Source: Sinohyriopsis cumingii (Eukaryota; Mollusca; Bivalvia; Unionida; Unionidae). From it: 64,000 nt of DNA. The translations under genes were made by a program, and so were the position numbers. Under the pieces are notes generated by a model. That model saw only the letters and a list, made by a program, of their open reading frames with translations, ran no database searches and was not told where the DNA came from. The stretch covers positions 186,001 through 250,000 of the forward strand of contig JAPYKE020000281.1 of assembly GCA_028554795.2 (NCBI GenBank), given 5' to 3'. Below, in pieces: positions 1 through 64,000 of this stretch (its first letter is position 1; each line of letters begins with the position of its first letter).

Positions 1-265
1 TTTTAAGTTGGCTATGTTTTCCTTAATTTCATTCATTTTAACTTTATAGAAATACAAACACCAATAATCACGATTGATACAAGGATAATTATGCGAATAA
101 AGCTTTAACTGTTGACCTCAGGTAAAAATAAAAATACACTAAACCTAAAACTATGTCTCCTAAAACGATGAAAAAAACAAATATTTCGATGCAAGAAAGG
201 AGATGTAGGATCAGTATTTAAGAATTTTAATGGAAGAATGATTTCGTCCTTCGCGACTGCACGTA
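1..265 (+). repeat. Diverged interspersed repeat, copy 1 (5' end cut by window)
   Basis: This stretch matches 3505-3770 in the same orientation. Shared blocks include gttggctatgttttcc, ccaataatcacgat and agaaaggagatgtaggatc, in the same order with small indels. I estimate roughly 80% identity by eye. No open frame is conserved between the two copies, so this is a non-coding repeat of unknown class; it could be an old local duplication. Confidence 0.6.
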
Positions 266-3200
266 TTTTCTCCGTTTCACATAGCAAATATATCTTTGAG
301 TGTATTATTGAAGCTCTACCATTGCAGTAGAAGTTATCAGTAGGTGTTGGAGAAACAAGTGCTGGAAGTAGTTGGGATGGACTTATATCTTCGTCTTATA
401 TTATCTGTCTATGTTTGGACGAAATGTTTCAGACTTTTTTTCAGTTGCTTTAATAATTAATTACAGGCCATGAGTACAATCATATGCTTTGGGTTCTTGT
501 ACCCCGTCGAGTTTGATAGCGAAGTTACCTCGGATCTTGCTAGACCCGAACGTTCGAGCTTAAGCTGGTAAATATTTCGCTGTCAAAGGAAGCTCAAGAA
601 AGTCACCCAGATCAAGATATTGTACTGGTGATGTGTTAAACATAAACGTTAAAGAATTATTTCAAAATTTAAAAAGACACTTTAAGATATTGTTCTTCTT
701 TAGTTTTAATTTCATCAGTCTGCTCATTTTTCGTGTCCAATTTTGAACATCACCAGGGCAACATAGTCTAATGTAACTTTGAATATTGACATGTATTTCT
801 GAAATACTTCATCAGAGACATTGCCAACAATTAGTTTTCTTCTGAATCATAAAATGTACTTAACATATGTCTATTACGAAAAGTAATGGGATTTGATCTG
901 AATGGATGCTTGGATTAAATGACAACACAACACGATGTGATGAAAGACGGGAGTTAATGAAATGAATGAAAATATGTATATACTCTACAAATTCAGTGTG
1001 ATTCTTTTAAGCTCTAAACACACGACTCATTCAATCGCTTTACACAAACATTCACAAATGGGAAACAAAAATGTGATTAATATATTTTCAATATGAAGGA
1101 AAGATTCATATAATCTCACGTAATGAAAGTATGATTCAAATCTCATGTAATCTCATGTAATGAAATTAAGATTCAGATAATCTCATGTAATGAAAGAGTC
1201 ACATCATCTAACGTAATGAAAGTAAGATTCAAAAAATCTCATGTAATGTAAGATTCAAATAATCTCATGTAATGACAGCAAGATTCAAATAAATTCATAT
1301 AATTAAAATTACTCAGTTGTACTTAATTGAAATAATATAGTCAATTGAAACAAATATATAACTCGTGTCTCAGTCATTTGTACAGCCGAATGACTCATGA
1401 ATACTTGCAAAAACATGCAAACGTGTCCATTGTCTTGGGTTGGCCCACAATTGTACTGGCCGCACACACCCATCATGGATACACCATGCGCACAGGTTTA
1501 CAAAACAGAAGTTCCGTCCTTGTATGGCGTTGATGGGCACACCAGCTTCAATCCCCATACAGACATACAGACGGCAAGACCGACAGCCTAATATACCCTC
1601 ACACACATACGCACAGACAGCTACAATAAAACCAAACTGGTCTTAATAACCGGTACAGAATTAAAACTTATAGATACATGCTACTAAATTAAACTCTTAA
1701 TAGCAACTTGTAACAATTCAAAAGTTCACAACGTTTCAAATCCGCGTAGTGGTAAAGGCATCATTTCACGCTACAGTATTAAAAACTGAATATGCTTCAG
1801 TTATCAATTATAATAAAATTGTAACACTTTAAATGGAGAACGTACACTCCTTGACAAGTTTTAAAAGACCAGTGGTCAGTTAGACAAGTAATTTGTCTTA
1901 ACTCTACAGGAGAATGAGTATTAGTAAGGGTAAAATACCCTTGCATACCGTACTTTTAGTGTCTCCTGCAACAAGCGATCTACGACGAGATACATTCTAG
2001 TTCAGTTGCTAGAAAAACAATTATCCACCCTAGATAACGTTGTACGCATGTGCAACGAAAAATTATCAAATCGTTCTAAGGCGAAACCAAGTTATTTCTT
2101 GCCTTATTCTGTGATACGAAGAAAATAATCAGACAACGTATATGTAATCGAGACCGTCGACAAATCAAACGCTGATTGAACGTAGGTGGTAGATGTTTAA
2201 AATTTTAGTTTACCATGCCAGGTTCTACACTATATGACCGATGGAAGAGCATTGTTTTTGCTAGTTAATGCGTCCATTACGGCTCGAATTCACTGCAGAC
2301 GCCGCATGTGTTTTCATGATCATAACTTGAAAGCAAAGTACATACATTAAAACTAGTATACACCTTGAACGTAGCTGCATATACTCTTCTCTATTTCATT
2401 TCAGAAGATCAATCCAGTAGTTGTGTGCACATAGCTAAGTGTTTTATATTCGACTGTCAACGAATTGCTTCCCATGTATATCGTGCCCTTTTCGTTGACC
2501 TTGCTTCATCCATTTTTGAGGATGAGAGTGCAGCAGAATTCCGGTGTAGGTTTACTGTAGTTTGTCTATATGTAGTGTTACTAGTGGCATGGATTGTATT
2601 CTTATATTCCAGCATGGAAAGACTTACAACTGTAACCTGTTTAGTTTTATTGGCGTCAATATACATATATTTAGATTATATAATCATATGTCCAAATATG
2701 CAGTCTGGGATCGACGGACATGCGCTTTCATCTCTTGTTATCAACAAGGGTCTCGGTTAATAATTATATTTCATGTAGATATACTGCAATTTCGAAACAA
2801 ACATGTAGTAGGTTTGTAAATAATAGCTGATTATTAAATTCCGCTTGCTTAATGAGCGAGGCTTTGGTGTACTTCCGTTGTCTACCTTCCATCGTTCTGC
2901 ACACGCTCAAGTAGCTTACGGTTCTGCCGCGTGCAAGCTATACGATTTTTGACCATTTTGGTATCATACATATGTATGTACGAGATAACCAGAGTCAAAC
3001 AAAAGATAAGAAAATAATAAAGACTTCGGTTTGGGACAAAATATGAACATAATGAATGTCGTCTGCCACTGCATGGTTTAATGTTTTCATTATTGTACTA
3101 CATCTTTCATGTGGAAAATCTTAGAAACATTTAGGAATTCTGCCTCCAAATGTCTATCTGAGTAAAGAGAGTAAATAAAAGTAACGGCACAGTTGGACGT

Positions 3201-3504
3201 ATGAAGGGTCAAAGTTTGTCTTACATGATATATCGTACCATTATTTTCAGTTAACTATTATAACCATAATAATGTTAAAATTTCTTCTAGCAAACATAGT
3301 TTTGTGGCGACAATCACTCACAATACTTGGATGATTATTCTGGTCATTAGTTTTGATTTGGACTGATCATTCACACCAAATGCTGATTCTCTGAAATTTC
3401 TTGAGTATAAAGGCTCTTTAAGAAAAAGCCCTCTTTCCTGTCTCCTTAAAGCAATTGTAAAAACGCAGCTCAAACGTTTTTGTCTCCATTTTTATATGCA
3501 ATAT
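266..3504. other. Non-coding AT-rich interval with no supported gene
   Basis: I see no recognisable domain on either strand. Open frames here (for example 2365-2760) are short, low in composition bias and match no family I know. The interval contains the tandem repeat described separately at 1085-1300 and a slightly more GC-rich patch at 1380-1600 that I cannot classify. Confidence 0.5.
1085..1300 (+). repeat. Tandem repeat, about 30-35 bp unit (TCATGTAATGAAAG core)
   Basis: The core 'atctcatgtaatgaaagtaagattcaaat' recurs about six times with point changes and length differences. It is a degenerate minisatellite with no coding potential. Confidence 0.75.
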
Positions 3505-3770
3505 TTAGTTGGCTATGTTTTCCTCACTTTCATTCTGTTTTAACTCTAAATACACACAAACGCCAATAATCACGATCAATGTAAGGATAATAACGCAAAT
3601 AAAGAACTAAGTATGTTGACGCGAGGTCAAAATTATTAATAAACAAAGATTAAAACTATGGCTCGAAAAAGATGAAAAAAAAATCCTCCACTGAAAGAAA
3701 GGAGGTATAGGACCTGTATTAATGTACTTTAATGATAGAGAATGCATTGTGCTTCCGCTACTATTTGTAA
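3505..3770 (+). repeat. Diverged interspersed repeat, copy 2
   Basis: Direct copy of the segment at 1-265 (see there). The distance between copies is about 3.5 kb and the orientation is the same. Confidence 0.6.
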
Positions 3771-5384
3771 TTTGTTCTTTTCGCATGAAAATGAGTTCGT
3801 TTGGTGTATCAATTAATCAATCTCTGGTCTGGGATCAAGGAGAAGCCATTTAAATTATTATCTACATACGTATCAAAAGGCAGATTTTTGTGTGAATATA
3901 TCATATAGTAGTTTATATTAAAGAGTCATACATACATAAATATAATTTTTACAGCACCTAGCTAGGCTTTTACCTCTCTTTAAATCTGATTATATAAAAA
4001 TATTATGTTGATAAAATTTGCATGGAAAAACATTCAAGAGTGGGAAATATTTTGAAATTTTAAACGAATTTTCCGTGTTTTAATGCAAACACTGCCATAT
4101 TCGTTTGCAAAGCAAAACAAACCATGTTGAAATAGCAGTTCAGCTGCATATAAGTTCAATTTAATAAGAACGCTATTATTGTGCAAATAAAAGCAAATAA
4201 TTGCAGTATCTATTTCAAAAGTCTTAAACGATTGTCGCTTTAAAACGGATTTTTTTCTTTTATGCTAACGTTTCGAGAAATTTTCATGAAGGAAGTTCGT
4301 CATGCGTGTGATGGTTGGCTATACCTACTGAAGTCCGGAACTGTCCTCATTTGTACAGGATCGGCTATGATTTTGTTCACACACATTGCACATTAGCCCC
4401 CAACTTCACACGCAATTACCTCTGGGATTGGCATATCATTTACAACTGACTGGTCTCGTACATTGATTTAATTAATTTAAAGCTACATTGGAAATCAATT
4501 CAAGAGACTTGTCCTGATGATGGAATGTTATTGCAACATTGGCATCACATGATCTTCGCTTGATTTAAGACTTATCAAGGGCTATTATCAGCGTAGAGTC
4601 TGTACTAGCAGAGGGTGACCCATATAACCGAGTGTTTACTTCACTGCACTCATGTATACATGCATTTTGTCAAACGTGTCTGTATGAATTTATTTTTAAA
4701 AAGAATAGATCGTCAGAAGTAAAAATGTAGTAAAGGAATTTGTCTTATATGTAAAGTTACTTAATTCAGCTTTATTTGCTACTAAAAAAATTTGTACACG
4801 TTTCCAAAAGCTTCATAAATATTTTCTCTTCAAGAGTGAAATTAGTTGTTATCGAAAAAGTAAATATGCAAGAATTATTAATATTATCCGCCCCCTCCCC
4901 CTTTGTTTGTTAGTAAAAATAAGCAAAGTACCAAAACCTGCGGTTATTTAAGTATTGAATAGCATCGATGTCGAGAAAGAAATCTTAAAAGAGCAAAATC
5001 TTTTGCCGCCTGTGAGTCGGTCGGACTCCATTTAAGTCAAAAGGTAAGTTAGTGATCAAGTAAGCAAATAAGTGTTTATGTATGTATATAGGTAGATGGG
5101 TAGATTGGTGTGGATAATGGATCGAATGATGTTCTCTAATGTGCAATCAGACATAATTGGATGACATGAATAATTCCACATGCATTCTCCTCAATCGTAC
5201 TTCATTGATCGGAATCCGAATCGTTTATAATAATTTACAAATAGGCCTACTTGGCTCCCAGTGCGTGTTACAAATTGTAATGATATTATGTTACGGTGCT
5301 TTCTAGTAGCAAGCAATGTAGTTTTATGAAATTAAAAAAAAAACATTCCGGCAATATCTCGTTCCAATAACAATCAGGGAAGTA
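3771..5384. other. Non-coding interval, nothing recognised
   Basis: AT-rich sequence with stops in all frames. There is no domain, RNA gene or repeat family that I can support. Confidence 0.5.
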
Positions 5385-5515
5385 TTAATGTTGTTGTTGT
5401 TGATGATGGTTTGGGCTTAACGTCATATTTCAGCACACGATAGGATATCTTTGGCGGCAAGTATAACTGGTGGAGGAAGACACCGGGAAAACTCCGGTAA
5501 GAACTACCAACCCCC
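5385..5515 (-). mobile_element. SINE fragment (3' part), same family as 50255-50515
   Basis: The segment from the ttgttgttg tail through 'cagcacacgatagg', 'ggcggc', 'ggtggaggaag' and 'ccgggaaaactccgg' matches the SINE at 50255-50515. The tRNA-like head is absent, so this is a truncated copy. On the minus strand the order would be head, body, then a (CAA)n tail. Confidence 0.7.
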
Positions 5516-7009
5516 TGTATATGCATGAGTCTAGTACGTACTGTGTAAGAATTTTTTACTATTTAAAAAATAAATCTAACTGGCTGGACAACATAAATTG
5601 CAACACGCAGTTTGAAAGCAAATATTACTCTTTTGACTACATCCAGTTTAGCGTATTTTGTGGAATAAATATATAAATGAAACAGATCATAGTTTACAAA
5701 TTTGTGGTCTTAATGAGAGCAGACTTCAAAAGTACAAGAAATGTACACTTAGCATTAAATTTACAAAGTACATAAAGTGTATTGCTGTTTTGTTGGCTTC
5801 ATTTTAAAATTTGTATTCGGCTATTTTAGGTAGATTCTGCTTGTTCGCACAATAGTTTATATGCAGTGTGTGTGTCACCTTTCATCTAAGATGTTGATTT
5901 TTCGACCCATTATTATCAGACAAGACTCATTACTTTACTTGCAAAAATTAATGGATAATAACAAAATTAACGGAAAAACATTTTTGCTGCAAATAGCGTC
6001 TGTGTCTTGTGCTTGTCCTCTAGTTCCCTGTTTCGGACGCTTAGCTTACGAATAAAGTCCTTCGTAACAGAGAATCAGTCTATACATCCCTTTGTTGACT
6101 AGTAGTACCATCTTTCAATAGTTAAAGATGATATGTAAGTTCCATGAACATTTTCAAAATTTTATCTTTGGACCATCAGGGGCATCTGCATTAAAAATAT
6201 ATCGCTAGCAATGTATCCAAATTTATGAAATTAGAACTTAAACTCAAAGAAAGAAGGTAAAAGACCCTTATAAACGAAAGCAAAATGGAAGGATCATTTG
6301 TATTTAAGCTTAAATATGATATATATCTCGTACAGTAATCTCAGAACATTGCTGGCAGAGTGGCGGACTCGTCCTCTAACGTTAGCGGGTTCAGTATCCG
6401 CCAATCACAGCCCTGGTTAGCTAACTTGGTTTATCATAGGGGAAAGCACTTAGTTCTTATTCTCTTGACATGATATAACCAATATTATGCTAAAAGTGGC
6501 ATTAAAATTGATATCCCCTCAAAGGAATGAAAAGAAAAGAAAAAGTAAACAACAGAAGTGTACTCTGTTACATGAGACCTTCATTATGAAACATCACGCA
6601 AGCACCCTTGCCTTAAATGATAAACTCTCAAGGGCTGCATTAAACAAGATTAGTAGAAGCCACGTAAAATGAATTGATACGTCATAAAATTAAATTCAAC
6701 CAATTTGTTCCATTGCTGATCTTCATTTTCTTCCCAAGCTATTTTTGTGTTATTCTGAAAACGACAAGATTTAAAAAGTGGACAGTGGTTTTCAACTTTA
6801 AAAAAGCACTCATTAAATATGGATGCAACTGTCAGCCTGATAAAAGAAACATAGAAAGTTCGAGAAAAAAACACAAGGAAGCAAAACAAACAGTTACATA
6901 TGTTATGTATATTTGATTTACTTGTATCTGATTTAAAATATATTTATTCAATTCAATTGTTTGTCAGTATTTTTTTATTTTTCATTACACGGTATTGTAA
7001 TATTAATTT
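5516..7009. other. Non-coding interval with a possible tRNA-like SINE head
   Basis: No gene is supported. Around 6355-6425 the sequence 'ctggcagagtggcgga...gcgggttcagtatccgcc' resembles the A-box/B-box layout of a tRNA-derived SINE head on the plus strand, but it is too decayed to call a tRNA. Confidence 0.4.
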
Positions 7010-7945
7010 ATTCACTAGAGATGATACTTTTTTCAAAAAATAGTTTGACCTTGACTGTTAGTTTATAAACACCAGGTGTTGATCTAAATCCTGACCTTGT
7101 TTCAAAATTTGCAGCAATTACGTAAACAAGTTCTATATTTATTTTAAAATGATTGGTTGTTGTCAAGGTCATGATGGGACTTCATGCTTAAGATGTAAAC
7201 AATTTTTTTTTCTTTTTTTTATTTCTTAGAGTAAAATGATTGGTTTTCGTTAGGGTCACACTACGTTAACGAGATCTTTAACAGGTACTTACCTTTTATA
7301 CCCATCGAGAAGATGATCACGTGACCCCTTGTTTACGTTACTAATACTATATAACCCATGTTTTGGAGAATTAATTTCAGTAGAAGCTGGGCTGTTAAAC
7401 TGTTAGTTGTATGTTGTGCTGTTTAGAGTTATTTTAAATTACTTGGTTTGGAGTCATTTCAAATTACTTGGATTCAAAAGGACTAATTTTGTTATTTTTC
7501 TGGAAAATACGTGTGCTCTTTTAATATTGTGGAACAAGAACAGTTTTTTTTTATAAAAATTTATTCAGCAATCAGAAACCGGAGTGATAATTCTTGTTTC
7601 TACAAGGGACTGTAGACTTTAACACTAAAGATTTCAGTATATTTCATCGCCTTCCATCTTGGATTCTTCGTCGGGATACGAACATGAAATCAGTAGAACA
7701 TGTGGTTATTAGGACTACTAAAATTTTATTCCTGGATTATTCTTGGATTATTTTTGGATTATTCCTGGATTATTCTTGGATTATTTTTGGATTTGATTCT
7801 ATAAAACGGTAAATTCATAATTTTTCATTTTTACAGAATTTTTCCAGGGAAATAAATTATTGTATTTTATTTTTCAAAGCTTTTTTCACTCTTTCTTGTG
7901 TTACTGTTTATTCGAGCCTTAACAAGTGACATATAAGACTTGTTA
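7010..7945 (+). repeat. Dispersed ~0.9-kb repeat, copy A
   Basis: This segment is collinear with the reverse complement of 49262-50130. Shared landmarks in order are 'aaacaccaggtgttgatc', 'gttgtcaaggtcatgatgg', 'gtaaacaagg'/'ccccttgtttac', 'ttggattcttcgtcggga', 'ccagggaaataaattattgt' and 'ttcttgtgttactgttta'. Both copies carry a possible exon end (aaacg|gtaa). In copy B the 3' end runs into an (ATT)n tract, which fits a retroposed element, but I cannot assign a class. A tandem 'ggattattcttggattattttt' block lies at 7730-7795. Confidence 0.75.
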
Positions 7946-8013
7946 ATAACCTAATGTGGACCTTTACATTTTTCATACTTCAGGTTAATATTTGACATTA
8001 CCAGCTTTAGAAA

Positions 8014-8015
<2 letters not shown>

Positions 8016-8045
<30 letters not shown>
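8016..8045. repeat. Poly(T) tract
   Basis: About 30 consecutive T. It could be the remnant of a minus-strand poly(A) retroposon tail, but no element is recognisable beside it. Confidence 0.8.
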
Positions 8046-8048
<3 letters not shown>

Positions 8049-8324
8049 TTACCGATAAGTTACTAATTTGTCCAACCTAGCAAACGAGAACGATGCTATT
8101 TAATTTACGATCGGATTAGGAAACTGAACTGGTCTCAATTAAGGTTCAAGGCAACTCAGGAAAATTACAACATTTGACTTTGTTTCCTTCAAACAATGCT
8201 TTTTATTTTTTGCTGGGATATAATACATACTAAATAATTATTATTTGTCTCGCAAAATTATTACTTATCCTTCAATAATTTGACATTTTCATAAAGGCTA
8301 ATAATATTTGCATGCAAGGAGCTG

Positions 8325-8830
8325 ACAATTATTATTTGATTGACCCCTGCTCGTTTTGAGCAAGTTGCAAATAGCATTACGTCCTCGAAACAGGTTTTAT
8401 TGAGCATATCATGGGCACCGTGGGAACCATGTTCCTTAAAACGCAAAGCATATGATGTTTTAAATCATCAATCCAAATTACCAAGCAAAAATCACAGATA
8501 TGGACTGAGATTAAGTTAATTCATTCCTCAGTAGTAAATAAAGTATAACACAAGGCATTTGCAGCGAAGAGGGATTCAACTTTTAGATTGCCTAGAAGAG
8601 TAAAAGACGCAACTTCAAGGCATCTTAATGACACGCAATCTCTGTTCATCAACTTACTGGTTGTTTACCTCATGCTGAATCGGGAATAGGGAATATGCAA
8701 CCGAATGAATCGAAAATAAGGAATATGTAACCAAATGCATCGTGAATAAGGATATGTAACCAAATTAATCGGGATCGAGGAATATATAACCTAATGAATT
8801 CCGGCAGATTACAATAACCAACAAGAATGT
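8325..8830 (+). repeat. Ancient direct duplication, copy 1
   Basis: Landmarks 'tgattgacccctgc', 'cattacgtcctc', 'aatccaaatt.ccaagcaaaaat', 'gcagataaagact'/'acagatatggact' and 'gattcaac..atagattgcc' are shared in order with 9485-9990. The two copies are about 1.16 kb apart and clearly diverged. A degenerate tandem repeat (unit about 35 bp, 'gaatcgaaaataaggaatatgtaacc') fills 8685-8800. Confidence 0.6.
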
Positions 8831-9211
8831 AAATTTTTCTAAAGTCCATTTCAATATGTTGGAGTCGAACAATCCTTCAATTTTCTAAAGACAAAAATAA
8901 ATGTTTATGATGAATCTAAACCTTTACAAAAAGATTTTGCAAAAGTGAATTCATTTTAACTTCATTTAGAAGGAACATTCGTAAAAAGGCATCATAAAGT
9001 TCTCTTGTGTCGGATTCATCTTTACAAGTATATAAATGTGATGTTCTGTAAACCGTTACTGGTAGAATGCTATACTGTTATTATTGGTAGACTGTGTTAT
9101 TTATATAAAGGGTGAAGTAGGAAAAACATTTACAAAATCTCCAGTCTTTACTGTCGTCTGCTTGCTCAAATCAATTGGGTTAAAGTTTTGTAAAATCTTG
9201 TACTTATCACT

Positions 9212-9215
<4 letters not shown>

Positions 9216-9274
<59 letters not shown>
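9216..9274. repeat. (AT)n microsatellite
   Basis: About 29 uninterrupted AT dinucleotides. The ORFs that cross it on both strands are artefacts of the repeat. Confidence 0.95.
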
Positions 9275-9278
<4 letters not shown>

Positions 9279-9484
9279 TTAAACAAATTTGAAGGAGATG
9301 CCTTCACTACCCTTTTTGCCACGGATTTTAACTGATGTAATAACCACCGGCTGATAAGCATTTTAGACCTGTTTTGCACGACCCCACAATCTTTCAACTT
9401 CTCTGTTTACAAAGTCTTTGTTGTTGCATAAGTCTGCATACTGAGCACATGGCAGTCTGGTAACATTTACAATGTGCAAAACAT

Positions 9485-9990
9485 TAAAGTTTGATTGACC
9501 CATGCACGCTTTCACGCAAAATGTAGATAACATTACATCCTCTCGACAGATTTATTGAACGGATATAATTCGTCTGATATCATGCGTATCGCAACGACCA
9601 TGTCCGTTAAATGCCAGGCAAATTAGATTTTAAGTCAGCAATCTAAATTCCTAAGCAAAAATTGCAGATAAAGACTTTGATTAAGTTCATCCATTCTTCA
9701 TTATGATGTAAGGTTTATCACAAGACATGCGTAAGTAAGAGGATTCAACGTATAGATTGCCAAAATGGTTACCAGACACCGCTTTAGGAGATCTTAATCA
9801 TCGGAACACTTACAAGCTACCGGCGACAATCAAGAAACTTTTCTTTACTTCGTACTGAATCGAAAATTAAGAATAAGTAACCGACTTAATTTGACGAGAT
9901 TACAATAACTTTCTGATTTATTGACGCTGTAATTAATATTCGCCGTCATTGTCCTCGTACAGGTTCGTCTAGCCTAGTCTGCAAGAGTTT
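9485..9990 (+). repeat. Ancient direct duplication, copy 2
   Basis: Second copy of the segment at 8325-8830. Sequence just upstream (9045-9200 and 9390-9470) also resembles 35295-35640, on the other side of the Polinton. A diverged repeat family is therefore present on both flanks. Confidence 0.55.
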
Positions 9991-10407
9991 CTCGTCTAAC
10001 GGAATGAAACAGAACGCTGCCAATACACTGTTAACGCCGAATATTGAATGGTTTATATTAGGGAACATTGCTTTTTATAAAGTATATTTTCGTCAGGCCA
10101 GAATGTCTAAGATTGTATTAGGAAGATTCTATTTTAATATTTCTACTTCCAAGTTTTCAACAAAAAAAGTCACCAGTTCTGTAAAATAAGTTGCCAAATG
10201 CATGTTATGCTATTATGTAAGAAACAAACATGTTTTTAGTTTTGGTGTTTTCCACAAACAGCGAATTTTTTATAACATATGTCGACACGTGTTTGAAATG
10301 AAGCCTTGTCAAAAAGGTGAGCGGATAGTGCAACAGAGAGTACTTCAACCGTCAAGAATCTAAAGTTTTCTAAAGGCATTTTCAATTTCAACATGGCCGA
10401 GTAAAAT

Positions 10408-10472
10408 CCTCCTCCTCTTCCTCCTCTCTCTCTGTCTCTATCTCTGTCTTTCTCTCTCTCTGTCTCTCTTTC

Positions 10473-10506
<34 letters not shown>
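10408..10506. repeat. (CT)n/(TGTC)n low-complexity tract
   Basis: Pyrimidine-rich simple repeat (ctctct, then tgtctgtctgtc). It abuts the 3' tail of the LINE at 10508-12002. Confidence 0.9.
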
Positions 10507-10507
<1 letters not shown>

Positions 10508-10541
<34 letters not shown>

Positions 10542-12002
10542 GACTTTGTATAGCGCCTAATCTTTAGAAGCTCTAAGCGCTTTACAACATTAGACAACAC
10601 CTATAAGATAAAAAAAAAAACCATATAACAATATTATTACAAAAAACAAACACCATGAAATTAGAAAAACATTAAGAAATAATTAAAAAAAGCATGCTGA
10701 GAATATTTCAGGTAGGAAACATTATTAGGTCTTTAAGTTTGTTCTTGCAGCGAAATAAGTGAGTTTTGAGAGCCCTCTTGAATGTGATCACTGTGTCTTT
10801 GTGTCTAAGTTCAGTGGGCAATTCATTCCACGTTGCTGGGCCTTGGTATGCAAAAGAACGCTGTCCATATGACTTTGTTTTCATAGTGGGAATAAGGAGT
10901 ATACGATTGTCAGAAGAGGAGCGTAAGTATCTTGCTGGTGTGTACACATGGGTGAGATCGGATAAGTATGTTGGACTAGAGTCCGACAGTGAAACGTAGC
11001 ACAGAGAAAAAATTTTGTGTTTGATTCTGGATCGAATGGATAGCCAGTGTAGGGTACAGAGCAGCGGGGAGGTGTGCTCTGATCGTGGTACTCTAAGTAT
11101 GATCGAAGCAGCCGTGTTTTGAACTTTTTGAAGTTTCTGGAGTAGATATTGAGATGAAGCAGACAGAACTGAGTTACAATAGTCCAGTCTTGAAAGTACT
11201 AATGAACACACAAGTGTTTTAGTGGCATCAACTGAAAGATATTTTGCGAATTGAGCTGATTCAATGTTCATGACATGTTGGTGCAATGTGAGAGTACTGT
11301 CCAGAGTAACACCTAGGTTTCGTACTGATTGTTTGAATTTAATGTTGGTTTTGCTGGTATTTATTGTTTGAGGTAAAGGATGTGAATGAGAAAGCCTTTG
11401 TGTTGTGATCAGAATGGCTTCAGTTTTATCATCATTCATCTGCAGCTTGTTCCATGTCATCCATGATTTCACATCAGAGATGCACCTCTCTACACCTTGG
11501 ATGGTAGCATCAACTTCAGTTGGGTGGCTAGATTTGTATATTTGGGTGTCATCAGCGTACAATTGGTGAGACACTGGACGATGATCTATGACACTTGAGA
11601 GCGGCTGAGTGTACAGAATGAAGAGAACAGGTCCAAGAACAGACCCTTGTAGAACACCACAACATAGATCAACTGGGCTGGAGTGTATTCCATTTGCAGA
11701 TACAATTTGTGTCCTGTTGACCAAGTAGGACTTGAACCACAGTAAGGCTGTATCATGAATGCCAAATACATGCTGGAGACGGTGAAGTAATATATCATGG
11801 TCTATTGTGTCAAATGTTGCAGACAAATGAAGGAGGGTGAGGACTGTAATCTTTCCGCTATCCAACGCAGAGAGAATGTCATTAACTACTTTTAGAAGAG
11901 TAGTTTCAGTCCTGTGGCATGGGCGATATACAGATTGTACATTGCTAAAATGACTGTTTGAATTTAGATGAGATACAAGCTGGGATAGAACAACCTTTTC
12001 TT
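10508..12002 (-). mobile_element. 5'-truncated L2/CR1-type non-LTR retrotransposon (reverse transcriptase C-terminal half)
   Basis: On the minus strand an open frame runs from about 11990 to 10708. The ATG at 11865 is only the first in-frame methionine, not the true start. The translation shows LINE reverse-transcriptase motifs: 'DTIDHDILL', 'GVLQGSVLGPVLFILYT', the catalytic 'YADDTQIY', then 'LGVTLDSTL' and a C-terminal 'RSFAYQGPATWNELP'. The 3' end has 'GCGCTATACAAAG' followed by an (ATT)n tail, typical of L2/CR1-like elements. The endonuclease domain and the RT N-terminus are missing. The frame is long and almost intact, so the insertion is fairly young; it abuts an (AT)n tract. Confidence 0.9.
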
Positions 12003-12008
12003 AGATTA

Positions 12009-12104
<96 letters not shown>
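12009..12104. repeat. (AT)n microsatellite
   Basis: Nearly pure AT dinucleotide repeat of about 95 bp at the 5' truncation point of the LINE. Confidence 0.95.
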
Positions 12105-13152
12105 CTTCTTTTTCATGACGATAAGTATTTGCAACCATTTAGTCCAATGTTTTACATATGTAATGCAATTTAATTGCAATTAGAATCATAATGTGTACCA
12201 GACAGTAATGAATGCAGTAGAAATTCTTTTTCGATTCAGAACCATCTTTGCCAGCATATATGGACTAAAGTCACACTATCTACTTCCAAATATAGTCCCA
12301 GTCCATTTCTAGAGCATTTTCCCTCTTTCGTGTTTGTGGTGATACAATAGATAGATTTTAGGCATCCTTGGTATTGATTTAAAGGTGTTTGTGTATACTT
12401 TAGAGTTATGGTGTGGTTGTCTGTGTTTATTTCGGCGACAGTACACAGAGCAATGATGTTGATCCGGAAATTAAATATATGACCCATTGCACAGTGCCGA
12501 GCCTCTCTAAAATGCCCACTAACCTATGACAAGAACGACACCGTTAGTTAATTTTTTGAACGCATTTTACTTCAACATATGATTTATGAGAATTTAGACA
12601 TACTGGAAAGTTCATCATTAAGAAACAAAAATAGAGACTTTAATTTTTTTATATCTGAGTCGCTATCATAACCGAAACAAAAATAAATTAAATTAGTATC
12701 CAAGTTTATTATTATAGATAGACTATGAAATGTGATATTATGTGTAATAATGATCTTGAAATCGAACTATGAAATAAACAAATTACAATATTTAAACGTT
12801 AAAAAAATGATAAGATACCTTTTTTTTTACAATAAAAGTTAACAATTTTGAATTTATGTAAACATGCACGTGTATAGAGTCTCCGGTGTTAATATTTATT
12901 ATTCATAACCATGTGACAGACGTATCTACCTGGTTTTCTAACCTTATGTTTTCTGTCTTAGTTTCATATCTATTGTCTCAGTCATGGCGTCCACGTGTTA
13001 GGAACTACTTTTAAAAATAACCCCTGGATGTCTTCTGGTGTGCCTGACTGAGTTGTTATAAAATCCAGCAACAAAAACAGATATATAACAACAAATTTCA
13101 CTCATAAAGGAAGATAAGGTCTCTCCAACTTTGTTTATACCATACAAAAGAT

Positions 13153-13197
<45 letters not shown>

Positions 13198-14149
13198 GAT
13201 CGAGCCATTTGATAGAGCTCCAGACACACAAACTATTCACAGTACACATCTTCAGACACCTTCTACAAGTTGCAATGATGAACAAATGTGAAATTCTGTC
13301 AGAGAAAATATCTTTCAAATTCAAAAACATTTTCTAGATGATATTGTGACTTCAGGTAATTTACATTATTTATTAATTCAATTAATTTATGTGTTCATGA
13401 TAGGGTGATTATATGAGTAATACATGTTTTGCTGGTTTGGCTTTCACTGATTGTTTATAATATAATTATATAGTGCTTAATGAGGGGATGAAAATAAAAT
13501 CTTTATAACAGAGTCTACTCAGGTTTGTCTACTAATTCATTTTGAACTGTAAGAGAATGAAAAATATCCAAAGAAATATGGGTCAAAGGAATAAAGCATA
13601 GTTTCACCAAGCCTATTTAACTTGGATGTAAGAAAATAGCAAAATAAATTAGTTCTAGCTCAAAATGCACTGCATTTCTTTTTATTGTGCATTTTGTTTA
13701 AAACATCGACTGATAAAGCGCGTCTATGTAGCGAAAGTTGATTTCTCATTCTAATGAGCAGTTTTACTCAGTGCGTGAGTGCGGATTTTTAACATATCTT
13801 TACAATTATATCGCTACGATGTCTGCAGTGTGGCAGTTTATAGTGATGTCTAGCACTGGGGCATCATGCAGCAAACATGTAGCATGATGTCCCACCCAGT
13901 CAATTTATCCTGATACCAGGCCGACAAGTCCTAACACTATCTCCTAATGCTGAACGCCAAGCGAGGCACATGCTAGTACCATTTTTGTAAGTTTTTGATA
14001 CGACTCGGCATTATTAATTACTAATAATAATTGTTAACCGACACTCAAATAACAATTGTTAACCGAGACTCTAAACCATTCAACCAGAAATGATCAAACA
14101 TATTTTTTTAAATGTAACTTTTACACCCGATCTGGCCATGCCTAGATAT
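12105..14149. other. Non-coding interval between LINE and Polinton
   Basis: No gene is recognised. It holds a (CA)n tract at 13157-13198 and a short dispersed repeat at 13795-13900. Sequence at 12510-12680 is similar to 35140-35290 on the other side of the Polinton ('atgacaagaacg.caccgt', 'catgagaat', 'gaaagttca..actaagaa'), which indicates a diverged host repeat. Confidence 0.5.
13795..13900 (+). repeat. Short dispersed repeat, copy 1
   Basis: The segment containing 'atatcgctacgatgtctgcag' and 'gtgatgtctagcactgggg' is repeated almost exactly at 52105-52200 in the same orientation, about 38 kb away. It is non-coding and its class is unknown. Confidence 0.8.
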
Positions 14150-14256
14150 CCCACATGACAAAATGTCCATATATTTTAAAAATGTTTGGGATCGGAAGTC
14201 CACATGACTAAATGTCCATATATATTTAAAATGTTTGGAATCGGAAGTCCACATGC
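14150..14256 (+). repeat. Tandem repeat of about 57 bp (two copies)
   Basis: The unit 'ccacatgac.aaatgtccatatat...aaaatgtttgg.atcggaagt' occurs twice in direct succession just outside the Polinton insertion site. Confidence 0.8.
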
Positions 14257-14293
14257 AGTATATTATATATGATATTATAGTTCATCTGTTAGA

Positions 14294-14299
14294 TACATA
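14294..14299. repeat. Polinton target-site duplication TACATA (left)
   Basis: The six bases TACATA immediately precede the AG terminus of the element and recur at 34758-34763. A 6-bp duplication is the known signature of Polinton/Maverick integration. Confidence 0.95.
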
Positions 14300-14579
14300 A
14301 GTAGTAAAGGGGGCCACTCTACGGACAATGGGAATTAGCATTAAAAACACCCCTGGGCCACTTTACGGACAATGGAAATTTAACATGGCGAAAAATCGTG
14401 GGCCACTTTACGGACAAGGGAATTTAACATGGCAATAAATCGTGGGCCACTCTACGGACAAGGGGAATTTAACATGGGATTTTTTTTTTTTTAAAAATTT
14501 TTTTTAAAAAAGGGGTAGGCAATGGAAAGGCTATCTCTTTTCGAGAAATATGGGTGGCCCTGAAAAGGGCCTTTGGTTT
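14300..14579 (+). repeat. Polinton left terminal inverted repeat
   Basis: It matches the reverse complement of 34479-34757 almost base for base, apart from A/T homopolymer lengths and one change in the stem-loop flank. It contains four tandem units of about 45 bp starting at 14311, 14355, 14400 and 14444, each beginning GGGCCACTYTACGGACAA. An A/T-homopolymer palindrome follows (14480-14511), then an inverted histone-type stem-loop (14556-14571). Confidence 0.96.
14531..14571 (-). terminator. Histone-type mRNA 3' stem-loop with downstream element, minus strand (in left TIR)
   Basis: Read on the minus strand: AAAGGCCCTTTTCAGGGCCACCC. The 6-bp stem GGCCCT/AGGGCC (14556-14571) with TTTC loop and ACCCA flank matches the metazoan replication-dependent histone 3' stem-loop consensus at every constrained position. 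It is followed by TCGAAAAGAGATAG (about 14531-14544). The AAAAGAG of that element is complementary to the CUCUUUU core known at the 5' end of U7 snRNA. The element lies about 23 nt past the stop of the minus-strand gene at 14594-14824. Confidence 0.85.
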
Positions 14580-14593
14580 ATGTTAATATGCCC

Positions 14594-14824
14594 TTAGCAT
14601 AAAGGGCATTTGCGACATCTTCTTTTCCTCAAACTTCGTCTTACAGCAGGGCCATACATCAGAGTCCTCTTGAGGCAACCTTGTCTCTCTATATAGACTC
14701 TTCTTATCCACAGGCTGCTGTTGGTCCTGTGGACAACGGTCCACTTGGATCGGACATACATGAGCATGTCCGTCCTGAACATCATTGTTGACACAAGGGT
14801 TGAAGATTCAACGTCGGTCCACAT
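14594..14824 (-). CDS. Small basic protein of unknown function (76 aa), leftmost Polinton gene
   Basis: I do not recognise this gene. The predicted protein is basic, with a C-terminal Arg/Lys/Cys cluster (RRSLRKRRCRKCPLC). Support for a real gene comes from context. A TATA box (TATAAATAAA on the minus strand, 14867-14876) lies about 45 bp before the ATG. The other two minus-strand frames close quickly. A histone-type stem-loop with downstream element follows the stop. It diverges from the coiled-coil gene at 15044. The Arg/Cys-rich tail could bind nucleic acid, but that is a guess. Confidence 0.6.
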   Translation of the reverse strand: MWTDVESSTLVSTMMFRTDMLMYVRSKWTVVHRTNSSLWIRRVYIERQGCLKRTLMYGPAVRRSLRKRRCRKCPLC

Positions 14825-15043
14825 GTTGAGGCTCCGAGAATAGGTGAATCAATGCAGTGAACTGCGTTTATTTATAGGGACAGAAAGGATTGAAACGGAT
14901 TGAGTTCATTCACCAATCCGAACACGCGTTACAGAATTCAGTCAGCCCACATCCAATCCGAAGAGAGCAGTCTGTGACGTCACGTAGTCAATATAGATTC
15001 GCTAGCGCTTGTGTGCAGTCAATCTATGCGACAGTGATTCAAC
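14825..15043. promoter_or_regulatory. Divergent promoter region with CRE palindrome and CAATCC boxes
   Basis: This 219-bp region separates the leftward 76-aa gene and the rightward 189-aa gene. On the minus strand a TATA box lies at 14867-14876. A perfect palindromic TGACGTCA (CRE/ATF site) lies at 14975-14982. CAATCCG/CGGATTG motifs occur two in each orientation (14887-14892, 14897-14902, 14914-14920, 14954-14960). For the plus-strand gene a weaker AATATAGA lies at about 14989. Confidence 0.6.
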
Positions 15044-15613
15044 ATGACGGAAACTCAGAAAACGATCCAGTGGGGTGCACCAGCAGGGGAGACCGCCCAA
15101 GGGAACCCGGACTTACTTTCAGAAGAGGTGAATTGGGATTTTGTGGATTTTCTCTCCTCGCAAGAATTTGTTCCGGAACCTTCGTTACCTTCTTCATTAC
15201 CGCAAGTGGAGAATTTTAGACAGAGACAAAAAGAAGAATTGGAGAAATTTATACAACGACAAAAGGAAGCGGAACAGGCTTTTCTCCTACAGCAACAGCA
15301 ACAAGAAGAAGAGGTAAGAAAAAAACAACAGCAAGAAGAAGTAGCAGCAAAGAAACAAGAGGGTGAAAATCAAACGGTCACGGTACTGTTGGACATTTTA
15401 GCGGAGTTAAGAAGTCTGAAACAAATGTATCAGACTTCTTTATCACGACCGAAGAGAATACGACCTTCCCGAGCTAAACACGTCAACCCTGTGACTAAGC
15501 CTACCGTACCACCCTTAGTGATTTCAACCCAATCATTATCATCATCATTACGCAGTCCAGAAGTAGGCCTTGGCCGTGGCAAAGGCTTAAGGCAGTTAAA
15601 ATTGATTGCTTAA
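15044..15613 (+). CDS. Glu/Gln/Lys-rich coiled-coil protein (189 aa), unknown function
   Basis: No recognised family. The acidic N-terminal 50 residues are followed by a long charged helix rich in Gln, Glu and Lys (about residues 55-115) that should form a coiled coil. A basic, Ser/Pro-rich tail contains RPKRIRPSRAKH. The ATG is at 15044. The stop is followed 27 nt later by a perfect histone-type stem-loop. Its composition and its 3' signal link it to the three right-end coiled-coil genes (32506, 33353, 34093), suggesting one functional class. The gene is intact. Confidence 0.75.
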   Translation: MTETQKTIQWGAPAGETAQGNPDLLSEEVNWDFVDFLSSQEFVPEPSLPSSLPQVENFRQRQKEELEKFIQRQKEAEQAFLLQQQQQEEEVRKKQQQEEVAAKKQEGENQTVTVLLDILAELRSLKQMYQTSLSRPKRIRPSRAKHVNPVTKPTVPPLVISTQSLSSSLRSPEVGLGRGKGLRQLKLIA

Positions 15614-15637
15614 ACTCACTCCTACACCATAAAGAAA

Positions 15638-15681
15638 AAAGGCCCTTTTCAGGGCCACCCACATTTCTCGAAAAGAAATAC
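15638..15681 (+). terminator. Histone-type 3' stem-loop and downstream element after the 15044 gene
   Basis: Stem-loop GGCCCTTTTCAGGGCC at 15641-15656, preceded by AAAA and followed by ACCCA. The purine-rich TCGAAAAGAAATA lies at 15668-15680. It matches the histone mRNA 3' consensus (two G-C pairs at the base, three Y-R pairs, a U-A top pair, a 4-nt U-rich loop). There is no AATAAA directly before it. Confidence 0.85.
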
Positions 15682-15915
15682 AATTTCAATTTGCCAATAA
15701 CTCAAAAAAAAATAAAAATAACTCACCCATTTTACCCTTGTAGTACGTGTCTGTGTATGAGTGCGTGAGTGTAGCTTCTTATTTTAAAATCAAAACTCAA
15801 AGACTCTTACCTTATATCATTCATTTATTCTTTTCTCCATTTTTTACAATCCAATTCACAATTCACATCACAACACTTTAATCAAAAGTTCATTGATTTC
15901 TTCTTTTCTCCTTGT
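15682..15915. other. Intergenic region between convergent genes
   Basis: AT-rich spacer between the stem-loop of the rightward gene and the stop of the leftward zinc-knuckle gene. On the minus strand an AATAAA lies at about 15823-15829, a plausible poly(A) signal for the zinc-knuckle gene. That gene shows no stem-loop. Confidence 0.5.
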
Positions 15916-16386
15916 TTAGTCTCTCTGTTTTTTTAATTTCTTCACCGTCACACTCTTTTCCTCTTCTTCCTCCTCGCTTTCTTCCCTTCTTCTTTTTTTC
16001 TCCTGTTTCTTTTTCTTCACCTGTCTTCTTTCTTCCTCAGAAGAATCCCTCTCTTCCTCCGAAGAATCCCTCTCTTCTTCTGAAGAATTCCTCTTTTCTT
16101 CTGACTCCTCTTGTTTCTTTTTTGGGCAATCTGGAGACCAATGTCCTTTTTCTTTACAATAATAACAGGTATCTTGACTTTTGTCTTTTTTATCCCCTGT
16201 TTTTTTTCTTTTTTGACGGTCTGGACACTCTGAAGACCAATGCCCTTTCTTCCGACAGATATAGCAAGTATCTTGACTTTTATCTCTAAAGGAAGGAGAG
16301 TAGTCCGTAGGCTGGTCTGAAGAGAATTTTCTAATGACCCCTCGCAAAGCTCTGACGAAACGTTCCATCTGGTTAGTCTCTTCCAT
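15916..16386 (-). CDS. Two-zinc-knuckle (CCHC) protein with acidic/basic low-complexity tail
   Basis: The first ATG is at 16384-16386, giving 156 aa; longer readings need a GTG start. Two CX2CX4HX4C knuckles are visible: CYICRKKGHWSSEC and CYYCKEKGHWSPDC, about 25 residues apart, as in retroviral nucleocapsids and cellular CCHC proteins. The C-terminal half is rich in Glu, Ser and Lys, including a repeated SSEEERD unit. A TATATAAAAG box lies at 16440-16449 (minus strand), back to back with the polymerase promoter. Knuckles bind single-stranded nucleic acid in known families, so a role in genome or RNA binding is likely but unproven. It is not a standard Polinton core gene. Confidence 0.8.
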   Translation of the reverse strand: MEETNQMERFVRALRGVIRKFSSDQPTDYSPSFRDKSQDTCYICRKKGHWSSECPDRQKRKKTGDKKDKSQDTCYYCKEKGHWSPDCPKKKQEESEEKRNSSEEERDSSEEERDSSEEERRQVKKKKQEKKRRREESEEEEEEKSVTVKKLKKQRD

Positions 16387-16439
16387 CGTTGTGCTCGGCT
16401 TGAGAGTGAAATGAATAGTGAAAGGACAAGACACACACC

Positions 16440-16473
16440 CTTTTATATACGCTGGTCTGCTATGACTATAAAG
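16440..16473. promoter_or_regulatory. Back-to-back TATA boxes for zinc-knuckle and polymerase genes
   Basis: The minus-strand TATATAAAAG at 16440-16449 lies about 55 bp before the zinc-knuckle ATG. The plus-strand TATAAAG at 16467-16473 lies 48 bp before the polymerase ATG. The two boxes are about 20 bp apart. Confidence 0.7.
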
Positions 16474-16520
16474 TAGTTTATGGTGTTTGAACTTAAGTCA
16501 TTTGACTTTTTGCTTTCAAG

Positions 16521-19500
16521 ATGAAACGATCCCATTCATTCGAGAAGAAAGAAGAAAGTAAAAGGCAGAAACGTGATTTATCGCCTCGTACCAGGGCTGA
16601 AATCTTGGCACAAATTCATGCCAGTGATTTTGAAGAGGACATGAGTGAACCAGAATCCGAACCCTCTAAACCAAGTTCACCACCGTTAGTCAACCCTGAA
16701 AAGTACTATTCCATTCGAGAGACGGAAAAGCGCTCCTCTAGAAAATTTAGAACCACGGCTTACAAATACACGGTGAAGTTTAAAGATTTCAAGGCTGAAG
16801 TGCCGTTAGAGAAAGCAGAAGTGTTCATCACCGAGGTGTGGGATTCTTTGCTCACCTCACTCAAGCGACAATGTCAACCCAAAGAAGACGATCGCTTGAG
16901 ACTTTCCATACAACACGACGGTTTGAAATCCCCTGTTTGGATCGAGTTTAGCACCCCTGCAGAATTGACTGCTTCCAAAGTCATGGACAAGATTCAACAC
17001 GTACAACAATCTAATGATCAGTTTGACATCACCGATGGTAAAGCCACACTTGACATGACCCACGTCTCTCCTCCTCAAGGGACAGGACGCAAAAAGATGT
17101 TATTGGTGGACGACCTTCGCAACACCAAAAAGAGTCTCGTTCGAATTAACAACCCTCATGACCAGATGTGTTTAGCCCGTGCCATCGTGGTGGGACGAAC
17201 CTATGCCAACAAGAACGACACGGTAGAATGGAAAAGAACCTGGGACACTATTCAACGTTCCGACCGAGCCAAACAACGAAACGAAGCAGAACTCCTGTTA
17301 CAACAAGCCGGATTGCCCAAAGACACACCCTGTGGCATTCCCGAGATGCAAAAATTGCAAGATGTCCTAGCTCCACGCTACACCTTGAAAGTGCACCCTC
17401 AAGAAATGCGCGGGCCTCTATTGTTTCGAGGCCAAGACTTTAAGGACGGAAAATACATTCACCTTTATCATCACGATGACCATTTCGATACCATTACCAG
17501 TATCACTGGATTCCTGGTATACAGATATTACTGTGAGAAATGTGACCATGGTTATAATAATCGAGAGCAACACAAACATTGTGGATGGAAATGCTCAGGA
17601 TGTTTGGCCTCTTCACCCTGTGTGAGCGAAGAACCAGTGCCTTGTTCCACTTGTCTGCGCACGTTTGTCAGCCCTACCTGTTACCAACAACATCTGAAAA
17701 CGCAAGGTTCACAGAAGAAATGCGCTTGTCAACTGCTGAGATTGTGCTCTACGTGTGAACAAGTCATACGTACCAATAATACCAATGCACACGTATGTTC
17801 AGGAAAGAAAAAATGTCACATTTGTCACCACATCGTGGACTTGGAACACCAATATTACGTGCAAAAATACCAACCCCCACCAGAGAAAGAGGACGGTCAC
17901 AAGAAGAAAGGCAATTTCATCTTTTTCGATTTCGAATGCATGCAAGAAACCGGCATTCACATTCCTAATTTCTGCGTGGCTCATCGAGCGTGCGAGAAGT
18001 GCATTCAAGAACCTATCTTCAGTCATTGCCCTCACTGCAGCAAGATTCCCGGAGGGCGTGAAAAAATCTTTCGGGGACCAAACACGTTAGCCGATTTTGC
18101 CCAATGGGTCTTAGACCCCGTCGACAAGACATGGAGCCAAGAGGACATCGAACGTTACCGAGATTGTCATCGCCATGCCACAGTGATGGCTCACAATTTC
18201 TCCGGATACGATGGACAGTTTCTTCTCAGATACTATACGGAACAAGGCACCGAGTGTCCTAAAGTGACTTTGAACGGAGCCAAAATCATTTTCATGCAAG
18301 TGGGACAAGTACAGTTTAAAGATTCGATGAGCTATTTGGCCATGCCTTTGAGTCGAATGCCTAAAACGTTTGGAATGACAGAAATGGCTAAAGGGTACTT
18401 TCCACACTTTTTCAATACGGAAGCCAATCAACACGTCGTTCTACCCCATTTACCAGAGGCTCACTATTACGACCCCGACAACATGCGTACCGAACAACGA
18501 GAAGCTTTCTACGCTTGGTACCAGATTCACGCCTCGGACCCTTTCGACTTTCAGGAAGAAATGCTAAAGTATTGTCGTTCCGACGTGGACATTTTACGGC
18601 GTTGCTGTGGAAAATTTCGAGAACTGTTCATGGAACACGGAGGGGTCGATCCTTTGAAAGAAGCTTGCACCATTGCCAAAGCGTGTTCCTTAGTGTATCG
18701 ACAACGATTCATGCCTGAAAAGACCGTGGCTGTCATCAGTCCTCAAACGACCCACTTTGTCAAACGTCAATACTCGGTCAAAGCCCTACGCTGGTTACAT
18801 TACTTGTGCGACAAGGAAGACAAGTGGATTCAGCATGCCCGCAACGGAGGAGGCGAAAAGACCATCGGAACGTATTCGGTCGATGGCTGGGACTTAGAAA
18901 ACCCCAAGATCGTGTACGAGTTTAACGGTTGCTTATTTCACGGATGTCCCGTCTGTTACCCTGACCGTGGCACTAAAAATCAGTTTTTGCAACGAACCAT
19001 GGAAGACTTGTACCAGGACACTTGTCAGCGACGCCTAAAGTTAGAACAGCAAGGATACCAAGTGGTGGAAATGTGGGAACACGAGTACGATCACCGTATG
19101 AAAACCGATCCCGAGTTTAAACGCCTCGTGGAAAGTTACCAGTTCATGGACACGCTGAACCCGAGGGATAGTTTGTACGGAGGAAGGACCAATGCCACCT
19201 GTTTGCTGTACCAAGCCGACGAAGAGAAAGGAGAAGAAATCAAATACTTGGACGTGTGTTCGCTGTATCCCTACGTGTGCAAATATTGTCGCTTTCCTGT
19301 AGGGCACCCGCAATTGCTGACGGAACACATCGACCTGAAAAACATTCGACAATACGAAGGCTTGATCAAGTGTAAAGTTTTGCCTCCCACGAACCTATAC
19401 CATCCCGTCTTACCTCACCATTGTCAAGGCAAACTGATGTTTCCCTTGTGCCGTACTTGTGCCGAAACGTGCAACCAAGACCAACCTTGCCATCACAGCC

Positions 19501-20555
19501 AGGAAGAACGGGCCTTGACGGGAACCTGGGTCAGCGTAGAATTGTTCAAAGCTCTGGACATGGGATACCAACTGTTAGAAGTGTACGAAATTTGCCACTT
19601 TCCCAAGACACAACAATACCGCAAGGGTGACCCCACGCAGAAAGGCATTTTCGCCGACTACGTGGATGCCTTTTTGAAACTGAAGCAAGAAGCCAGCGGC
19701 TATCCTTCCTGGTGTCACACTCCCGAAGACCAAATACAATTCAAAGAGAAATACTACGAACAAGAAGGCATCACTTTAGACCACATCGAGAAAAACGAAG
19801 GCAGGCGATCGTTTGCCAAAGTGATGTTAAATTGCTTGTGGGGTAAAATGGCACAACGACCGTGTTTACCCAAGACGGAATATTTGACAGAACCTTCCCG
19901 CTACTTCCAGATGATTCACGACAAAACCAAATACATGAAACACGTGGACGTCGTTCGAGAGAATTTGATCTTGGTCAATTACGAAGAAGATCTGGACTTT
20001 GTACAAGACGACCCTTTTGGAAATGTCATCATTGCGGCTTACGTGACAGCCCATGCTCGCTTAAAATTGTACGAAGCTTTAGAACTGTTAGAAGAACGCG
20101 TCCTGTACTTTGACACGGACAGTTGCATTTACATCCATCACCCGATTCAACATCACCCTAACATCGAAGGAGACCGTTTAGGAGCCTGGACAGACGAGCA
20201 TCCCGACGACAAGATTCTAAGTTTTGTCAGTGGCGGTCCCAAAAATTACGGCTACGAATACCGGGACAAACAAGGAGAAGTGCACACGACGTGCAAAGTG
20301 AAAGGACTGACTCTGAATTATCGTACCAGTCGTGTGGTCAACTTTGGGGTATTGAAAGAAGCCTTGCAATCGAGAGAGGATGGAAACTTTAAAGTGACCA
20401 CTTACCAACCGAACAAGATTGTACGTTTACCCACTCACCACATCGTCAGTCGACCTTTGGAAAAAGTTTATCAAATCGTGTACCAGAAGCGAGTTCGACT
20501 TCCCAATCATTTCACCTTACCGTATGGACACGTTGGTATAAAACATTGGTTGTAA
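16521..20555 (+). CDS. PolB: Protein-primed family B DNA polymerase (pPolB)
   Basis: This 1344-aa protein should replicate the element by protein priming from the TIR ends. The 3'-5' exonuclease motifs are intact: FDFECM (D470/E472), HNFSGYDGQF and YCRSDVDIL. The polymerase motifs are also present: DVCSLYPYV (motif A, near 910), KVMLNCLWGK (motif B, near 1100), YFDTDSCIY (motif C, near 1197) and KVKGLTLN. A Cys/His-rich region (about 334-450) precedes the exonuclease domain. A segment with EFNGCLFHGCPVCY and VEMWEHEYD lies between the exonuclease and motif A, as in other Polinton polymerases. The N-terminal 100 residues are charged and less conserved. No frameshift or stop is seen. Confidence 0.97.
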   Translation: MKRSHSFEKKEESKRQKRDLSPRTRAEILAQIHASDFEEDMSEPESEPSKPSSPPLVNPEKYYSIRETEKRSSRKFRTTAYKYTVKFKDFKAEVPLEKAEVFITEVWDSLLTSLKRQCQPKEDDRLRLSIQHDGLKSPVWIEFSTPAELTASKVMDKIQHVQQSNDQFDITDGKATLDMTHVSPPQGTGRKKMLLVDDLRNTKKSLVRINNPHDQMCLARAIVVGRTYANKNDTVEWKRTWDTIQRSDRAKQRNEAELLLQQAGLPKDTPCGIPEMQKLQDVLAPRYTLKVHPQEMRGPLLFRGQDFKDGKYIHLYHHDDHFDTITSITGFLVYRYYCEKCDHGYNNREQHKHCGWKCSGCLASSPCVSEEPVPCSTCLRTFVSPTCYQQHLKTQGSQKKCACQLLRLCSTCEQVIRTNNTNAHVCSGKKKCHICHHIVDLEHQYYVQKYQPPPEKEDGHKKKGNFIFFDFECMQETGIHIPNFCVAHRACEKCIQEPIFSHCPHCSKIPGGREKIFRGPNTLADFAQWVLDPVDKTWSQEDIERYRDCHRHATVMAHNFSGYDGQFLLRYYTEQGTECPKVTLNGAKIIFMQVGQVQFKDSMSYLAMPLSRMPKTFGMTEMAKGYFPHFFNTEANQHVVLPHLPEAHYYDPDNMRTEQREAFYAWYQIHASDPFDFQEEMLKYCRSDVDILRRCCGKFRELFMEHGGVDPLKEACTIAKACSLVYRQRFMPEKTVAVISPQTTHFVKRQYSVKALRWLHYLCDKEDKWIQHARNGGGEKTIGTYSVDGWDLENPKIVYEFNGCLFHGCPVCYPDRGTKNQFLQRTMEDLYQDTCQRRLKLEQQGYQVVEMWEHEYDHRMKTDPEFKRLVESYQFMDTLNPRDSLYGGRTNATCLLYQADEEKGEEIKYLDVCSLYPYVCKYCRFPVGHPQLLTEHIDLKNIRQYEGLIKCKVLPPTNLYHPVLPHHCQGKLMFPLCRTCAETCNQDQPCHHSQEERALTGTWVSVELFKALDMGYQLLEVYEICHFPKTQQYRKGDPTQKGIFADYVDAFLKLKQEASGYPSWCHTPEDQIQFKEKYYEQEGITLDHIEKNEGRRSFAKVMLNCLWGKMAQRPCLPKTEYLTEPSRYFQMIHDKTKYMKHVDVVRENLILVNYEEDLDFVQDDPFGNVIIAAYVTAHARLKLYEALELLEERVLYFDTDSCIYIHHPIQHHPNIEGDRLGAWTDEHPDDKILSFVSGGPKNYGYEYRDKQGEVHTTCKVKGLTLNYRTSRVVNFGVLKEALQSREDGNFKVTTYQPNKIVRLPTHHIVSRPLEKVYQIVYQKRVRLPNHFTLPYGHVGIKHWL

Positions 20556-20578
20556 GAAGATAGCCACCCACCAGAAAG

Positions 20579-21037
20579 ATGACTTCGCCACAGCAAGAAT
20601 CAAGTGAGAAACCCGATGAGAACTCCAAGTTCAAACCCTACCATTTTCAAGTCTTCTTACCTGACTATTGTGATTGTGCCCGTCGATTGGACACGTTTCA
20701 GAAATGGCCTACGGATAGGGAAGGATTACCTTCTTCGCATGTTTTAGCTAGAACAGGATTTGTCTACTTGGGACCTGAGTCAGGATTGGGATACGAGGTA
20801 CAGTGTTTCGCTTGCGGACTGAAGTTACGAATGGATCTATGTATCTATAAAGATTCAGCTATTCTGGAACATACTCGATGGTCTCCGCACTGCCCTTACC
20901 TTTCTATGGCCTTTCCACCCATTACACTACGGTACAATGTTGACGGTACCTTAGAGACGGTACCTTCCGAAACAAGACATAAAAAACGTAAAAAAGGAAA
21001 GATGTACAAACTGGAGACTGCATTGCGACTAGTATAA
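20579..21037 (+). CDS. Single-BIR (IAP-like) protein 1, 152 aa
   Basis: A BIR domain spans about residues 23-105. It has the zinc-binding pattern CFACG...H-x6-C (EHTRWSPHC) and a typical YCDCARRLDTF start. In known inhibitor-of-apoptosis proteins BIR domains bind caspases or IAP-binding motifs. No RING, CARD or UBA is present, so this is a minimal viral-type BIR protein. A TATA box (20537-20543) lies inside the polymerase 3' end, 36 bp before the ATG. The stop codon is part of the next gene's TATA box. A Lys-rich tail follows the BIR. It is paired with a second BIR gene, so a host-derived anti-apoptotic role is likely (inference). Confidence 0.88.
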   Translation: MTSPQQESSEKPDENSKFKPYHFQVFLPDYCDCARRLDTFQKWPTDREGLPSSHVLARTGFVYLGPESGLGYEVQCFACGLKLRMDLCIYKDSAILEHTRWSPHCPYLSMAFPPITLRYNVDGTLETVPSETRHKKRKKGKMYKLETALRLV

Positions 21038-21040
21038 AAA
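21033..21040 (+). promoter_or_regulatory. TATA box overlapping upstream stop codon
   Basis: TATAAAAA lies 57 bp before the ATG at 21097 and contains the TAA stop (21035-21037) of the BIR gene upstream. Confidence 0.7.
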
Positions 21041-21096
21041 GGGGGCTATGGTCAAGATCGATAGTTCATTGTGACTACCAAGACCGAGCGAACAAG

Positions 21097-21840
21097 ATGA
21101 ATACTTTGAAAGAGACATCGTTCCAGTTTGGGGATTGTAAAAAAGCTGTATCTTTCTCTAGTGTGACTAATACTGGATGGATAAGACCCAGACATTGCGA
21201 CGGAAAATGTCCGGAAGGAAACTGCGATTGTCCATGTGGTTACCATTGTAATTGCGTAACGGAGTTTGCAGACAAGTGCGATTGTGAGCCTTGCGATGGG
21301 ACCGATGCTGTACCTTGTGACCTGAGCGATGCCGTAAAGCATCATGGGAACTTTAGTGCCCCTACCCCTGTCATGGAAAGTGATGCTGTGCGTGTCAAAC
21401 CTGTGGGATGCGAAAGCGATGCTGCTCGTCCTCTTGGACATTTTACTGGGTTTCGTTTTAAAGGGGAATGTCGACCTTCACGTTTACCTCCCTACGGATG
21501 TCATCCAGCCCTGAGCAAACTCCTACCCATTTCACTCAACCCTCATCGAAACGAACCTGTGAAAAACGAATATTCGTTTCCTGTGCGTTTGTCAGAATAC
21601 TGCGACTTTGAAAATCGTCTTCAATCGTTCAAAGGAAAATGGCCAAAGTATCTGGGAGGACCGACCCCCGAAGAATTAGCCAGAGCCGGATTTTTCTACT
21701 TGGGCGAAGGAGATAAAGTCAAGTGCTTCAGTTGCGGTGTGTCACTTCACCACTGGGAACCGCAAGATTCGGCCTTCGTTGAACATGCTCGATGGTCACC
21801 GAATTGTCATTACTTACCCTTAGTGGGACCGAGACATTGA
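21097..21840 (+). CDS. BIR (IAP-like) protein 2 with Cys-rich N-terminus, 247 aa
   Basis: The C-terminal BIR domain (about 165-240) has YCDFENRL, CFSCGVSL and VEHARWSPNC. It resembles BIR 1 next door in the EHxRWSPxC segment, so the two probably arose by duplication or were captured together. The N-terminal part carries a dense Cys cluster (CDGKCPEGNCDCPCGYHC, about 33-66) of unknown fold, followed by several SDAV/SDAA repeats. There is no RING. The tandem pair is not part of the canonical Polinton set. Related BIR genes are known in host genomes and large DNA viruses. Confidence 0.87.
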   Translation: MNTLKETSFQFGDCKKAVSFSSVTNTGWIRPRHCDGKCPEGNCDCPCGYHCNCVTEFADKCDCEPCDGTDAVPCDLSDAVKHHGNFSAPTPVMESDAVRVKPVGCESDAARPLGHFTGFRFKGECRPSRLPPYGCHPALSKLLPISLNPHRNEPVKNEYSFPVRLSEYCDFENRLQSFKGKWPKYLGGPTPEELARAGFFYLGEGDKVKCFSCGVSLHHWEPQDSAFVEHARWSPNCHYLPLVGPRH

Positions 21841-21868
21841 AGTAACTTCTTACCATAATCATCTGTTC

Positions 21869-22324
21869 ATGGATACTTTACAAGAGAACATTCGTGCTTT
21901 GCCTGTGGAGTTGAGAGAACGCATTTACCGAGAGCTGGTCAAAATACAAGTGAAACGTAAAGAACAATTGCATCCGTTACGTCACCGGTGTTTGAACCAC
22001 TGGTACCTGAAGGCTATACAAGGACTGATTCAATTGAAAGTGTTCCATTGGACAGACATTGATCAACGACCTCCTGGTTATAAAAAGGAATGGTTTGGTA
22101 TTGACGATTCTATCTACTACATTGTAAACGTACTGCATCGAATTCCAGAGGAAGAGTTAACGAATTACCAACATCTTAAACACAATGTCAACTTGGTGAA
22201 AGAGGAAACTTCTGAACGAATTGTAATGTGTAGATTAGTGACTCAACGATTTAAATTCGACACTGAAGTGAAACCATGTTTGTGCAAAGAGTACATTTCT
22301 TGTGTCAGACCAAAGAGGATTTAG
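21869..22324 (+). CDS. F-box-like protein, paralogue A (151 aa)
   Basis: The N-terminal segment (ALPVELRERIYREL) resembles the start of an F-box (LPxEL...I), but the match is short and I would not name it. The first 35 or so codons are almost identical at DNA level to those of the next gene, while the remainder has diverged strongly. It starts 28 nt after the BIR 2 stop. The rest of the protein is rich in basic and aromatic residues and not recognised. Confidence 0.65.
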   Translation: MDTLQENIRALPVELRERIYRELVKIQVKRKEQLHPLRHRCLNHWYLKAIQGLIQLKVFHWTDIDQRPPGYKKEWFGIDDSIYYIVNVLHRIPEEELTNYQHLKHNVNLVKEETSERIVMCRLVTQRFKFDTEVKPCLCKEYISCVRPKRI

Positions 22325-22336
22325 TATGACCTATTC

Positions 22337-22855
22337 ATGGATACTTTACAAGAGAACATTCGTGCTTTGCCTGTGGAGTTGAGAGAACGCATTTACCGAG
22401 AGCTGGTCAAAATACAAGTGAAACGTAAAGAACAATTGCATCCGATACGTCACCAGATCTTTAACCACTGGTGCCTGAAGGGTATAAGAGAACTGATTCG
22501 TCAGAAATTCTTTCAATGGTCAGACATTGTTCAAAACTTTGAGGTCGCTAATGATCGACATGTTCATGATTATGGTTACTTCGAGATTCACCTAGTGCAA
22601 TGCATTGAGGAAGACAAGTTAAAGGATTACCAACATATTTTACGTGGAATCTACTTAGAGGAAGAGGAAACACCTAAACGAACTCTGACGTTTCGGTTAC
22701 AGTATGCAAGATTTAGATTCCCTACTGGAGAACGAAGATCTCTGGCTAGAAAGTACGTCTATTGCATCCGAAAAAAAGAGAATATAAAAACAGGCTGCCA
22801 TGCCACGGTTTATGTCACATGTCATCCAACAGATTCCGTGGAAGGAACTCAATGA
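22337..22855 (+). CDS. F-box-like protein, paralogue B (172 aa)
   Basis: Tandem paralogue of the preceding gene, starting 12 nt after its stop. DNA identity is near complete from about 22332 to 22455, then falls off, although the overall layout persists (ATP-grasp-like or kinase motifs are absent). The 3' end overlaps the next reading frame by 56 nt and contains that gene's TATAAAAA (22783-22790). Confidence 0.62.
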   Translation: MDTLQENIRALPVELRERIYRELVKIQVKRKEQLHPIRHQIFNHWCLKGIRELIRQKFFQWSDIVQNFEVANDRHVHDYGYFEIHLVQCIEEDKLKDYQHILRGIYLEEEETPKRTLTFRLQYARFRFPTGERRSLARKYVYCIRKKENIKTGCHATVYVTCHPTDSVEGTQ

Positions 22856-23024
22856 CCATATTCAAACCGTGGATCATTACCATCAATTATTACAAGAACT
22901 GTATCCATTCAGTTTTGGACGACAAGTGGTGTGTGTCTTAGTGACTTGTTTTCTGGGATTTCGTTTACCAGCCGATTCTTTGTGGACTCTTTACGATCAG
23001 TACTTACCACCTCCATGGCCTTAA
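22800..23024 (+). CDS. Small protein of unknown function (74 aa), overlapping frame
   Basis: It opens at an ATG 10 nt after TATAAAAA (22783-22790) and overlaps the end of the F-box-like paralogue. The protein has a hydrophobic middle (VVCVLVTCFLGFRLP) that might be a short membrane segment. Its stop (22022-22024 equivalent, i.e. TAA at 23022-23024) overlaps the ATG of the next frame (23015). The TATA-to-ATG distance is too short for a normal leader, so the real start could differ. Treat as tentative. Confidence 0.4.
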   Translation: MPRFMSHVIQQIPWKELNDHIQTVDHYHQLLQELYPFSFGRQVVCVLVTCFLGFRLPADSLWTLYDQYLPPPWP

Positions 23025-23356
23025 ATGGTCACGAAAAACTCCTTTTGCTCAAAGCCTTGCGTTTTCATCTGGATACTTCTCGACCTCAACAGGAAAAAAA
23101 GATTCGTCAACTTTTAGCGACCCAAGACGTGTATGACGATGTGTGTGTAGCTTGTGACTTACACCCTCATTGGACAGATGTTCGTGATTGGAAAAAGGGG
23201 GGTTTTGAGGCTTGGACCCAAGAAGTGGCCCAGTATGCACAAGAGTTGTTCAAGGAAAAAAGTTACTTTTCAACCTGTGTTAGTGACGGTGCCAGAAGAA
23301 CCCGTCACCGAGAACAACCACTCGCTTCAGGACAGGACTGTCATGGACATTCCTGA
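23015..23356 (+). CDS. Unknown protein (113 aa), possibly the 5' part of a frameshifted membrane-protein gene
   Basis: The first ATG is at 23015 in a good context (ccATGG). The helical, charged N-terminal part looks like real protein, but after the A6 run at 23256-23261 this frame turns into Arg/His-rich sequence. The overlapping frame becomes more protein-like there and continues to a C-terminal membrane segment. Either two overlapping genes exist or a single-base change or slippage in the A6 run divides one gene. I cannot decide from one copy. Confidence 0.5.
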   Translation: MALNGHEKLLLLKALRFHLDTSRPQQEKKIRQLLATQDVYDDVCVACDLHPHWTDVRDWKKGGFEAWTQEVAQYAQELFKEKSYFSTCVSDGARRTRHREQPLASGQDCHGHS

Positions 23357-23564
23357 AAGGTCATTCCGGGAGGACACTTGTGTGACAATACCTCATGTAG
23401 AGACTGTAAGAACATTACACACTGTCCCTAGGACATCTTGGTTACCCAAAACATGTTGTACAGACACTTGTTTATATTCCACTTTGATCGCTTTGCTGTG
23501 TTTTATATTCCTGTACATCACTATTTGGGTTGTATGTATTTTTGTCTTTCGTGTTCATATTTGA
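23178..23564 (+). CDS. Probable tail-anchored membrane protein (up to 128 aa), overlapping frame
   Basis: The first in-frame ATG is at 23178, with later ones at 23235 and 23343. The C-terminus has one strong transmembrane segment (about 24 residues, LIALLCFIFLYITIWVVCIF) preceded by a Cys pair, so the product is probably a type II or tail-anchored membrane protein. An AATAAA at 23571-23576 follows the stop closely and is a plausible poly(A) signal. The N-terminal part overlaps the frame at 23015-23356; see the note there about the A6 run. Confidence 0.5.
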   Translation: MFVIGKRGVLRLGPKKWPSMHKSCSRKKVTFQPVLVTVPEEPVTENNHSLQDRTVMDIPERSFREDTCVTIPHVETVRTLHTVPRTSWLPKTCCTDTCLYSTLIALLCFIFLYITIWVVCIFVFRVHI

Positions 23565-23592
23565 AACATTCAATAAACGTGTTCTGAAAAAG

Positions 23593-23600
23593 TATATAAA
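23593..23600 (+). promoter_or_regulatory. TATA box of the packaging ATPase gene
   Basis: TATATAAA lies 49 bp before the ATG at 23649. Confidence 0.7.
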
Positions 23601-23648
23601 CTTTTGTCTTGTTTGTTTTTTCGTGTCACAAGTGACATTTCTCATACC

Positions 23649-24407
23649 ATGGCTACCTCTGCTGTCTCTGCTCCCTCTTCCTCCACTGTCAAAGTCATCG
23701 ACGAACACTTAGATCGTGCCAGTTGGGAGGCTTTGTATCTTCGCCATCCCTTTAACATGCTCATTGCTGGACCTAGCGGTTCAGGCAAAACCGAATTCGT
23801 CAAACGTTTGATCGAACATAAACATCATTTGATCGATCGGCCCCCTCAACGGATCGTGTGGTGTTACAAAGAGTGGCAATCGGCGTACAGCCTCTTGCGA
23901 GAAAGTCAAGGCGATTCCATCGTGTTTGTGGAAGGCATTCCTAAAGAAGACGATGGCATCGTCTCTGACTCCCGTCTAACCCATTTGGTCATTTTCGACG
24001 ACATGTTAGGAGAAGACGAAGAAGAAATTAAATTGTGGTTCACGCGCAAAGGGCATCACCGTAATGCCAGTGTCGTTTACATCACTCAAAATTTGTTTCA
24101 ACAAAGTAAAGCCCATCGCACCATCAGTCTCAATGCGCATTACGTGGTCTTGTTTAAAAGCCCTCGAGATAAATCGCAAGTGCAAGTCTTAGCCAAACAG
24201 TTAGGAACGCCTTGGCTGACTCAGGCGTACGACGATGCCACTCAAACTCCACACGCCTATTTACTCGTCGATTTGAAACCTACGACCCCCGAGGATTTGC
24301 GATTTCGTACCCACTTGTTTCACCACTGGTGCCAAGACGGAGGGCCTGTCCTGTACACGTCTCCGTCCTCGACTTCATTTCACTCCTCCCATGAAAAAAA
24401 TCTATAA
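23649..24407 (+). CDS. ATP: FtsK/HerA (A32-like) genome-packaging ATPase
   Basis: This 252-aa P-loop ATPase has Walker A GPSGSGKT (residues 41-48) and Walker B HLVIFDDML (D117/D118). A sensor-like ITQN and the downstream HYVVLFKSPRD are conserved in Polinton and NCLDV packaging ATPases. By homology it pumps the genome into the capsid. The ATG at 23649 (accATGG) is chosen because the upstream extension has only non-ATG starts and the TATA box fits. The stop TAA (24405-24407) lies within the next gene's TATAAAAA (24403-24410). Confidence 0.95.
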   Translation: MATSAVSAPSSSTVKVIDEHLDRASWEALYLRHPFNMLIAGPSGSGKTEFVKRLIEHKHHLIDRPPQRIVWCYKEWQSAYSLLRESQGDSIVFVEGIPKEDDGIVSDSRLTHLVIFDDMLGEDEEEIKLWFTRKGHHRNASVVYITQNLFQQSKAHRTISLNAHYVVLFKSPRDKSQVQVLAKQLGTPWLTQAYDDATQTPHAYLLVDLKPTTPEDLRFRTHLFHHWCQDGGPVLYTSPSSTSFHSSHEKNL

Positions 24408-24410
24408 AAA
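24403..24410 (+). promoter_or_regulatory. TATA box overlapping the ATPase stop codon
   Basis: TATAAAAA lies 39 bp before the ATG at 24449 and contains the ATPase TAA. Confidence 0.7.
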
Positions 24411-24448
24411 CCTCAGACCCTTTTTCGTCTGTCTCACACAGTGTGAAC

Positions 24449-25405
24449 ATGACGTCCCTTCAGTGGCATCTTCCCGTCAAATTGATTCGTGCCTTGTATG
24501 GCATCAGCCGAGAAAAAGATCCACAAACACGAGCTCGTGTCTTAGAAGCTAGTCTCAAAGAAGTCTTACGATGGTTCACGGTGACGGCACGTCAATTACT
24601 CCAAGGAATCATTCAGATTCCTCATCAAACCCAACGCTTTTTCGATCGAAACAAAGTCGCTTTGGTCCAACTGGCCGATCCCCGCATCGACACTCAAACC
24701 AAAAAACAAATCATTTTGAAACCTGGAGGGAGCGGTACTCTAGGAGGGGTCATCATTCGCTCACTCTTAAGATGGGATCCTAATGCCCCCAAAGTTATCC
24801 CTAAGACAAAAGTTCAACGAAGCCCCAAGAAGAAAAAGAAAAAGACCAAGTCCCCAAGAAGAACTTCTCCAGTGGCAGGACCCTCCTCTTACCAGACACC
24901 ACCACCATCACCCCGGAAAAAGAAAAGAAGCCCCCAGAAAAAGAAACAGAGAAAAAGTCCCCAGAAAAAGAAAAGTCCACAGAAGAAGAAGAAAACTAGT
25001 CGCAAGAGAGGCACTTCGGCCAGGACGCAACCTTACACTCGCAAGCCACGACCTGCCACAGCGTCTCCGGCAGCCTCACGTTTGTCCACTTCTCCGTTGA
25101 TGTCACCAGGAACTGAAGAGTACTTGGAGACGTTGATCACACCAAGAACTTCTCCGTTGATGACCCCCAAAAGAACTTCCCCAGTGGCAGGACCTTCCAA
25201 TTTAGCGGCAGTGGCTGCTGCTCACAAAGTACCTTCTCCCAAAATCAAAGTCCAAGAAAGATCGGGCATGTTACAAAGTTTACTGGATTTGTCCAAACAA
25301 GAACTGGCTCGATTTAGTCCGTTACGTACCCCTGCACGACGTGTCATGCCTGTCCTCAAAGTGATAAAACGTAAAGACAATCAGTGGCGACGCGTTCCAG
25401 TATAA
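24449..25405 (+). CDS. Basic Lys/Ser/Pro-rich Polinton protein (318 aa), N-terminal domain related to the 128-aa protein
   Basis: The start is the ATG at 24449. The N-terminal 100 residues (RARVLEASLKEVLRWF ... KKQIILKPGGSGTLGGVII) align almost without gaps with the 128-aa protein at 25724 (RKKLIQTASKEVIDTV ... KKKMLVQRGGILPLLL), so the two are paralogues. The middle (about 120-220) is very rich in KKK, SPxKKK and RTSP repeats, resembling histone H1 or adenovirus core proteins; DNA condensation in the particle is a reasonable inference. The repeated motif RTSPVAGPS occurs twice. No stop or shift is seen. Confidence 0.75.
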   Translation: MTSLQWHLPVKLIRALYGISREKDPQTRARVLEASLKEVLRWFTVTARQLLQGIIQIPHQTQRFFDRNKVALVQLADPRIDTQTKKQIILKPGGSGTLGGVIIRSLLRWDPNAPKVIPKTKVQRSPKKKKKKTKSPRRTSPVAGPSSYQTPPPSPRKKKRSPQKKKQRKSPQKKKSPQKKKKTSRKRGTSARTQPYTRKPRPATASPAASRLSTSPLMSPGTEEYLETLITPRTSPLMTPKRTSPVAGPSNLAAVAAAHKVPSPKIKVQERSGMLQSLLDLSKQELARFSPLRTPARRVMPVLKVIKRKDNQWRRVPV

Positions 25406-25408
25406 AAA
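25401..25408 (+). promoter_or_regulatory. TATA box overlapping upstream stop codon
   Basis: TATAAAAA includes the TAA (25403-25405) of the 318-aa gene and lies 42 bp before the ATG at 25450. Confidence 0.7.
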
Positions 25409-25449
25409 GACCTGTGACCAAGTCGGGGGTATCAGTGAACTTGTAAAAG

Positions 25450-25638
25450 ATGTCACCTCCAAAAAGCCACAAAAGAAAGAGACAAAGGCAGACGCGTCAT
25501 CCGACAAAGCGCTTAGCCAAGCATCGACGTTACCCTAAAAAAAGACACAGTCGTTCCAAGAAAAAGAGGCGCCAACAAAGGGGAGGATTCCTTGGCGATT
25601 TTCGGAAAAACATTGTCACCTTTATGACAAAGCGATAG
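25450..25638 (+). CDS. Very basic small protein (62 aa) with QQRGGFLGD motif
   Basis: Nearly half of the residues are Arg or Lys. A C-terminal QQRGGFLGDF matches the VQRGGILPLL motif of the neighbouring 128-aa protein. The protein begins MSPPKS, close to MSPSRK of that neighbour. It resembles a protamine or adenovirus core peptide and probably binds packaged DNA (inference). It has its own TATA box; the ATG is at 25450. Confidence 0.72.
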   Translation: MSPPKSHKRKRQRQTRHPTKRLAKHRRYPKKRHSRSKKKRRQQRGGFLGDFRKNIVTFMTKR

Positions 25639-25650
25639 TCCCAAAAAAAA

Positions 25651-25659
25651 GATAAAAGG
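25651..25659 (+). promoter_or_regulatory. TATA-like box (GATAAAAGG) of the 128-aa gene
   Basis: GATAAAAGG lies about 65 bp before the ATG at 25724. Confidence 0.5.
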
Positions 25660-25723
25660 GTGTGCGTTAAGTCATCGACGTTAGTGTCTGTTCGGTGAAT
25701 GTCCCGGAACCCACAAGCAAAAA

Positions 25724-26110
25724 ATGTCACCCTCCAGAAAACCCCAAGGAAAAAAAAGGAAAGGACTGCCACCACGTTTAGCCAAACATGGGGACATGTT
25801 ATCTGTCCTGTCCAAAGCTTCTCCACCCCTACGAAAAAAACTCATTCAAACGGCCTCCAAAGAGGTCATCGATACCGTGTGCGAATGTTGTTTGAACGTT
25901 TTGAAAGGCACGATCCCTTTGTCCAAACACCAGAAACAATGCTTAGGCAAACATCGTCACGTTCTTCGGAAAATGGTTCAAAAGAAAATTCCCATTCGTC
26001 AAAAAAAGAAGATGTTGGTCCAACGTGGAGGCATTTTACCTCTCTTGTTAGGCCCCATACTAAAAGGAGTCTTGGGAACCATGTTGGGAGGACTGATGGG
26101 AGCAAGATAA
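25724..26110 (+). CDS. Conserved small Polinton protein (128 aa) with Cys motif and glycine-rich hydrophobic C-terminus
   Basis: This type is familiar from many metazoan Polintons: a Lys/Arg-rich N-terminus, a helical domain with VCECCLNVLKGTIPLS, then QRGGILPLLL and a Gly/Leu amphipathic tail (GPILKGVLGTMLGGLMG). The tail could insert into membranes, as minor capsid lytic peptides do, but this is inference. It is a paralogue of the N-terminal domain of the 24449 gene. Its TAA stop (26108-26110) falls inside GATAAAAA, the next gene's TATA-like box. Confidence 0.82.
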   Translation: MSPSRKPQGKKRKGLPPRLAKHGDMLSVLSKASPPLRKKLIQTASKEVIDTVCECCLNVLKGTIPLSKHQKQCLGKHRHVLRKMVQKKIPIRQKKKMLVQRGGILPLLLGPILKGVLGTMLGGLMGAR

Positions 26111-26113
26111 AAA
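26106..26113 (+). promoter_or_regulatory. TATA-like box overlapping upstream stop codon
   Basis: GATAAAAA contains the TAA of the 128-aa gene and lies 47 bp before the ATG at 26160. Confidence 0.55.
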
Positions 26114-26159
26114 CGCCTTCGGAAGTCCCAAGATCTCAGAATTCACCCCTGACAACCCC

Positions 26160-26861
26160 ATGGAAGGACGAAAACTAGCTTTAGTGCCTTACAAACGATG
26201 GATGGAATACCATCGGTGGCAAGAACAACGCACCCCGCATTTACCTCCCAATCCAAATTTGAGCGAGATGTCCCAGTTACAACACGAATTGCAGTCCTTG
26301 ATGGATCGTCAAGATTTGTCCGAAACAGAAAAATCGCAAAAGTATGGTCAACTCTTGCAAAGACTGCAACTCTTTCACCAGAAAGCTTTAGACGAAACAG
26401 CTTTACCCACTCTAAAAGATTTTAAGACCTTGATGAAAAGTCCAGCACCATCATTACCACCACCACCACCACCACTACTGTCATCCCCAACCGTCACCAG
26501 AGATGCTACCCCACAAAGACCTGAGGAAGAAGAGACGCGCGAAGTGTTTCAAACACCGTCAGCAGCTCCCATTTCGAGTAAGATTGCAGGATCCTTGTTG
26601 ACCCCGTCCCCCACACCCCAACGAGAAGAAATGAAAGCTTGGGTTAAAAAGATGATGTCCACGCCTTCTTCGACAGAAGTGAAAAAGAAAGAAGGGAAAC
26701 CAGAAGTGAAAAAAGAAAAGAAAACCAAAGCCATTCCATTGCCACCTCCACCACTACCTTCGACTTCTACTCCCGTAGCCCATCGGACACGTAAATCCGT
26801 TTCCAAACCACCCTTTCGACCCACCCAAAGTAGCATCACCGAAGAGTGGGTGACTTATTAA
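26160..26861 (+). CDS. Conserved Polinton protein of unknown function, Pro-rich (233 aa)
   Basis: The N-terminus (LALVPYKRWMEYHRWQ) followed by a short helical domain with EKSQKYGQLLQRLQ is a pattern I associate with Polinton structural genes placed before the integrase. The remainder is low complexity with two polyproline runs (9 and 5 prolines) and KKKEGK/VKKEKK basic stretches. It may be a scaffold or core protein; the function is unknown. The frame is intact. Confidence 0.72.
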   Translation: MEGRKLALVPYKRWMEYHRWQEQRTPHLPPNPNLSEMSQLQHELQSLMDRQDLSETEKSQKYGQLLQRLQLFHQKALDETALPTLKDFKTLMKSPAPSLPPPPPPLLSSPTVTRDATPQRPEEEETREVFQTPSAAPISSKIAGSLLTPSPTPQREEMKAWVKKMMSTPSSTEVKKKEGKPEVKKEKKTKAIPLPPPPLPSTSTPVAHRTRKSVSKPPFRPTQSSITEEWVTY

Positions 26862-26883
26862 CACACCAACACAAAATAAAAAA

Positions 26884-27996
26884 ATGGAAAAAGTCTTAGC
26901 CAGCATTTACTACGATCCCTCGCATCCTGCAGGTTACGCAGGAATTCAAAAATTGTATCGTGCTGCCAAAACGCGACTGAAAAGTCTCCGTTTACCTCAA
27001 GTGCAACGATGGTTACAAGAACAAGCTACCTACACTTTGCACAAACCCATTCGACGCAAGTTTGCCAGAAGTCGCACCCGAGTGGAAGGCATCGATCATC
27101 AATGGCAAGCCGATTTAGCCGATGTCTCTCATTTGGCCAGCTACAATCGTGGTTACAAATATTTGTTTTGTGTCATCGACGTCTTTTCCAAATTTGCCTG
27201 GGTCGTGCCCTTGACTTCCAAATCCAGCAGCGAGTTAGTGCGAGCCCTGCAACGGGTGTTGAAACAAAGCGGTCGTCGCCCTCTTCGATGGCAAACGGAC
27301 AAAGGCACCGAATTTCTGAACCAAGCTTTCCAAAAAGAATTAAAGAAACGTGACATTCATTTTTTTACCACCGAGAATCCCGAAACCAAAGCCAGCATCG
27401 TGGAACGTTTTCAACGCACTTTGAAAGAACGCATGTGGAAATATTTTACGCATCACCACACTCTGAAGTACATCGACATCTTACCACACCTGGTGCAAGC
27501 GTACAACCAATCTTACCATCGAAGCATCGGACGTGCCCCGCAAGACGTGACTCCCGACAACGAAGTGCTGGTGTTTGAGCGCCTGTTCGGTACGTCCCCG
27601 ACGAGGGCTGTCCCCAAGAAAAGTGGAGAGTTGACCGTAGGAGATTGGGTGCGCATTGGCAAAACCAAACGCACTTTCGACAAAGGTTACTTACCTAACT
27701 GGACGACCGAATTGTTTCGCGTCACTGGACGAGTACATGGCCGTCATCCTGCCGTCTATAAATTGGAAGACATGAACGGAGAAGTACTCAAAGGAACGTT
27801 TTATTTGCCCGAGTTACAACGTGTCACCAAAAAAGAAGACGACGTGTACGACATCGAAAGCATTCTCGAACGCAGAACCCGTAAAGTGGGCAAACGACGT
27901 GTCAAAGAAGTCAAAGTACGTTGGAAAGGATATCCACCCAGTTTCGATTCTTGGATCGACGCTTCGCAAGTCATCGACTATAAAAAGAAGAAGTGA
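26884..27996 (+). CDS. INT: Retroviral-type (RVE) integrase with C-terminal chromodomain
   Basis: This 370-aa enzyme inserts the element and creates the 6-bp duplication. The DDE triad is visible as D77 (WQADLADV), D139 (WQTDKGTEF) and E174 (ASIVERFQRTL), giving the D,D35E spacing. A C-terminal chromodomain (about 320-370: VYDIESILERR, VRWKGYPPSFDSWIDASQV) probably targets chromatin, as in other Polintons. A canonical HHCC zinc finger is not evident in the N-terminal 70 residues. No frameshift or stop interrupts it. The ATG at 26884 is preceded by AATAAAAAA. Confidence 0.97.
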   Translation: MEKVLASIYYDPSHPAGYAGIQKLYRAAKTRLKSLRLPQVQRWLQEQATYTLHKPIRRKFARSRTRVEGIDHQWQADLADVSHLASYNRGYKYLFCVIDVFSKFAWVVPLTSKSSSELVRALQRVLKQSGRRPLRWQTDKGTEFLNQAFQKELKKRDIHFFTTENPETKASIVERFQRTLKERMWKYFTHHHTLKYIDILPHLVQAYNQSYHRSIGRAPQDVTPDNEVLVFERLFGTSPTRAVPKKSGELTVGDWVRIGKTKRTFDKGYLPNWTTELFRVTGRVHGRHPAVYKLEDMNGEVLKGTFYLPELQRVTKKEDDVYDIESILERRTRKVGKRRVKEVKVRWKGYPPSFDSWIDASQVIDYKKKK

Positions 27997-28001
27997 CCAT
28001 C

Positions 28002-28418
28002 ATGCCCTTTCACACAGCAGCAGACGCAGCTACGTCGACCACTCCTTCTTCCCCTAGTTCTTCTGTGCAAGATTTACAAAAACAACCCTTGTGGGTGTGA
28101 TGTGGAGAACGTGTGCCTAAAACGCAAATCGTCTTTTTCTGTCAAATCTTCGTGGTGTATTGTGTCATCGGGGCAGCCATCGCCAATTTGAGTTTGCAAC
28201 AAGGAGACAAACAATTGTGGACCATTTTATTGAGCAGTTGCATCGGTTACCTGCTTCCCAATCCCTCCCTGAAATTCTCCTCGAACGGGAACGTTGTGTC
28301 CAGTGCCAGTGCCAGTCACCACTCCAACAACCACAACCAGAACCCCATTTTGGGCGGAGACACGCCTCTGACGTCCAGTAATATCCCCTCGGACAGCCAC
28401 AGAACTCTGGAATTATGA
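28002..28418 (+). pseudogene. Small Polinton membrane protein gene broken by an in-frame TGA
   Basis: From the ATG at 28002 one frame runs through a Ser/Thr/Pro-rich start to PLWV, then hits TGA at 28098-28100. The same frame continues open to 28418. The downstream part has a hydrophobic segment (QIFVVYCVIGAAIANLSL) and the conserved LLSSCIGYLLPNP that I know from small Polinton membrane proteins. No ATG lies in frame between the TGA and the membrane segment. A CGA-to-TGA transition would explain the break. The last codon overlaps the next gene's ATG (ATGA). Confidence 0.75.
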
Positions 28419-29353
28419 GTCACCAAAACCAATTTTACTTAACCTTACCCAGTGACAGTTCCATGGAGGTGTTTCCCAACAACACGTTGTGCTGTTACAC
28501 GGCCAAATTACCTCAGGCCATCCCGTTAGATCACGAAGCCCATTGGGAAGTGGCTTTAGTAGAAATGATTCACCCAACCCAAGTCTTCAATGTCATTGAC
28601 AATCAAAGTAAATTTACGGTGGAAGTTTATGACGAACCATTGCAAAAGTGGATGAATGAGAATAACAAATATCCCCATAAAACAAAAAACAAAGTCAATC
28701 CAAATTGGATGGACTACGAGTTGTTCATTCCCTCAGGCTATTATTTTAGTGGTCAACATTTGGTCAGCGCCATAGCCTCCAAGTTTAATGGCGTGTTTGG
28801 GGAAGCTTTTAAGACTTTCAAGTCCAAAGCTGTCACCCTGGAATACCACAAAACAGCTCGTCGCTTCCTGATGAAATTTCCTGAGGAAAAAATCTTGGGT
28901 TTCTATTTCTGTGATGAATTGTTTGACATGTTGGGTGGTAACGTAAAGATGAGGAAGAAAGTAGAACAAACACTAAAACAAAAAACCATCATTTACAGCA
29001 ACGAGTCTTTTGGCCAGTATTTTCAGGCCCCGGTAGAACTGAACCAAGGACTGAATTTGATCTTTGTGTATTCCGATGTGGTGGAATACAACGTGGTGGG
29101 ACACACCTCCGTGCCGTTACTGCGTGTCATTCCTTTCAAAGTGGACTCTGCCACAATCGCTGACGAGGAAGGTGGAAACACTTACCACGTCCACCGCGAA
29201 TTTGTCCATCCTCGCTATTTGCCGGTCAGCAAGTCGTATTTGGACACGGTCAACATTACTATAAAAGGAGATTTGGGACAAAATATTCCATTCACCAAAG
29301 GAAAAGTCACGGTGAAACTCCATTTTCGAAAACGGTTCTCTCACGACTCGTAA
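28415..29353 (+). CDS. Penton-like minor capsid protein (single jelly roll)
   Basis: This 312-aa protein begins FYLTLPSDSSMEVFPNNTL..YTAKLPQAIPL, WEVALVEMIHP, the conserved start of Polinton minor capsid proteins. The C-terminal half has VYSDVVEYNVVGHTSVPLLRVIP and a VKLHFRKR end, also typical. By family it forms the pentameric capsid vertices. It overlaps the upstream membrane-protein gene by 4 nt (ATGA). The frame is intact. A TATAAAAG inside its 3' end (29260-29267) may serve the next gene. Confidence 0.93.
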   Translation: MSHQNQFYLTLPSDSSMEVFPNNTLCCYTAKLPQAIPLDHEAHWEVALVEMIHPTQVFNVIDNQSKFTVEVYDEPLQKWMNENNKYPHKTKNKVNPNWMDYELFIPSGYYFSGQHLVSAIASKFNGVFGEAFKTFKSKAVTLEYHKTARRFLMKFPEEKILGFYFCDELFDMLGGNVKMRKKVEQTLKQKTIIYSNESFGQYFQAPVELNQGLNLIFVYSDVVEYNVVGHTSVPLLRVIPFKVDSATIADEEGGNTYHVHREFVHPRYLPVSKSYLDTVNITIKGDLGQNIPFTKGKVTVKLHFRKRFSHDS

Positions 29354-29364
29354 GTAAGTAAGTC

Positions 29365-29783
29365 ATGTATCCAGTGTACCGAGGGGTTGCTCGACAGCGA
29401 GGACACGGTTTAGGAGACATGTTAAAATCGGCCTTTCGTTCGGTGGCTCCAGTCTTGAAACCGATGGTGACACGAGGATTGCACGCCTTGAAAGATGCGG
29501 CACTGACACAAGGCAAAGAATTTCTCCAAAATGTCATCATCGACAAACAAAACCCTAAAGAAGCCTTCATGAGGCTGGCAAAAATGTCTTGCTGCAAACG
29601 GGCAAAGACATTTTAGGCCGACGAGACACACCTATAAATGCCCTGCACGCTACCGAGTCAAGCATTCAGCAAGGACAAGGCAGAAAGAGACGACGAAGAA
29701 GAAAACACCCTTTCACCAGACTTCAAGCGAGAAAGGCCAAGAAAAGAAGAACCGTTCGAGACTTAGACGTTTTCGATTATTGA
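29365..29783 (+). pseudogene. Small basic Polinton protein gene split by a frameshift
   Basis: The start MYPVYRGVARQRGHGLGDML is the conserved beginning of a small Polinton capsid-associated protein. The first frame stops at 29616. A different frame, open from 29577 or earlier to 29783, carries on with GKDILGRRD and a strongly basic RKRRRRRKHP tail of the kind expected at this protein's C-terminus. The switch must lie in the overlap, most simply at the A5 run (29580-29584). A sequencing error is the alternative. The gene sits between the penton-like and major capsid genes, as usual. Confidence 0.72.
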
Positions 29784-29796
29784 AACACAAAACAAA

Positions 29797-31113
29797 ATGA
29801 TGCACCGAGAGTCTTGCGCCTGTTCCAAGACGGAACTGGATCTGTTTGCCATGCCCCCCACCATGATGACGATGCAAGAATCCCAATGGGTGGAATTTCT
29901 TCCTATCTCCTCTTTGACCGATTCCGCTCCCATCGAGTTTGAAATCAAAGGACAACCCGAAGATTACATCGATCTGAATAGCAGTTACCTGTACTTGAAA
30001 GTCAAAGTAACCGAAGCGAACAACGATGCCATAGACAATGCTGATGCAGTAGCTCCCGTCAACAATTTCATGCATTCCTTGTTCAACGAAGTAGACTTGT
30101 ACTTGAATAACAAACTGGTCAGCAGCAGCATGGATACTTACCCTTATCGAGCGTACCTGGAAAATCTCTTGACGTATGGAATAAACGCCAAGAATACTCA
30201 TCTGGATGCTTGCGTGGTATGGAGACCTGACCCAGCAACTAAGTTCAACGCTATTGTACTTGCTGCGGATGCTGCACATTCAAAGGGATTTGTAGAACGA
30301 CGAGCGAAAATTGCTGGAAGTCGTAGTTTAGAACTGATGGATCGCTTGCATTTGGACATGTGGTTGCAAGAAAAGTATTTGCTGAACGGGGTGGATGTCC
30401 GCCTGAGACTGAATCGCAGCAGTGCCGCTTTCCATTTGATGGCTGCTAATGATGCCACTTATAAAACCAAAATCCTAGAAGCCAGACTCTACGTGCGTCG
30501 TGTGGAAGTGTTACCTAAAGTAGGTAACGATATCAGTCAGACGTTGAGCAGAACGACGGCCAAGTATCCGATCCGACGCGTGGAAGTGAAAACGTTCACC
30601 ATTCCTGCTGGACATCAATCCATGATCCAAGATCATCTGTTCCAAGGACAGTTACCCAAACGTTTGATTGTTGGTTTAGTGAAGAATTCAGCCTTCAACG
30701 GAGCCTACCACGAAAATCCTTTTGAGTTTCAACATTACAAAGTGTCCAAGATTGAAGTCAGTCGCGACGGCAAGACCTTGTGTACCCGGCCTTTAGAACC
30801 TAAATTTGGTGACGGGAATTATTTGAGGTCGTACTTGTCCCTGTACGAAGCTACCGGACAGTTAGGAACCAACACCAGTCACGGCATTACGTACGAAGAT
30901 TATGCAGGAGGCTACGCTTTGTGGGCTTTCGATTTCACTCCAGACCAAGGCAGCGACGAGGGACATTTCCACCCTATAAAATCAGGCCAGATTCGTGTGG
31001 AACTTCAGTTTGCACATCCAGCTCCAGATCACACAGTGAACGTCATCCTGTATGCAGAATTTGACAATACCATAGAAATCAACAGTTTGAGAGAAGTCAT
31101 TCTAGATTACTAG
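29797..31113 (+). CDS. MCP: Major capsid protein (double jelly roll)
   Basis: The 438-aa protein has the Polinton MCP hallmarks: QWVEFLPISSLTDSAPIEFEIKG, DYIDLNSSYLYLKVKV, APVNNFMHSLFNEVDLYLN, and DTYPYRAYLENLLTYG. It also has a second-jelly-roll end with QIRVELQFAHPAPDHTVNVILYAEFD. By family it forms the hexon-like trimers of the icosahedral shell. It starts at the first of two adjacent ATGs (29797). The length is near the lower end for the family, but both halves look complete and no stop interrupts it. Confidence 0.95.
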   Translation: MMHRESCACSKTELDLFAMPPTMMTMQESQWVEFLPISSLTDSAPIEFEIKGQPEDYIDLNSSYLYLKVKVTEANNDAIDNADAVAPVNNFMHSLFNEVDLYLNNKLVSSSMDTYPYRAYLENLLTYGINAKNTHLDACVVWRPDPATKFNAIVLAADAAHSKGFVERRAKIAGSRSLELMDRLHLDMWLQEKYLLNGVDVRLRLNRSSAAFHLMAANDATYKTKILEARLYVRRVEVLPKVGNDISQTLSRTTAKYPIRRVEVKTFTIPAGHQSMIQDHLFQGQLPKRLIVGLVKNSAFNGAYHENPFEFQHYKVSKIEVSRDGKTLCTRPLEPKFGDGNYLRSYLSLYEATGQLGTNTSHGITYEDYAGGYALWAFDFTPDQGSDEGHFHPIKSGQIRVELQFAHPAPDHTVNVILYAEFDNTIEINSLREVILDY

Positions 31114-31118
31114 AAGTC

Positions 31119-31601
31119 ATGGAAGACTGTTATCCCTCTTTACCTAGTGAAGAAACTTTGGAGATGAAATGTGAGGAAACTGTGGAAGAAGAAGTGATCA
31201 TGATGAAGTCGAGATGGCCAGAACAAGAAGCCCATTTAGTCTGCTGTTTTGCCAAACACTTGGTCGACAAAATGACGGAATTGATCAAGAAAAATTGCTA
31301 TGGATGTCAAAACGATCATCCCAGTCAAATTCAACACGATAAATGCCTAATGTTAAGTCAAGAAGAAAAATTGGACGAGTATCTGGACGAAGCTTGGAGT
31401 CTTATCTCGAACAAAGACGTGTTGCACCAGTGGTATAAAGACTTGCGTGAACATTCTTGTCCACCATTAACCACTCAAGAGATCCATCGTATCGAAGCTC
31501 TCCTGAATCAGAGTGAGGAAACAGAACGAATAACCGTTTATTCGTCAGACATTTTCAAGCAAAAAGTCAGGATCGAATTGACGACTTATTATTACCTGTG
31601 A
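31119..31601 (+). CDS. Conserved Polinton protein with CYGCxxxHPSQxxHxxC motif (160 aa)
   Basis: A Cys/His motif (KKNCYGCQNDHPSQIQHDKC, about residues 65-85) that I recognise from proteins next to Polinton capsid genes suggests a metal-binding site. The rest is acidic and helical. It starts 5 nt after the MCP stop and ends 22 nt before the protease ATG, so the three genes form a tight cluster. Its biochemical role is not known to me. Confidence 0.75.
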   Translation: MEDCYPSLPSEETLEMKCEETVEEEVIMMKSRWPEQEAHLVCCFAKHLVDKMTELIKKNCYGCQNDHPSQIQHDKCLMLSQEEKLDEYLDEAWSLISNKDVLHQWYKDLREHSCPPLTTQEIHRIEALLNQSEETERITVYSSDIFKQKVRIELTTYYYL

Positions 31602-31623
31602 AGAAGAAAACAAACACAAAACA

Positions 31624-32184
31624 ATGGATACCTGGGAACTTTATTACCTTTTGAACCACAGTTCGTATACGTCTTCTTGGAATCCTGTCGTCTGTGCTAA
31701 AGATGAACTCCCTCATCGCAAACCTAAAGACCATCAAGCTTACGTGATCAACACGGACGACAGTCATCTCCCAGGAACCCACTGGGTAGCCGTCTACTTT
31801 CCTCAAGAAGGCTGTGTGGAATATTTCGATTCGTACGGATTGCCCCCTTTGGAGGACGATATCATCGACTTTATGAGAAGAAATGCTCAAACCACCCGAT
31901 TCAATAACGTGAAATTACAAGGCACAGATTCCTTGGTGTGTGGACAGTACTGTGTGTATTTTCTGCATCATCGCAGCCTGGGCTATTCCTTAGAACATTT
32001 AGTGACTCATTTCGATCCTCGTTCTTCTGCTAGAAACGATGTGAAAGTAGATCGATGGTTTTGTGACCATTATGCTTATCTTTTGTCTCAAGCTAGGAAA
32101 CGTAGTGTCCATCAATGGCCTAATGATTTCCAACAGTGGAAATCAAAATTTTATTCACAACGTTGTCAGCCTTGTTTAAAGTAG
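31624..32184 (+). CDS. PRO: Adenain/Ulp1-like cysteine protease
   Basis: The 186-aa protease has the C5/C48 triad order: H53 (GTHWVAV), D69 (EYFDSYG) and C106 (LVCGQYCVYF), with a Gln upstream (KLQGTDS) placed for the oxyanion hole. These match adenovirus protease and Ulp1. In Polintons it is expected to mature capsid and core proteins. Length is normal for the family and the gene is intact. The 3' flank is an AT-rich tract with AATAAA at about 32289, a plausible poly(A) signal. Confidence 0.95.
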   Translation: MDTWELYYLLNHSSYTSSWNPVVCAKDELPHRKPKDHQAYVINTDDSHLPGTHWVAVYFPQEGCVEYFDSYGLPPLEDDIIDFMRRNAQTTRFNNVKLQGTDSLVCGQYCVYFLHHRSLGYSLEHLVTHFDPRSSARNDVKVDRWFCDHYAYLLSQARKRSVHQWPNDFQQWKSKFYSQRCQPCLK

Positions 32185-32414
32185 ATTGTATTTGAAGAAA
32201 AAAATGTTTGTGATTTGAAAAAAATTGTTTGATGTTATAATGTTGAATTGTTGTTAAAAATGTTGTTGTTTAGTGTTAAGTGATTTTTGAATAAAAAAAT
32301 GTTGTGTTTTGAAAAAAAATGCCTTTGTGGTTTGTTTAGCTATAAGAATGTTGGATTGATGCTCTTTCATTTCTTACTATCCCTCTCATGAACGTTGCGG
32401 CTCGAAAACCGTGT
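32185..32414. other. AT/GT-rich spacer after the protease gene
   Basis: Low-complexity sequence made of repeated gttgttg, ttgaaaaaaa and aaaaaatg(c/t)ttg blocks, containing an AATAAA (about 32289). No open frame of note. It ends where the first right-end promoter block begins. Confidence 0.6.
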
Positions 32415-32444
32415 GGGGATGTTTTCCTTCACGTCCGCGCTTTC
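32415..32444 (+). promoter_or_regulatory. Right-end promoter block, copy 1
   Basis: The 30-bp block GGGGATGTTTTCCTTCACGT + CCGCGCTTTC occurs here, at 33263-33292, at 33936-33962 (truncated) and at 34005-34034, each upstream of one right-end coiled-coil gene. A degenerate TATA (CTTTAAGAA) follows, 50-60 bp before the ATG at 32506. Confidence 0.75.
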
Positions 32445-32505
32445 ACTTTAAGAACCGGGTTGTTCCCAGTCTAGCCATCCATTGTCGACTCATCCTCCTA
32501 AGAAG

Positions 32506-32871
32506 ATGTGCTCCAAACTAGCTAAGCTCAACGAAGCCTACGTGAATTTGCATAGGGTCAGACACAGTCTGATACCGAAGCCAGAAGAAATAGAGAATGT
32601 GAGAATGTTAAAAATCACTGAAGACCTGATAGAAGAGCTCTTCAGAGAAGAAATGAACAAGGAGAAAGAAGAATGGACAGAGAAGTACAGACTTCAGAGA
32701 CAGCAGCAACAGCAGCAACAACAACAACAGCAGCAGCAGCAACAACCTGAAGCTGACAGAGGCTTTGTCGATTGTCGTATCGACACCAAAGAATTCTTCT
32801 TCTCTTTCCGAAGAAGCAGACCTATTGCCAGAAAGTCTATCCTCAGAGGACATCGCATTCTTAGAAACTAA
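32506..32871 (+). CDS. Right-end coiled-coil protein 1 with polyGln tract (121 aa)
   Basis: The first ATG is at 32506. The helical N-terminus (KLAKLNEAYVNLHRVRHSL) resembles the starts of the two following genes in layout (LxKLxxLxxxLxxxR). An acidic/basic helix follows, then a run of about 17 glutamines encoded by mixed CAG/CAA, then a basic tail. It is flanked by the shared promoter block and followed 30 nt later by a histone-type stem-loop. Function unknown. The CAG/CAA tract may vary in length and could shift the downstream frame. Confidence 0.7.
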   Translation: MCSKLAKLNEAYVNLHRVRHSLIPKPEEIENVRMLKITEDLIEELFREEMNKEKEEWTEKYRLQRQQQQQQQQQQQQQQQPEADRGFVDCRIDTKEFFFSFRRSRPIARKSILRGHRILRN

Positions 32872-32898
32872 AAAAAGAATGCCATAGCAAAACAAAAA

Positions 32899-32941
32899 AA
32901 CAGCCCTTTTCAGGGCTACCCAATACTCTAGAAAAGAAATA
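32899..32941 (+). terminator. Histone-type 3' stem-loop and downstream element after gene 1
   Basis: AGCCCTTTTCAGGGCT at 32902-32917 keeps the six-pair stem and TTTC loop; the basal pair is A-T instead of G-C. A TACCCAA flank and CTAGAAAAGAAATAA (about 32928-32942) follow. An AATAAA lies further down at about 32982. Confidence 0.78.
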
Positions 32942-33262
32942 ACGATTGATTTGCCAATGTGTGTAGGTAGAGTAGTGTGAAAATAAACACTAACTCTTTC
33001 TTAAAAAATGTGAGGGTATGTGTTTGTGTGATTGTGTTTGTAAGTGATAAAGTAGGTTGGTGTGGATAGTAGATTAAAATGATGTTTGTTTTTTGGGCTG
33101 CTTGAGGTGTATATTTGGGGTTAGATTGGATTGCTTTGCGTATGTGGATAGTCAATTGAAGTGATGGGTAGCATAAAAAAGTGAGCGAGTGTTTCTTTTA
33201 GGTCCGCGCGTTGTTGTTGTTTTTTTGGTCATGATCTAGGTAAGATGAATTTTATGTTTTCA
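32942..33262. other. Spacer of the right-end tandem array
   Basis: GT-rich spacer. Its first 70 bp (atttgccaatgtgtgtaggtagag ... aaataaacactaactcttt) recur after the next gene at 33751-33805. A partial promoter block (ggtccgcgcg, about 33202) and the phrase 'ggtcatgatctaggtaagat' (33228-33247) recur at 33969-33988, so the spacers are duplicated together with the genes. Confidence 0.65.
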
Positions 33263-33302
33263 GGGGATGTTTTCCTTCACGTCCGCGCTTTCAGTATAAA
33301 TT
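33263..33302 (+). promoter_or_regulatory. Right-end promoter block, copy 2, with TATA box
   Basis: The block GGGGATG...CCGCGCTTTC (33263-33292) is followed at once by TATAAATT (33295-33302), 51 bp before the ATG at 33353. Confidence 0.8.
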
Positions 33303-33352
33303 GAAACTAGTTAGGCAGTCCAGCTACCCTTGTTGATTGATCAACACCAAAA

Positions 33353-33676
33353 ATGAACACGAGACTGGAGAAACTGTTGGAACTTCATGTGCATCTGGAA
33401 TATGCCAGGCGCATATTAAATGAACTGGCCGCTGAAGCCATTGTCGAGGAGGGAAGGATAAGAGAGGAGGAAAGAAGAAAAAAAGAAGAGGAGGAAAGAA
33501 GATATAAAGAAGAGGAGGAGGAAAAGGAGAGAAGAAAAAATTTCAGAATCCCAGAGAGTGAAAATTGGGATTCTGAAGCAACATATCCTGCCTCTGCTCT
33601 CTCCCCCCAAAAGGTAAAAAGTAACTGGGGGATAAGATGTGTATGTGGCGCCAGGCCTGGAAGGTGCCACCATTAA
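33353..33676 (+). CDS. Right-end coiled-coil protein 2 (107 aa)
   Basis: The N-terminus (NTRLEKLLELHVHLEYARRIL) matches gene 1 and gene 3 in heptad layout. Residues 35-62 are almost only Glu, Arg and Lys, forming a single charged helix. A short non-repetitive tail ends in CVCGARPGRCHH, which could be a small metal site or just drift. The gene lies between promoter copy 2 and a stem-loop 29 nt after the stop. No family is recognised. Confidence 0.7.
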   Translation: MNTRLEKLLELHVHLEYARRILNELAAEAIVEEGRIREEERRKKEEEERRYKEEEEEKERRKNFRIPESENWDSEATYPASALSPQKVKSNWGIRCVCGARPGRCHH

Positions 33677-33702
33677 CCAGGTGTCCATGAAGTTCCAAAC
33701 AA

Positions 33703-33744
33703 AACAGCCCTTTTCAGGGCTACCCAATACTCTAGAAAAGAAAT
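33703..33744 (+). terminator. Histone-type 3' stem-loop and downstream element after gene 2
   Basis: AGCCCTTTTCAGGGCT at 33706-33721 with TACCCAA flank and CTAGAAAAGAAATAA (33733-33747). It is identical to the copy after gene 1, so the two 3' regions share a recent origin. Confidence 0.78.
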
Positions 33745-34004
33745 AACGATCCATTTGCCAATGTATGTAGGTAGAGTAGTGTGAAAATAAACACTAACTC
33801 TTTATTAATAGTGGAAGTGTATGTGTTTGTGTGTTTGTAAGAGCTCAGGTATGTTTGTGTGAATAGTAGATTATGGGTTTCTTAGCAAATGTGGAGAGTA
33901 TAGTTAGGGTTATATTATATGAAATGAGAAAGTAGGGGGATGTTTTCCTTCACGTCCGCGCGATGTTTGGTCATCATCTAGGTAAGATCCATTTTATGTT
34001 TTAG
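33745..34004. other. Second spacer of the right-end array with truncated promoter block
   Basis: It repeats the spacer at 32942-33262 with some loss, and contains an extra promoter block (33936-33962) ending ...CCGCGCG rather than ...CCGCGCTTTC. That copy has no TATA box or gene directly behind it. Confidence 0.6.
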
Positions 34005-34044
34005 GGGGATGTTTTCCTTCACGTACGCGCTTTTCGTATAACAA
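34005..34044 (+). promoter_or_regulatory. Right-end promoter block, copy 3, with TATA-like box
   Basis: GGGGATGTTTTCCTTCACGT + ACGCGCTTTTC, with one C-to-A change, is followed by TATAACAA (34037-34044), 49 bp before the ATG at 34093. Confidence 0.75.
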
Positions 34045-34092
34045 CCCACAGTATTCGTCGTTCAAACCATTCTGCAAAGAATAAAAAAGAAG

Positions 34093-34470
34093 ATGGCGTC
34101 AAACCAAATGGACAAATTACAAACCTTGCAAGACGTTTTAGACAACTTAGGAATAATGGAACAGATGCTAATAAGACTGGTTGAAGACCATTATTCCTAT
34201 AGTCCCCATCGTGTAAAGATGGAAATTAACAATTTAAGGAAAGCAAAGGACAAGATTAGTGGTGTCATGAAAGAGATCAAGGAGGAGAAGGAGGATGAAG
34301 AGGAAAAGATAAGAATAAGAACATGGAACGAAAAAATTGAAAAAGAAGAGGAAAATGAGAAGAGGAAGAAAGAAGAGGAGGAAGAGAAGAAAGAAGAGAA
34401 GGAGAAAAAAAAGAAGAGAAAGAGTGTTGGAGATAAAATAAGAAGTTGGTGGAGGAAAAGAAGAAATTAG
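34093..34470 (+). CDS. Right-end coiled-coil protein 3 (125 aa)
   Basis: The N-terminus (NQMDKLQTLQDVLDNLGIMEQML) shares the spacing of genes 1 and 2 but little identity. Residues 55-112 are Glu/Lys-rich and end in a basic SVGDKIRSWWRKRRN tail. The stop is 16 nt before the right-TIR stem-loop, so its 3' end signal is supplied by the TIR. This is the rightmost gene. Function unknown; a nuclear or DNA-binding role is possible from the basic tail. Confidence 0.7.
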   Translation: MASNQMDKLQTLQDVLDNLGIMEQMLIRLVEDHYSYSPHRVKMEINNLRKAKDKISGVMKEIKEEKEDEEEKIRIRTWNEKIEKEEENEKRKKEEEEEKKEEKEKKKKRKSVGDKIRSWWRKRRN

Positions 34471-34478
34471 AAGAAGAA

Positions 34479-34757
34479 AACCCAAAGGCCCTTTTCAGGG
34501 CCAGCCATATTTCTCGAAAAGAGATAGCCTTTCCATTGCCTACCCCTTTTTTAAAAAAATTTTTTTTAAAAAAAAAATCCCATGTTAAATTCCCCTTGTC
34601 CGTAGAGTGGCCCACGATTTATTGCCATGTTAAATTCCCTTGTCCGTAAAGTGGCCCACGATTTTTCGCCATGTTAAATTTCCATTGTCCGTAAAGTGGC
34701 CCAGGGGTGTTTTTAATGCTAATTCCCATTGTCCGTAGAGTGGCCCCCTTTACTACT
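34479..34757 (-). repeat. Polinton right terminal inverted repeat
   Basis: Reverse complement of 14300-14579, identical over the outer 180 bp including four ~45-bp units. Differences are homopolymer lengths in the A/T palindrome and one base in the stem-loop flank (AGCCA here, ACCCA on the left). It ends ...AGTAGT on the opposite strand, i.e. CT-3' at 34757. Confidence 0.96.
34484..34527 (+). terminator. Histone-type 3' stem-loop and downstream element (in right TIR)
   Basis: GGCCCTTTTCAGGGCC at 34487-34502 preceded by CCAAA and followed by AGCCA, then TCTCGAAAAGAGATAG (34512-34527). It serves the gene at 34093-34470. Confidence 0.83.
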
Positions 34758-34763
34758 TACATA
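34758..34763. repeat. Polinton target-site duplication TACATA (right)
   Basis: Exact copy of the left duplication at 14294-14299. Confidence 0.95.
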
Positions 34764-37509
34764 TCTGACTGTATGCACTTAACATATCCCAAATAAAGGT
34801 TGTTTCCATAATGAATTCGATTATGTATGGTAATATATTTTAATTACTTTGACAGTGGACGGTACTGTCCTACGTATGCAAATGTCCATCCTTGTTTATA
34901 AGTTTCGGAGATCAGACTTATACATTTAGTTGATGATCTATTATTTATTGGTACGTATAGTTGATCTGTGAGGCACATAATTGGCTATATTTCCTTGCAA
35001 TATCCAATACTGTTATTTCTGTCTTAAATCAACTTAGGTATGGTAATATCTTTAATTTCGTACGTTTATCAAAGCTGATTCGGCAGTGAATTATTTGACC
35101 CATTGTGATTTGTTAGAGTCCATCCTCAAAAAAATACCGAATAGGTTATGATAAGAACGTCACCGTGAGTTCATCTTTGATGATGTTTAGATTAACCTGA
35201 TTCATGAGAATGTAAATACAGTTGAAAGTTCAGTACTAAGAACTATATGCATAGACCATATAGGAAATATAATTTTGATCTGAGTCTGCATAGATAATGA
35301 TCTGTAAACCATTATGGACAGAATGGTATAATGTTATTATTTGTTGACTGTGTCATTGATATAAGGGCTGGAGCTTTGTCTTGCAAGATAAATACTCACA
35401 ATAACTTGCAAACATGAACGATTTGTGCAGAATATTTTTTGTCGACCGTCGTCTGCTACAAATCAAACTTCAGGTAGATATCAGGATTCGTTTGCGTGCT
35501 CAAATCAGTTGCATTAAATTGTTGAAGCCAACAGTTGATGCTGGAATTGTGCTGTCGGAAACCGCAAACTTTCAACTTTATTTTTGCAAAGTTTATTTTC
35601 ATTCATACTTTTGCATTCTGAGCACATCGTAGACTGAATTTACTATATGGGACTTTTATCGAACGCTAACATATTTGTAAACGCCTGTTTAAATTTTAAT
35701 TGGACCAATACAATGATCACTCATTCAGCGTGCTCGTGAATCAATTAATGAATTATTATTTAGAGTTTACAACCAGATCCACTTTCCAATTAAAATAAAT
35801 ATGGTTTTCATCCAGGTAATAATGTTATTTACATTTGTCAAAAGGACCTGAATAACACTTGAGTATTCTATCAGTAACATATATACAGGTATGTATTTGT
35901 CCCGATTTAGCGAACACTATTGATGACAGCAAAAAGACAGTAACAAAAGTAATAATAATAATAATAATAATACATAAAAAGTGTCAAATTGCTTTGAACC
36001 AATACCAATTGTGAATTCAATTCGTGAAATTTCAACAAACGTAATTAATTAGTTTTTGATGGCTTCCTTTTCTTTGACAACACGGTCTCTAACATTAATT
36101 TACATATACCCATGTCAGGACTGTCCCCAAATGTAGTTTTTAAAATCCATATCCTCGTTTATGATATTAGCAAAAGAGGTGTGAAAAAATCCAAAACGTA
36201 TATTTTTTTAAAGATTCAATTTTGATCTATTATCCCCAGAATGTACTATCCTAACAAAATTCAAATTTCGTTGTACTAGCGAATCAACAATTATCTTTTT
36301 TCTAAAAGGTGGTTGACGTATAGTGTTTGAAATGCGCGGTTCGTTTTGTTTTGTTTAAACGATAAAATTTGTCTGTTTTAAACGTTCAAAAGTATAGCCC
36401 ATCAGAACCCATGTGTGTCCACACCATCGCCGAATCTTAACAAGTGCGTGAAATTCATTATACATGTTGTTTGTCCAAAAGACGAATAATCTTTACATCG
36501 GGTATGTAGACGTGGTCAGTATATCCTTGACCTTTGTATAGCACTAACTTACAGTATATATTCACTTACACGTAGGGTCAAAGTGCAAAAATATATAGAC
36601 CCTGATTTGTCGTCGTATAATGCAAAGGCAGATCAGGATCTATTTTGTGTTCTACTTATTACACCTAAAAACTGCATCGACCCAAATCTACCAGTGTATT
36701 TTTCGACAGCAGATTTGGGTCTGTGCAGTTTGCAGATGGACTCGACCTATCAACGAGTATGACGGTATCTACTAGTCATTCAAATCACTAAAACGCTTAT
36801 AGTTGTGGTAAATGCATTACACTAAAGAAAACAACATTTTGTAGGTGAAAGAGTACAGGGAAGTTCACTATTACTAGAATGCCTTATTACTCTTGGTATG
36901 TTTTTTGTGGGGGTGGTGGAGGCGTTTGGCATAAGGTACATCAATACATATTGCCAGGCGTGTTTCCTGTCCTTCTTTCTTTAATGCTCGTACAATCCAT
37001 GCAGTTTATAATCATTCCATACCAGACAGTTTTCACTCCTGCTTTCGTCTGTATTACAAAGAACAGATGCTATTGAAACAAATCTAAAAAATAGTAAACT
37101 TTTATATGTCTGTGGAATACTGCACGTTGTGCATTCCACCGTTTCTGAAAGCATCTGTTTAACACTGAGAAAGAAGATCACATAGAATCCACCAGAACCC
37201 TTACATTGTGCACGTCTGTCAAAAGATCAAACATAGCTATTTTACACTGGGGGTGACTATGGTGGTTGCCTGGACAACAAAGAGAAAAAAAAACTTTTCG
37301 TTTCAAATGAATTCTTTAAGGTTGCTCATGCAGCTGTGTGGAAAGGCAAAACACCGACTCGGGCTAAATAGCGGTTAGAAATAGTGGTTAGATCATAACC
37401 AAAACATCAACAACATAACAATCAGAACCCGTTTATTTATGACATATTCTGGGAATACTGAAGGTGTTTCTAATATTTGTTTTTATTGTTAAACGCTTAA
37501 CATCATTTC
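34764..37509. other. Non-coding host interval right of the Polinton
   Basis: No gene is supported. Segments at 35140-35290 and 35295-35640 are diverged relatives of 12510-12680 and 9045-9470 respectively, so a host repeat family flanks the Polinton on both sides. A short (AAT)n lies at 35950-35971. Confidence 0.5.
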
Positions 37510-37720
37510 TACACGCACGATACAGATGGCGGCCTTTAAAACTGGTGACGGAATATCACAGGAAAACCCTTTGAAGAACCACTGACCCACGGGAAGCTGC
37601 TGGCAAGCGTTCACATATACCCACATTAGCCGATCCCGAGACTTGAACTCATCCGGACAGAGGTGAGAGGGCAGTCATCGGTAAAGGCGACCTCTTTAGA
37701 CCACTCGTCCCTCCCGCCAC
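37510..37720 (-). mobile_element. tRNA-derived SINE, copy 2 (minus strand)
   Basis: From 'ctgctggcaagc' through 'cacatatacccacattagccg' and 'ggtaaaggcgacctctttagaccactcg' it matches the SINE at 50255-50515. On the minus strand the head reads CGAGTGGTCTAAAGAGG...GTTCAAGTCTC, an A-box/B-box layout. Confidence 0.75.
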
Positions 37721-38639
37721 TTCTTATAGAACAGTAAACTTAGATCAGAATTATCAAGTTATAGTATGCTAGTCGTTGCAAAACGCAATCAAGTGATGTA
37801 ATTGATTGTGTCAACATTTATACTCGTTTTCACGTTTCAAATGTTTTCAAACTATAGCAAATATAACCAGTATATCTGGCAGAAATATGAATGTATTAAC
37901 CTTAATTGATTATTCCTTTGCTTTACTTACGTACTGGCAGAGGAGTGATGATAAAATTGAAATTAATGCAACAACTGTAATAGTTATACTTGAACATTGC
38001 ATTGATGAGATCTTACATAGATATAAGCCAGACTTACAGGTAATTAAAGTCAGTGATCGAAATTCACGAATAGTCGAAGATCAAGATTTTAAAACTAATG
38101 AAAACTTTATATGCCTACCATCCAAGAATGCAACATATATTTTGTAAAGTGAGGATCTCGAAAGTAAAGAAACTTAATAAGTTTAAAAATAAAAAGAAAC
38201 GAATTTAGTGACACTTTGTGTCAATTCGAATATGCATATTTAAAATGGCAGAGGTTTGTTAGATGTCATTGAAAACTTACTTTTGTCTTACAGCAACGGA
38301 AAAGTGTTCTGATTATGATATTAAATTTCTAGGTATTACAAAATGATTTTCCTTCACTTTTTCCCATTTATTGGATTTTTGAAGTCTCAAATAATTCCCA
38401 CATACAAAATGACATGTACCGTGCATGCACAAGAAATTAGGTTTGATATAAGTGAAATGAATGACGTCAGGTTAATTTTACTTATAGGCTTTCACATGAC
38501 AGTGTGTTGTTTCAAAAATTTAATGAAGAGTTGTAGAATGATAATATCAATGAAGATGCGAAAAATATCAGAGTAGTTTTTAAACACGCAGGGTCGTGCA
38601 CGCATGTTTAACACAAATCATTTTCATGGGATCCAGAAT
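37721..38639. other. Non-coding interval, nothing recognised
   Basis: A 113-codon open frame (37806-38147) exists, but its composition and lack of any recognisable motif give no support for a gene. Confidence 0.45.
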
Positions 38640-39180
38640 ATGTACCTTCTATATAAGTCTATGATAAATAAGCACCTTCTATATAAGTTTATGATAAGTA
38701 AGCACCTTCTATATAAGTCTATGATAAAAAAGCACCTTCTATATAAGTCTATGATAAATAAGCACCTTCTATATAAGTTTATGATAAGTAAGCACCTTCT
38801 ATATAAGTTTATGATAAGTAAGCACCTTCTATATAAGTGTATGATAAATAAGCACCTTCTATATCAGTCTATGATAAATAAGCACCTTCTATATAAGTCT
38901 ATGATAAATAAGCACATTCTATATAAGTCTATGATAAATAAGCACATTCTATATAAGTCTATGATAAATAAGCACATTCTATATAAGTCTATGATAAATA
39001 AGCACCTTCTATATCAGTCTATGATAAATTAGCACCTTCTATATCAGTCTATGATAAATAAGCACCTTCTATATCAGTCTATGATAAATAAGCACATTCT
39101 ATATCAGTCTATGATAAATAAGCACCTTTTATATCAGTCTATGATAAATAAGCACCTTCTATATCAGTATATGATAAATG
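38640..39180 (+). repeat. 30-bp satellite array (about 18 units)
   Basis: The unit gcaccttctatataagtcta + tgataaataa repeats with few changes (ataa/atca, ccttct/cattct). The 30-bp period is a multiple of three, so it keeps a spurious open frame of repeated MINKHLLYKS. Higher-order variants are grouped: 'atataag' units come first and 'atatcag' units last. Confidence 0.95.
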
Positions 39181-39589
39181 ATGTTAATGTTGATTTAGAA
39201 TATACTAACCAGTCGAATCAGCATTTTAAAAGAAAATCGTTTATGAAAAAGAAAACAAAAATATTAAATTACAAAGTGCAGGTGAAAATTATATGGGCTA
39301 ACTCTGATATCAATCTGAACAATGGTTAATTTATTTTAGTGGAATTTTTTAAAGCACTAAGTTTGATATTGGTAAAAGATTTTTCTGATAAAGTAAAACT
39401 ATATTTGTCAGCATCAGAGAATTTGGCTGACTGGTACGTTTTTAATTTTAGATGGTAAAAAAATGAAGAAAAATTAAGCAATTTTGTTCAAAAATCAAAC
39501 ACTGTTAAGATTCCGTATCAGAGGGCATCATGATAAAAATGATAAACATAAATAAATATATTTGATTAAATAAATATTCCTATTTAATA

Positions 39590-39890
39590 TCTCGGGTTTT
39601 TAACTGATTAAATAAATGGGTACCCCTATTAAATGTCATGGAAATATAATCGGTTAAATAAATATCCATGTTCAATGTCATAGGTACATACTCAATTAAT
39701 CAAGTATCCCTGATCAATGTCATGGGTACATAATCGATTAATCAAGTATCCCTGATCAATGTCATGGGTACATAATCGATTAATCAAGTATCCTTGATCA
39801 ATGTCATAGGTACATAATCGATTAATCAAATATCTCTGTTCATTGTCATGGGTATAAGCGATTAAATAAATATCGATGTTCAGTGTCACA
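39590..39890 (+). repeat. 42-bp tandem repeat (about 5 units)
   Basis: Unit 'gtcatgggtacataatcgat' + 'taatcaagtatccctgatcaat'. The three central copies are nearly identical; the outer copies are degenerate. Confidence 0.85.
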
Positions 39891-40199
39891 TACTTGAGTT
39901 CCAGGAAGAACTTTAAACCACAAACTAACAATTATGTCGGGTAGAATTACTATTACATTTTTATTACGGAGTTGACTGTGAGTTTAAACAGAAGAAAACC
40001 TGTATCAACTGACTGACAGATGTGTATGACAAATTTATATGTTAAAATGTTAACATTATAACAAAGTTGTTTAAATTTATGCATCGTCAATTTTAAACGA
40101 GACTACTGTTCAAATATTGTATGATCGTGTAATTGACGATTTACTTGTAATTCTCATCAAAGAATACTTATCTATTTAAGACTGGATCTCGCAAAAACA

Positions 40200-40422
40200 A
40201 AATGTAATAATAATGTAATAATAAGTACACTGGGCCTGCAGTTATATACCAATAATAAGTACTCTAGCCCTGTGGCTTATATGCCTGAACTATGTACTCT
40301 GTGCCCGTGACCTATATGTGTGAAATAAAACTTCTGGGCCTGTGGCCAATACGCCTAAAATAAGACCTCTGGGCCTGTGTGCTATGTACCTGAAATAAGT
40401 ATTATAGGCATGTGGCCTATAC
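40200..40422 (+). repeat. Degenerate ~45-bp tandem repeat abutting the ISL2EU element
   Basis: Five diverged units around 'ctgggcctgtggcctatatgcctgaaataagtac'. It ends right at the candidate left terminus of the DNA transposon (40423). Confidence 0.7.
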
Positions 40423-41262
40423 GGTTGTTCAGCCAGCTATAAATATCGTATGATGTCATTTACCCGCTAGGCATAGCGCCGTCCGCTGAAACATAGAATC
40501 AGCCCTCAGTAAACCTTACTGTTGTTTTCATCGTATTCAAAGCGAGAGCTTGCGTTTTTACTTTAAATAATAGTTGAAAAACACCGTTGTTATGGTATTT
40601 GCCGTAGTGACTCTAGATATGTCAATAAAGATTACATGAAGAAAGTTACTTTCATTCCATTCCCAAACACAAATAAAGATCTTGACAGGTGTCGTCGATG
40701 AGTTAGAGCTTGTGGAAGAGAAAACGTTGACTTGTACTCTTCACTTCGTTGGTGGGAATGGACCCAGCGAGCAGCATCCCGACTCTATGCCTGCGACTTT
40801 AACGCCTATACAGGTAAGTGTTTATGTATGTATACATGTCGGTAACACATACCAAAGCTACATCATATACAGTTTCCTTAGAAACGTGTAATGAACAACC
40901 TTGTCATATTGAAACTGCATGTGAATATGAATGTATTATTAAGACGTTTGTCTTGTGATAAAATTATTCTGCAATGTGGTTGCGTGCATTCTAGTGTGTA
41001 TACTACTTACATCATTTGTTTAACTTTGTTTAATTGGAACCTTTTGACATGTACATAATTACATTCCGAATAGACCCAGTTAATATAAGAAAATTGTGAT
41101 ACCCGACTAAGTTTCCATTTGTCCATTCATTTTTCTTATCATCAATTTTTTTTTAATCCACCTTAATTGCTTCATGGAATTCACAAAACTTTGTAGTTAT
41201 CATGAAGATGTAATGACCTTGTGCAGTTGGAGTATCACATGTATTATTGGATCCCACATTGA

Positions 41263-41312
<50 letters not shown>
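41263..41312. repeat. (GT)n microsatellite
   Basis: About 50 bp of GT dinucleotides with one interruption, in the intron of the transposase pseudogene. Confidence 0.95.
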
Positions 41313-41315
<3 letters not shown>

Positions 41316-42935
41316 GAGGTTTAGTATACAAATGCACTCTCAGCATGCACCATCACCCTCTCCCATTTCTGATCCCATTCCTTCTTTTACTGATTTGTTT
41401 TTCTTTACAGATTCGACGTCTCTGCAACATGAGAAAACCACCCAAAGAGAAAGACATAAATAGTTCGACTAAGAAGCAGCTGAAATTGGACACACATGAT
41501 GTAGCACAAGCACTTCTTGATTTGGCTTGTAGCCCATGGATGCCTCTTACAGATGTGGACTCTCCAAGACAACTGGATACAATCCCACTTATGGCGAGCT
41601 CTCATGATAACGACAGCACATGTGACAGTGTTGTTGTGAGTGAAATGCCATGCACACAAGATGTTGGATGCCAGACAATGCTATTCAAGGACACGCATGT
41701 TGTTAGTCTACGAATAGAGAACAAGTTGTTGCAAAACGAGAACAAGCTGCTGAAATCGGAGCTTCATTTGCTACAAAGTGCCTCAAATAGAGAAATAGAA
41801 ATACCTACTTGGACATATCAGAAGTTGAAGATGATGATCAGAAATATAAATTTTGTATAGGCTTGTCATGGGTCAAGTTCCTGGCATTGTGGTGCTTTAT
41901 AAGCCTTGCAGTCGAACATTTGAAATATTGGTACAGTAAAGGCAGCAAATCGAAAGTCATTTCGGGTGTAAATTGTTGCTTGTCACCCAAAAATGCCTTA
42001 CTAATGACACTGATGCGTCTTAAACTTGGGCTTGTTAATCAGGACCTAGCCTATAGATTTGGTGTTAGCAAGGCTACTGTGTCAAATATTATAACAACAT
42101 GGGTCCAGTTTTTGTACACCCAGTTTTTACCCTTAAACGATTTCATGTTTGCAGAGAGATGCCGTCTGAAGGAAAAAATGACAAGATCCTTTAAAGAAAT
42201 ATAAGAACAAAAGATTGCACAGAATTTTTTGTTTAGCGATCAAGCAATTTTCAAAGACAAGGAAACCTCTATTCCAGATATAAAGCCCATCCACCTTACA
42301 AATTAATCGTAGATGTTGGCCCCAATGGTGCTATAATGTATGTAAGCAATTATATTTTAGAAATATCCATTTCTGACAAGGAAATTGTACTTTAAGGAGA
42401 CCAGAAACCAATGGAAATACAGAATAATAATTAAAGCACTATAGAAGGAAACCTGATTCTGAAGTATCATCTGCGACCGTAATGCCAATATATAAATATT
42501 GGCATATCTTCTTGGAGCTGAATATCCGTGACCTCGTATGCAAAATTATTCAAATCTTATTGCTGCACTATGTATTGTGCTTCTCTGTGGACAAACTTTA
42601 GTGAATGTATGAAAAGAAAACTAGTTATTGGTTATAATAATAGTCTTCTTTTTCTAATAGGTCTCCCTAGGTGGAACAGTGCCTCCAGCATGTTTGTAAA
42701 TCATAATGTATTCAGTTTTGATGAAGTAGTGAGAAAGTATGTTTTCTCAATGACGACAAGAATATTTAATAGTAAGAACTGTATATTGAAATCTCTTTGG
42801 AACTATAACATTCATTTAAATTCTCACATTATTAGTAGATGGAACAAATTACTCTTTAAATGTGCCATTTAATTTCCTTCTTAACACTGCATGGCACAAT
42901 TATTTGTTTTAAATGTATCTGTATACTTGTAGGTA

Positions 42936-42936
<1 letters not shown>

Positions 42937-43005
<69 letters not shown>
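42937..43005. repeat. (AT)n microsatellite
   Basis: Pure AT repeat within the nested element. Confidence 0.95.
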
Positions 43006-43008
<3 letters not shown>

Positions 43009-43197
43009 CTTTTATGTTTACAATGTTTTTACTTTATAATTACATTTTAATTTAGAGGTATGGACTTTGTAGTCGGAAATAAAGAATTCTTATTCTTATT
43101 CTTTTTAAAATTTCCGCGCTTATTCAATTACTTTCGGGGTGTGATGTCATAGTAGCGACTCCAGCATCCCAACTGAGAGTTGCCAGAGTAAAAGACA

Positions 43198-43531
43198 ATG
43201 CCGTTTTGGGTTGCTTACGGGTGTAATAGCACATTAAGAAAAGCCTGTGGAAAACATTTTTCTTTTTCTTTTCCAAAGATAAAGGCATAAAGAAAGTATG
43301 GATACATTATTACAAGTGAGTCGATTTCAAAGCGACACCATACAGCACCCTGTGATCATTACATTTCTAAAGGAATGTTACGAGAACGATCCTGAAAGAA
43401 ATGACAGCTCTAGGATACGCAAATGCTAGGCCTAGACTAAAAGTTGTCGCTGTTCCAGACATGCTGTTGGATATTTTAAATCCTGGGAAAAGTGTTAAAC
43501 GTGTGAGTTACGAAGATAGGCAGAAACCCAA
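43198..43531 (+). pseudogene. Degenerate THAP-domain exon in the nested element
   Basis: ATG CCG TTT TGG opens MPFWVAYGCNSTLRKACGKHF, a THAP start with the C-x4-C pattern altered (W for the first Cys). Pieces FPKI, LCSLHF-like and CYENDPERND follow in shifting frames. Then GYANARPRLKVVAVPDMLLDIL and RVSYEDRQKPK end at a splice donor (aag|gtgac or caa|gtaagtg, 43531). It is unrelated to the THAP exon at 40592, so the region carried two THAP genes. Confidence 0.6.
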
Positions 43532-46189
43532 GTAAGTGACCACAAAATGCAACAATCAATTCACAGATCTTTTATCTACACCAGCAGTGCTAAAAATGTG
43601 ATAGCCCGACACCCAGGGCCCCTCTAATTTTAGTTCGGACCCATCCTGTATTCAAATTTAGGTGCCCGTCGGGTTTGTCGGAAAGAAGTGTTTGCCTGAG
43701 GAAACTTTGATCGCACTGATGGAATGAGTAAATGTATTTTCAAGATGTTGACATACATACCTTAACACGGCACAATCGAAATCAAATCACCTCTGTCCTA
43801 TGTGAAATTGAGATCTGATTTTAATCAAATGGAAGATTTGCTAAAAAAATAAGATTCTAAACCCCTGGCACGGTCACGTTTCGAGAAAACACAGCTTTCA
43901 GTAATCTTAAACAAAAATTAAAAAGTAAAAAAAAAATCAGTCTCTGCCTGTTATACGTAGTATGTATAAACAGTAATCTGTAATGATTGGAACTGATATA
44001 AAACTATCCCTTGAGATGTTTAAATAGCAGCGACTAAAAGAAAAGAGGTCAGTTATAAAAACAAAGTTTCAATTTAACTGGCTGACAATAGAAATTTGGG
44101 GGAGGCTACTATTGGCCCCACCCATTGCCCCAATGTGCGAGCGCCCATGGTTCGCGCCATTTTCTCCCTGTGATACGCCTTATTATCCCCCAGGACAAGA
44201 CCCTTGTATTTTATTCTGGTCAGCTGTGGCTAAACTGCATAATAGCTAACGGTTAGACTTGAGTACACAAGCATAAGGCCAGTGTGACTAATTAACATTT
44301 AATCCTTATCAATTTATTTATCTTGTGAAAAGGACTGCCCTTTGGACATACTTCAAAGAAACCATGTTCTACAATATGTATATGTAAACATCAGCATTGA
44401 TTGGCAAATGCCCTATTTTATTATAACTTACAATGCCTAAGACTTCATTTTAGCAGTTAAAATCTGTTTTTCCCACCTTATTTCCTTAGGTTTAAGTCTT
44501 AAGGCGTGTAACACTGTTTACTGAATAAAATATTTATTCTGAATTAGTTCTTTGGGGGCACATATACTGCGTGGCATATTTTCTTTTATTCCTTCTTTTA
44601 ATTTAATCATGGTAATTAAATTTTACATATACGGTAGAGGAATGGCAGGCGTTAACTGGCCGAGTTTCTTTGGTGGAAATGGAGATTGATTTTGTTTGCA
44701 GAAAAAAGTAAGCAACATTCACAGTGATCATTCATGGGATTTAACACAGTAACCCCTTGAGGTTTTTGTCATTTTCGCCTCAAAATCAAGTAGGAAACAC
44801 ATTTTGAAAGTTATTTCTGAATAGACTCGAAAACACCAAATCCCCGGTCATCTTTCAATAACATACTGCCTAGTTGTGTTAGAAATGTCGTTTTTCATTG
44901 GCTATTTGACTCGCGCATGAGCAGAAGGGTAAAAGTTGGAGGGTTTTTTTTCCATTATTTTTGTACGGAGACCACTCTTTATTCCAAATGCCCATCTTAT
45001 CCTACTTTTTGCAAAGGCTCATCTGTCATACCGGTTTGCCTTAGATCTGAGACCAAAAAGTCTAAAATCCGGACACAAAATCAGATTCCGACCACGGGCG
45101 AATTTTGGGTAGAAAAAAGTCGGGTCCAAAAAATGAGTTTTTTATCTGTATTTTGTAGTGCAACTAGATATTCCAGATTATTTGGTATCATTGCAGAGCT
45201 ACATCTGTCTACCTTTTAGAATACCACCCACTTTAGTGTATCATGCATGATCATAACGCTATAGTGCTCGGCAGTAGGCTACTACCTCCTGCCCCGTTAA
45301 GTCGTCGCTAGGGGTTAATGTTTAAGCGCATTGGTGACAATTTTATTTTTTTCAAATGTTTTTATTACTACAATTTTGTTGTAGTGTTTTAAAAAATCTG
45401 AAATTTACGTGAATAATGTTTAATCTTAACATTCTTTTTACTGAAGAAAAACTCTCGTGTGATATTATTTCGTCACTACAATATTCACAAGTGATAAAAT
45501 AGAATACGGCATCTTTGGATTATATACGTTTTATCGATTTATGTATGTTTTTTTTTTCTTCTTCTGAGAAATGAAAATTGGCAGACATAATGTAATAATA
45601 GGGAGTTCTCTGCGAAAACTCGGGAGATAGTACGAGATCGGGAGGTAGGTGTGGAAATACCCCAATAATTGGGGGTTTTCTCCCGGCTTGAGAGTTGACA
45701 GGTATGAACTGTCCGACCTTGTGGAATTTCAGTCAGGGCTAGTGAGTTTAATTAAGTCACCAGCCCTGGGGCTGGGCCTAAAAAAATTATTTCAGCACTG
45801 ACCAGTACAGTACATAAACTATAATATACCAGACATGTATATACTATCAGATTTGTCAATACGCTATATGTAGCCTGCATGTAAATTACCCTGTGATTGC
45901 ATCATAAGAAGGAAGCTTCTTAATGTTTAAATTAAATACTTATGTATTCTGCTTTGCAGATTTATTTGTGTGATTTTTTGTGTGTGAGAAACTAATGCTT
46001 AAGTTTCGACGGATGAAAACCGTTCTCAATGCCTTTTACACCTCCAAGGTAATGGATATTATTTCACACACAAGTCTGTCCCCGTTCTAGTCTCTTCGCC
46101 CAGAATTCAGTATTATCTCTCAGCGTTTCAGTGTTGGATGTATATTTTCAAGATATCATACCTTCGGTGGTGGTGGTGGTGGTGGTGGT

Positions 46190-46221
<32 letters not shown>

Positions 46222-46782
46222 GGGGGTAGGTAATGAATACGTCATTTACATATAATACGATTGAACCTCATCCTTCTTAAATGAATTTATTGCATTGTGG
46301 TAAATTTTTAATGTTTACATTGGGCGCCATCACTTAATCCTTATCACATTTTTGCACAGCACACGATGTATTAGTATTTATTTAAAAATTACATTGCTTT
46401 TTGTAAAATTCCAAAATATGAAATATGAGTACATTCTTACTGTTGTACTTTTCTGCTGTCAGGTCTTAAACACATTATTAACACACAATTCAACAGACTG
46501 GTTATGAGCATTACTCGGAAGCATATTCAACTTTTGAATTAGCAACCCAACTCTGGTCTCCTCCTGTCTGTCTCGCTCGCCATGTATATGTTTGTATTTG
46601 AGGACTGGCTAGTATTGCATCACGGGACCACGTGATCTGTCGTCGCATCAAAGCTCGGAAATTTACAGAATCGTGGCATCTTCCGCGCAATATAATGACT
46701 ACCTGCCTACGATATTTAAGTTATAAAATTCACAGTCCAATTAAAATTTTTAGAGGATTACATACATAAAAGGAAACTTTTT
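43532..46782. other. Interior of the nested element, no recognised gene
   Basis: Apart from a GGT/GT microsatellite at 46163-46221 I see no domain or conserved frame. It may be intron of the THAP gene or unrelated filler. Confidence 0.45.
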
Positions 46783-49175
46783 GTTTCTGGTCTCCTTTAA
46801 ATCTGGATTCTTTAAATATCTGAACCATGGAGATGTTGTAATGGCAGATAGGGGCTTTAATATCAAGAACATTTTTTTTCACTGAAATTCAAGTTGAACT
46901 TATCATTCATCCCTTTCTAAAGGACAGGAAGGTTTTCACTACACAAGAGAAGGCACTAACCAAAGGTGTGGCTGAACATCGAATTCATGTGGAACGAACA
47001 ATTAAAAGGGTGAAAAGCTTTCAATTATTACACAAGACCGCGCCACTGAGTCGGGAACCAATAATAAGTCAAATCGTTTATATCGTTTGTTGTCTTGTAA
47101 ATTTCCAGGAACCTCTTGTTAAACGAGTATCTGCCAATGACCTTCCAATAATTTACAGGCAGCCGTGAATGAGAAATAAAAAATATTGTTGAAGTTGATT
47201 TTTGTACAATTTAATTTTATTGGCATATAAATAACAATAGAAAATACATTGTCATGTTCTAAAATACACTTGTCAATTATAAAGAGCATACAACATTTTG
47301 GAACATGCAGCTTTTATGAAAACACACAATAATGATACTTTGATTGAAAACAAAAATATATTCTTATCGCATTTCAGCCTGTTACAGGCACACACTACAT
47401 GTCAATGTAAATATTATCTTGTACCGCATTAAACATTTTCCCACAAATACGTACTTTTTTAAATTTGTAATAGTCGTCTTGTACAATATTAAATTGATTG
47501 ATTCATTATCTTTCTCTTGCTGTCACGATTCTTCCTAATGAAATGAATTATCTGCAGTTCTGATATTTTATCACAAACTCTTTGGCATGAGCCTTCATGG
47601 AATCCTCATTTCAAAGAATTCTGGACATAACTATTTGTGAAAGTGATCCCCAAAAATCAGGGTCAAATTGTACTCTTATTATTTCAAAATGTATATGGGA
47701 CCATACCACAAAGTCACACCGTTTAAGTCACATTATAACAAGTTGTGTTTGAATTTGAAAGCAATATGCGTGATTTTTTCTTAACTCAACATGCCCATTG
47801 GATCTTCGCAGACAGAAGCCACTTTGTTGCTTCTTGGTTAATTGTTCATCAAACTTCCTAATATCGTTTCGCTGAAGAATCTGTGGACATTTCATTTCAT
47901 GCAGTCCGTACTTATTTTCTTCTTGAGGATCTAAAACTAATCCATCAGGACTACAAGCAATTTATGGGTACTTTGAATTGAACCATAATCCTTTTTTCAC
48001 TGCAGAAAATCTTTCCGTTTCAAATATAGATTTACTTAAATAATCTGTGAATGCATTTTAGTTTTCATTCTCTATTCCTTATAACATTGCACGAAACTTT
48101 AAAGCCTTCCCCTCCCCCAGACTTTTATTTAAAATGGAACGAACAGACAGTGGGTTGCTTGCTGTTGACACAGTCTTACTCAATGAGGCTGTGACCCTGA
48201 CGCACCTCTCCAAATATAATTCGGCACTTCCCCGCTCCTTTACAATTTCCTGTGACTAATGGCTGCTAGGTGACAAAATGAGAACTCCTTTTTATACACA
48301 GAAGTGCTTTTGATTCCGCATCTAGTTCATAATCTGCATACTGCCTGTAAAGGATGGACTGCCACAAATTTTCTGGTGATGACTAAGATTGCTTTCAATA
48401 GCATTTAACAGATCTGTGACAGCTTTCAGAGGAGTTTGCTGTCTGTATGCTGGTGTTGGATCATACCGTATGTCATCACTGACTTTTAGTTTTTTATATT
48501 CACATAATTCACATCTGACACACACTTTGGGTCCTTGTATCTTTTTTGTCCCTTGTTCCATTCACAGTATTATGATGTGCATGATTCAGCATCAGTTCCA
48601 TTCTTTTCAATATAGTACAGCATTGCAAAAGGAAGCGCACAAACATGGCTACACCTACCCATTGAAGATGCAATGCATGTACAGGATGCATCTTTAACAC
48701 ATCCACGGTCTTTAGAAATGTGTACTATTGAATCACGGATAGTACTCGTTACATAAGAAGTCATGCCTTTTGCTTTTAAATAATATGTACCTTTCTTCTC
48801 GCAGTCTTTCACTGACTGTACATGGCCACTTTTAAAAAGTTTCTTCCTCTATTTAAAGGTTTAGCTGTACGTAAGTCTTGCACATCAACATCGTTCTCAT
48901 TCTCTTCAGTAACTTGGGTTTGTCCCCTAAACTGCACTGATTCTATACTGTGATGATGCACATGTCCTACATTAAAATGCTTAGAAAGATCAACTGAACG
49001 AAAAATATTCCATTCTCTGATAGGGGAAATAGAAGCTTTAGGTCTGTCTCGGTAATGTGACACAGATTCTTGAAGTTTCTTCAGTTTGAGATCATACCAT
49101 TTACCACCATCGACGGATATATAAACGGACTGACTGTTTCCTGCTTCTATGCATTGTCTGACCCTGCAAAGATAG

Positions 49176-49180
<5 letters not shown>

Positions 49181-49225
<45 letters not shown>

Positions 49226-49260
49226 TAATAATAATAATAATAATAATAACAATAATAACA
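49181..49260. repeat. (AAT)n microsatellite
   Basis: About 80 bp of AAT with rare AAC. It joins the end of the dispersed repeat copy B and may be derived from its 3' tail. The polyleucine frame across it is an artefact. Confidence 0.95.
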
Positions 49261-49261
49261 A

Positions 49262-50130
49262 TCTTATGTCAGGTGTTTAGGCTCGAATAAACAGTAACAC
49301 AAGAAAGAGTGAAAACAACAAGCTTTTAAAAAATACAATAATTTATTTCCCTGGAAAAATTCTGTAAAAATGAAAAAATATGAACTTACGGTTTTATAGA
49401 ATCAAATCCAAAATTATCCAAGAATAAATTTTAAGTCCTAATAACAAAAAGTTCTACTGATTTCAAGTTCGAATCCCGACGAAGAATCCAAGATGGAAGA
49501 CGATGACGTATTCTGCAATCTGTAGTGTTGAAGTCTACAGTTCCTTGTAACAAACAAGAATTATCACGCCGGTTTTGGAAACCAAATTAAATTTCTTATA
49601 AGAACGGTTTTTGATATTAAGAATCTCACACGAGCACATGTATTTCCCAGAAGAAGAAAAACAAAATTAATCCTTTTGAATCCAAGTAATTTGAAATAAC
49701 TAACCCCAAACAGCACAACATACAACTTCCAGTTTAACAGCCCAGCTTCTACTGCGCATAATTCTCTAAAACATAGGTTATATGTCTTCTAAACGTAAAC
49801 AAGGGGTCACGTGATCATCTTTTCGTAGGTTATAGAAACTAGATACTTGTTAAAGGTCACGTACACCCGATGTGACCCTGCCGAAAACCGATCATTTTAC
49901 TCCAAGAAATAAAAAAATAAAAAGAGCTTACATCTTAAACACGAAGTTCCATCATGACCTCGACAACAACCAATCATTTTAAAATAAAGTTAGAACTTGT
50001 TTACGTGCTTGCTACAAATTTTGAAAAAGGTCAGGATTTTGATCAACACCTGGTGTTTATAAACTAACAGTCAAGGTCAAATTATTTTCTGAAAAAAGCA
50101 TCATCTCGAGTGAATACATTTACATTACAA
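49262..50130 (-). repeat. Dispersed ~0.9-kb repeat, copy B (minus strand)
   Basis: Inverse, collinear copy of 7010-7945 (see there), inserted in the intron of the SAP-SWIM-YqaJ pseudogene. I estimate about 85% identity by eye. Confidence 0.75.
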
Positions 50131-50254
50131 TATCATGTAGAAAAAAAATAAAATGTTAAAACTGACAAACAATTAAATTAAAATAAATATACATTATATA
50201 AGATAGTATGAAATCAAATATACATTACCATAATAACACCAATAACAATAATAA

Positions 50255-50515
50255 TTGTTGTTGTTGTTGTGGGGTTTAACGCCATTTTTCAGCACACGAT
50301 AGGTTATGCATGGCGGCCAGTATTAATGGCGGAGGAAGAACCCGGGAAAACCCCGGGAAGAACCACCGAGCACAGAGAAGCTACTGGCAAGCTTTCTCAC
50401 ATACCCACATTGGCCGAATCCTAGACTCGAACCCACGCAGAGAGAGGTGAGATGGCAGTGATCCGTAAAGGAGATCGCTTTAGACCACTCGGCCACTCGG
50501 GGCCCCAATAATAAT
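50255..50515 (-). mobile_element. tRNA-derived SINE, full-length copy (minus strand)
   Basis: On the minus strand the head reads CCCCGAGTGGCCGAGTGG... with A box GTGGCCGAGTGGTCTAAAGC and B box GGGTTCGAGTCTAG, close to a tRNA-Leu/Ser type gene. A body containing CCCGGGGTTTTCCCGGG follows, then a (CAA)n tail at 50255-50270. Truncated relatives lie at 37510-37720 and 5385-5515. It is not a tRNA gene: the 3' acceptor half is missing. Confidence 0.85.
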
Positions 50516-51260
50516 AATACTAATAGAGTACAAAAAACTAACCATTTAATTTAATTGTCACGCCACATGTCGGAAAACCCCTATTAACCTAACCGACAGA
50601 AACAAATACCCCATATTTCAGAACAAACTAATTCATCATTGAATTGCCCTTTGATACAGAAATGAAACAGGCACATAAGGGCTTGGAGTGATAAAAAGAC
50701 TATTAGGTCACATATCTTTGTTCTCACGGCCGATTAAAAGGTAATAATAGTTTGCGTCTGCGAGCTAATGAATTGGAAGGGGGGGGGGGCAATATCATGC
50801 ATCGCTGCTGTTATTTTCAAGACAAGGGACATTTTATTTGGCTAATCAATTCACCTCTTACACTTCGAGCGAAATTGTAATGATACTTTGGTGGTCTATT
50901 TACTTATTTCTTTTTTGTGGTTTGGGGATAACATTATATTGGCACGACGCACGTTCTACTTAACCGTTCTATTGCCAATATTGGAAGCATCGAATGCATG
51001 CAGTATATACAAACTGAATTTTACATACCTTTTGATCAAATCGCTTAGATTTCCACTAGTGCTCAGATCTCTCCACTGTAACCATCGTTTCAGCTGCACC
51101 ACTGCATATGGTAATTTTCCACCAGGAACATCTTCTTTCAGTGATACGTAATGGTACTGAGCCGCCATATTGTAGCGTTTGTCCGAAGCTGGGCTACATT
51201 CTATTTTTATGTACAAGGTAGTGATTCGTGACGTCACACGAGGTCTACGGCTGAACAACC

Positions 51261-53640
51261 CAATATAACTTTATTTAATCAAACTGTGAAACAGCATCCA
51301 GTCTATCGAAATGCTTATAGTTGCACTCAGTAAATAACACAACATTAAACAGAAGGTGTAGGTTTAGACCTAAGAGACAAAGGCCATGTCGCTCTTATTT
51401 CTTACTGCATGGTGTACATTAGTAGATCTGGCCAGGCATGTTTCATATTCGTTGCTCTTTCCTAGGCTCACTGTGTTTCAATTTATTATTATTTCACAGA
51501 TTTTCAGATTCAAGATATTTATTTGTCAATATAAGCCACCGGCTAATAATGCAACAATATTACAAAGACGAAATATATCACCTTAAGCGCACATTTACAG
51601 TACACGCATCGTGTTTTACGGATCGTCCATTATAACCGGTGGACGTGGACTGAGGGGCAGGGAATTAAGTGCCCACTACGCGCAGTATAAGTCCGCTCAG
51701 TCTGGTGGATTTTTCACCCATTCCAGTGCGAATCGACTCAATTTAGTGGAAGTCTGTCACGGATTTTATTGCAGCGGAAGTGGGTTTTATGGCACGCCTC
51801 GCTGGTTATATTGTATTCTCTTCGCGAGTCGACACACAACACAAACATAAGGAATAAACCCCGACAGAGTAAACCCAGACATGACATATTTCAATTTCAT
51901 ACTTTTACCTGTACAAACTCTACATTGGTAACTTTGCTTGTTATATTTATCAGTGGCCTAGCTAGAGATACACACAGACGACTGTGCGTAACGTAATAAA
52001 ATGAGGTTCAAACTTGCATCGATATCTTTTTACCCCGTCCATTATGTAGCGTGCGTCACAAGAAATTGCGTGTGCGTGATTTGGATTTGCAACGTAGCTT
52101 TAACAATTTTTCAGTCATATCGCTACGATGTCTGCAGCGTGGCAGTTTATAGTGATGTCTAGCACTGGGGCATCATGCCGCAGACATGAAGCATCACAAG
52201 AAATTGCCTACCAACAGTTTTACATTTACATAGTGCTCTGCATCAAGCGGCAGCTTTGATGTTCATTTTCATTAAATGTTATTTCATCAACGTGTTTTTG
52301 TGTGCTTGCTAATAATTTGGCATAGTTTCATTTTATTTCCATACTATTTTCAATATAAAAAATATTTGAAGAAATTAATGATTACATGTAAAATTTTATT
52401 AAATATTACAAACGAACGAAGTACTATCTATATCGGAAGCGTACTTTTAATAGCACTGGAACATTGTGGCATGCATGTCTTAATTCTTTTCGAAGTTTAT
52501 TCTACACGAATAACATGGCATCGTATATTAAAATGAAGGAATTCACGAGCTAAACTACGAAAAGTTTTGCCTTTGCGCTTTTACCCTTTAACTTTGAAAA
52601 CAGTATTAATTATGAGATAATATTTTAAAGGTACTGAATTGTGTACATTGTATTGGTTGTTTCACTCTATCAGTGGCCATTCATGTCATGAACAAAGTTT
52701 TCAGTTAAGAATACCACGTTATTTCTGTCCTCACATTTTCCACAAAGTTTCCATGCATTACAGGGCGCTGGTTCAAATGTGTTTCTTACTCTGAAATCAG
52801 CCGTTACGCCTGTTAGAGTAGCATCCTGTATCCAGTCAACAGCAGTAATCAGGACAGTTCGCACATGTACAGCCTATTACTGTTCAATGTCGTGCTTAGA
52901 AATTTCAAGATGTACGTTAACTAATGAAAGAAAATATTACAAAACCCACACACATTAAAAGCAAACAGATGTTATTTTGTACAATACAAATGGGGAGAAA
53001 CGTATTTGATGTTAGGTTCTCCTGGTACAACTGATCCTTGCGTTGTATGAAAAACTTAATATCAGGGCTCGAATGGGGAAGGTTTCCGGGGTTTCAAACG
53101 AAACATTAAGTTCTGAATGCATATGTTTTATGTTGACTGTATAAAAACGAAATTTGAACATGTAATGTCGTCTGAGAAACGTAATTTAGTTCAGTTGTGA
53201 TATGTTCGCGCATTAGTGTCCTTTTTTATTTTCTTATTTTCTGTTGTCGAATCTGGTCATAATTAACATGTACGAACTTACACCTCCAGAAATATAATAG
53301 ATTCAAAGACGAATGAATAATCATTATTACACGGATCAAAGCAAATAAATTGACAGGGCAATATTCGCGACTACATGAGTATTATTATGAACTTGTTCAA
53401 GATAAACAGGAAATAATAGAGATTTACAATCTTTAAAGCCCAAACTTCTTTCTACCCCCAGTTCAGTGTACATGTAGTTAGTGAAGATCTATCAGGGATA
53501 TCTGTTTAAAGCCGTGAAAAATTACAAGCCACATTTTAATAACAATCAGTGCAGTTAGAGATTTTATAGCCTTGGCAAACAAGCTGCTTTGTCATTTCTG
53601 ACGATCTACAGTGTACTGATAGATATGATGTGTTCATCTT
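51261..53640. other. Non-coding interval, one dispersed repeat
   Basis: The short repeat at 52105-52200 (copy of 13795-13900) lies here. Short open frames such as 52670-52864 on the minus strand look somewhat protein-like but match no family and have no visible splice context, so no gene is called. Confidence 0.45.
52105..52200 (+). repeat. Short dispersed repeat, copy 2
   Basis: Near-exact direct copy of 13795-13900 over about 90 bp ('atatcgctacgatgtctgca...ggcagtttatagtgatgtct'). Confidence 0.8.
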
Positions 53641-53644
53641 TTGC

Positions 53645-53885
53645 CTAATACTGCACAAGTTAAACAACGGGGTTCAGGGAGGGCCAAGAAGTATGAAGGA
53701 GAAAAAGAAATTCCATTTAGATATATCAGACTGACGTACTAAATTGGGGTTATTTTTCATTGTACATCAAAGTCGATCGTATCTACCACAAATACCCATT
53801 TCACAAGCATAATTATAGGCATTTGTTTTCAATTGCAAGAGATGGTGAACTGATTGATGTATCAAGTATTAACTGCTGCTGCAAC
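53645..53885 (+). repeat. Direct repeat pair, copy 1 (partner 54735-54960)
   Basis: Shared landmarks in order: 'aagttaaacaa', 'aagaagtatgaaggagaaa'/'aaggtatgaacaagaagaaattcca', 'tcgtatctac', 'catttcacaa', 'gcaagagatggtga'. The copies are diverged and about 1.1 kb apart. Confidence 0.55.
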
Positions 53886-54541
53886 TTTGGGAAAAGTTCC
53901 TTTTTTCCACATAAGCACGTACTGCCTGGCCTCACCTCTTTTACTTCCCTTTAGTGTTGCTTTTACTTGTACTAGTCCAAAAATGTGCTCATGTGATTCG
54001 AAGCTTAGTTCTGGTTCCCAAAGTATGTGTTTCATTTGGGCGATTATGGGTCATCTGGGCGATTATGGGCATATATTTATTAATTTTTCAATGTTTGCCT
54101 AATTGCTAAACCCGGTATAAAAAAAACGTACCTGGATCCACGTTGACTGACGACAAAATGTTCTACTTGTATTCACGTAAACTTCTTTAAAAGGATAATT
54201 GGGTCAAAATATAACAAATTTGTAACTAAACTGATAAACAATACTAATATGACATTCAGGTAGCGTTTTCATTATTTGCCATGTGGATTGGAAGAATGCA
54301 CTTGGCTGCGTCAATCCACGGCTTGGAAGACAGTCATTATTAACTCCATAAATGAAGGTTTGAAGCGGCCATTACGTAGGTGGCGGTCGACGCCTGCTGA
54401 AATGGGTGTGGCCACCTTAGAAAATACACAATGTGATGGTGAGGATTCGGGATGAATTCGTCTAATACGAACTATAAAGTCATCTGTTAGCCCACACAAC
54501 AGGCTTTTTCAAATTACAATGGGTTTATTACATACTCGCAC

Positions 54542-54545
<4 letters not shown>

Positions 54546-54575
<30 letters not shown>
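54546..54575. repeat. (GA)n microsatellite
   Basis: About 15 GA units. Confidence 0.95.
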
Positions 54576-54579
<4 letters not shown>

Positions 54580-54734
54580 GCACCATAACGTTTGAAAACG
54601 TTTAAAAATATTACATTTATCTTCAATTTGGAATTCGTCTACTGACAAAAGTTTGAAAAAAATTATTCTGCTCTTTATTCGACATAAGTAAATAGGTAAA
54701 TTTCTTTGCAGTAGTTCGTGTTTTATTTTAAAAC

Positions 54735-54960
54735 TGGTCAGTATTTAGCTTACAAGTTAAACAAAGTGGGAAAAAAGGTATGAACAAGAAGAAATTCCAA
54801 TTATATAAAGCTTAAAAAAGTACAAAACTGGACAATATTAACTGTACTGTAAATAAAATCGTATCTACTGTACATACACATTTCACAACTTAGTCTGTAT
54901 AATCGTTGGCATCTCCGTTGAACTGCAAAAGATGGTGATATCACGTACATGTATGCACTG
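54735..54960 (+). repeat. Direct repeat pair, copy 2
   Basis: Partner of 53645-53885. Confidence 0.55.
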
Positions 54961-56589
54961 GAGAAAATTAACTCCTCCGCCGCAGTTGTCGTGGACATTG
55001 AAAGAATGCAATGTACCAAATTTTCATGGCATTTACTGAACATAAAACATACAAGTTTATCTTCAAGTGAAAATATTTAAGTCATTTCACTTTTTCATCA
55101 CTTTCAACCCGTCCATTTTGTAATATTACATGTAAACTCGTCAGATGACCAAACTGGCAATTGTATGTATATTTATTAAGCTATTGGTCATAGAATGCGG
55201 CATCGCGTGCCTCGTAGAGCCTTCATAAAAGCAGTAGGTAAATGGTAAAAGTAAACACGTGTCTAGGTCCTAGAAAATGTATCGATGGACATGTATATTT
55301 GGGTCGCGTGCACTAAACAGAATGGCCAAGAAGTAATTGCATATTGAAGAGCGCTGTGTATATTTCATGGTGTGGGGACACGTTAAACAAACAATTTAAA
55401 AGTGACTGGCAGAATAAAACCCACTAATACGTGATTTTTTTCCCCTTTCTTTTGTTTAAAGGCAGAATATTTCTCTCTCTCTCTCATTAAAATTATTATA
55501 ATTAAATTTGTATTTTTGTGAAACACTTAAATAGTCTCGGCTTTCTTTGCTCGGAAATCTTGAATCTCTCGCAATACATGTATGAGTTCTAGTGGGCGAG
55601 TCTGAAAATTAAACGGCATTGTGTGCAATTTTCAAAGAGCACCTGCACTATGTACATGTACTGAAGCTGAGCCCGCAGATAAGTTTCACGCGCTGTAGTC
55701 GGTGTTCATAATTACATAATTATATTGCTGTGACTTCTATCTGGGGCAATAAAACTACAAATCACGACGTGCGCAATCCATTAGACCAAGATATCATGTC
55801 CGTGATGGACACACCGTGAAAAGGATTAAGGTCCACCGTGGGAACGTGGATTTTCCGGGGAAAAAAACACGATGCGTGCACTATATTGTGTTTATATTCA
55901 ATATTATAGTTACTTTGTCGACGCAGGAGATGGTATAAAGTGAATGCAATTCGGTGAATAACAAAAGGATTTGGCTTTGATATAAAGCCATAATTTTCTT
56001 AATCCAGACATGGCTAATATTACAAAGGTTTGTCTAAGTACTTTTTCTTGGATCTTGATGTCTGAAAAATGCACGATTTTAATCTCCTGCAAACGCCAAA
56101 TTAAAGCGACAACAACAATTACACAAATGACATGACCTAGTAACACCATCATATCTAGCAGATATCTCTAGAACATTCTGAATCTCAAAAGAGCTTTACG
56201 GGTATTAATCGATAATCCTTTGGAAAGATACTTCAGAGCGGTTAATAACGTTTTATAACTTTGATATTACCTGCAATTTGACGATTGTGTGATTTTAGTA
56301 TGCCAGTCACGATCACTCTCTGAGAAAATGATGTGACAAATACACTAACATTTCGAAAATCTTGTGATAGCCATATAAAGATAAAACCAATCCTTAAAAA
56401 AAAAATCATCTCACAAATGACGCCAATGTAATAAGTCCGTAATCATCTAATGCCTTAAGCATTTTGTAGAATTCTGCAGGGTATCTGCTCCTATCCATAT
56501 GCTACAGTGTACACCAACATTCAACACACCTATGTAACACACAGCAATTGTCTGCACATTGTCCAAACGCAAGATAAGTATTCGCATTA
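54961..56589. other. Non-coding interval, nothing recognised
   Basis: AT-rich sequence with a short (CT)n at about 55471-55485. No gene or repeat family is supported. Confidence 0.45.
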
Positions 56590-58000
56590 TTTGAGATGCA
56601 TATATATTGTTCACAGAAACTGTTTAAAGACTTTCAATACATAATACTTGTGTACCCCAATTTCAAAACCATACCATGGTATAAAAATACTTTAAAGACA
56701 ACTAACGTACCAAAATGTCCTTTGGTTAGAAAAGAAAGCCGTAATAGATTTTATACTCTGTGCTGCACGTATTTCTTTAGCTCTTGTAAAGGATAACTTG
56801 GGTGTAAACACAATAGACCCATATATTTGTCAAATGAAATTATTCCATATTTTGAGCCCAATTTAAAAACCGTTTGTTATAATTCCTTAAATGTCCTCTA
56901 CTGCGCAACACGATTATTTTTGTCTTATCCAGGTTAAGTACCTTCCAGTGGTATTGAAATATCGTTCTATTACGTGTATATGTTGCTGTAATGCTATCAC
57001 TTTATCGACGCAATTAGTTATAACATCAGCAAAAAAGAGTACTAACAGATCAGGGACATTTGTTTAAATGAAAATGCCTCTACCACAATTTTCTGTCAGT
57101 AACCGATTCAAATTGTTAATAAAATAATAGTAGAATCCAAACTCCACCCTGTCTAATTCCCAGAGTGCAAATTATTTTGGTATGCCTTCACTTCACTTTA
57201 CACATGATCGCAAGTAAGAGCGTATTAAATTTAAAATGGATAAAAATTTCCAGCCGATACCGTTTAAGGCAAGACATTTCCACAATTTAACGTGTTCGGC
57301 ATTGTCGGACACTTTAGAAAAGTCTATGTAAAACCAGTCCAACCTGTCCCCATTTTAAGATTGGCTTCTATATGACAAAACTGTAGAGCGAATATGTTAT
57401 CAGAAGCGGAATATCCTGGCTGAAATCTAGCTTCTACTTCGTAAATAATGCAATTGCTTTCAGTCCATTGCATAAACGTTTATTTAAATCTGAGGGACAA
57501 ATCTTATACATAACATTAATCAATGATATACTATTGTCTAATGAGCCTTTTAATGTTGTTGCCATATAATACTTTCTCCCCATAAAGTAAGAAAACTACC
57601 AGTATTAAAATCGTTATTAATAGGTGTTGCTAACAAGTGTGTGATAAGTGGCATTATATACTTGAACAGGTCAATTCCTATCCCGTCTGGGCCGCAATCC
57701 ATTCGAGATTTGAGTCTAAGCATACGGTGTGCAATTTCCTCTTTAGACATAGGTTCACTTAGAACATCGCAGTATACATGATGTCTATTTAAAATATGTT
57801 CCTCATCATTAACGACTTTTCTGAACACTGTAGGTTCTTAAAATAATTATACCACTCTGGGACAGATCTGTTAGATCTGCCAAAATAGACCCTGTTACCA
57901 CAGGCTCTGAACGTTTTCCAAATCTCGTGTGGATTATCTCTCAGAAAAACAAGAAACTCTTCTGTTTCTTCTCATATATCTTTCTTTACGTTAAAAAAGT
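56590..58000 (-). pseudogene. Decayed non-LTR retrotransposon reverse transcriptase
   Basis: The minus strand carries RT pieces in order but in changing frames with many stops: SKEEIAHRMLRLKSRMDCGPDGIGIDLFK (57550-57828 frame), ISLINVMYKI, FSKV.DNAEHVKLWKCLALNGIGWKF, GIRQGGVWILLLFY, and LNLDKTKIIV. The GPDG, KAFD-like and RQGG segments are diagnostic of LINE reverse transcriptase. It is much older than the L2/CR1-like copy at 10.5-12 kb and belongs to a different family. Confidence 0.78.
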
Positions 58001-58172
58001 TTGAATTTCTATTTTGAGCATGTTTATATAATTCAAGATTCACTGGAGTTATTTACTTTAACACTGTTTAACAAAGTATTTGTGCCATCTTTACTATTTT
58101 CATATTTAATATCCCATAAAACAATTTGAGATGAACCTTTAATGGAAGAGCCCGTGTCAAACGTTTAAAAAT

Positions 58173-58208
<36 letters not shown>

Positions 58209-59508
58209 CTATAAAAGGTACATCTATAATCAATGTTGGTTCTGTCCTCTGCAATATTATGAGGAAAACGTAAATTACATTTTAATGAGAAATGTACGCT
58301 TTCGTCTCTTTCCTGAAAGTATGTTATAAGCTGGTCAAGTCCTGAGGAAAGAACCGTGTAGTATACAGTGCTCGCACCTTTGACATGTAAAATTGCCATT
58401 CAATCATCACGCAACCTGCCATTTAAAACTTGTATTCCAAATGTACAGCACATTTGTATTTTAGCTCTCAAACTCTTTGCTTATTCTTGTAAGTGAAAAA
58501 AATTACTTTCAAACAGTACATCACCAAAAACTAAATTCTAAGTCATCTTCAGGGATAAAGCTACCAAATGTTTAATGCTTGCATTAAAATAGTAAGCAGT
58601 AGTGATTAAAAAGATATTTTATTCTCGATAATTATAATTCGAACAATTTAGTTCTATCCTTTTCTTCACCTTAGTCCTATATAGGAGTGCCTTCCGGAAA
58701 AAAACAAATGTATACAAAACATAGAGTTATATCTTTAATAATAAGAAAAACATTACATTCAAAATGTATAATCACACAATGATCGAACATAGTGAGTATG
58801 AGTCCCATACCACCAAATGCCATTGACTTATCGTTAACAAAACAGACACCATCGCTGTTTCTACCCCTAACGGAATGCTTTGTCCTAATACTATTGAAAT
58901 GTTTATATACATGAAAAAATTAAATTCGTCCTTTCTACTCCCCGTGTTTCACATAAACCCCACAATGTCGAATTTAGAATAATACTGAAGAAAACGATAT
59001 TACTGATAATAAGTTGAAAGACCTTCAATGTCCCAAGATAAAATATCAATATTTGGTGAATCAGAGGTTTACTTAGCAACCGTACATGAGCTTATGCCGA
59101 CGTCCAATGAATTTTCTTTCATCTCAGTTCATTACTAAGCTCTTGGCCCCGTTGGCCAACGGAAACGTTACCCGTTTGCTTCAAGAGAATTGGTCGATCA
59201 CAGACACTATTATCGTACCCACGGCATTGCACGTGTCCCCTGCCAGTGAAAAAACCACGTGCACTTTGTTTATCAACATATATCAGATTACAATTATCCT
59301 CGACATACATAAACATCCAGCCATCAATCACTAGTTTGTCCTATTTCTGAAATGCTAATTAATTCTTTTTGTAAGCTTAATTTAAACTGGGAATTAAGGA
59401 CTTCCCGGTAGCACGTGCTCTCTGTGTAAAGCCCTCGGATACACTATCATTTCGTTTACTTTGCATTGCCAGGAACAAGCGCAATTAAACCGATTCTAGA
59501 TAATACCG
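58001..59508. other. Non-coding interval between LINE pseudogene and GPCR 3' end
   Basis: It holds a (CA)n tract (58173-58206). The first part may be further decayed LINE sequence. No gene supported. Confidence 0.45.
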
Positions 59509-60870
59509 TTAGTTCAGCATTCTCAAATCTCTTTCAGGCCTACGTTTTTTAACACATCTGCAAAATAACCTTTTAATCTCCCTGCGAAACTGCTGGTTGA
59601 CAAGTCCATAAATAATTGGATTTACAGCACTGTTCATGAAGTATGAACGTAAGAAAAAGTTATATAAACTTTTCTCTGTGAATGTCATTTTCAGATCTGG
59701 TATTACATATCTCATTGTAACTATGACTAAATAAGGTAAAAAACTTAGAACAAAACACAACGTTACGATAAATATCATCAACGTAGTTCGTCCCGCTCTT
59801 ACTTTTAAACCGCCATGTTTCCTTCCCATTTGGGCGCCAGGTTTCCTTCCCATTTGGGCTTCAGGTTTCCTTCCCATTATGACCCGGACACTTCCACTAC
59901 CGGGCCTTACATCTGCATGTTTACAGGCACATTGTTTGCACTGAATAGCATTGGATATTTGACAGGAAGTGACACTATAGGCCCTAGAATGGCGTTTTTG
60001 AATTCCTCTGAAGAATTTTGTTCTCCACACTGCACCGGCGCGAAGAGAGTCACCGATGTCCGTGGAACTATGAGCAAAAACAGTAAATGATGCACGTTTA
60101 GCACCAAGGGGGATTTTTGGTTCCGATCCGAAGTGTTTTCCCCTGCAGACTTTCCTTCCCACAAGAACGTACAAAATCGACAATGTTATAAATATAATTA
60201 GATTTCCAGTAAAAATAAACATAGTGAAAATAAACGGGTATCTTTTACTTTCCATTTTATTATCTATAAGACAAGTCTTCTGTCCTGGCGTTGGCTGATA
60301 TGTTCCGTAAATCAGAAGAGCCGGAAATGCGGAACTGACTGCAATCAGTATGGCGATTGCGGAGGCAATCTTTGAATCAGTTAGGGTGAATTTAGGTTTT
60401 AGCGGCCGACAAATGGTTCTATAGCGGTCTATAGCTATGCCAAGTAACACAAAAGACGTTATATTGTTCATGAGAAAGGTGGAAAATCTGGAAACTTTAC
60501 ATAAAATTGGGTTATCGAAGTCCCAGAAATTGGTCAAGATAGCGATTTCCACTGGCATGGCAAAACAACAGTTGATAATATCAGGAATAGCTAGAAGGAT
60601 GATGAACTTTTTCGATCGCCGTCTTCGCATTGTGGAACAGTAAATGGCGATCACTAACATATTGCCGGGTATTCCTACCACCATGAAAAATGATGTCAGC
60701 ACCATCGAGGGAATTAGTATGTGATACATCTGGTCCTTCGTGGTCATCATATGTGACAATGTTGTCATGGAAATATTAATTGCTTGAACAGTCTCATAAT
60801 CTATTGTTATAAAGCTGGTATCCTCTGTATTATTGTGAGGCACAACAGCTGGAATCGACATATTCTCCAT
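59509..60870 (-). CDS. Class A (rhodopsin-like) G-protein-coupled receptor, probably for a neuropeptide
   Basis: A 453-aa intronless receptor. The extracellular N-terminus has possible N-glycosylation sites (NNT, NIS). Seven hydrophobic segments are visible. Signature residues are GIPGNMLVI in TM1, the conserved Cys pair (ILCKVSR; KTCLID), DRYRTIC after TM3, CFVLSFLPYL in TM6 and NSAVNPIIYGL in TM7. TM6 lacks the usual CWxP tryptophan. The third intracellular loop is long, basic and Cys-rich and contains three MGRK(P/H) repeats. The C-terminal tail has RLFCRCVKKRR, a probable palmitoylation site. The ligand is unknown; layout suits the peptide-receptor group. The ATG at 60870 is the first in frame. 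Confidence 0.92.
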   Translation of the reverse strand: MENMSIPAVVPHNNTEDTSFITIDYETVQAINISMTTLSHMMTTKDQMYHILIPSMVLTSFFMVVGIPGNMLVIAIYCSTMRRRRSKKFIILLAIPDIINCCFAMPVEIAILTNFWDFDNPILCKVSRFSTFLMNNITSFVLLGIAIDRYRTICRPLKPKFTLTDSKIASAIAILIAVSSAFPALLIYGTYQPTPGQKTCLIDNKMESKRYPFIFTMFIFTGNLIIFITLSILYVLVGRKVCRGKHFGSEPKIPLGAKRASFTVFAHSSTDIGDSLRAGAVWRTKFFRGIQKRHSRAYSVTSCQISNAIQCKQCACKHADVRPGSGSVRVIMGRKPEAQMGRKPGAQMGRKHGGLKVRAGRTTLMIFIVTLCFVLSFLPYLVIVTMRYVIPDLKMTFTEKSLYNFFLRSYFMNSAVNPIIYGLVNQQFRREIKRLFCRCVKKRRPERDLRMLN

Positions 60871-61902
60871 ATTTAGGCTGCAGGCGCTGGAAGTTCAACG
60901 AGAGGAAAACAATGAGCATTAGGACCTTTACTTACGAGAGCTAAGCTTCCTGTGACCTGAAGAGAGAGAAAGAGAGACGCAGCATGAAAGAATGTGACAT
61001 GTCTGGTTTTGTTAGCTGAACAATAAGCCGTCAGTAATAATAGTCATGACAAACAACCCGCCATGAAAAAGTTACAAAAGGTGAGATACAGTGACTAAGG
61101 TGTCATTAAGTTTAGGATAATGTTAATACATATAATATTAATACATTAATTTTATTATGGTTATTTTATTATGGTTACATATTTAGCAGATGCAAATTTT
61201 CCACGTGTCCCTCGTTGAAATAAGGAGGAGCATAAGTTTAGGTAAGAAGCTGCACACATTTAAAATATCCGGAACTTCTTAAGCACCTTAGTCAAACAAG
61301 ATTATTATATGCGTACTGGTACCTATTCCTTACCAGGCACTTATAATAATACCCAGTCATTACGAGCGTCATACAAAACTACACTAAGAAATAGCGAGAA
61401 TTTAAATAGCAAATTTACTACTCCGCCAAGACAGCAAAACGTAAAGCACTTCTAAACGTATACATGGCGGGGCATGGCTCATGCATGGATATATTTTAAG
61501 TGGCACGTACAGTTTTGACAATTACTTGTTGCAAATACAGACGAAATCGAGATTTTCGGACTTCAGTTACCTGTATCCAAATGGTATCCCTCAAAATGAC
61601 CCTAAACCTATTAAATAGTTATTTGGCATGCGCAATTGCTACGATTTATTGTTAACTTACAGAGTAACAGCTGTTATCTCACTCAGATCTATTTAAAGGT
61701 CAAGAAGAAAAAACACAACGGAATATACAGCTTAGGCGCTACACTAGATAGTATAGGCAGAGAGAGAAAGAAAGAATGACAGATGCATAGTCGAGCCTGT
61801 ATCTAAATTCTACTCTAAAAATTCCACACTGGATATATGGTAGTTTACATGCTATGTAATTGCATACTCTCATTTTCGTCGATGTTCAAACTATCGGACA
61901 CT
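60871..61902. other. 5' flank of the GPCR gene, nothing recognised
   Basis: Presumed promoter/5' UTR side of the receptor. Only a short GAGA tract (60961-60978) stands out; no clear TATA box could be assigned. Confidence 0.4.

Positions 61903-61980
<78 letters not shown>
61903..61980. repeat. (AT)n microsatellite
   Basis: About 78 bp of AT, directly before the left arm of the inverted repeat at 61981-63715. Confidence 0.95.
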
Positions 61981-61988
<8 letters not shown>

Positions 61989-62335
61989 CGGTAACCTTAT
62001 TATCCCTTTTTTCTTTTCGATCTCTTTAGTGTATGGAGGTTGCGTTAGAAACATTTCCGGTAGGTATTGCCGCTGGTCGACATTCACTCATTGCAAAAGA
62101 GAACGAAGTGAAGGAAATTACATTTCGCACCAAATGCAAAATTTCCAGTTAAACACCCTAAATAAATGCGCGATGAAATAATTAGTGAATAATTGTTAGG
62201 CACAATGGATAAAATCATATATCAAAGAGTATGTGGATAACCTGTGCAGATACATGCAATTGAAAGTTTTAAAAAAATGTAGAAGAAGATAAATTAGGAA
62301 TAAGGAAGTAGTGAACACGCAATTCCTTGCATAGA
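61981..62335 (+). repeat. Left arm of a large inverted repeat (foldback-type element)
   Basis: The arm pairs with the reverse complement of 63360-63715. Shared landmarks in order are 'ctttcggtaacc', 'ttagtgtatg.aggttgc', 'catttccggtaggtattgcc', 'gctggtcgac', 'aataaatgcgcgat', 'cctgtgcagatacatg' and 'gtagaagaaga'. Identity is roughly 75-80% by eye. Confidence 0.8.
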
Positions 62336-63359
62336 AATAAAAGTATAAAAAAGTGTAAGGTATATAAGTTGTACCAACTATGTGTTGTGATGGTTCTACT
62401 ATATCGATCTAATTTCTGAGGAGGGAAGATTGTGTCATAAGGAAAGAACTAGGAAGGAAAACAAAGGGTCTAGCTCCAGGAACCTTGTGTGTACGACACA
62501 CCGTACAAAATAATATGCAAATAGCAATGAGCAAACCTTGAACAAAAATAATAAATTCTTTTTTTTTCCTTCCAAATTCTTTTTGATTTGTTAGAGAAAA
62601 CCAGAGACCTACACTATGAGGGATACAGAAACTCATAAAAGTCGTAAACATTTTCGGATGGCTGTAAGGGGTTACTTTAAAGACCGTTAGCTTAACGTAG
62701 CTAAATGACGTACAAGTGTCCACACACAAAACATTATACAGTTTATCGTTTGTAGAAGAACTTTGATTAGCGGCCTAGCTGTTGTATAATGTGATCAGTA
62801 GATTATAGATTGGTATGACTAGAATACGCAATGATAAATGGAACGCAATTTAAAAATAATAAGAAATGGAAATTATTTCTGCTTTTTTATATTTTAAATT
62901 CATTGAAAAAATCAAAAGCTTTTAAGTTTTAAACATCAAATGTATACATATGTGTTTGAATTGCACAAGAAAAAGTAGAATTAATGTTCAAACTGACGAT
63001 ACTAATTGTGTAAAACGTGCCATTTGGAGAAAGTATGAAATCGACGTATTGAAATAGAAACTTAAACAATGTTCATTGCCAAATTAAAAAAGAATATATT
63101 ATACAGCTTTAGGGCTGGAAACAAACTACGCAGTGGAAATATTTTTTTATATTTTTAAGTAATTTGTTTAACTAAGGAAGTTTAACAGAAGGATTTCATC
63201 ATCAGGTACATATTCTAACCGTATTCCATAACATAGAACACATCATCATGAATAAAGGTTCATAATCAACTTTCTTAACTAAAATGCCACTTTCAACATT
63301 CAGTTTAATCGTAATTCATTTGTTGTTTTTATATGTTTGTGTTGTTATTGTTGTTGGCT
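62336..63359. other. Loop of the inverted-repeat element
   Basis: About 1 kb of AT-rich sequence between the two arms with no recognised coding region. Confidence 0.5.
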
Positions 63360-63715
63360 TGCCAAGGAATTATGTGTTCAATAATTTATTCTTCCCACAT
63401 CATCTTCTTCTACAGTTAAAAAAGAAATTCAAGTACATGTATCTGCACAGGATATACACATGCGCTTTGATATTTGATTGTATCCATTGAATCTATCAAT
63501 TATCCGTTAATTACTTTATCGCGCATTTATTTTGGACGTTTAATTGGAAAGTTTGACCATGGCGAGATATATAATTTCATTTCTTTTCGTTCTATTTAGT
63601 AGTCAGTGACTGTCGACCAGCGGCAATGCTTACCGGAAATGCTCCTAGTGCAACCTCATACACTAAGCAGTTCGGAAAGAAAGGGCAGGTAATGAGGTTA
63701 CCGAAAGGGGCTATA
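63360..63715 (-). repeat. Right arm of the large inverted repeat
   Basis: Inverse partner of 61981-62335. The outer ends read TATATA-G...C-TATATA, which may reflect insertion into a TA repeat. No gene lies between the end and the window edge. Confidence 0.8.
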
Positions 63716-64000
63716 TAACATCGACCTGCCATAGTTCGTGAACTTAACGTGATTTGTAACGTTTATATTTTAATATTGCGCGAAACTATTAAACTCGCCA
63801 TAGAAAGTGTCCAACAAATGTTTTGCCAGCTACCAATTTGATAAACGTGTCAAGATTTGTTTATTTCCGGAAGTGTATCAATGGTTCGTGCCCCTGAAAT
63901 AAATGCCAAGTGACGTAAGATTGTAATGTGACAATTAGACCAACATGTATAATTCGATCGTTTATGGTAGCATGTAACATTAAACATTTGCATCTATAAT
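63716..64000. other. Non-coding end of window
   Basis: Nothing recognised in the last 285 bp. Confidence 0.4.

Follow-up and report, generated by a model that had tools for sequence, protein, structure and literature searches.

Accessory genes of a molluscan-type Polinton end in 3' stem-loops that match the stem-loops of host histone genes

Background

A Polinton very probably runs the non-core genes at both of its ends by means of the replication-dependent histone 3'-end pathway of its host. In a 64-kb window, that is, the whole stretch of DNA that was analysed, five short accessory genes are each followed by a histone-type stem-loop and a downstream element. A 2025 paper lists six RF00032 histone stem-loops in a set of 8,300 genomes of Polinton-like viruses and virophages (PMC12220804), and so the remark in an initial annotation of this DNA that no such report existed for Polintons needs a qualifier; the section of that paper which lists the six matches is silent on their positions, genes, downstream elements and function and on any comparison with the host.

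Genome architecture of the element

Judged by its sequence, the host-resident, mobile, virus-like element in the window is a Polinton (Polinton/Maverick) in a molluscan-type genome. Its terminal repeats and core genes are as follows.

14279..14579, no strand, left terminal inverted repeat, pairs with 34479-34779
34479..34779, no strand, right terminal inverted repeat, pairs with 14279-14579
16521..20555, plus strand, PolB, core gene, Pfam DNA_pol_B_2 (PF03175); stem-loop absent 3' of the gene
23649..24407, plus strand, packaging-ATPase-like gene, Pfam Pox_A32; stem-loop absent
26884..27996, plus strand, integrase, rve (PF00665) and chromo; stem-loop absent
29797..31113, plus strand, MCP, labelled from bivalve relatives named 'F54H12.2-like'; stem-loop absent

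The inverted repeats form a 302-nt match between both ends with 96% identity, and no exact 6-bp target-site duplication was seen at the element ends tried. The PF03175 match makes PolB a B-family DNA polymerase, putatively of the protein-primed type, and the ATPase-like gene is of the FtsK/A32 packaging type (PF04665, 31.7 bits, cut-off 22.8). The gene at 29797..31113 is one that we take from its relatives to be the MCP, a putative double jelly-roll major capsid protein, and a protease-like ORF (31624-32184, putatively adenain-type), which was without a match in the Pfam search, is labelled by eye. With animal Polinton/Maverick (adintovirus-like) elements the present one shares PolB, an rve integrase with a chromodomain, an A32-type ATPase, MCP relatives of the F54H12.2-like kind and terminal inverted repeats, but its accessory genes set it apart from them by histone-type 3' ends and by a promoter motif. 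IMG/VR held no relative of PolB, MCP or the accessory gene acc189, and INPHARED phages no relative of the MCP.

The accessory genes lie at the two ends.

14594..14824, minus strand, orfL76, short accessory gene of 76 aa, from the ORF list
15044..15613, plus strand, acc189, accessory gene of 189 aa, no Pfam match
32506..32871, plus strand, acc121, accessory gene, no Pfam match
33353..33676, plus strand, acc107, accessory gene, no Pfam match
34093..34470, plus strand, acc125, accessory gene, no Pfam match

Among 17 full-length ORF copies of orfL76 in fetched host loci, the window copy included, pN/pS is 0.22. The structure predicted for acc189, one long helix at residues 53-133 (mean pLDDT 68.5, pTM 0.26), gave no functional clue.

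Histone-type stem-loops in the window

Sites were scored with the Rfam model RF00032, for which the gathering score is 34 bits, and with R1, a model built solely from the five histone 3' ends of one host histone unit (L075).

14531..14576, minus strand, stem-loop and downstream element 3' of orfL76 (stem 14556-14571), RF00032 42.5 bits, R1 49.1 bits
15636..15680, plus strand, stem-loop and downstream element 3' of acc189 (stem 15641-15656), RF00032 41.2 bits, R1 52.5 bits
32897..32942, plus strand, stem-loop and downstream element 3' of acc121 (stem 32902-32917), RF00032 31.0 bits, R1 52.4 bits
33701..33746, plus strand, stem-loop and downstream element 3' of acc107 (stem 33706-33721), RF00032 31.0 bits, R1 52.4 bits
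34482..34527, plus strand, stem-loop and downstream element 3' of acc125, in the right terminal repeat (stem 34487-34502), RF00032 35.6 bits, R1 44.7 bits

The initial annotation had described five stems with a TTTC loop and mostly an ACCCA flank, each 16-30 nt after the stop of a short gene and none after a core gene, with a purine-rich GAAAAGA 12-18 nt downstream. All five stems were confirmed, to the nucleotide. The loop is TTTC in 5/5 sites, the 3' flank is ACCCA in 4/5 (AGCCA at 34503 in the fifth), GAAAAGA stands exactly 13 nt past the stem in every one, and the stop-to-stem gaps, taken from the ORF ends, are 16, 22, 27, 29 and 30 nt; PolB, ATPase, integrase and MCP are all without a stem-loop. 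The CCCTTTTCAGGG core was absent within 160 nt of the stop in the other 18 of the 23 listed ORFs, and R1 at E<=1 found no sixth site in the window.

The claimed match to the metazoan histone 3' consensus held against RF00032 for three of the five sites, which score at or above gathering, but not for those of acc121 and acc107, which lie below it at 31.0 bits (E 2.5e-5); both of these reach 52.4 bits with the host-trained model. Because RF00032 E-values run from 1e-9 to 2.5e-5 (25-64 kb searched), the five sites are beyond chance. They represent at most three independent origins, since the 14571(-) and 34487(+) sites come with the terminal inverted repeat, one at each end, and the 32902 and 33706 sites lie within a 111-nt direct repeat, 95% identical, that is a tandem duplication. 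In its outer pair the stem has changed on both sides: the pair is G-C in one group of sites and A-U in the other.

Comparison with the histone genes of the host

The host unit L075 (H4, H2B, H2A, H1, H3) carries five RF00032 stem-loops of 35.0-39.4 bits, and GAAAAG follows the stem in 5/5 of its genes, at 13 nt in H4, H2B and H3 and at 14 nt in H2A and H1. The host has about 110 copies of H4, and stem-loops were present in the five H4 loci examined (L069-L072, L075). The initial annotation had proposed an alignment with the host's histone 3' ends; those of H1, H2A, H2B, H3 and H4 match the window sites, downstream element and spacing included. Run at E<=1 over 156,022 bases, R1 matched its five training sites and 5/5 window sites, the latter at 44.7-52.5 bits (E 1.3e-7 to 1.6e-9), and nothing else.

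The element thus shares with the metazoan replication-dependent histone mRNA 3' end (RF00032, SLBP/U7), and with the host cluster, a 6-bp stem, a 4-nt loop, G-C as the second pair, an A-rich 5' flank and GAAAAG 13 nt downstream. Unlike the host's sites, those of the element belong to mobile, non-histone genes, their 3' flank is ACCCA or AGCCA where most host histones have an ACA-type flank, and 2/5 have an outer A-U pair, unlike the histone 3' end. As far as their letters go, the stem-loop, the GAAAAG element and the spacing between them are those of the host histone genes.

In the host, U7 snRNA by RF00066 and SLBP by PF15247, exon by exon, gave no match, the control being silent in each search as well. 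The U7 pattern candidates C13 and C3 turned out to be the site of the element itself, decayed and read in the reverse direction, and 11 matches to a second U7 pattern lacked a U7-like hairpin by fold and by eye.

Recurrence in other copies and sequence constraint

Eight copies in the host genome were chosen by their MCP, and in 7/8 each accessory gene that could be recognised in the sampled stretch is followed by the stem-loop. These seven copies hold 19 stem-loop sites, 17 exact and 2 with one substitution, and in two copies with an 81%-identical MCP the sites are present 8/8 in the stretches taken. At acc107 the p-distance is 0.044 in the stem-loop and 0.017 in GAAAAGA, against 0.148 in the spacer and 0.188 farther downstream, with a pS of 0.49; the stem is nearly constant in genes with 41-49% synonymous-site difference. 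At the sites within the terminal repeats GAAAAGA varies more (p-distance 0.125 for orfL76 and 0.190 for acc125), a few copies lack it, and among 45 sites chosen otherwise than by RF00032 only 5/6 stem pairs form in five. We draw our conclusions from the p-distance and pS figures, as an ungapped conservation profile inflates the contrast between stem and flanks because of indels. A gapped profile gave a milder contrast and other conserved stretches, at acc107 60-80 nt past the stem and at acc189 120-160 nt past it, the latter higher than the acc189 downstream element. By these measures the 3' elements that recur after accessory genes are under constraint, above all the stem.

A whole-genome search with RF00032 scored 75 of 589,472 candidates, and its list is no census, because none of the 50 places fetched was a histone, for all that host H4 copies number about 110 and the five H4 loci examined have stem-loops.

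The expectation that the arrangement would be found in other Polintons was borne out among the host-genome copies but not in six mostly partial Polinton loci from other hosts (L001-L006, from bacterial or symbiont MAGs), in which RF00032 (E<=10 for five, E<=1 for L005) and R1 were unmatched and the promoter motif described below was absent at up to 4 mismatches. These are weak negatives, since L001 ends soon after a protease-like gene, L004 spans 3.6 kb, L002 comes in pieces, and L005 and L006 are distant (27-29% MCP). The 3' site was likewise absent from about 8 kb of an apparent second, distant Polinton in the same host. A 21-nt histone stem-loop pattern gave 0 matches and a shorter pattern four (L007-L010), which were judged to be chance. 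L007 failed a six-pair filter; L008, L009 and L010 passed it but are without a GAAAAG-type downstream sequence, L008 and L010 share one stretch, and RF00032 gives L009 24.8 bits (E 0.012), short of the gathering score. By eye, the ORFs beside these four matches resemble phage genes.

Promoter motif

Upstream of the right-hand accessory genes lies a further sequence in common with the histone genes of the host.

32416..32441, plus strand, histone-type promoter motif of acc121, matching the upstream regions of host H2B and H1 over 24-26 nt at 92-96% identity
33192..33212, plus strand, second promoter-motif variant, matching the upstream region of host H4 in 21/21 nt
33264..33289, plus strand, histone-type promoter motif of acc107
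33944..33961, plus strand, 18-nt promoter motif upstream of acc125, 0 mismatches
34013..34030, plus strand, 18-nt promoter motif upstream of acc125, 1 mismatch

At up to 3 mismatches the motif stands upstream of 24/24 copies of acc121, acc107 and acc125, of 0/38 copies of acc189 and orfL76, and of 0/15 copies of CCHC, PolB, MCP, PRO and mCP. It is absent upstream of host H2A and H3, and 'histone-type' here means common to three of the five host histone genes (H4, H2B, H1), not exclusive to them. Its BLAST E-value alone is weak (2.9e-4), low-complexity matches ranking better in the same list. That the element shares this motif with three host histone genes was unpredicted, and it points in the same direction as a histone-mimic reading.

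Discussion

A 3' signal shared by five genes, together with a histone-type promoter piece on three of them, suggests expression of these genes in the manner of histone genes. In such a pathway host SLBP would bind the accessory stem-loop and the U7 snRNP the downstream element, and the pre-mRNA would be cut a few nucleotides past the stem. The resulting mRNAs, without poly(A), would share the S-phase abundance and later decay of histone mRNAs, so that accessory proteins would be made during host-cell DNA replication, and the core genes (PolB, ATPase, integrase, MCP) would be kept off the pathway. The initial annotation's interpretation, that the element borrows SLBP/U7 processing for non-polyadenylated mRNAs made in S phase, is as a whole partly supported.

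The signal may be real and still be a minor or conditional end, most accessory mRNA being polyadenylated from a nearby AATAAA. This hexamer lies 70-80 nt from the stem start in acc189, acc121 and acc107, and therefore some polyadenylated transcripts are possible; neither AATAAA nor ATTAAA, however, occurs near the acc125 stem (250 nt scanned) or the orfL76 stop (160 nt scanned), and in host H4, too, an AATAAA follows the stem start, at 92 nt. We regard such dual 3' ends as unlikely. That the repeats serve as DNA sites for recombination, replication or packaging, with their histone likeness incidental, might be read from the placing of 2/5 copies inside the terminal repeats and 2/5 in a direct repeat. 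It is nevertheless very improbable, given that every window copy is oriented 5' to 3' with the preceding gene, that spacing and downstream element match those of host histones, and that there are internal copies at acc189, acc121 and acc107.

Extremely improbable, in our judgement, is a passive capture, in which pieces of host histone genes were acquired once and carried without function. The best local matches between the element and the histone unit are indeed the 3' elements, with the promoter motif also among them, yet the surroundings of the 50 fetched copies are without a histone match, the motifs sit at the correct ends of unrelated genes, and the stem and GAAAAGA of acc107 vary far less than synonymous sites. 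Hairpins also mark gene ends in mimivirus and in virophages, which are relatives of Polintons, and a virus-type 3'-end signal of this kind would account for a hairpin after stop codons; but here the sequence itself is kept and not just the hairpin, it fits the host histone model R1, and the core genes have no hairpin, and we give this explanation scarcely any credence.

Within the preferred reading, use of the histone 3'-end pathway, we incline to a further step, namely that the right-hand accessory genes are whole histone-gene mimics, in promoter as well as 3' end. They would then be a mobile virus's S-phase regulon, and their transcripts would be animal mRNAs, other than those of histones, that use SLBP/U7 by design. 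Perhaps these mRNAs are made in cells of the germline or the early embryo, which are rich in histone mRNA.

If this is true, the Polinton would have a direct means to couple expression to host DNA replication, and its accessory transcripts would be expected to be missed in poly(A)-selected RNA libraries. A large mobile-element family with histone signals would also offer natural, diverged test cases for the requirements of SLBP and U7.

Polinton and 3' stem-loop sites

Window 14279-34779 is a Polinton whose Pfam content comprises PolB (PF03175), an rve integrase with a chromodomain, an A32-type ATPase, two BIR genes and a CCHC gene. The MCP-labelled protein has 994 relatives at E<=0.001, and among the 120 listed the named animal ones are 'F54H12.2-like' (Mercenaria, Crassostrea, Ostrea, Saccostrea); mCP and PRO are labels given by position and eye. 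From PolB to PRO, intergenic gaps are 5-85 nt in 12 of 16 cases and 159-418 nt in the other four, and the right-hand accessory genes are spaced off by 321-481 nt. The BIR genes (inhibitor-of-apoptosis type; 20579-21037 and 21097-21840) lie in the core block directly 3' of PolB, and tandem-duplicate genes without assigned function (21858-22066 and 22326-22534) show 89% identity across the initial 209 nt of each. The short accessory genes are orfL76 (left, minus strand), acc189 (left, plus strand) and acc121, acc107 and acc125 (right, plus strand); the last four had no match in Pfam, and the predicted structure of acc189 is a single long helix. Elsewhere in the window, minus-strand open frames resemble, by eye, a reverse transcriptase of the non-LTR type (10708-12000) and a seven-helix receptor (461 aa, 59509-60894).

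Five 3' stem-loop sites, all at the positions reported in the initial annotation, were scored against the Rfam histone 3' stem-loop model, RF00032 (gathering score 34):

14531-14576, minus strand: 42.5 bits, above gathering score (cmscan)
15636-15680, plus strand: 41.2 bits, above gathering score (cmscan)
32897-32942, plus strand: 31.0 bits, E 2.5e-5, below gathering score (cmscan)
33701-33746, plus strand: 31.0 bits, E 2.5e-5, below gathering score (cmscan)
34482-34527, plus strand: 35.6 bits, above gathering score (cmscan)

Thus three of the five pass the Rfam cut-off and two do not. The described architecture is otherwise borne out, with a 6-bp stem and TTTC loop at every site, the flank ACCCA at four and AGCCA at one, and GAAAAGA, put 12-18 nt downstream in the initial annotation, exactly 13 nt past the stem in all five. 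A stem-loop core within 160 nt of the stop was present at 5 of the 23 ORFs listed and absent at the other 18. The five sites are not independent of one another: the two outer ones are both copies of the terminal repeat (302 nt, 96%), and those at 32.9 and 33.7 kb lie within a 111-nt repeat of 95% identity.

Comparison with host histone genes

The host assembly (2.9 Gb, 1138 contigs) gave 114 matches to H4, mostly in units arrayed in tandem at intervals of about 8.3 kb, many on small contigs; the repeat contains H4, H2B, H2A, H1 and H3. The closest named relatives of H1, and of the MCP among the matches listed, are molluscan, so that the host is likely to be a mollusc and probably a bivalve. 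At L075, a host locus carrying one such unit, each of the five genes is followed by an RF00032 stem-loop (35.0-39.4 bits), and GAAAAG follows the stem by 13 nt (H4, H2B, H3) or 14 nt (H2A, H1). Histone mRNAs of the clam Lucina pectinata are described as having the usual palindrome, and purine-rich elements are noted for only some (PMC6210712).

The strongest single result of the analysis came from R1, a covariance model trained only on the five histone 3' ends of L075 and run over 156,022 bases (the window, L075, the host locus L079 and L001-L006, Polinton loci from other hosts). At E<=1 it recovered its five training sites and all five window sites (52.5, 52.4, 52.4, 49.1 and 44.7 bits), and no further site across those bases. 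Judged against the host's own histone ends, the two under the Rfam cut-off equal the rest. L001-L006 are fragments of Polintons that had been binned into bacterial MAGs, those of tubeworm and mussel symbionts among them.

Other copies in the host genome

The host RF00032 search scored 75 matches out of 589,472 candidates, all above the cut-off. At 49 of the 50 loci examined out of these 75, a sample thus selected by stem-loop, accessory or other proteins of the window's Polinton family were encoded nearby; the remaining locus (L055) had no protein match yet carried three sites of the same type, and no histone was found near the match at any of the 50. A second sample was selected by MCP (8 of 96 host MCP places), and here too the arrangement recurred: in seven of the eight copies a stem-loop stands behind each accessory gene that could be recognised within the stretch retrieved, giving 19 sites (acc121, 7; acc107, 8, one duplicated; acc125, 4), 17 exact and two with one substitution. 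In two of these seven (L066, L067), the remaining 0.9 kb contained no recognisable acc125 and no third site. In the eighth copy (L061/L079) acc121 is interrupted by an apparent distant Polinton (L079, about 1750-9801; 994-aa ORF, ATPase 25% and integrase 26% identity), with no histone-type site across the roughly 8 kb seen.

In-frame stops are absent from 92 of these 96 loci; the family is thus a large one in which MCP is mostly intact. Two copies with an 81%-identical MCP had 8 of 8 sites present in the stretches taken. Two mosaic copies (L073, L074, L076-L078), with MCP 81% identical to the window's, PRO 98% and acc189 97% in the one seen, point to recombination between sub-families.

Sequence constraint

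Of 68 full-length ORF copies from fetched host loci, 59 are followed by the stem-loop pattern no more than 80 nt past their stop; eight of the other nine have, by eye, a one-substitution stem-loop, and the ORF at L029 has none after its stop. Constraint was assessed on 45 sites that RF00032 had not itself selected, a set that includes the window's own and many in elements picked via a neighbouring site; three acc125 copies were excluded as too short, and L029 had no site. Substitutions were zero in 39, and all six pairs were formed in 40. At the outermost position the sites fall into two groups, one with G-C and one with A-T, both sides having changed with pairing kept.

Difference per position between copies
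acc107 (17 copies; pS 0.49, pN/pS 0.27, simple uncorrected count): stem-loop 0.044, GAAAAGA 0.017, spacer 0.148, beyond 0.188
orfL76 (pS 0.41): stem-loop 0.013, GAAAAGA 0.057, spacer 0.122, beyond 0.261

Once RF00032-picked sites are included, the GAAAAGA difference rises to 0.125 at orfL76 and 0.190 at acc125, because AAAAAGAG and similar variants replace it at some sites there; the downstream element is thus looser in the terminal repeats. Copies of acc189 are young (pS 0.07) and therefore less informative.

Promoter motif of the right-hand genes

Comparison of the whole element with the histone unit revealed a match beyond what the initial annotation had named, a repeated motif upstream of acc121, acc107 and acc125 (five sites at <=3 mismatches against 0.01 expected):

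32416-32441, 33192-33212, 33264-33289 and 33944-34030: promoter motif sites, common to the upstream regions of host H4, H2B and H1

The acc121/acc107 motif is 92-96% identical over 24-26 nt to sequence upstream of host H2B and H1, and the variant at 33192-33212 is identical over 21 nt to sequence upstream of H4, each match reaching only E 2.9e-4, with simple-repeat matches ranking higher in the same list. It was not found upstream of host H2A or H3. From motif start to ATG is 82-83 nt at acc121/acc107 and 80 (H4), 102 (H2B) and 100 nt (H1) in the histones. The motif precedes all 24 copies of acc121, acc107 and acc125 having 200 nt of upstream sequence, 0 of 38 copies of acc189/orfL76 and 0 of 15 copies of CCHC, PolB, MCP, PRO and mCP. 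The right-hand genes carry signals shared with host histone genes at both ends; on the left-hand genes these are confined to the 3' part. The promoter shared by orfL76 and acc189 (14890-15000) has, by eye, a CRE-like TGACGTCA site and several CCAAT/ATTGG boxes.

Discussion

The observation of five histone-type sites is confirmed, and their interpretation as histone-type 3' ends of the accessory genes is strongly supported at the sequence level. In animals the histone stem-loop is bound by SLBP and the downstream element by the U7 snRNP; the transcript is cleaved, which leaves mRNA without poly(A) (PMC5636114, PMC2781718). We think that the accessory pre-mRNAs would be processed by this route, like histone mRNAs, since the two share their signals, the spacing of these and the nucleus. 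SLBP and U7 binding, cleavage, lack of poly(A) and S-phase timing are accordingly predicted for them. An AATAAA lies 70-80 nt past the stem start at three accessory genes, which leaves room for a polyadenylated form of those mRNAs.

The initial annotation knew of no such report for Polintons. The occurrence of RF00032 in Polinton-like genomes is already in print, as six hits among 8,300 Polinton-like and virophage genomes, listed without discussion in the section that gives them (PMC12220804). By title and abstract start, no paper among the matches listed, from a search mostly outside subscription journals, concerns 3' ends of histone type in any mobile element, Polintons included; within the reach of these searches, the arrangement, the host match and the promoter are not in print. 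What is new would be the use made of a known pathway, and not the pathway itself.
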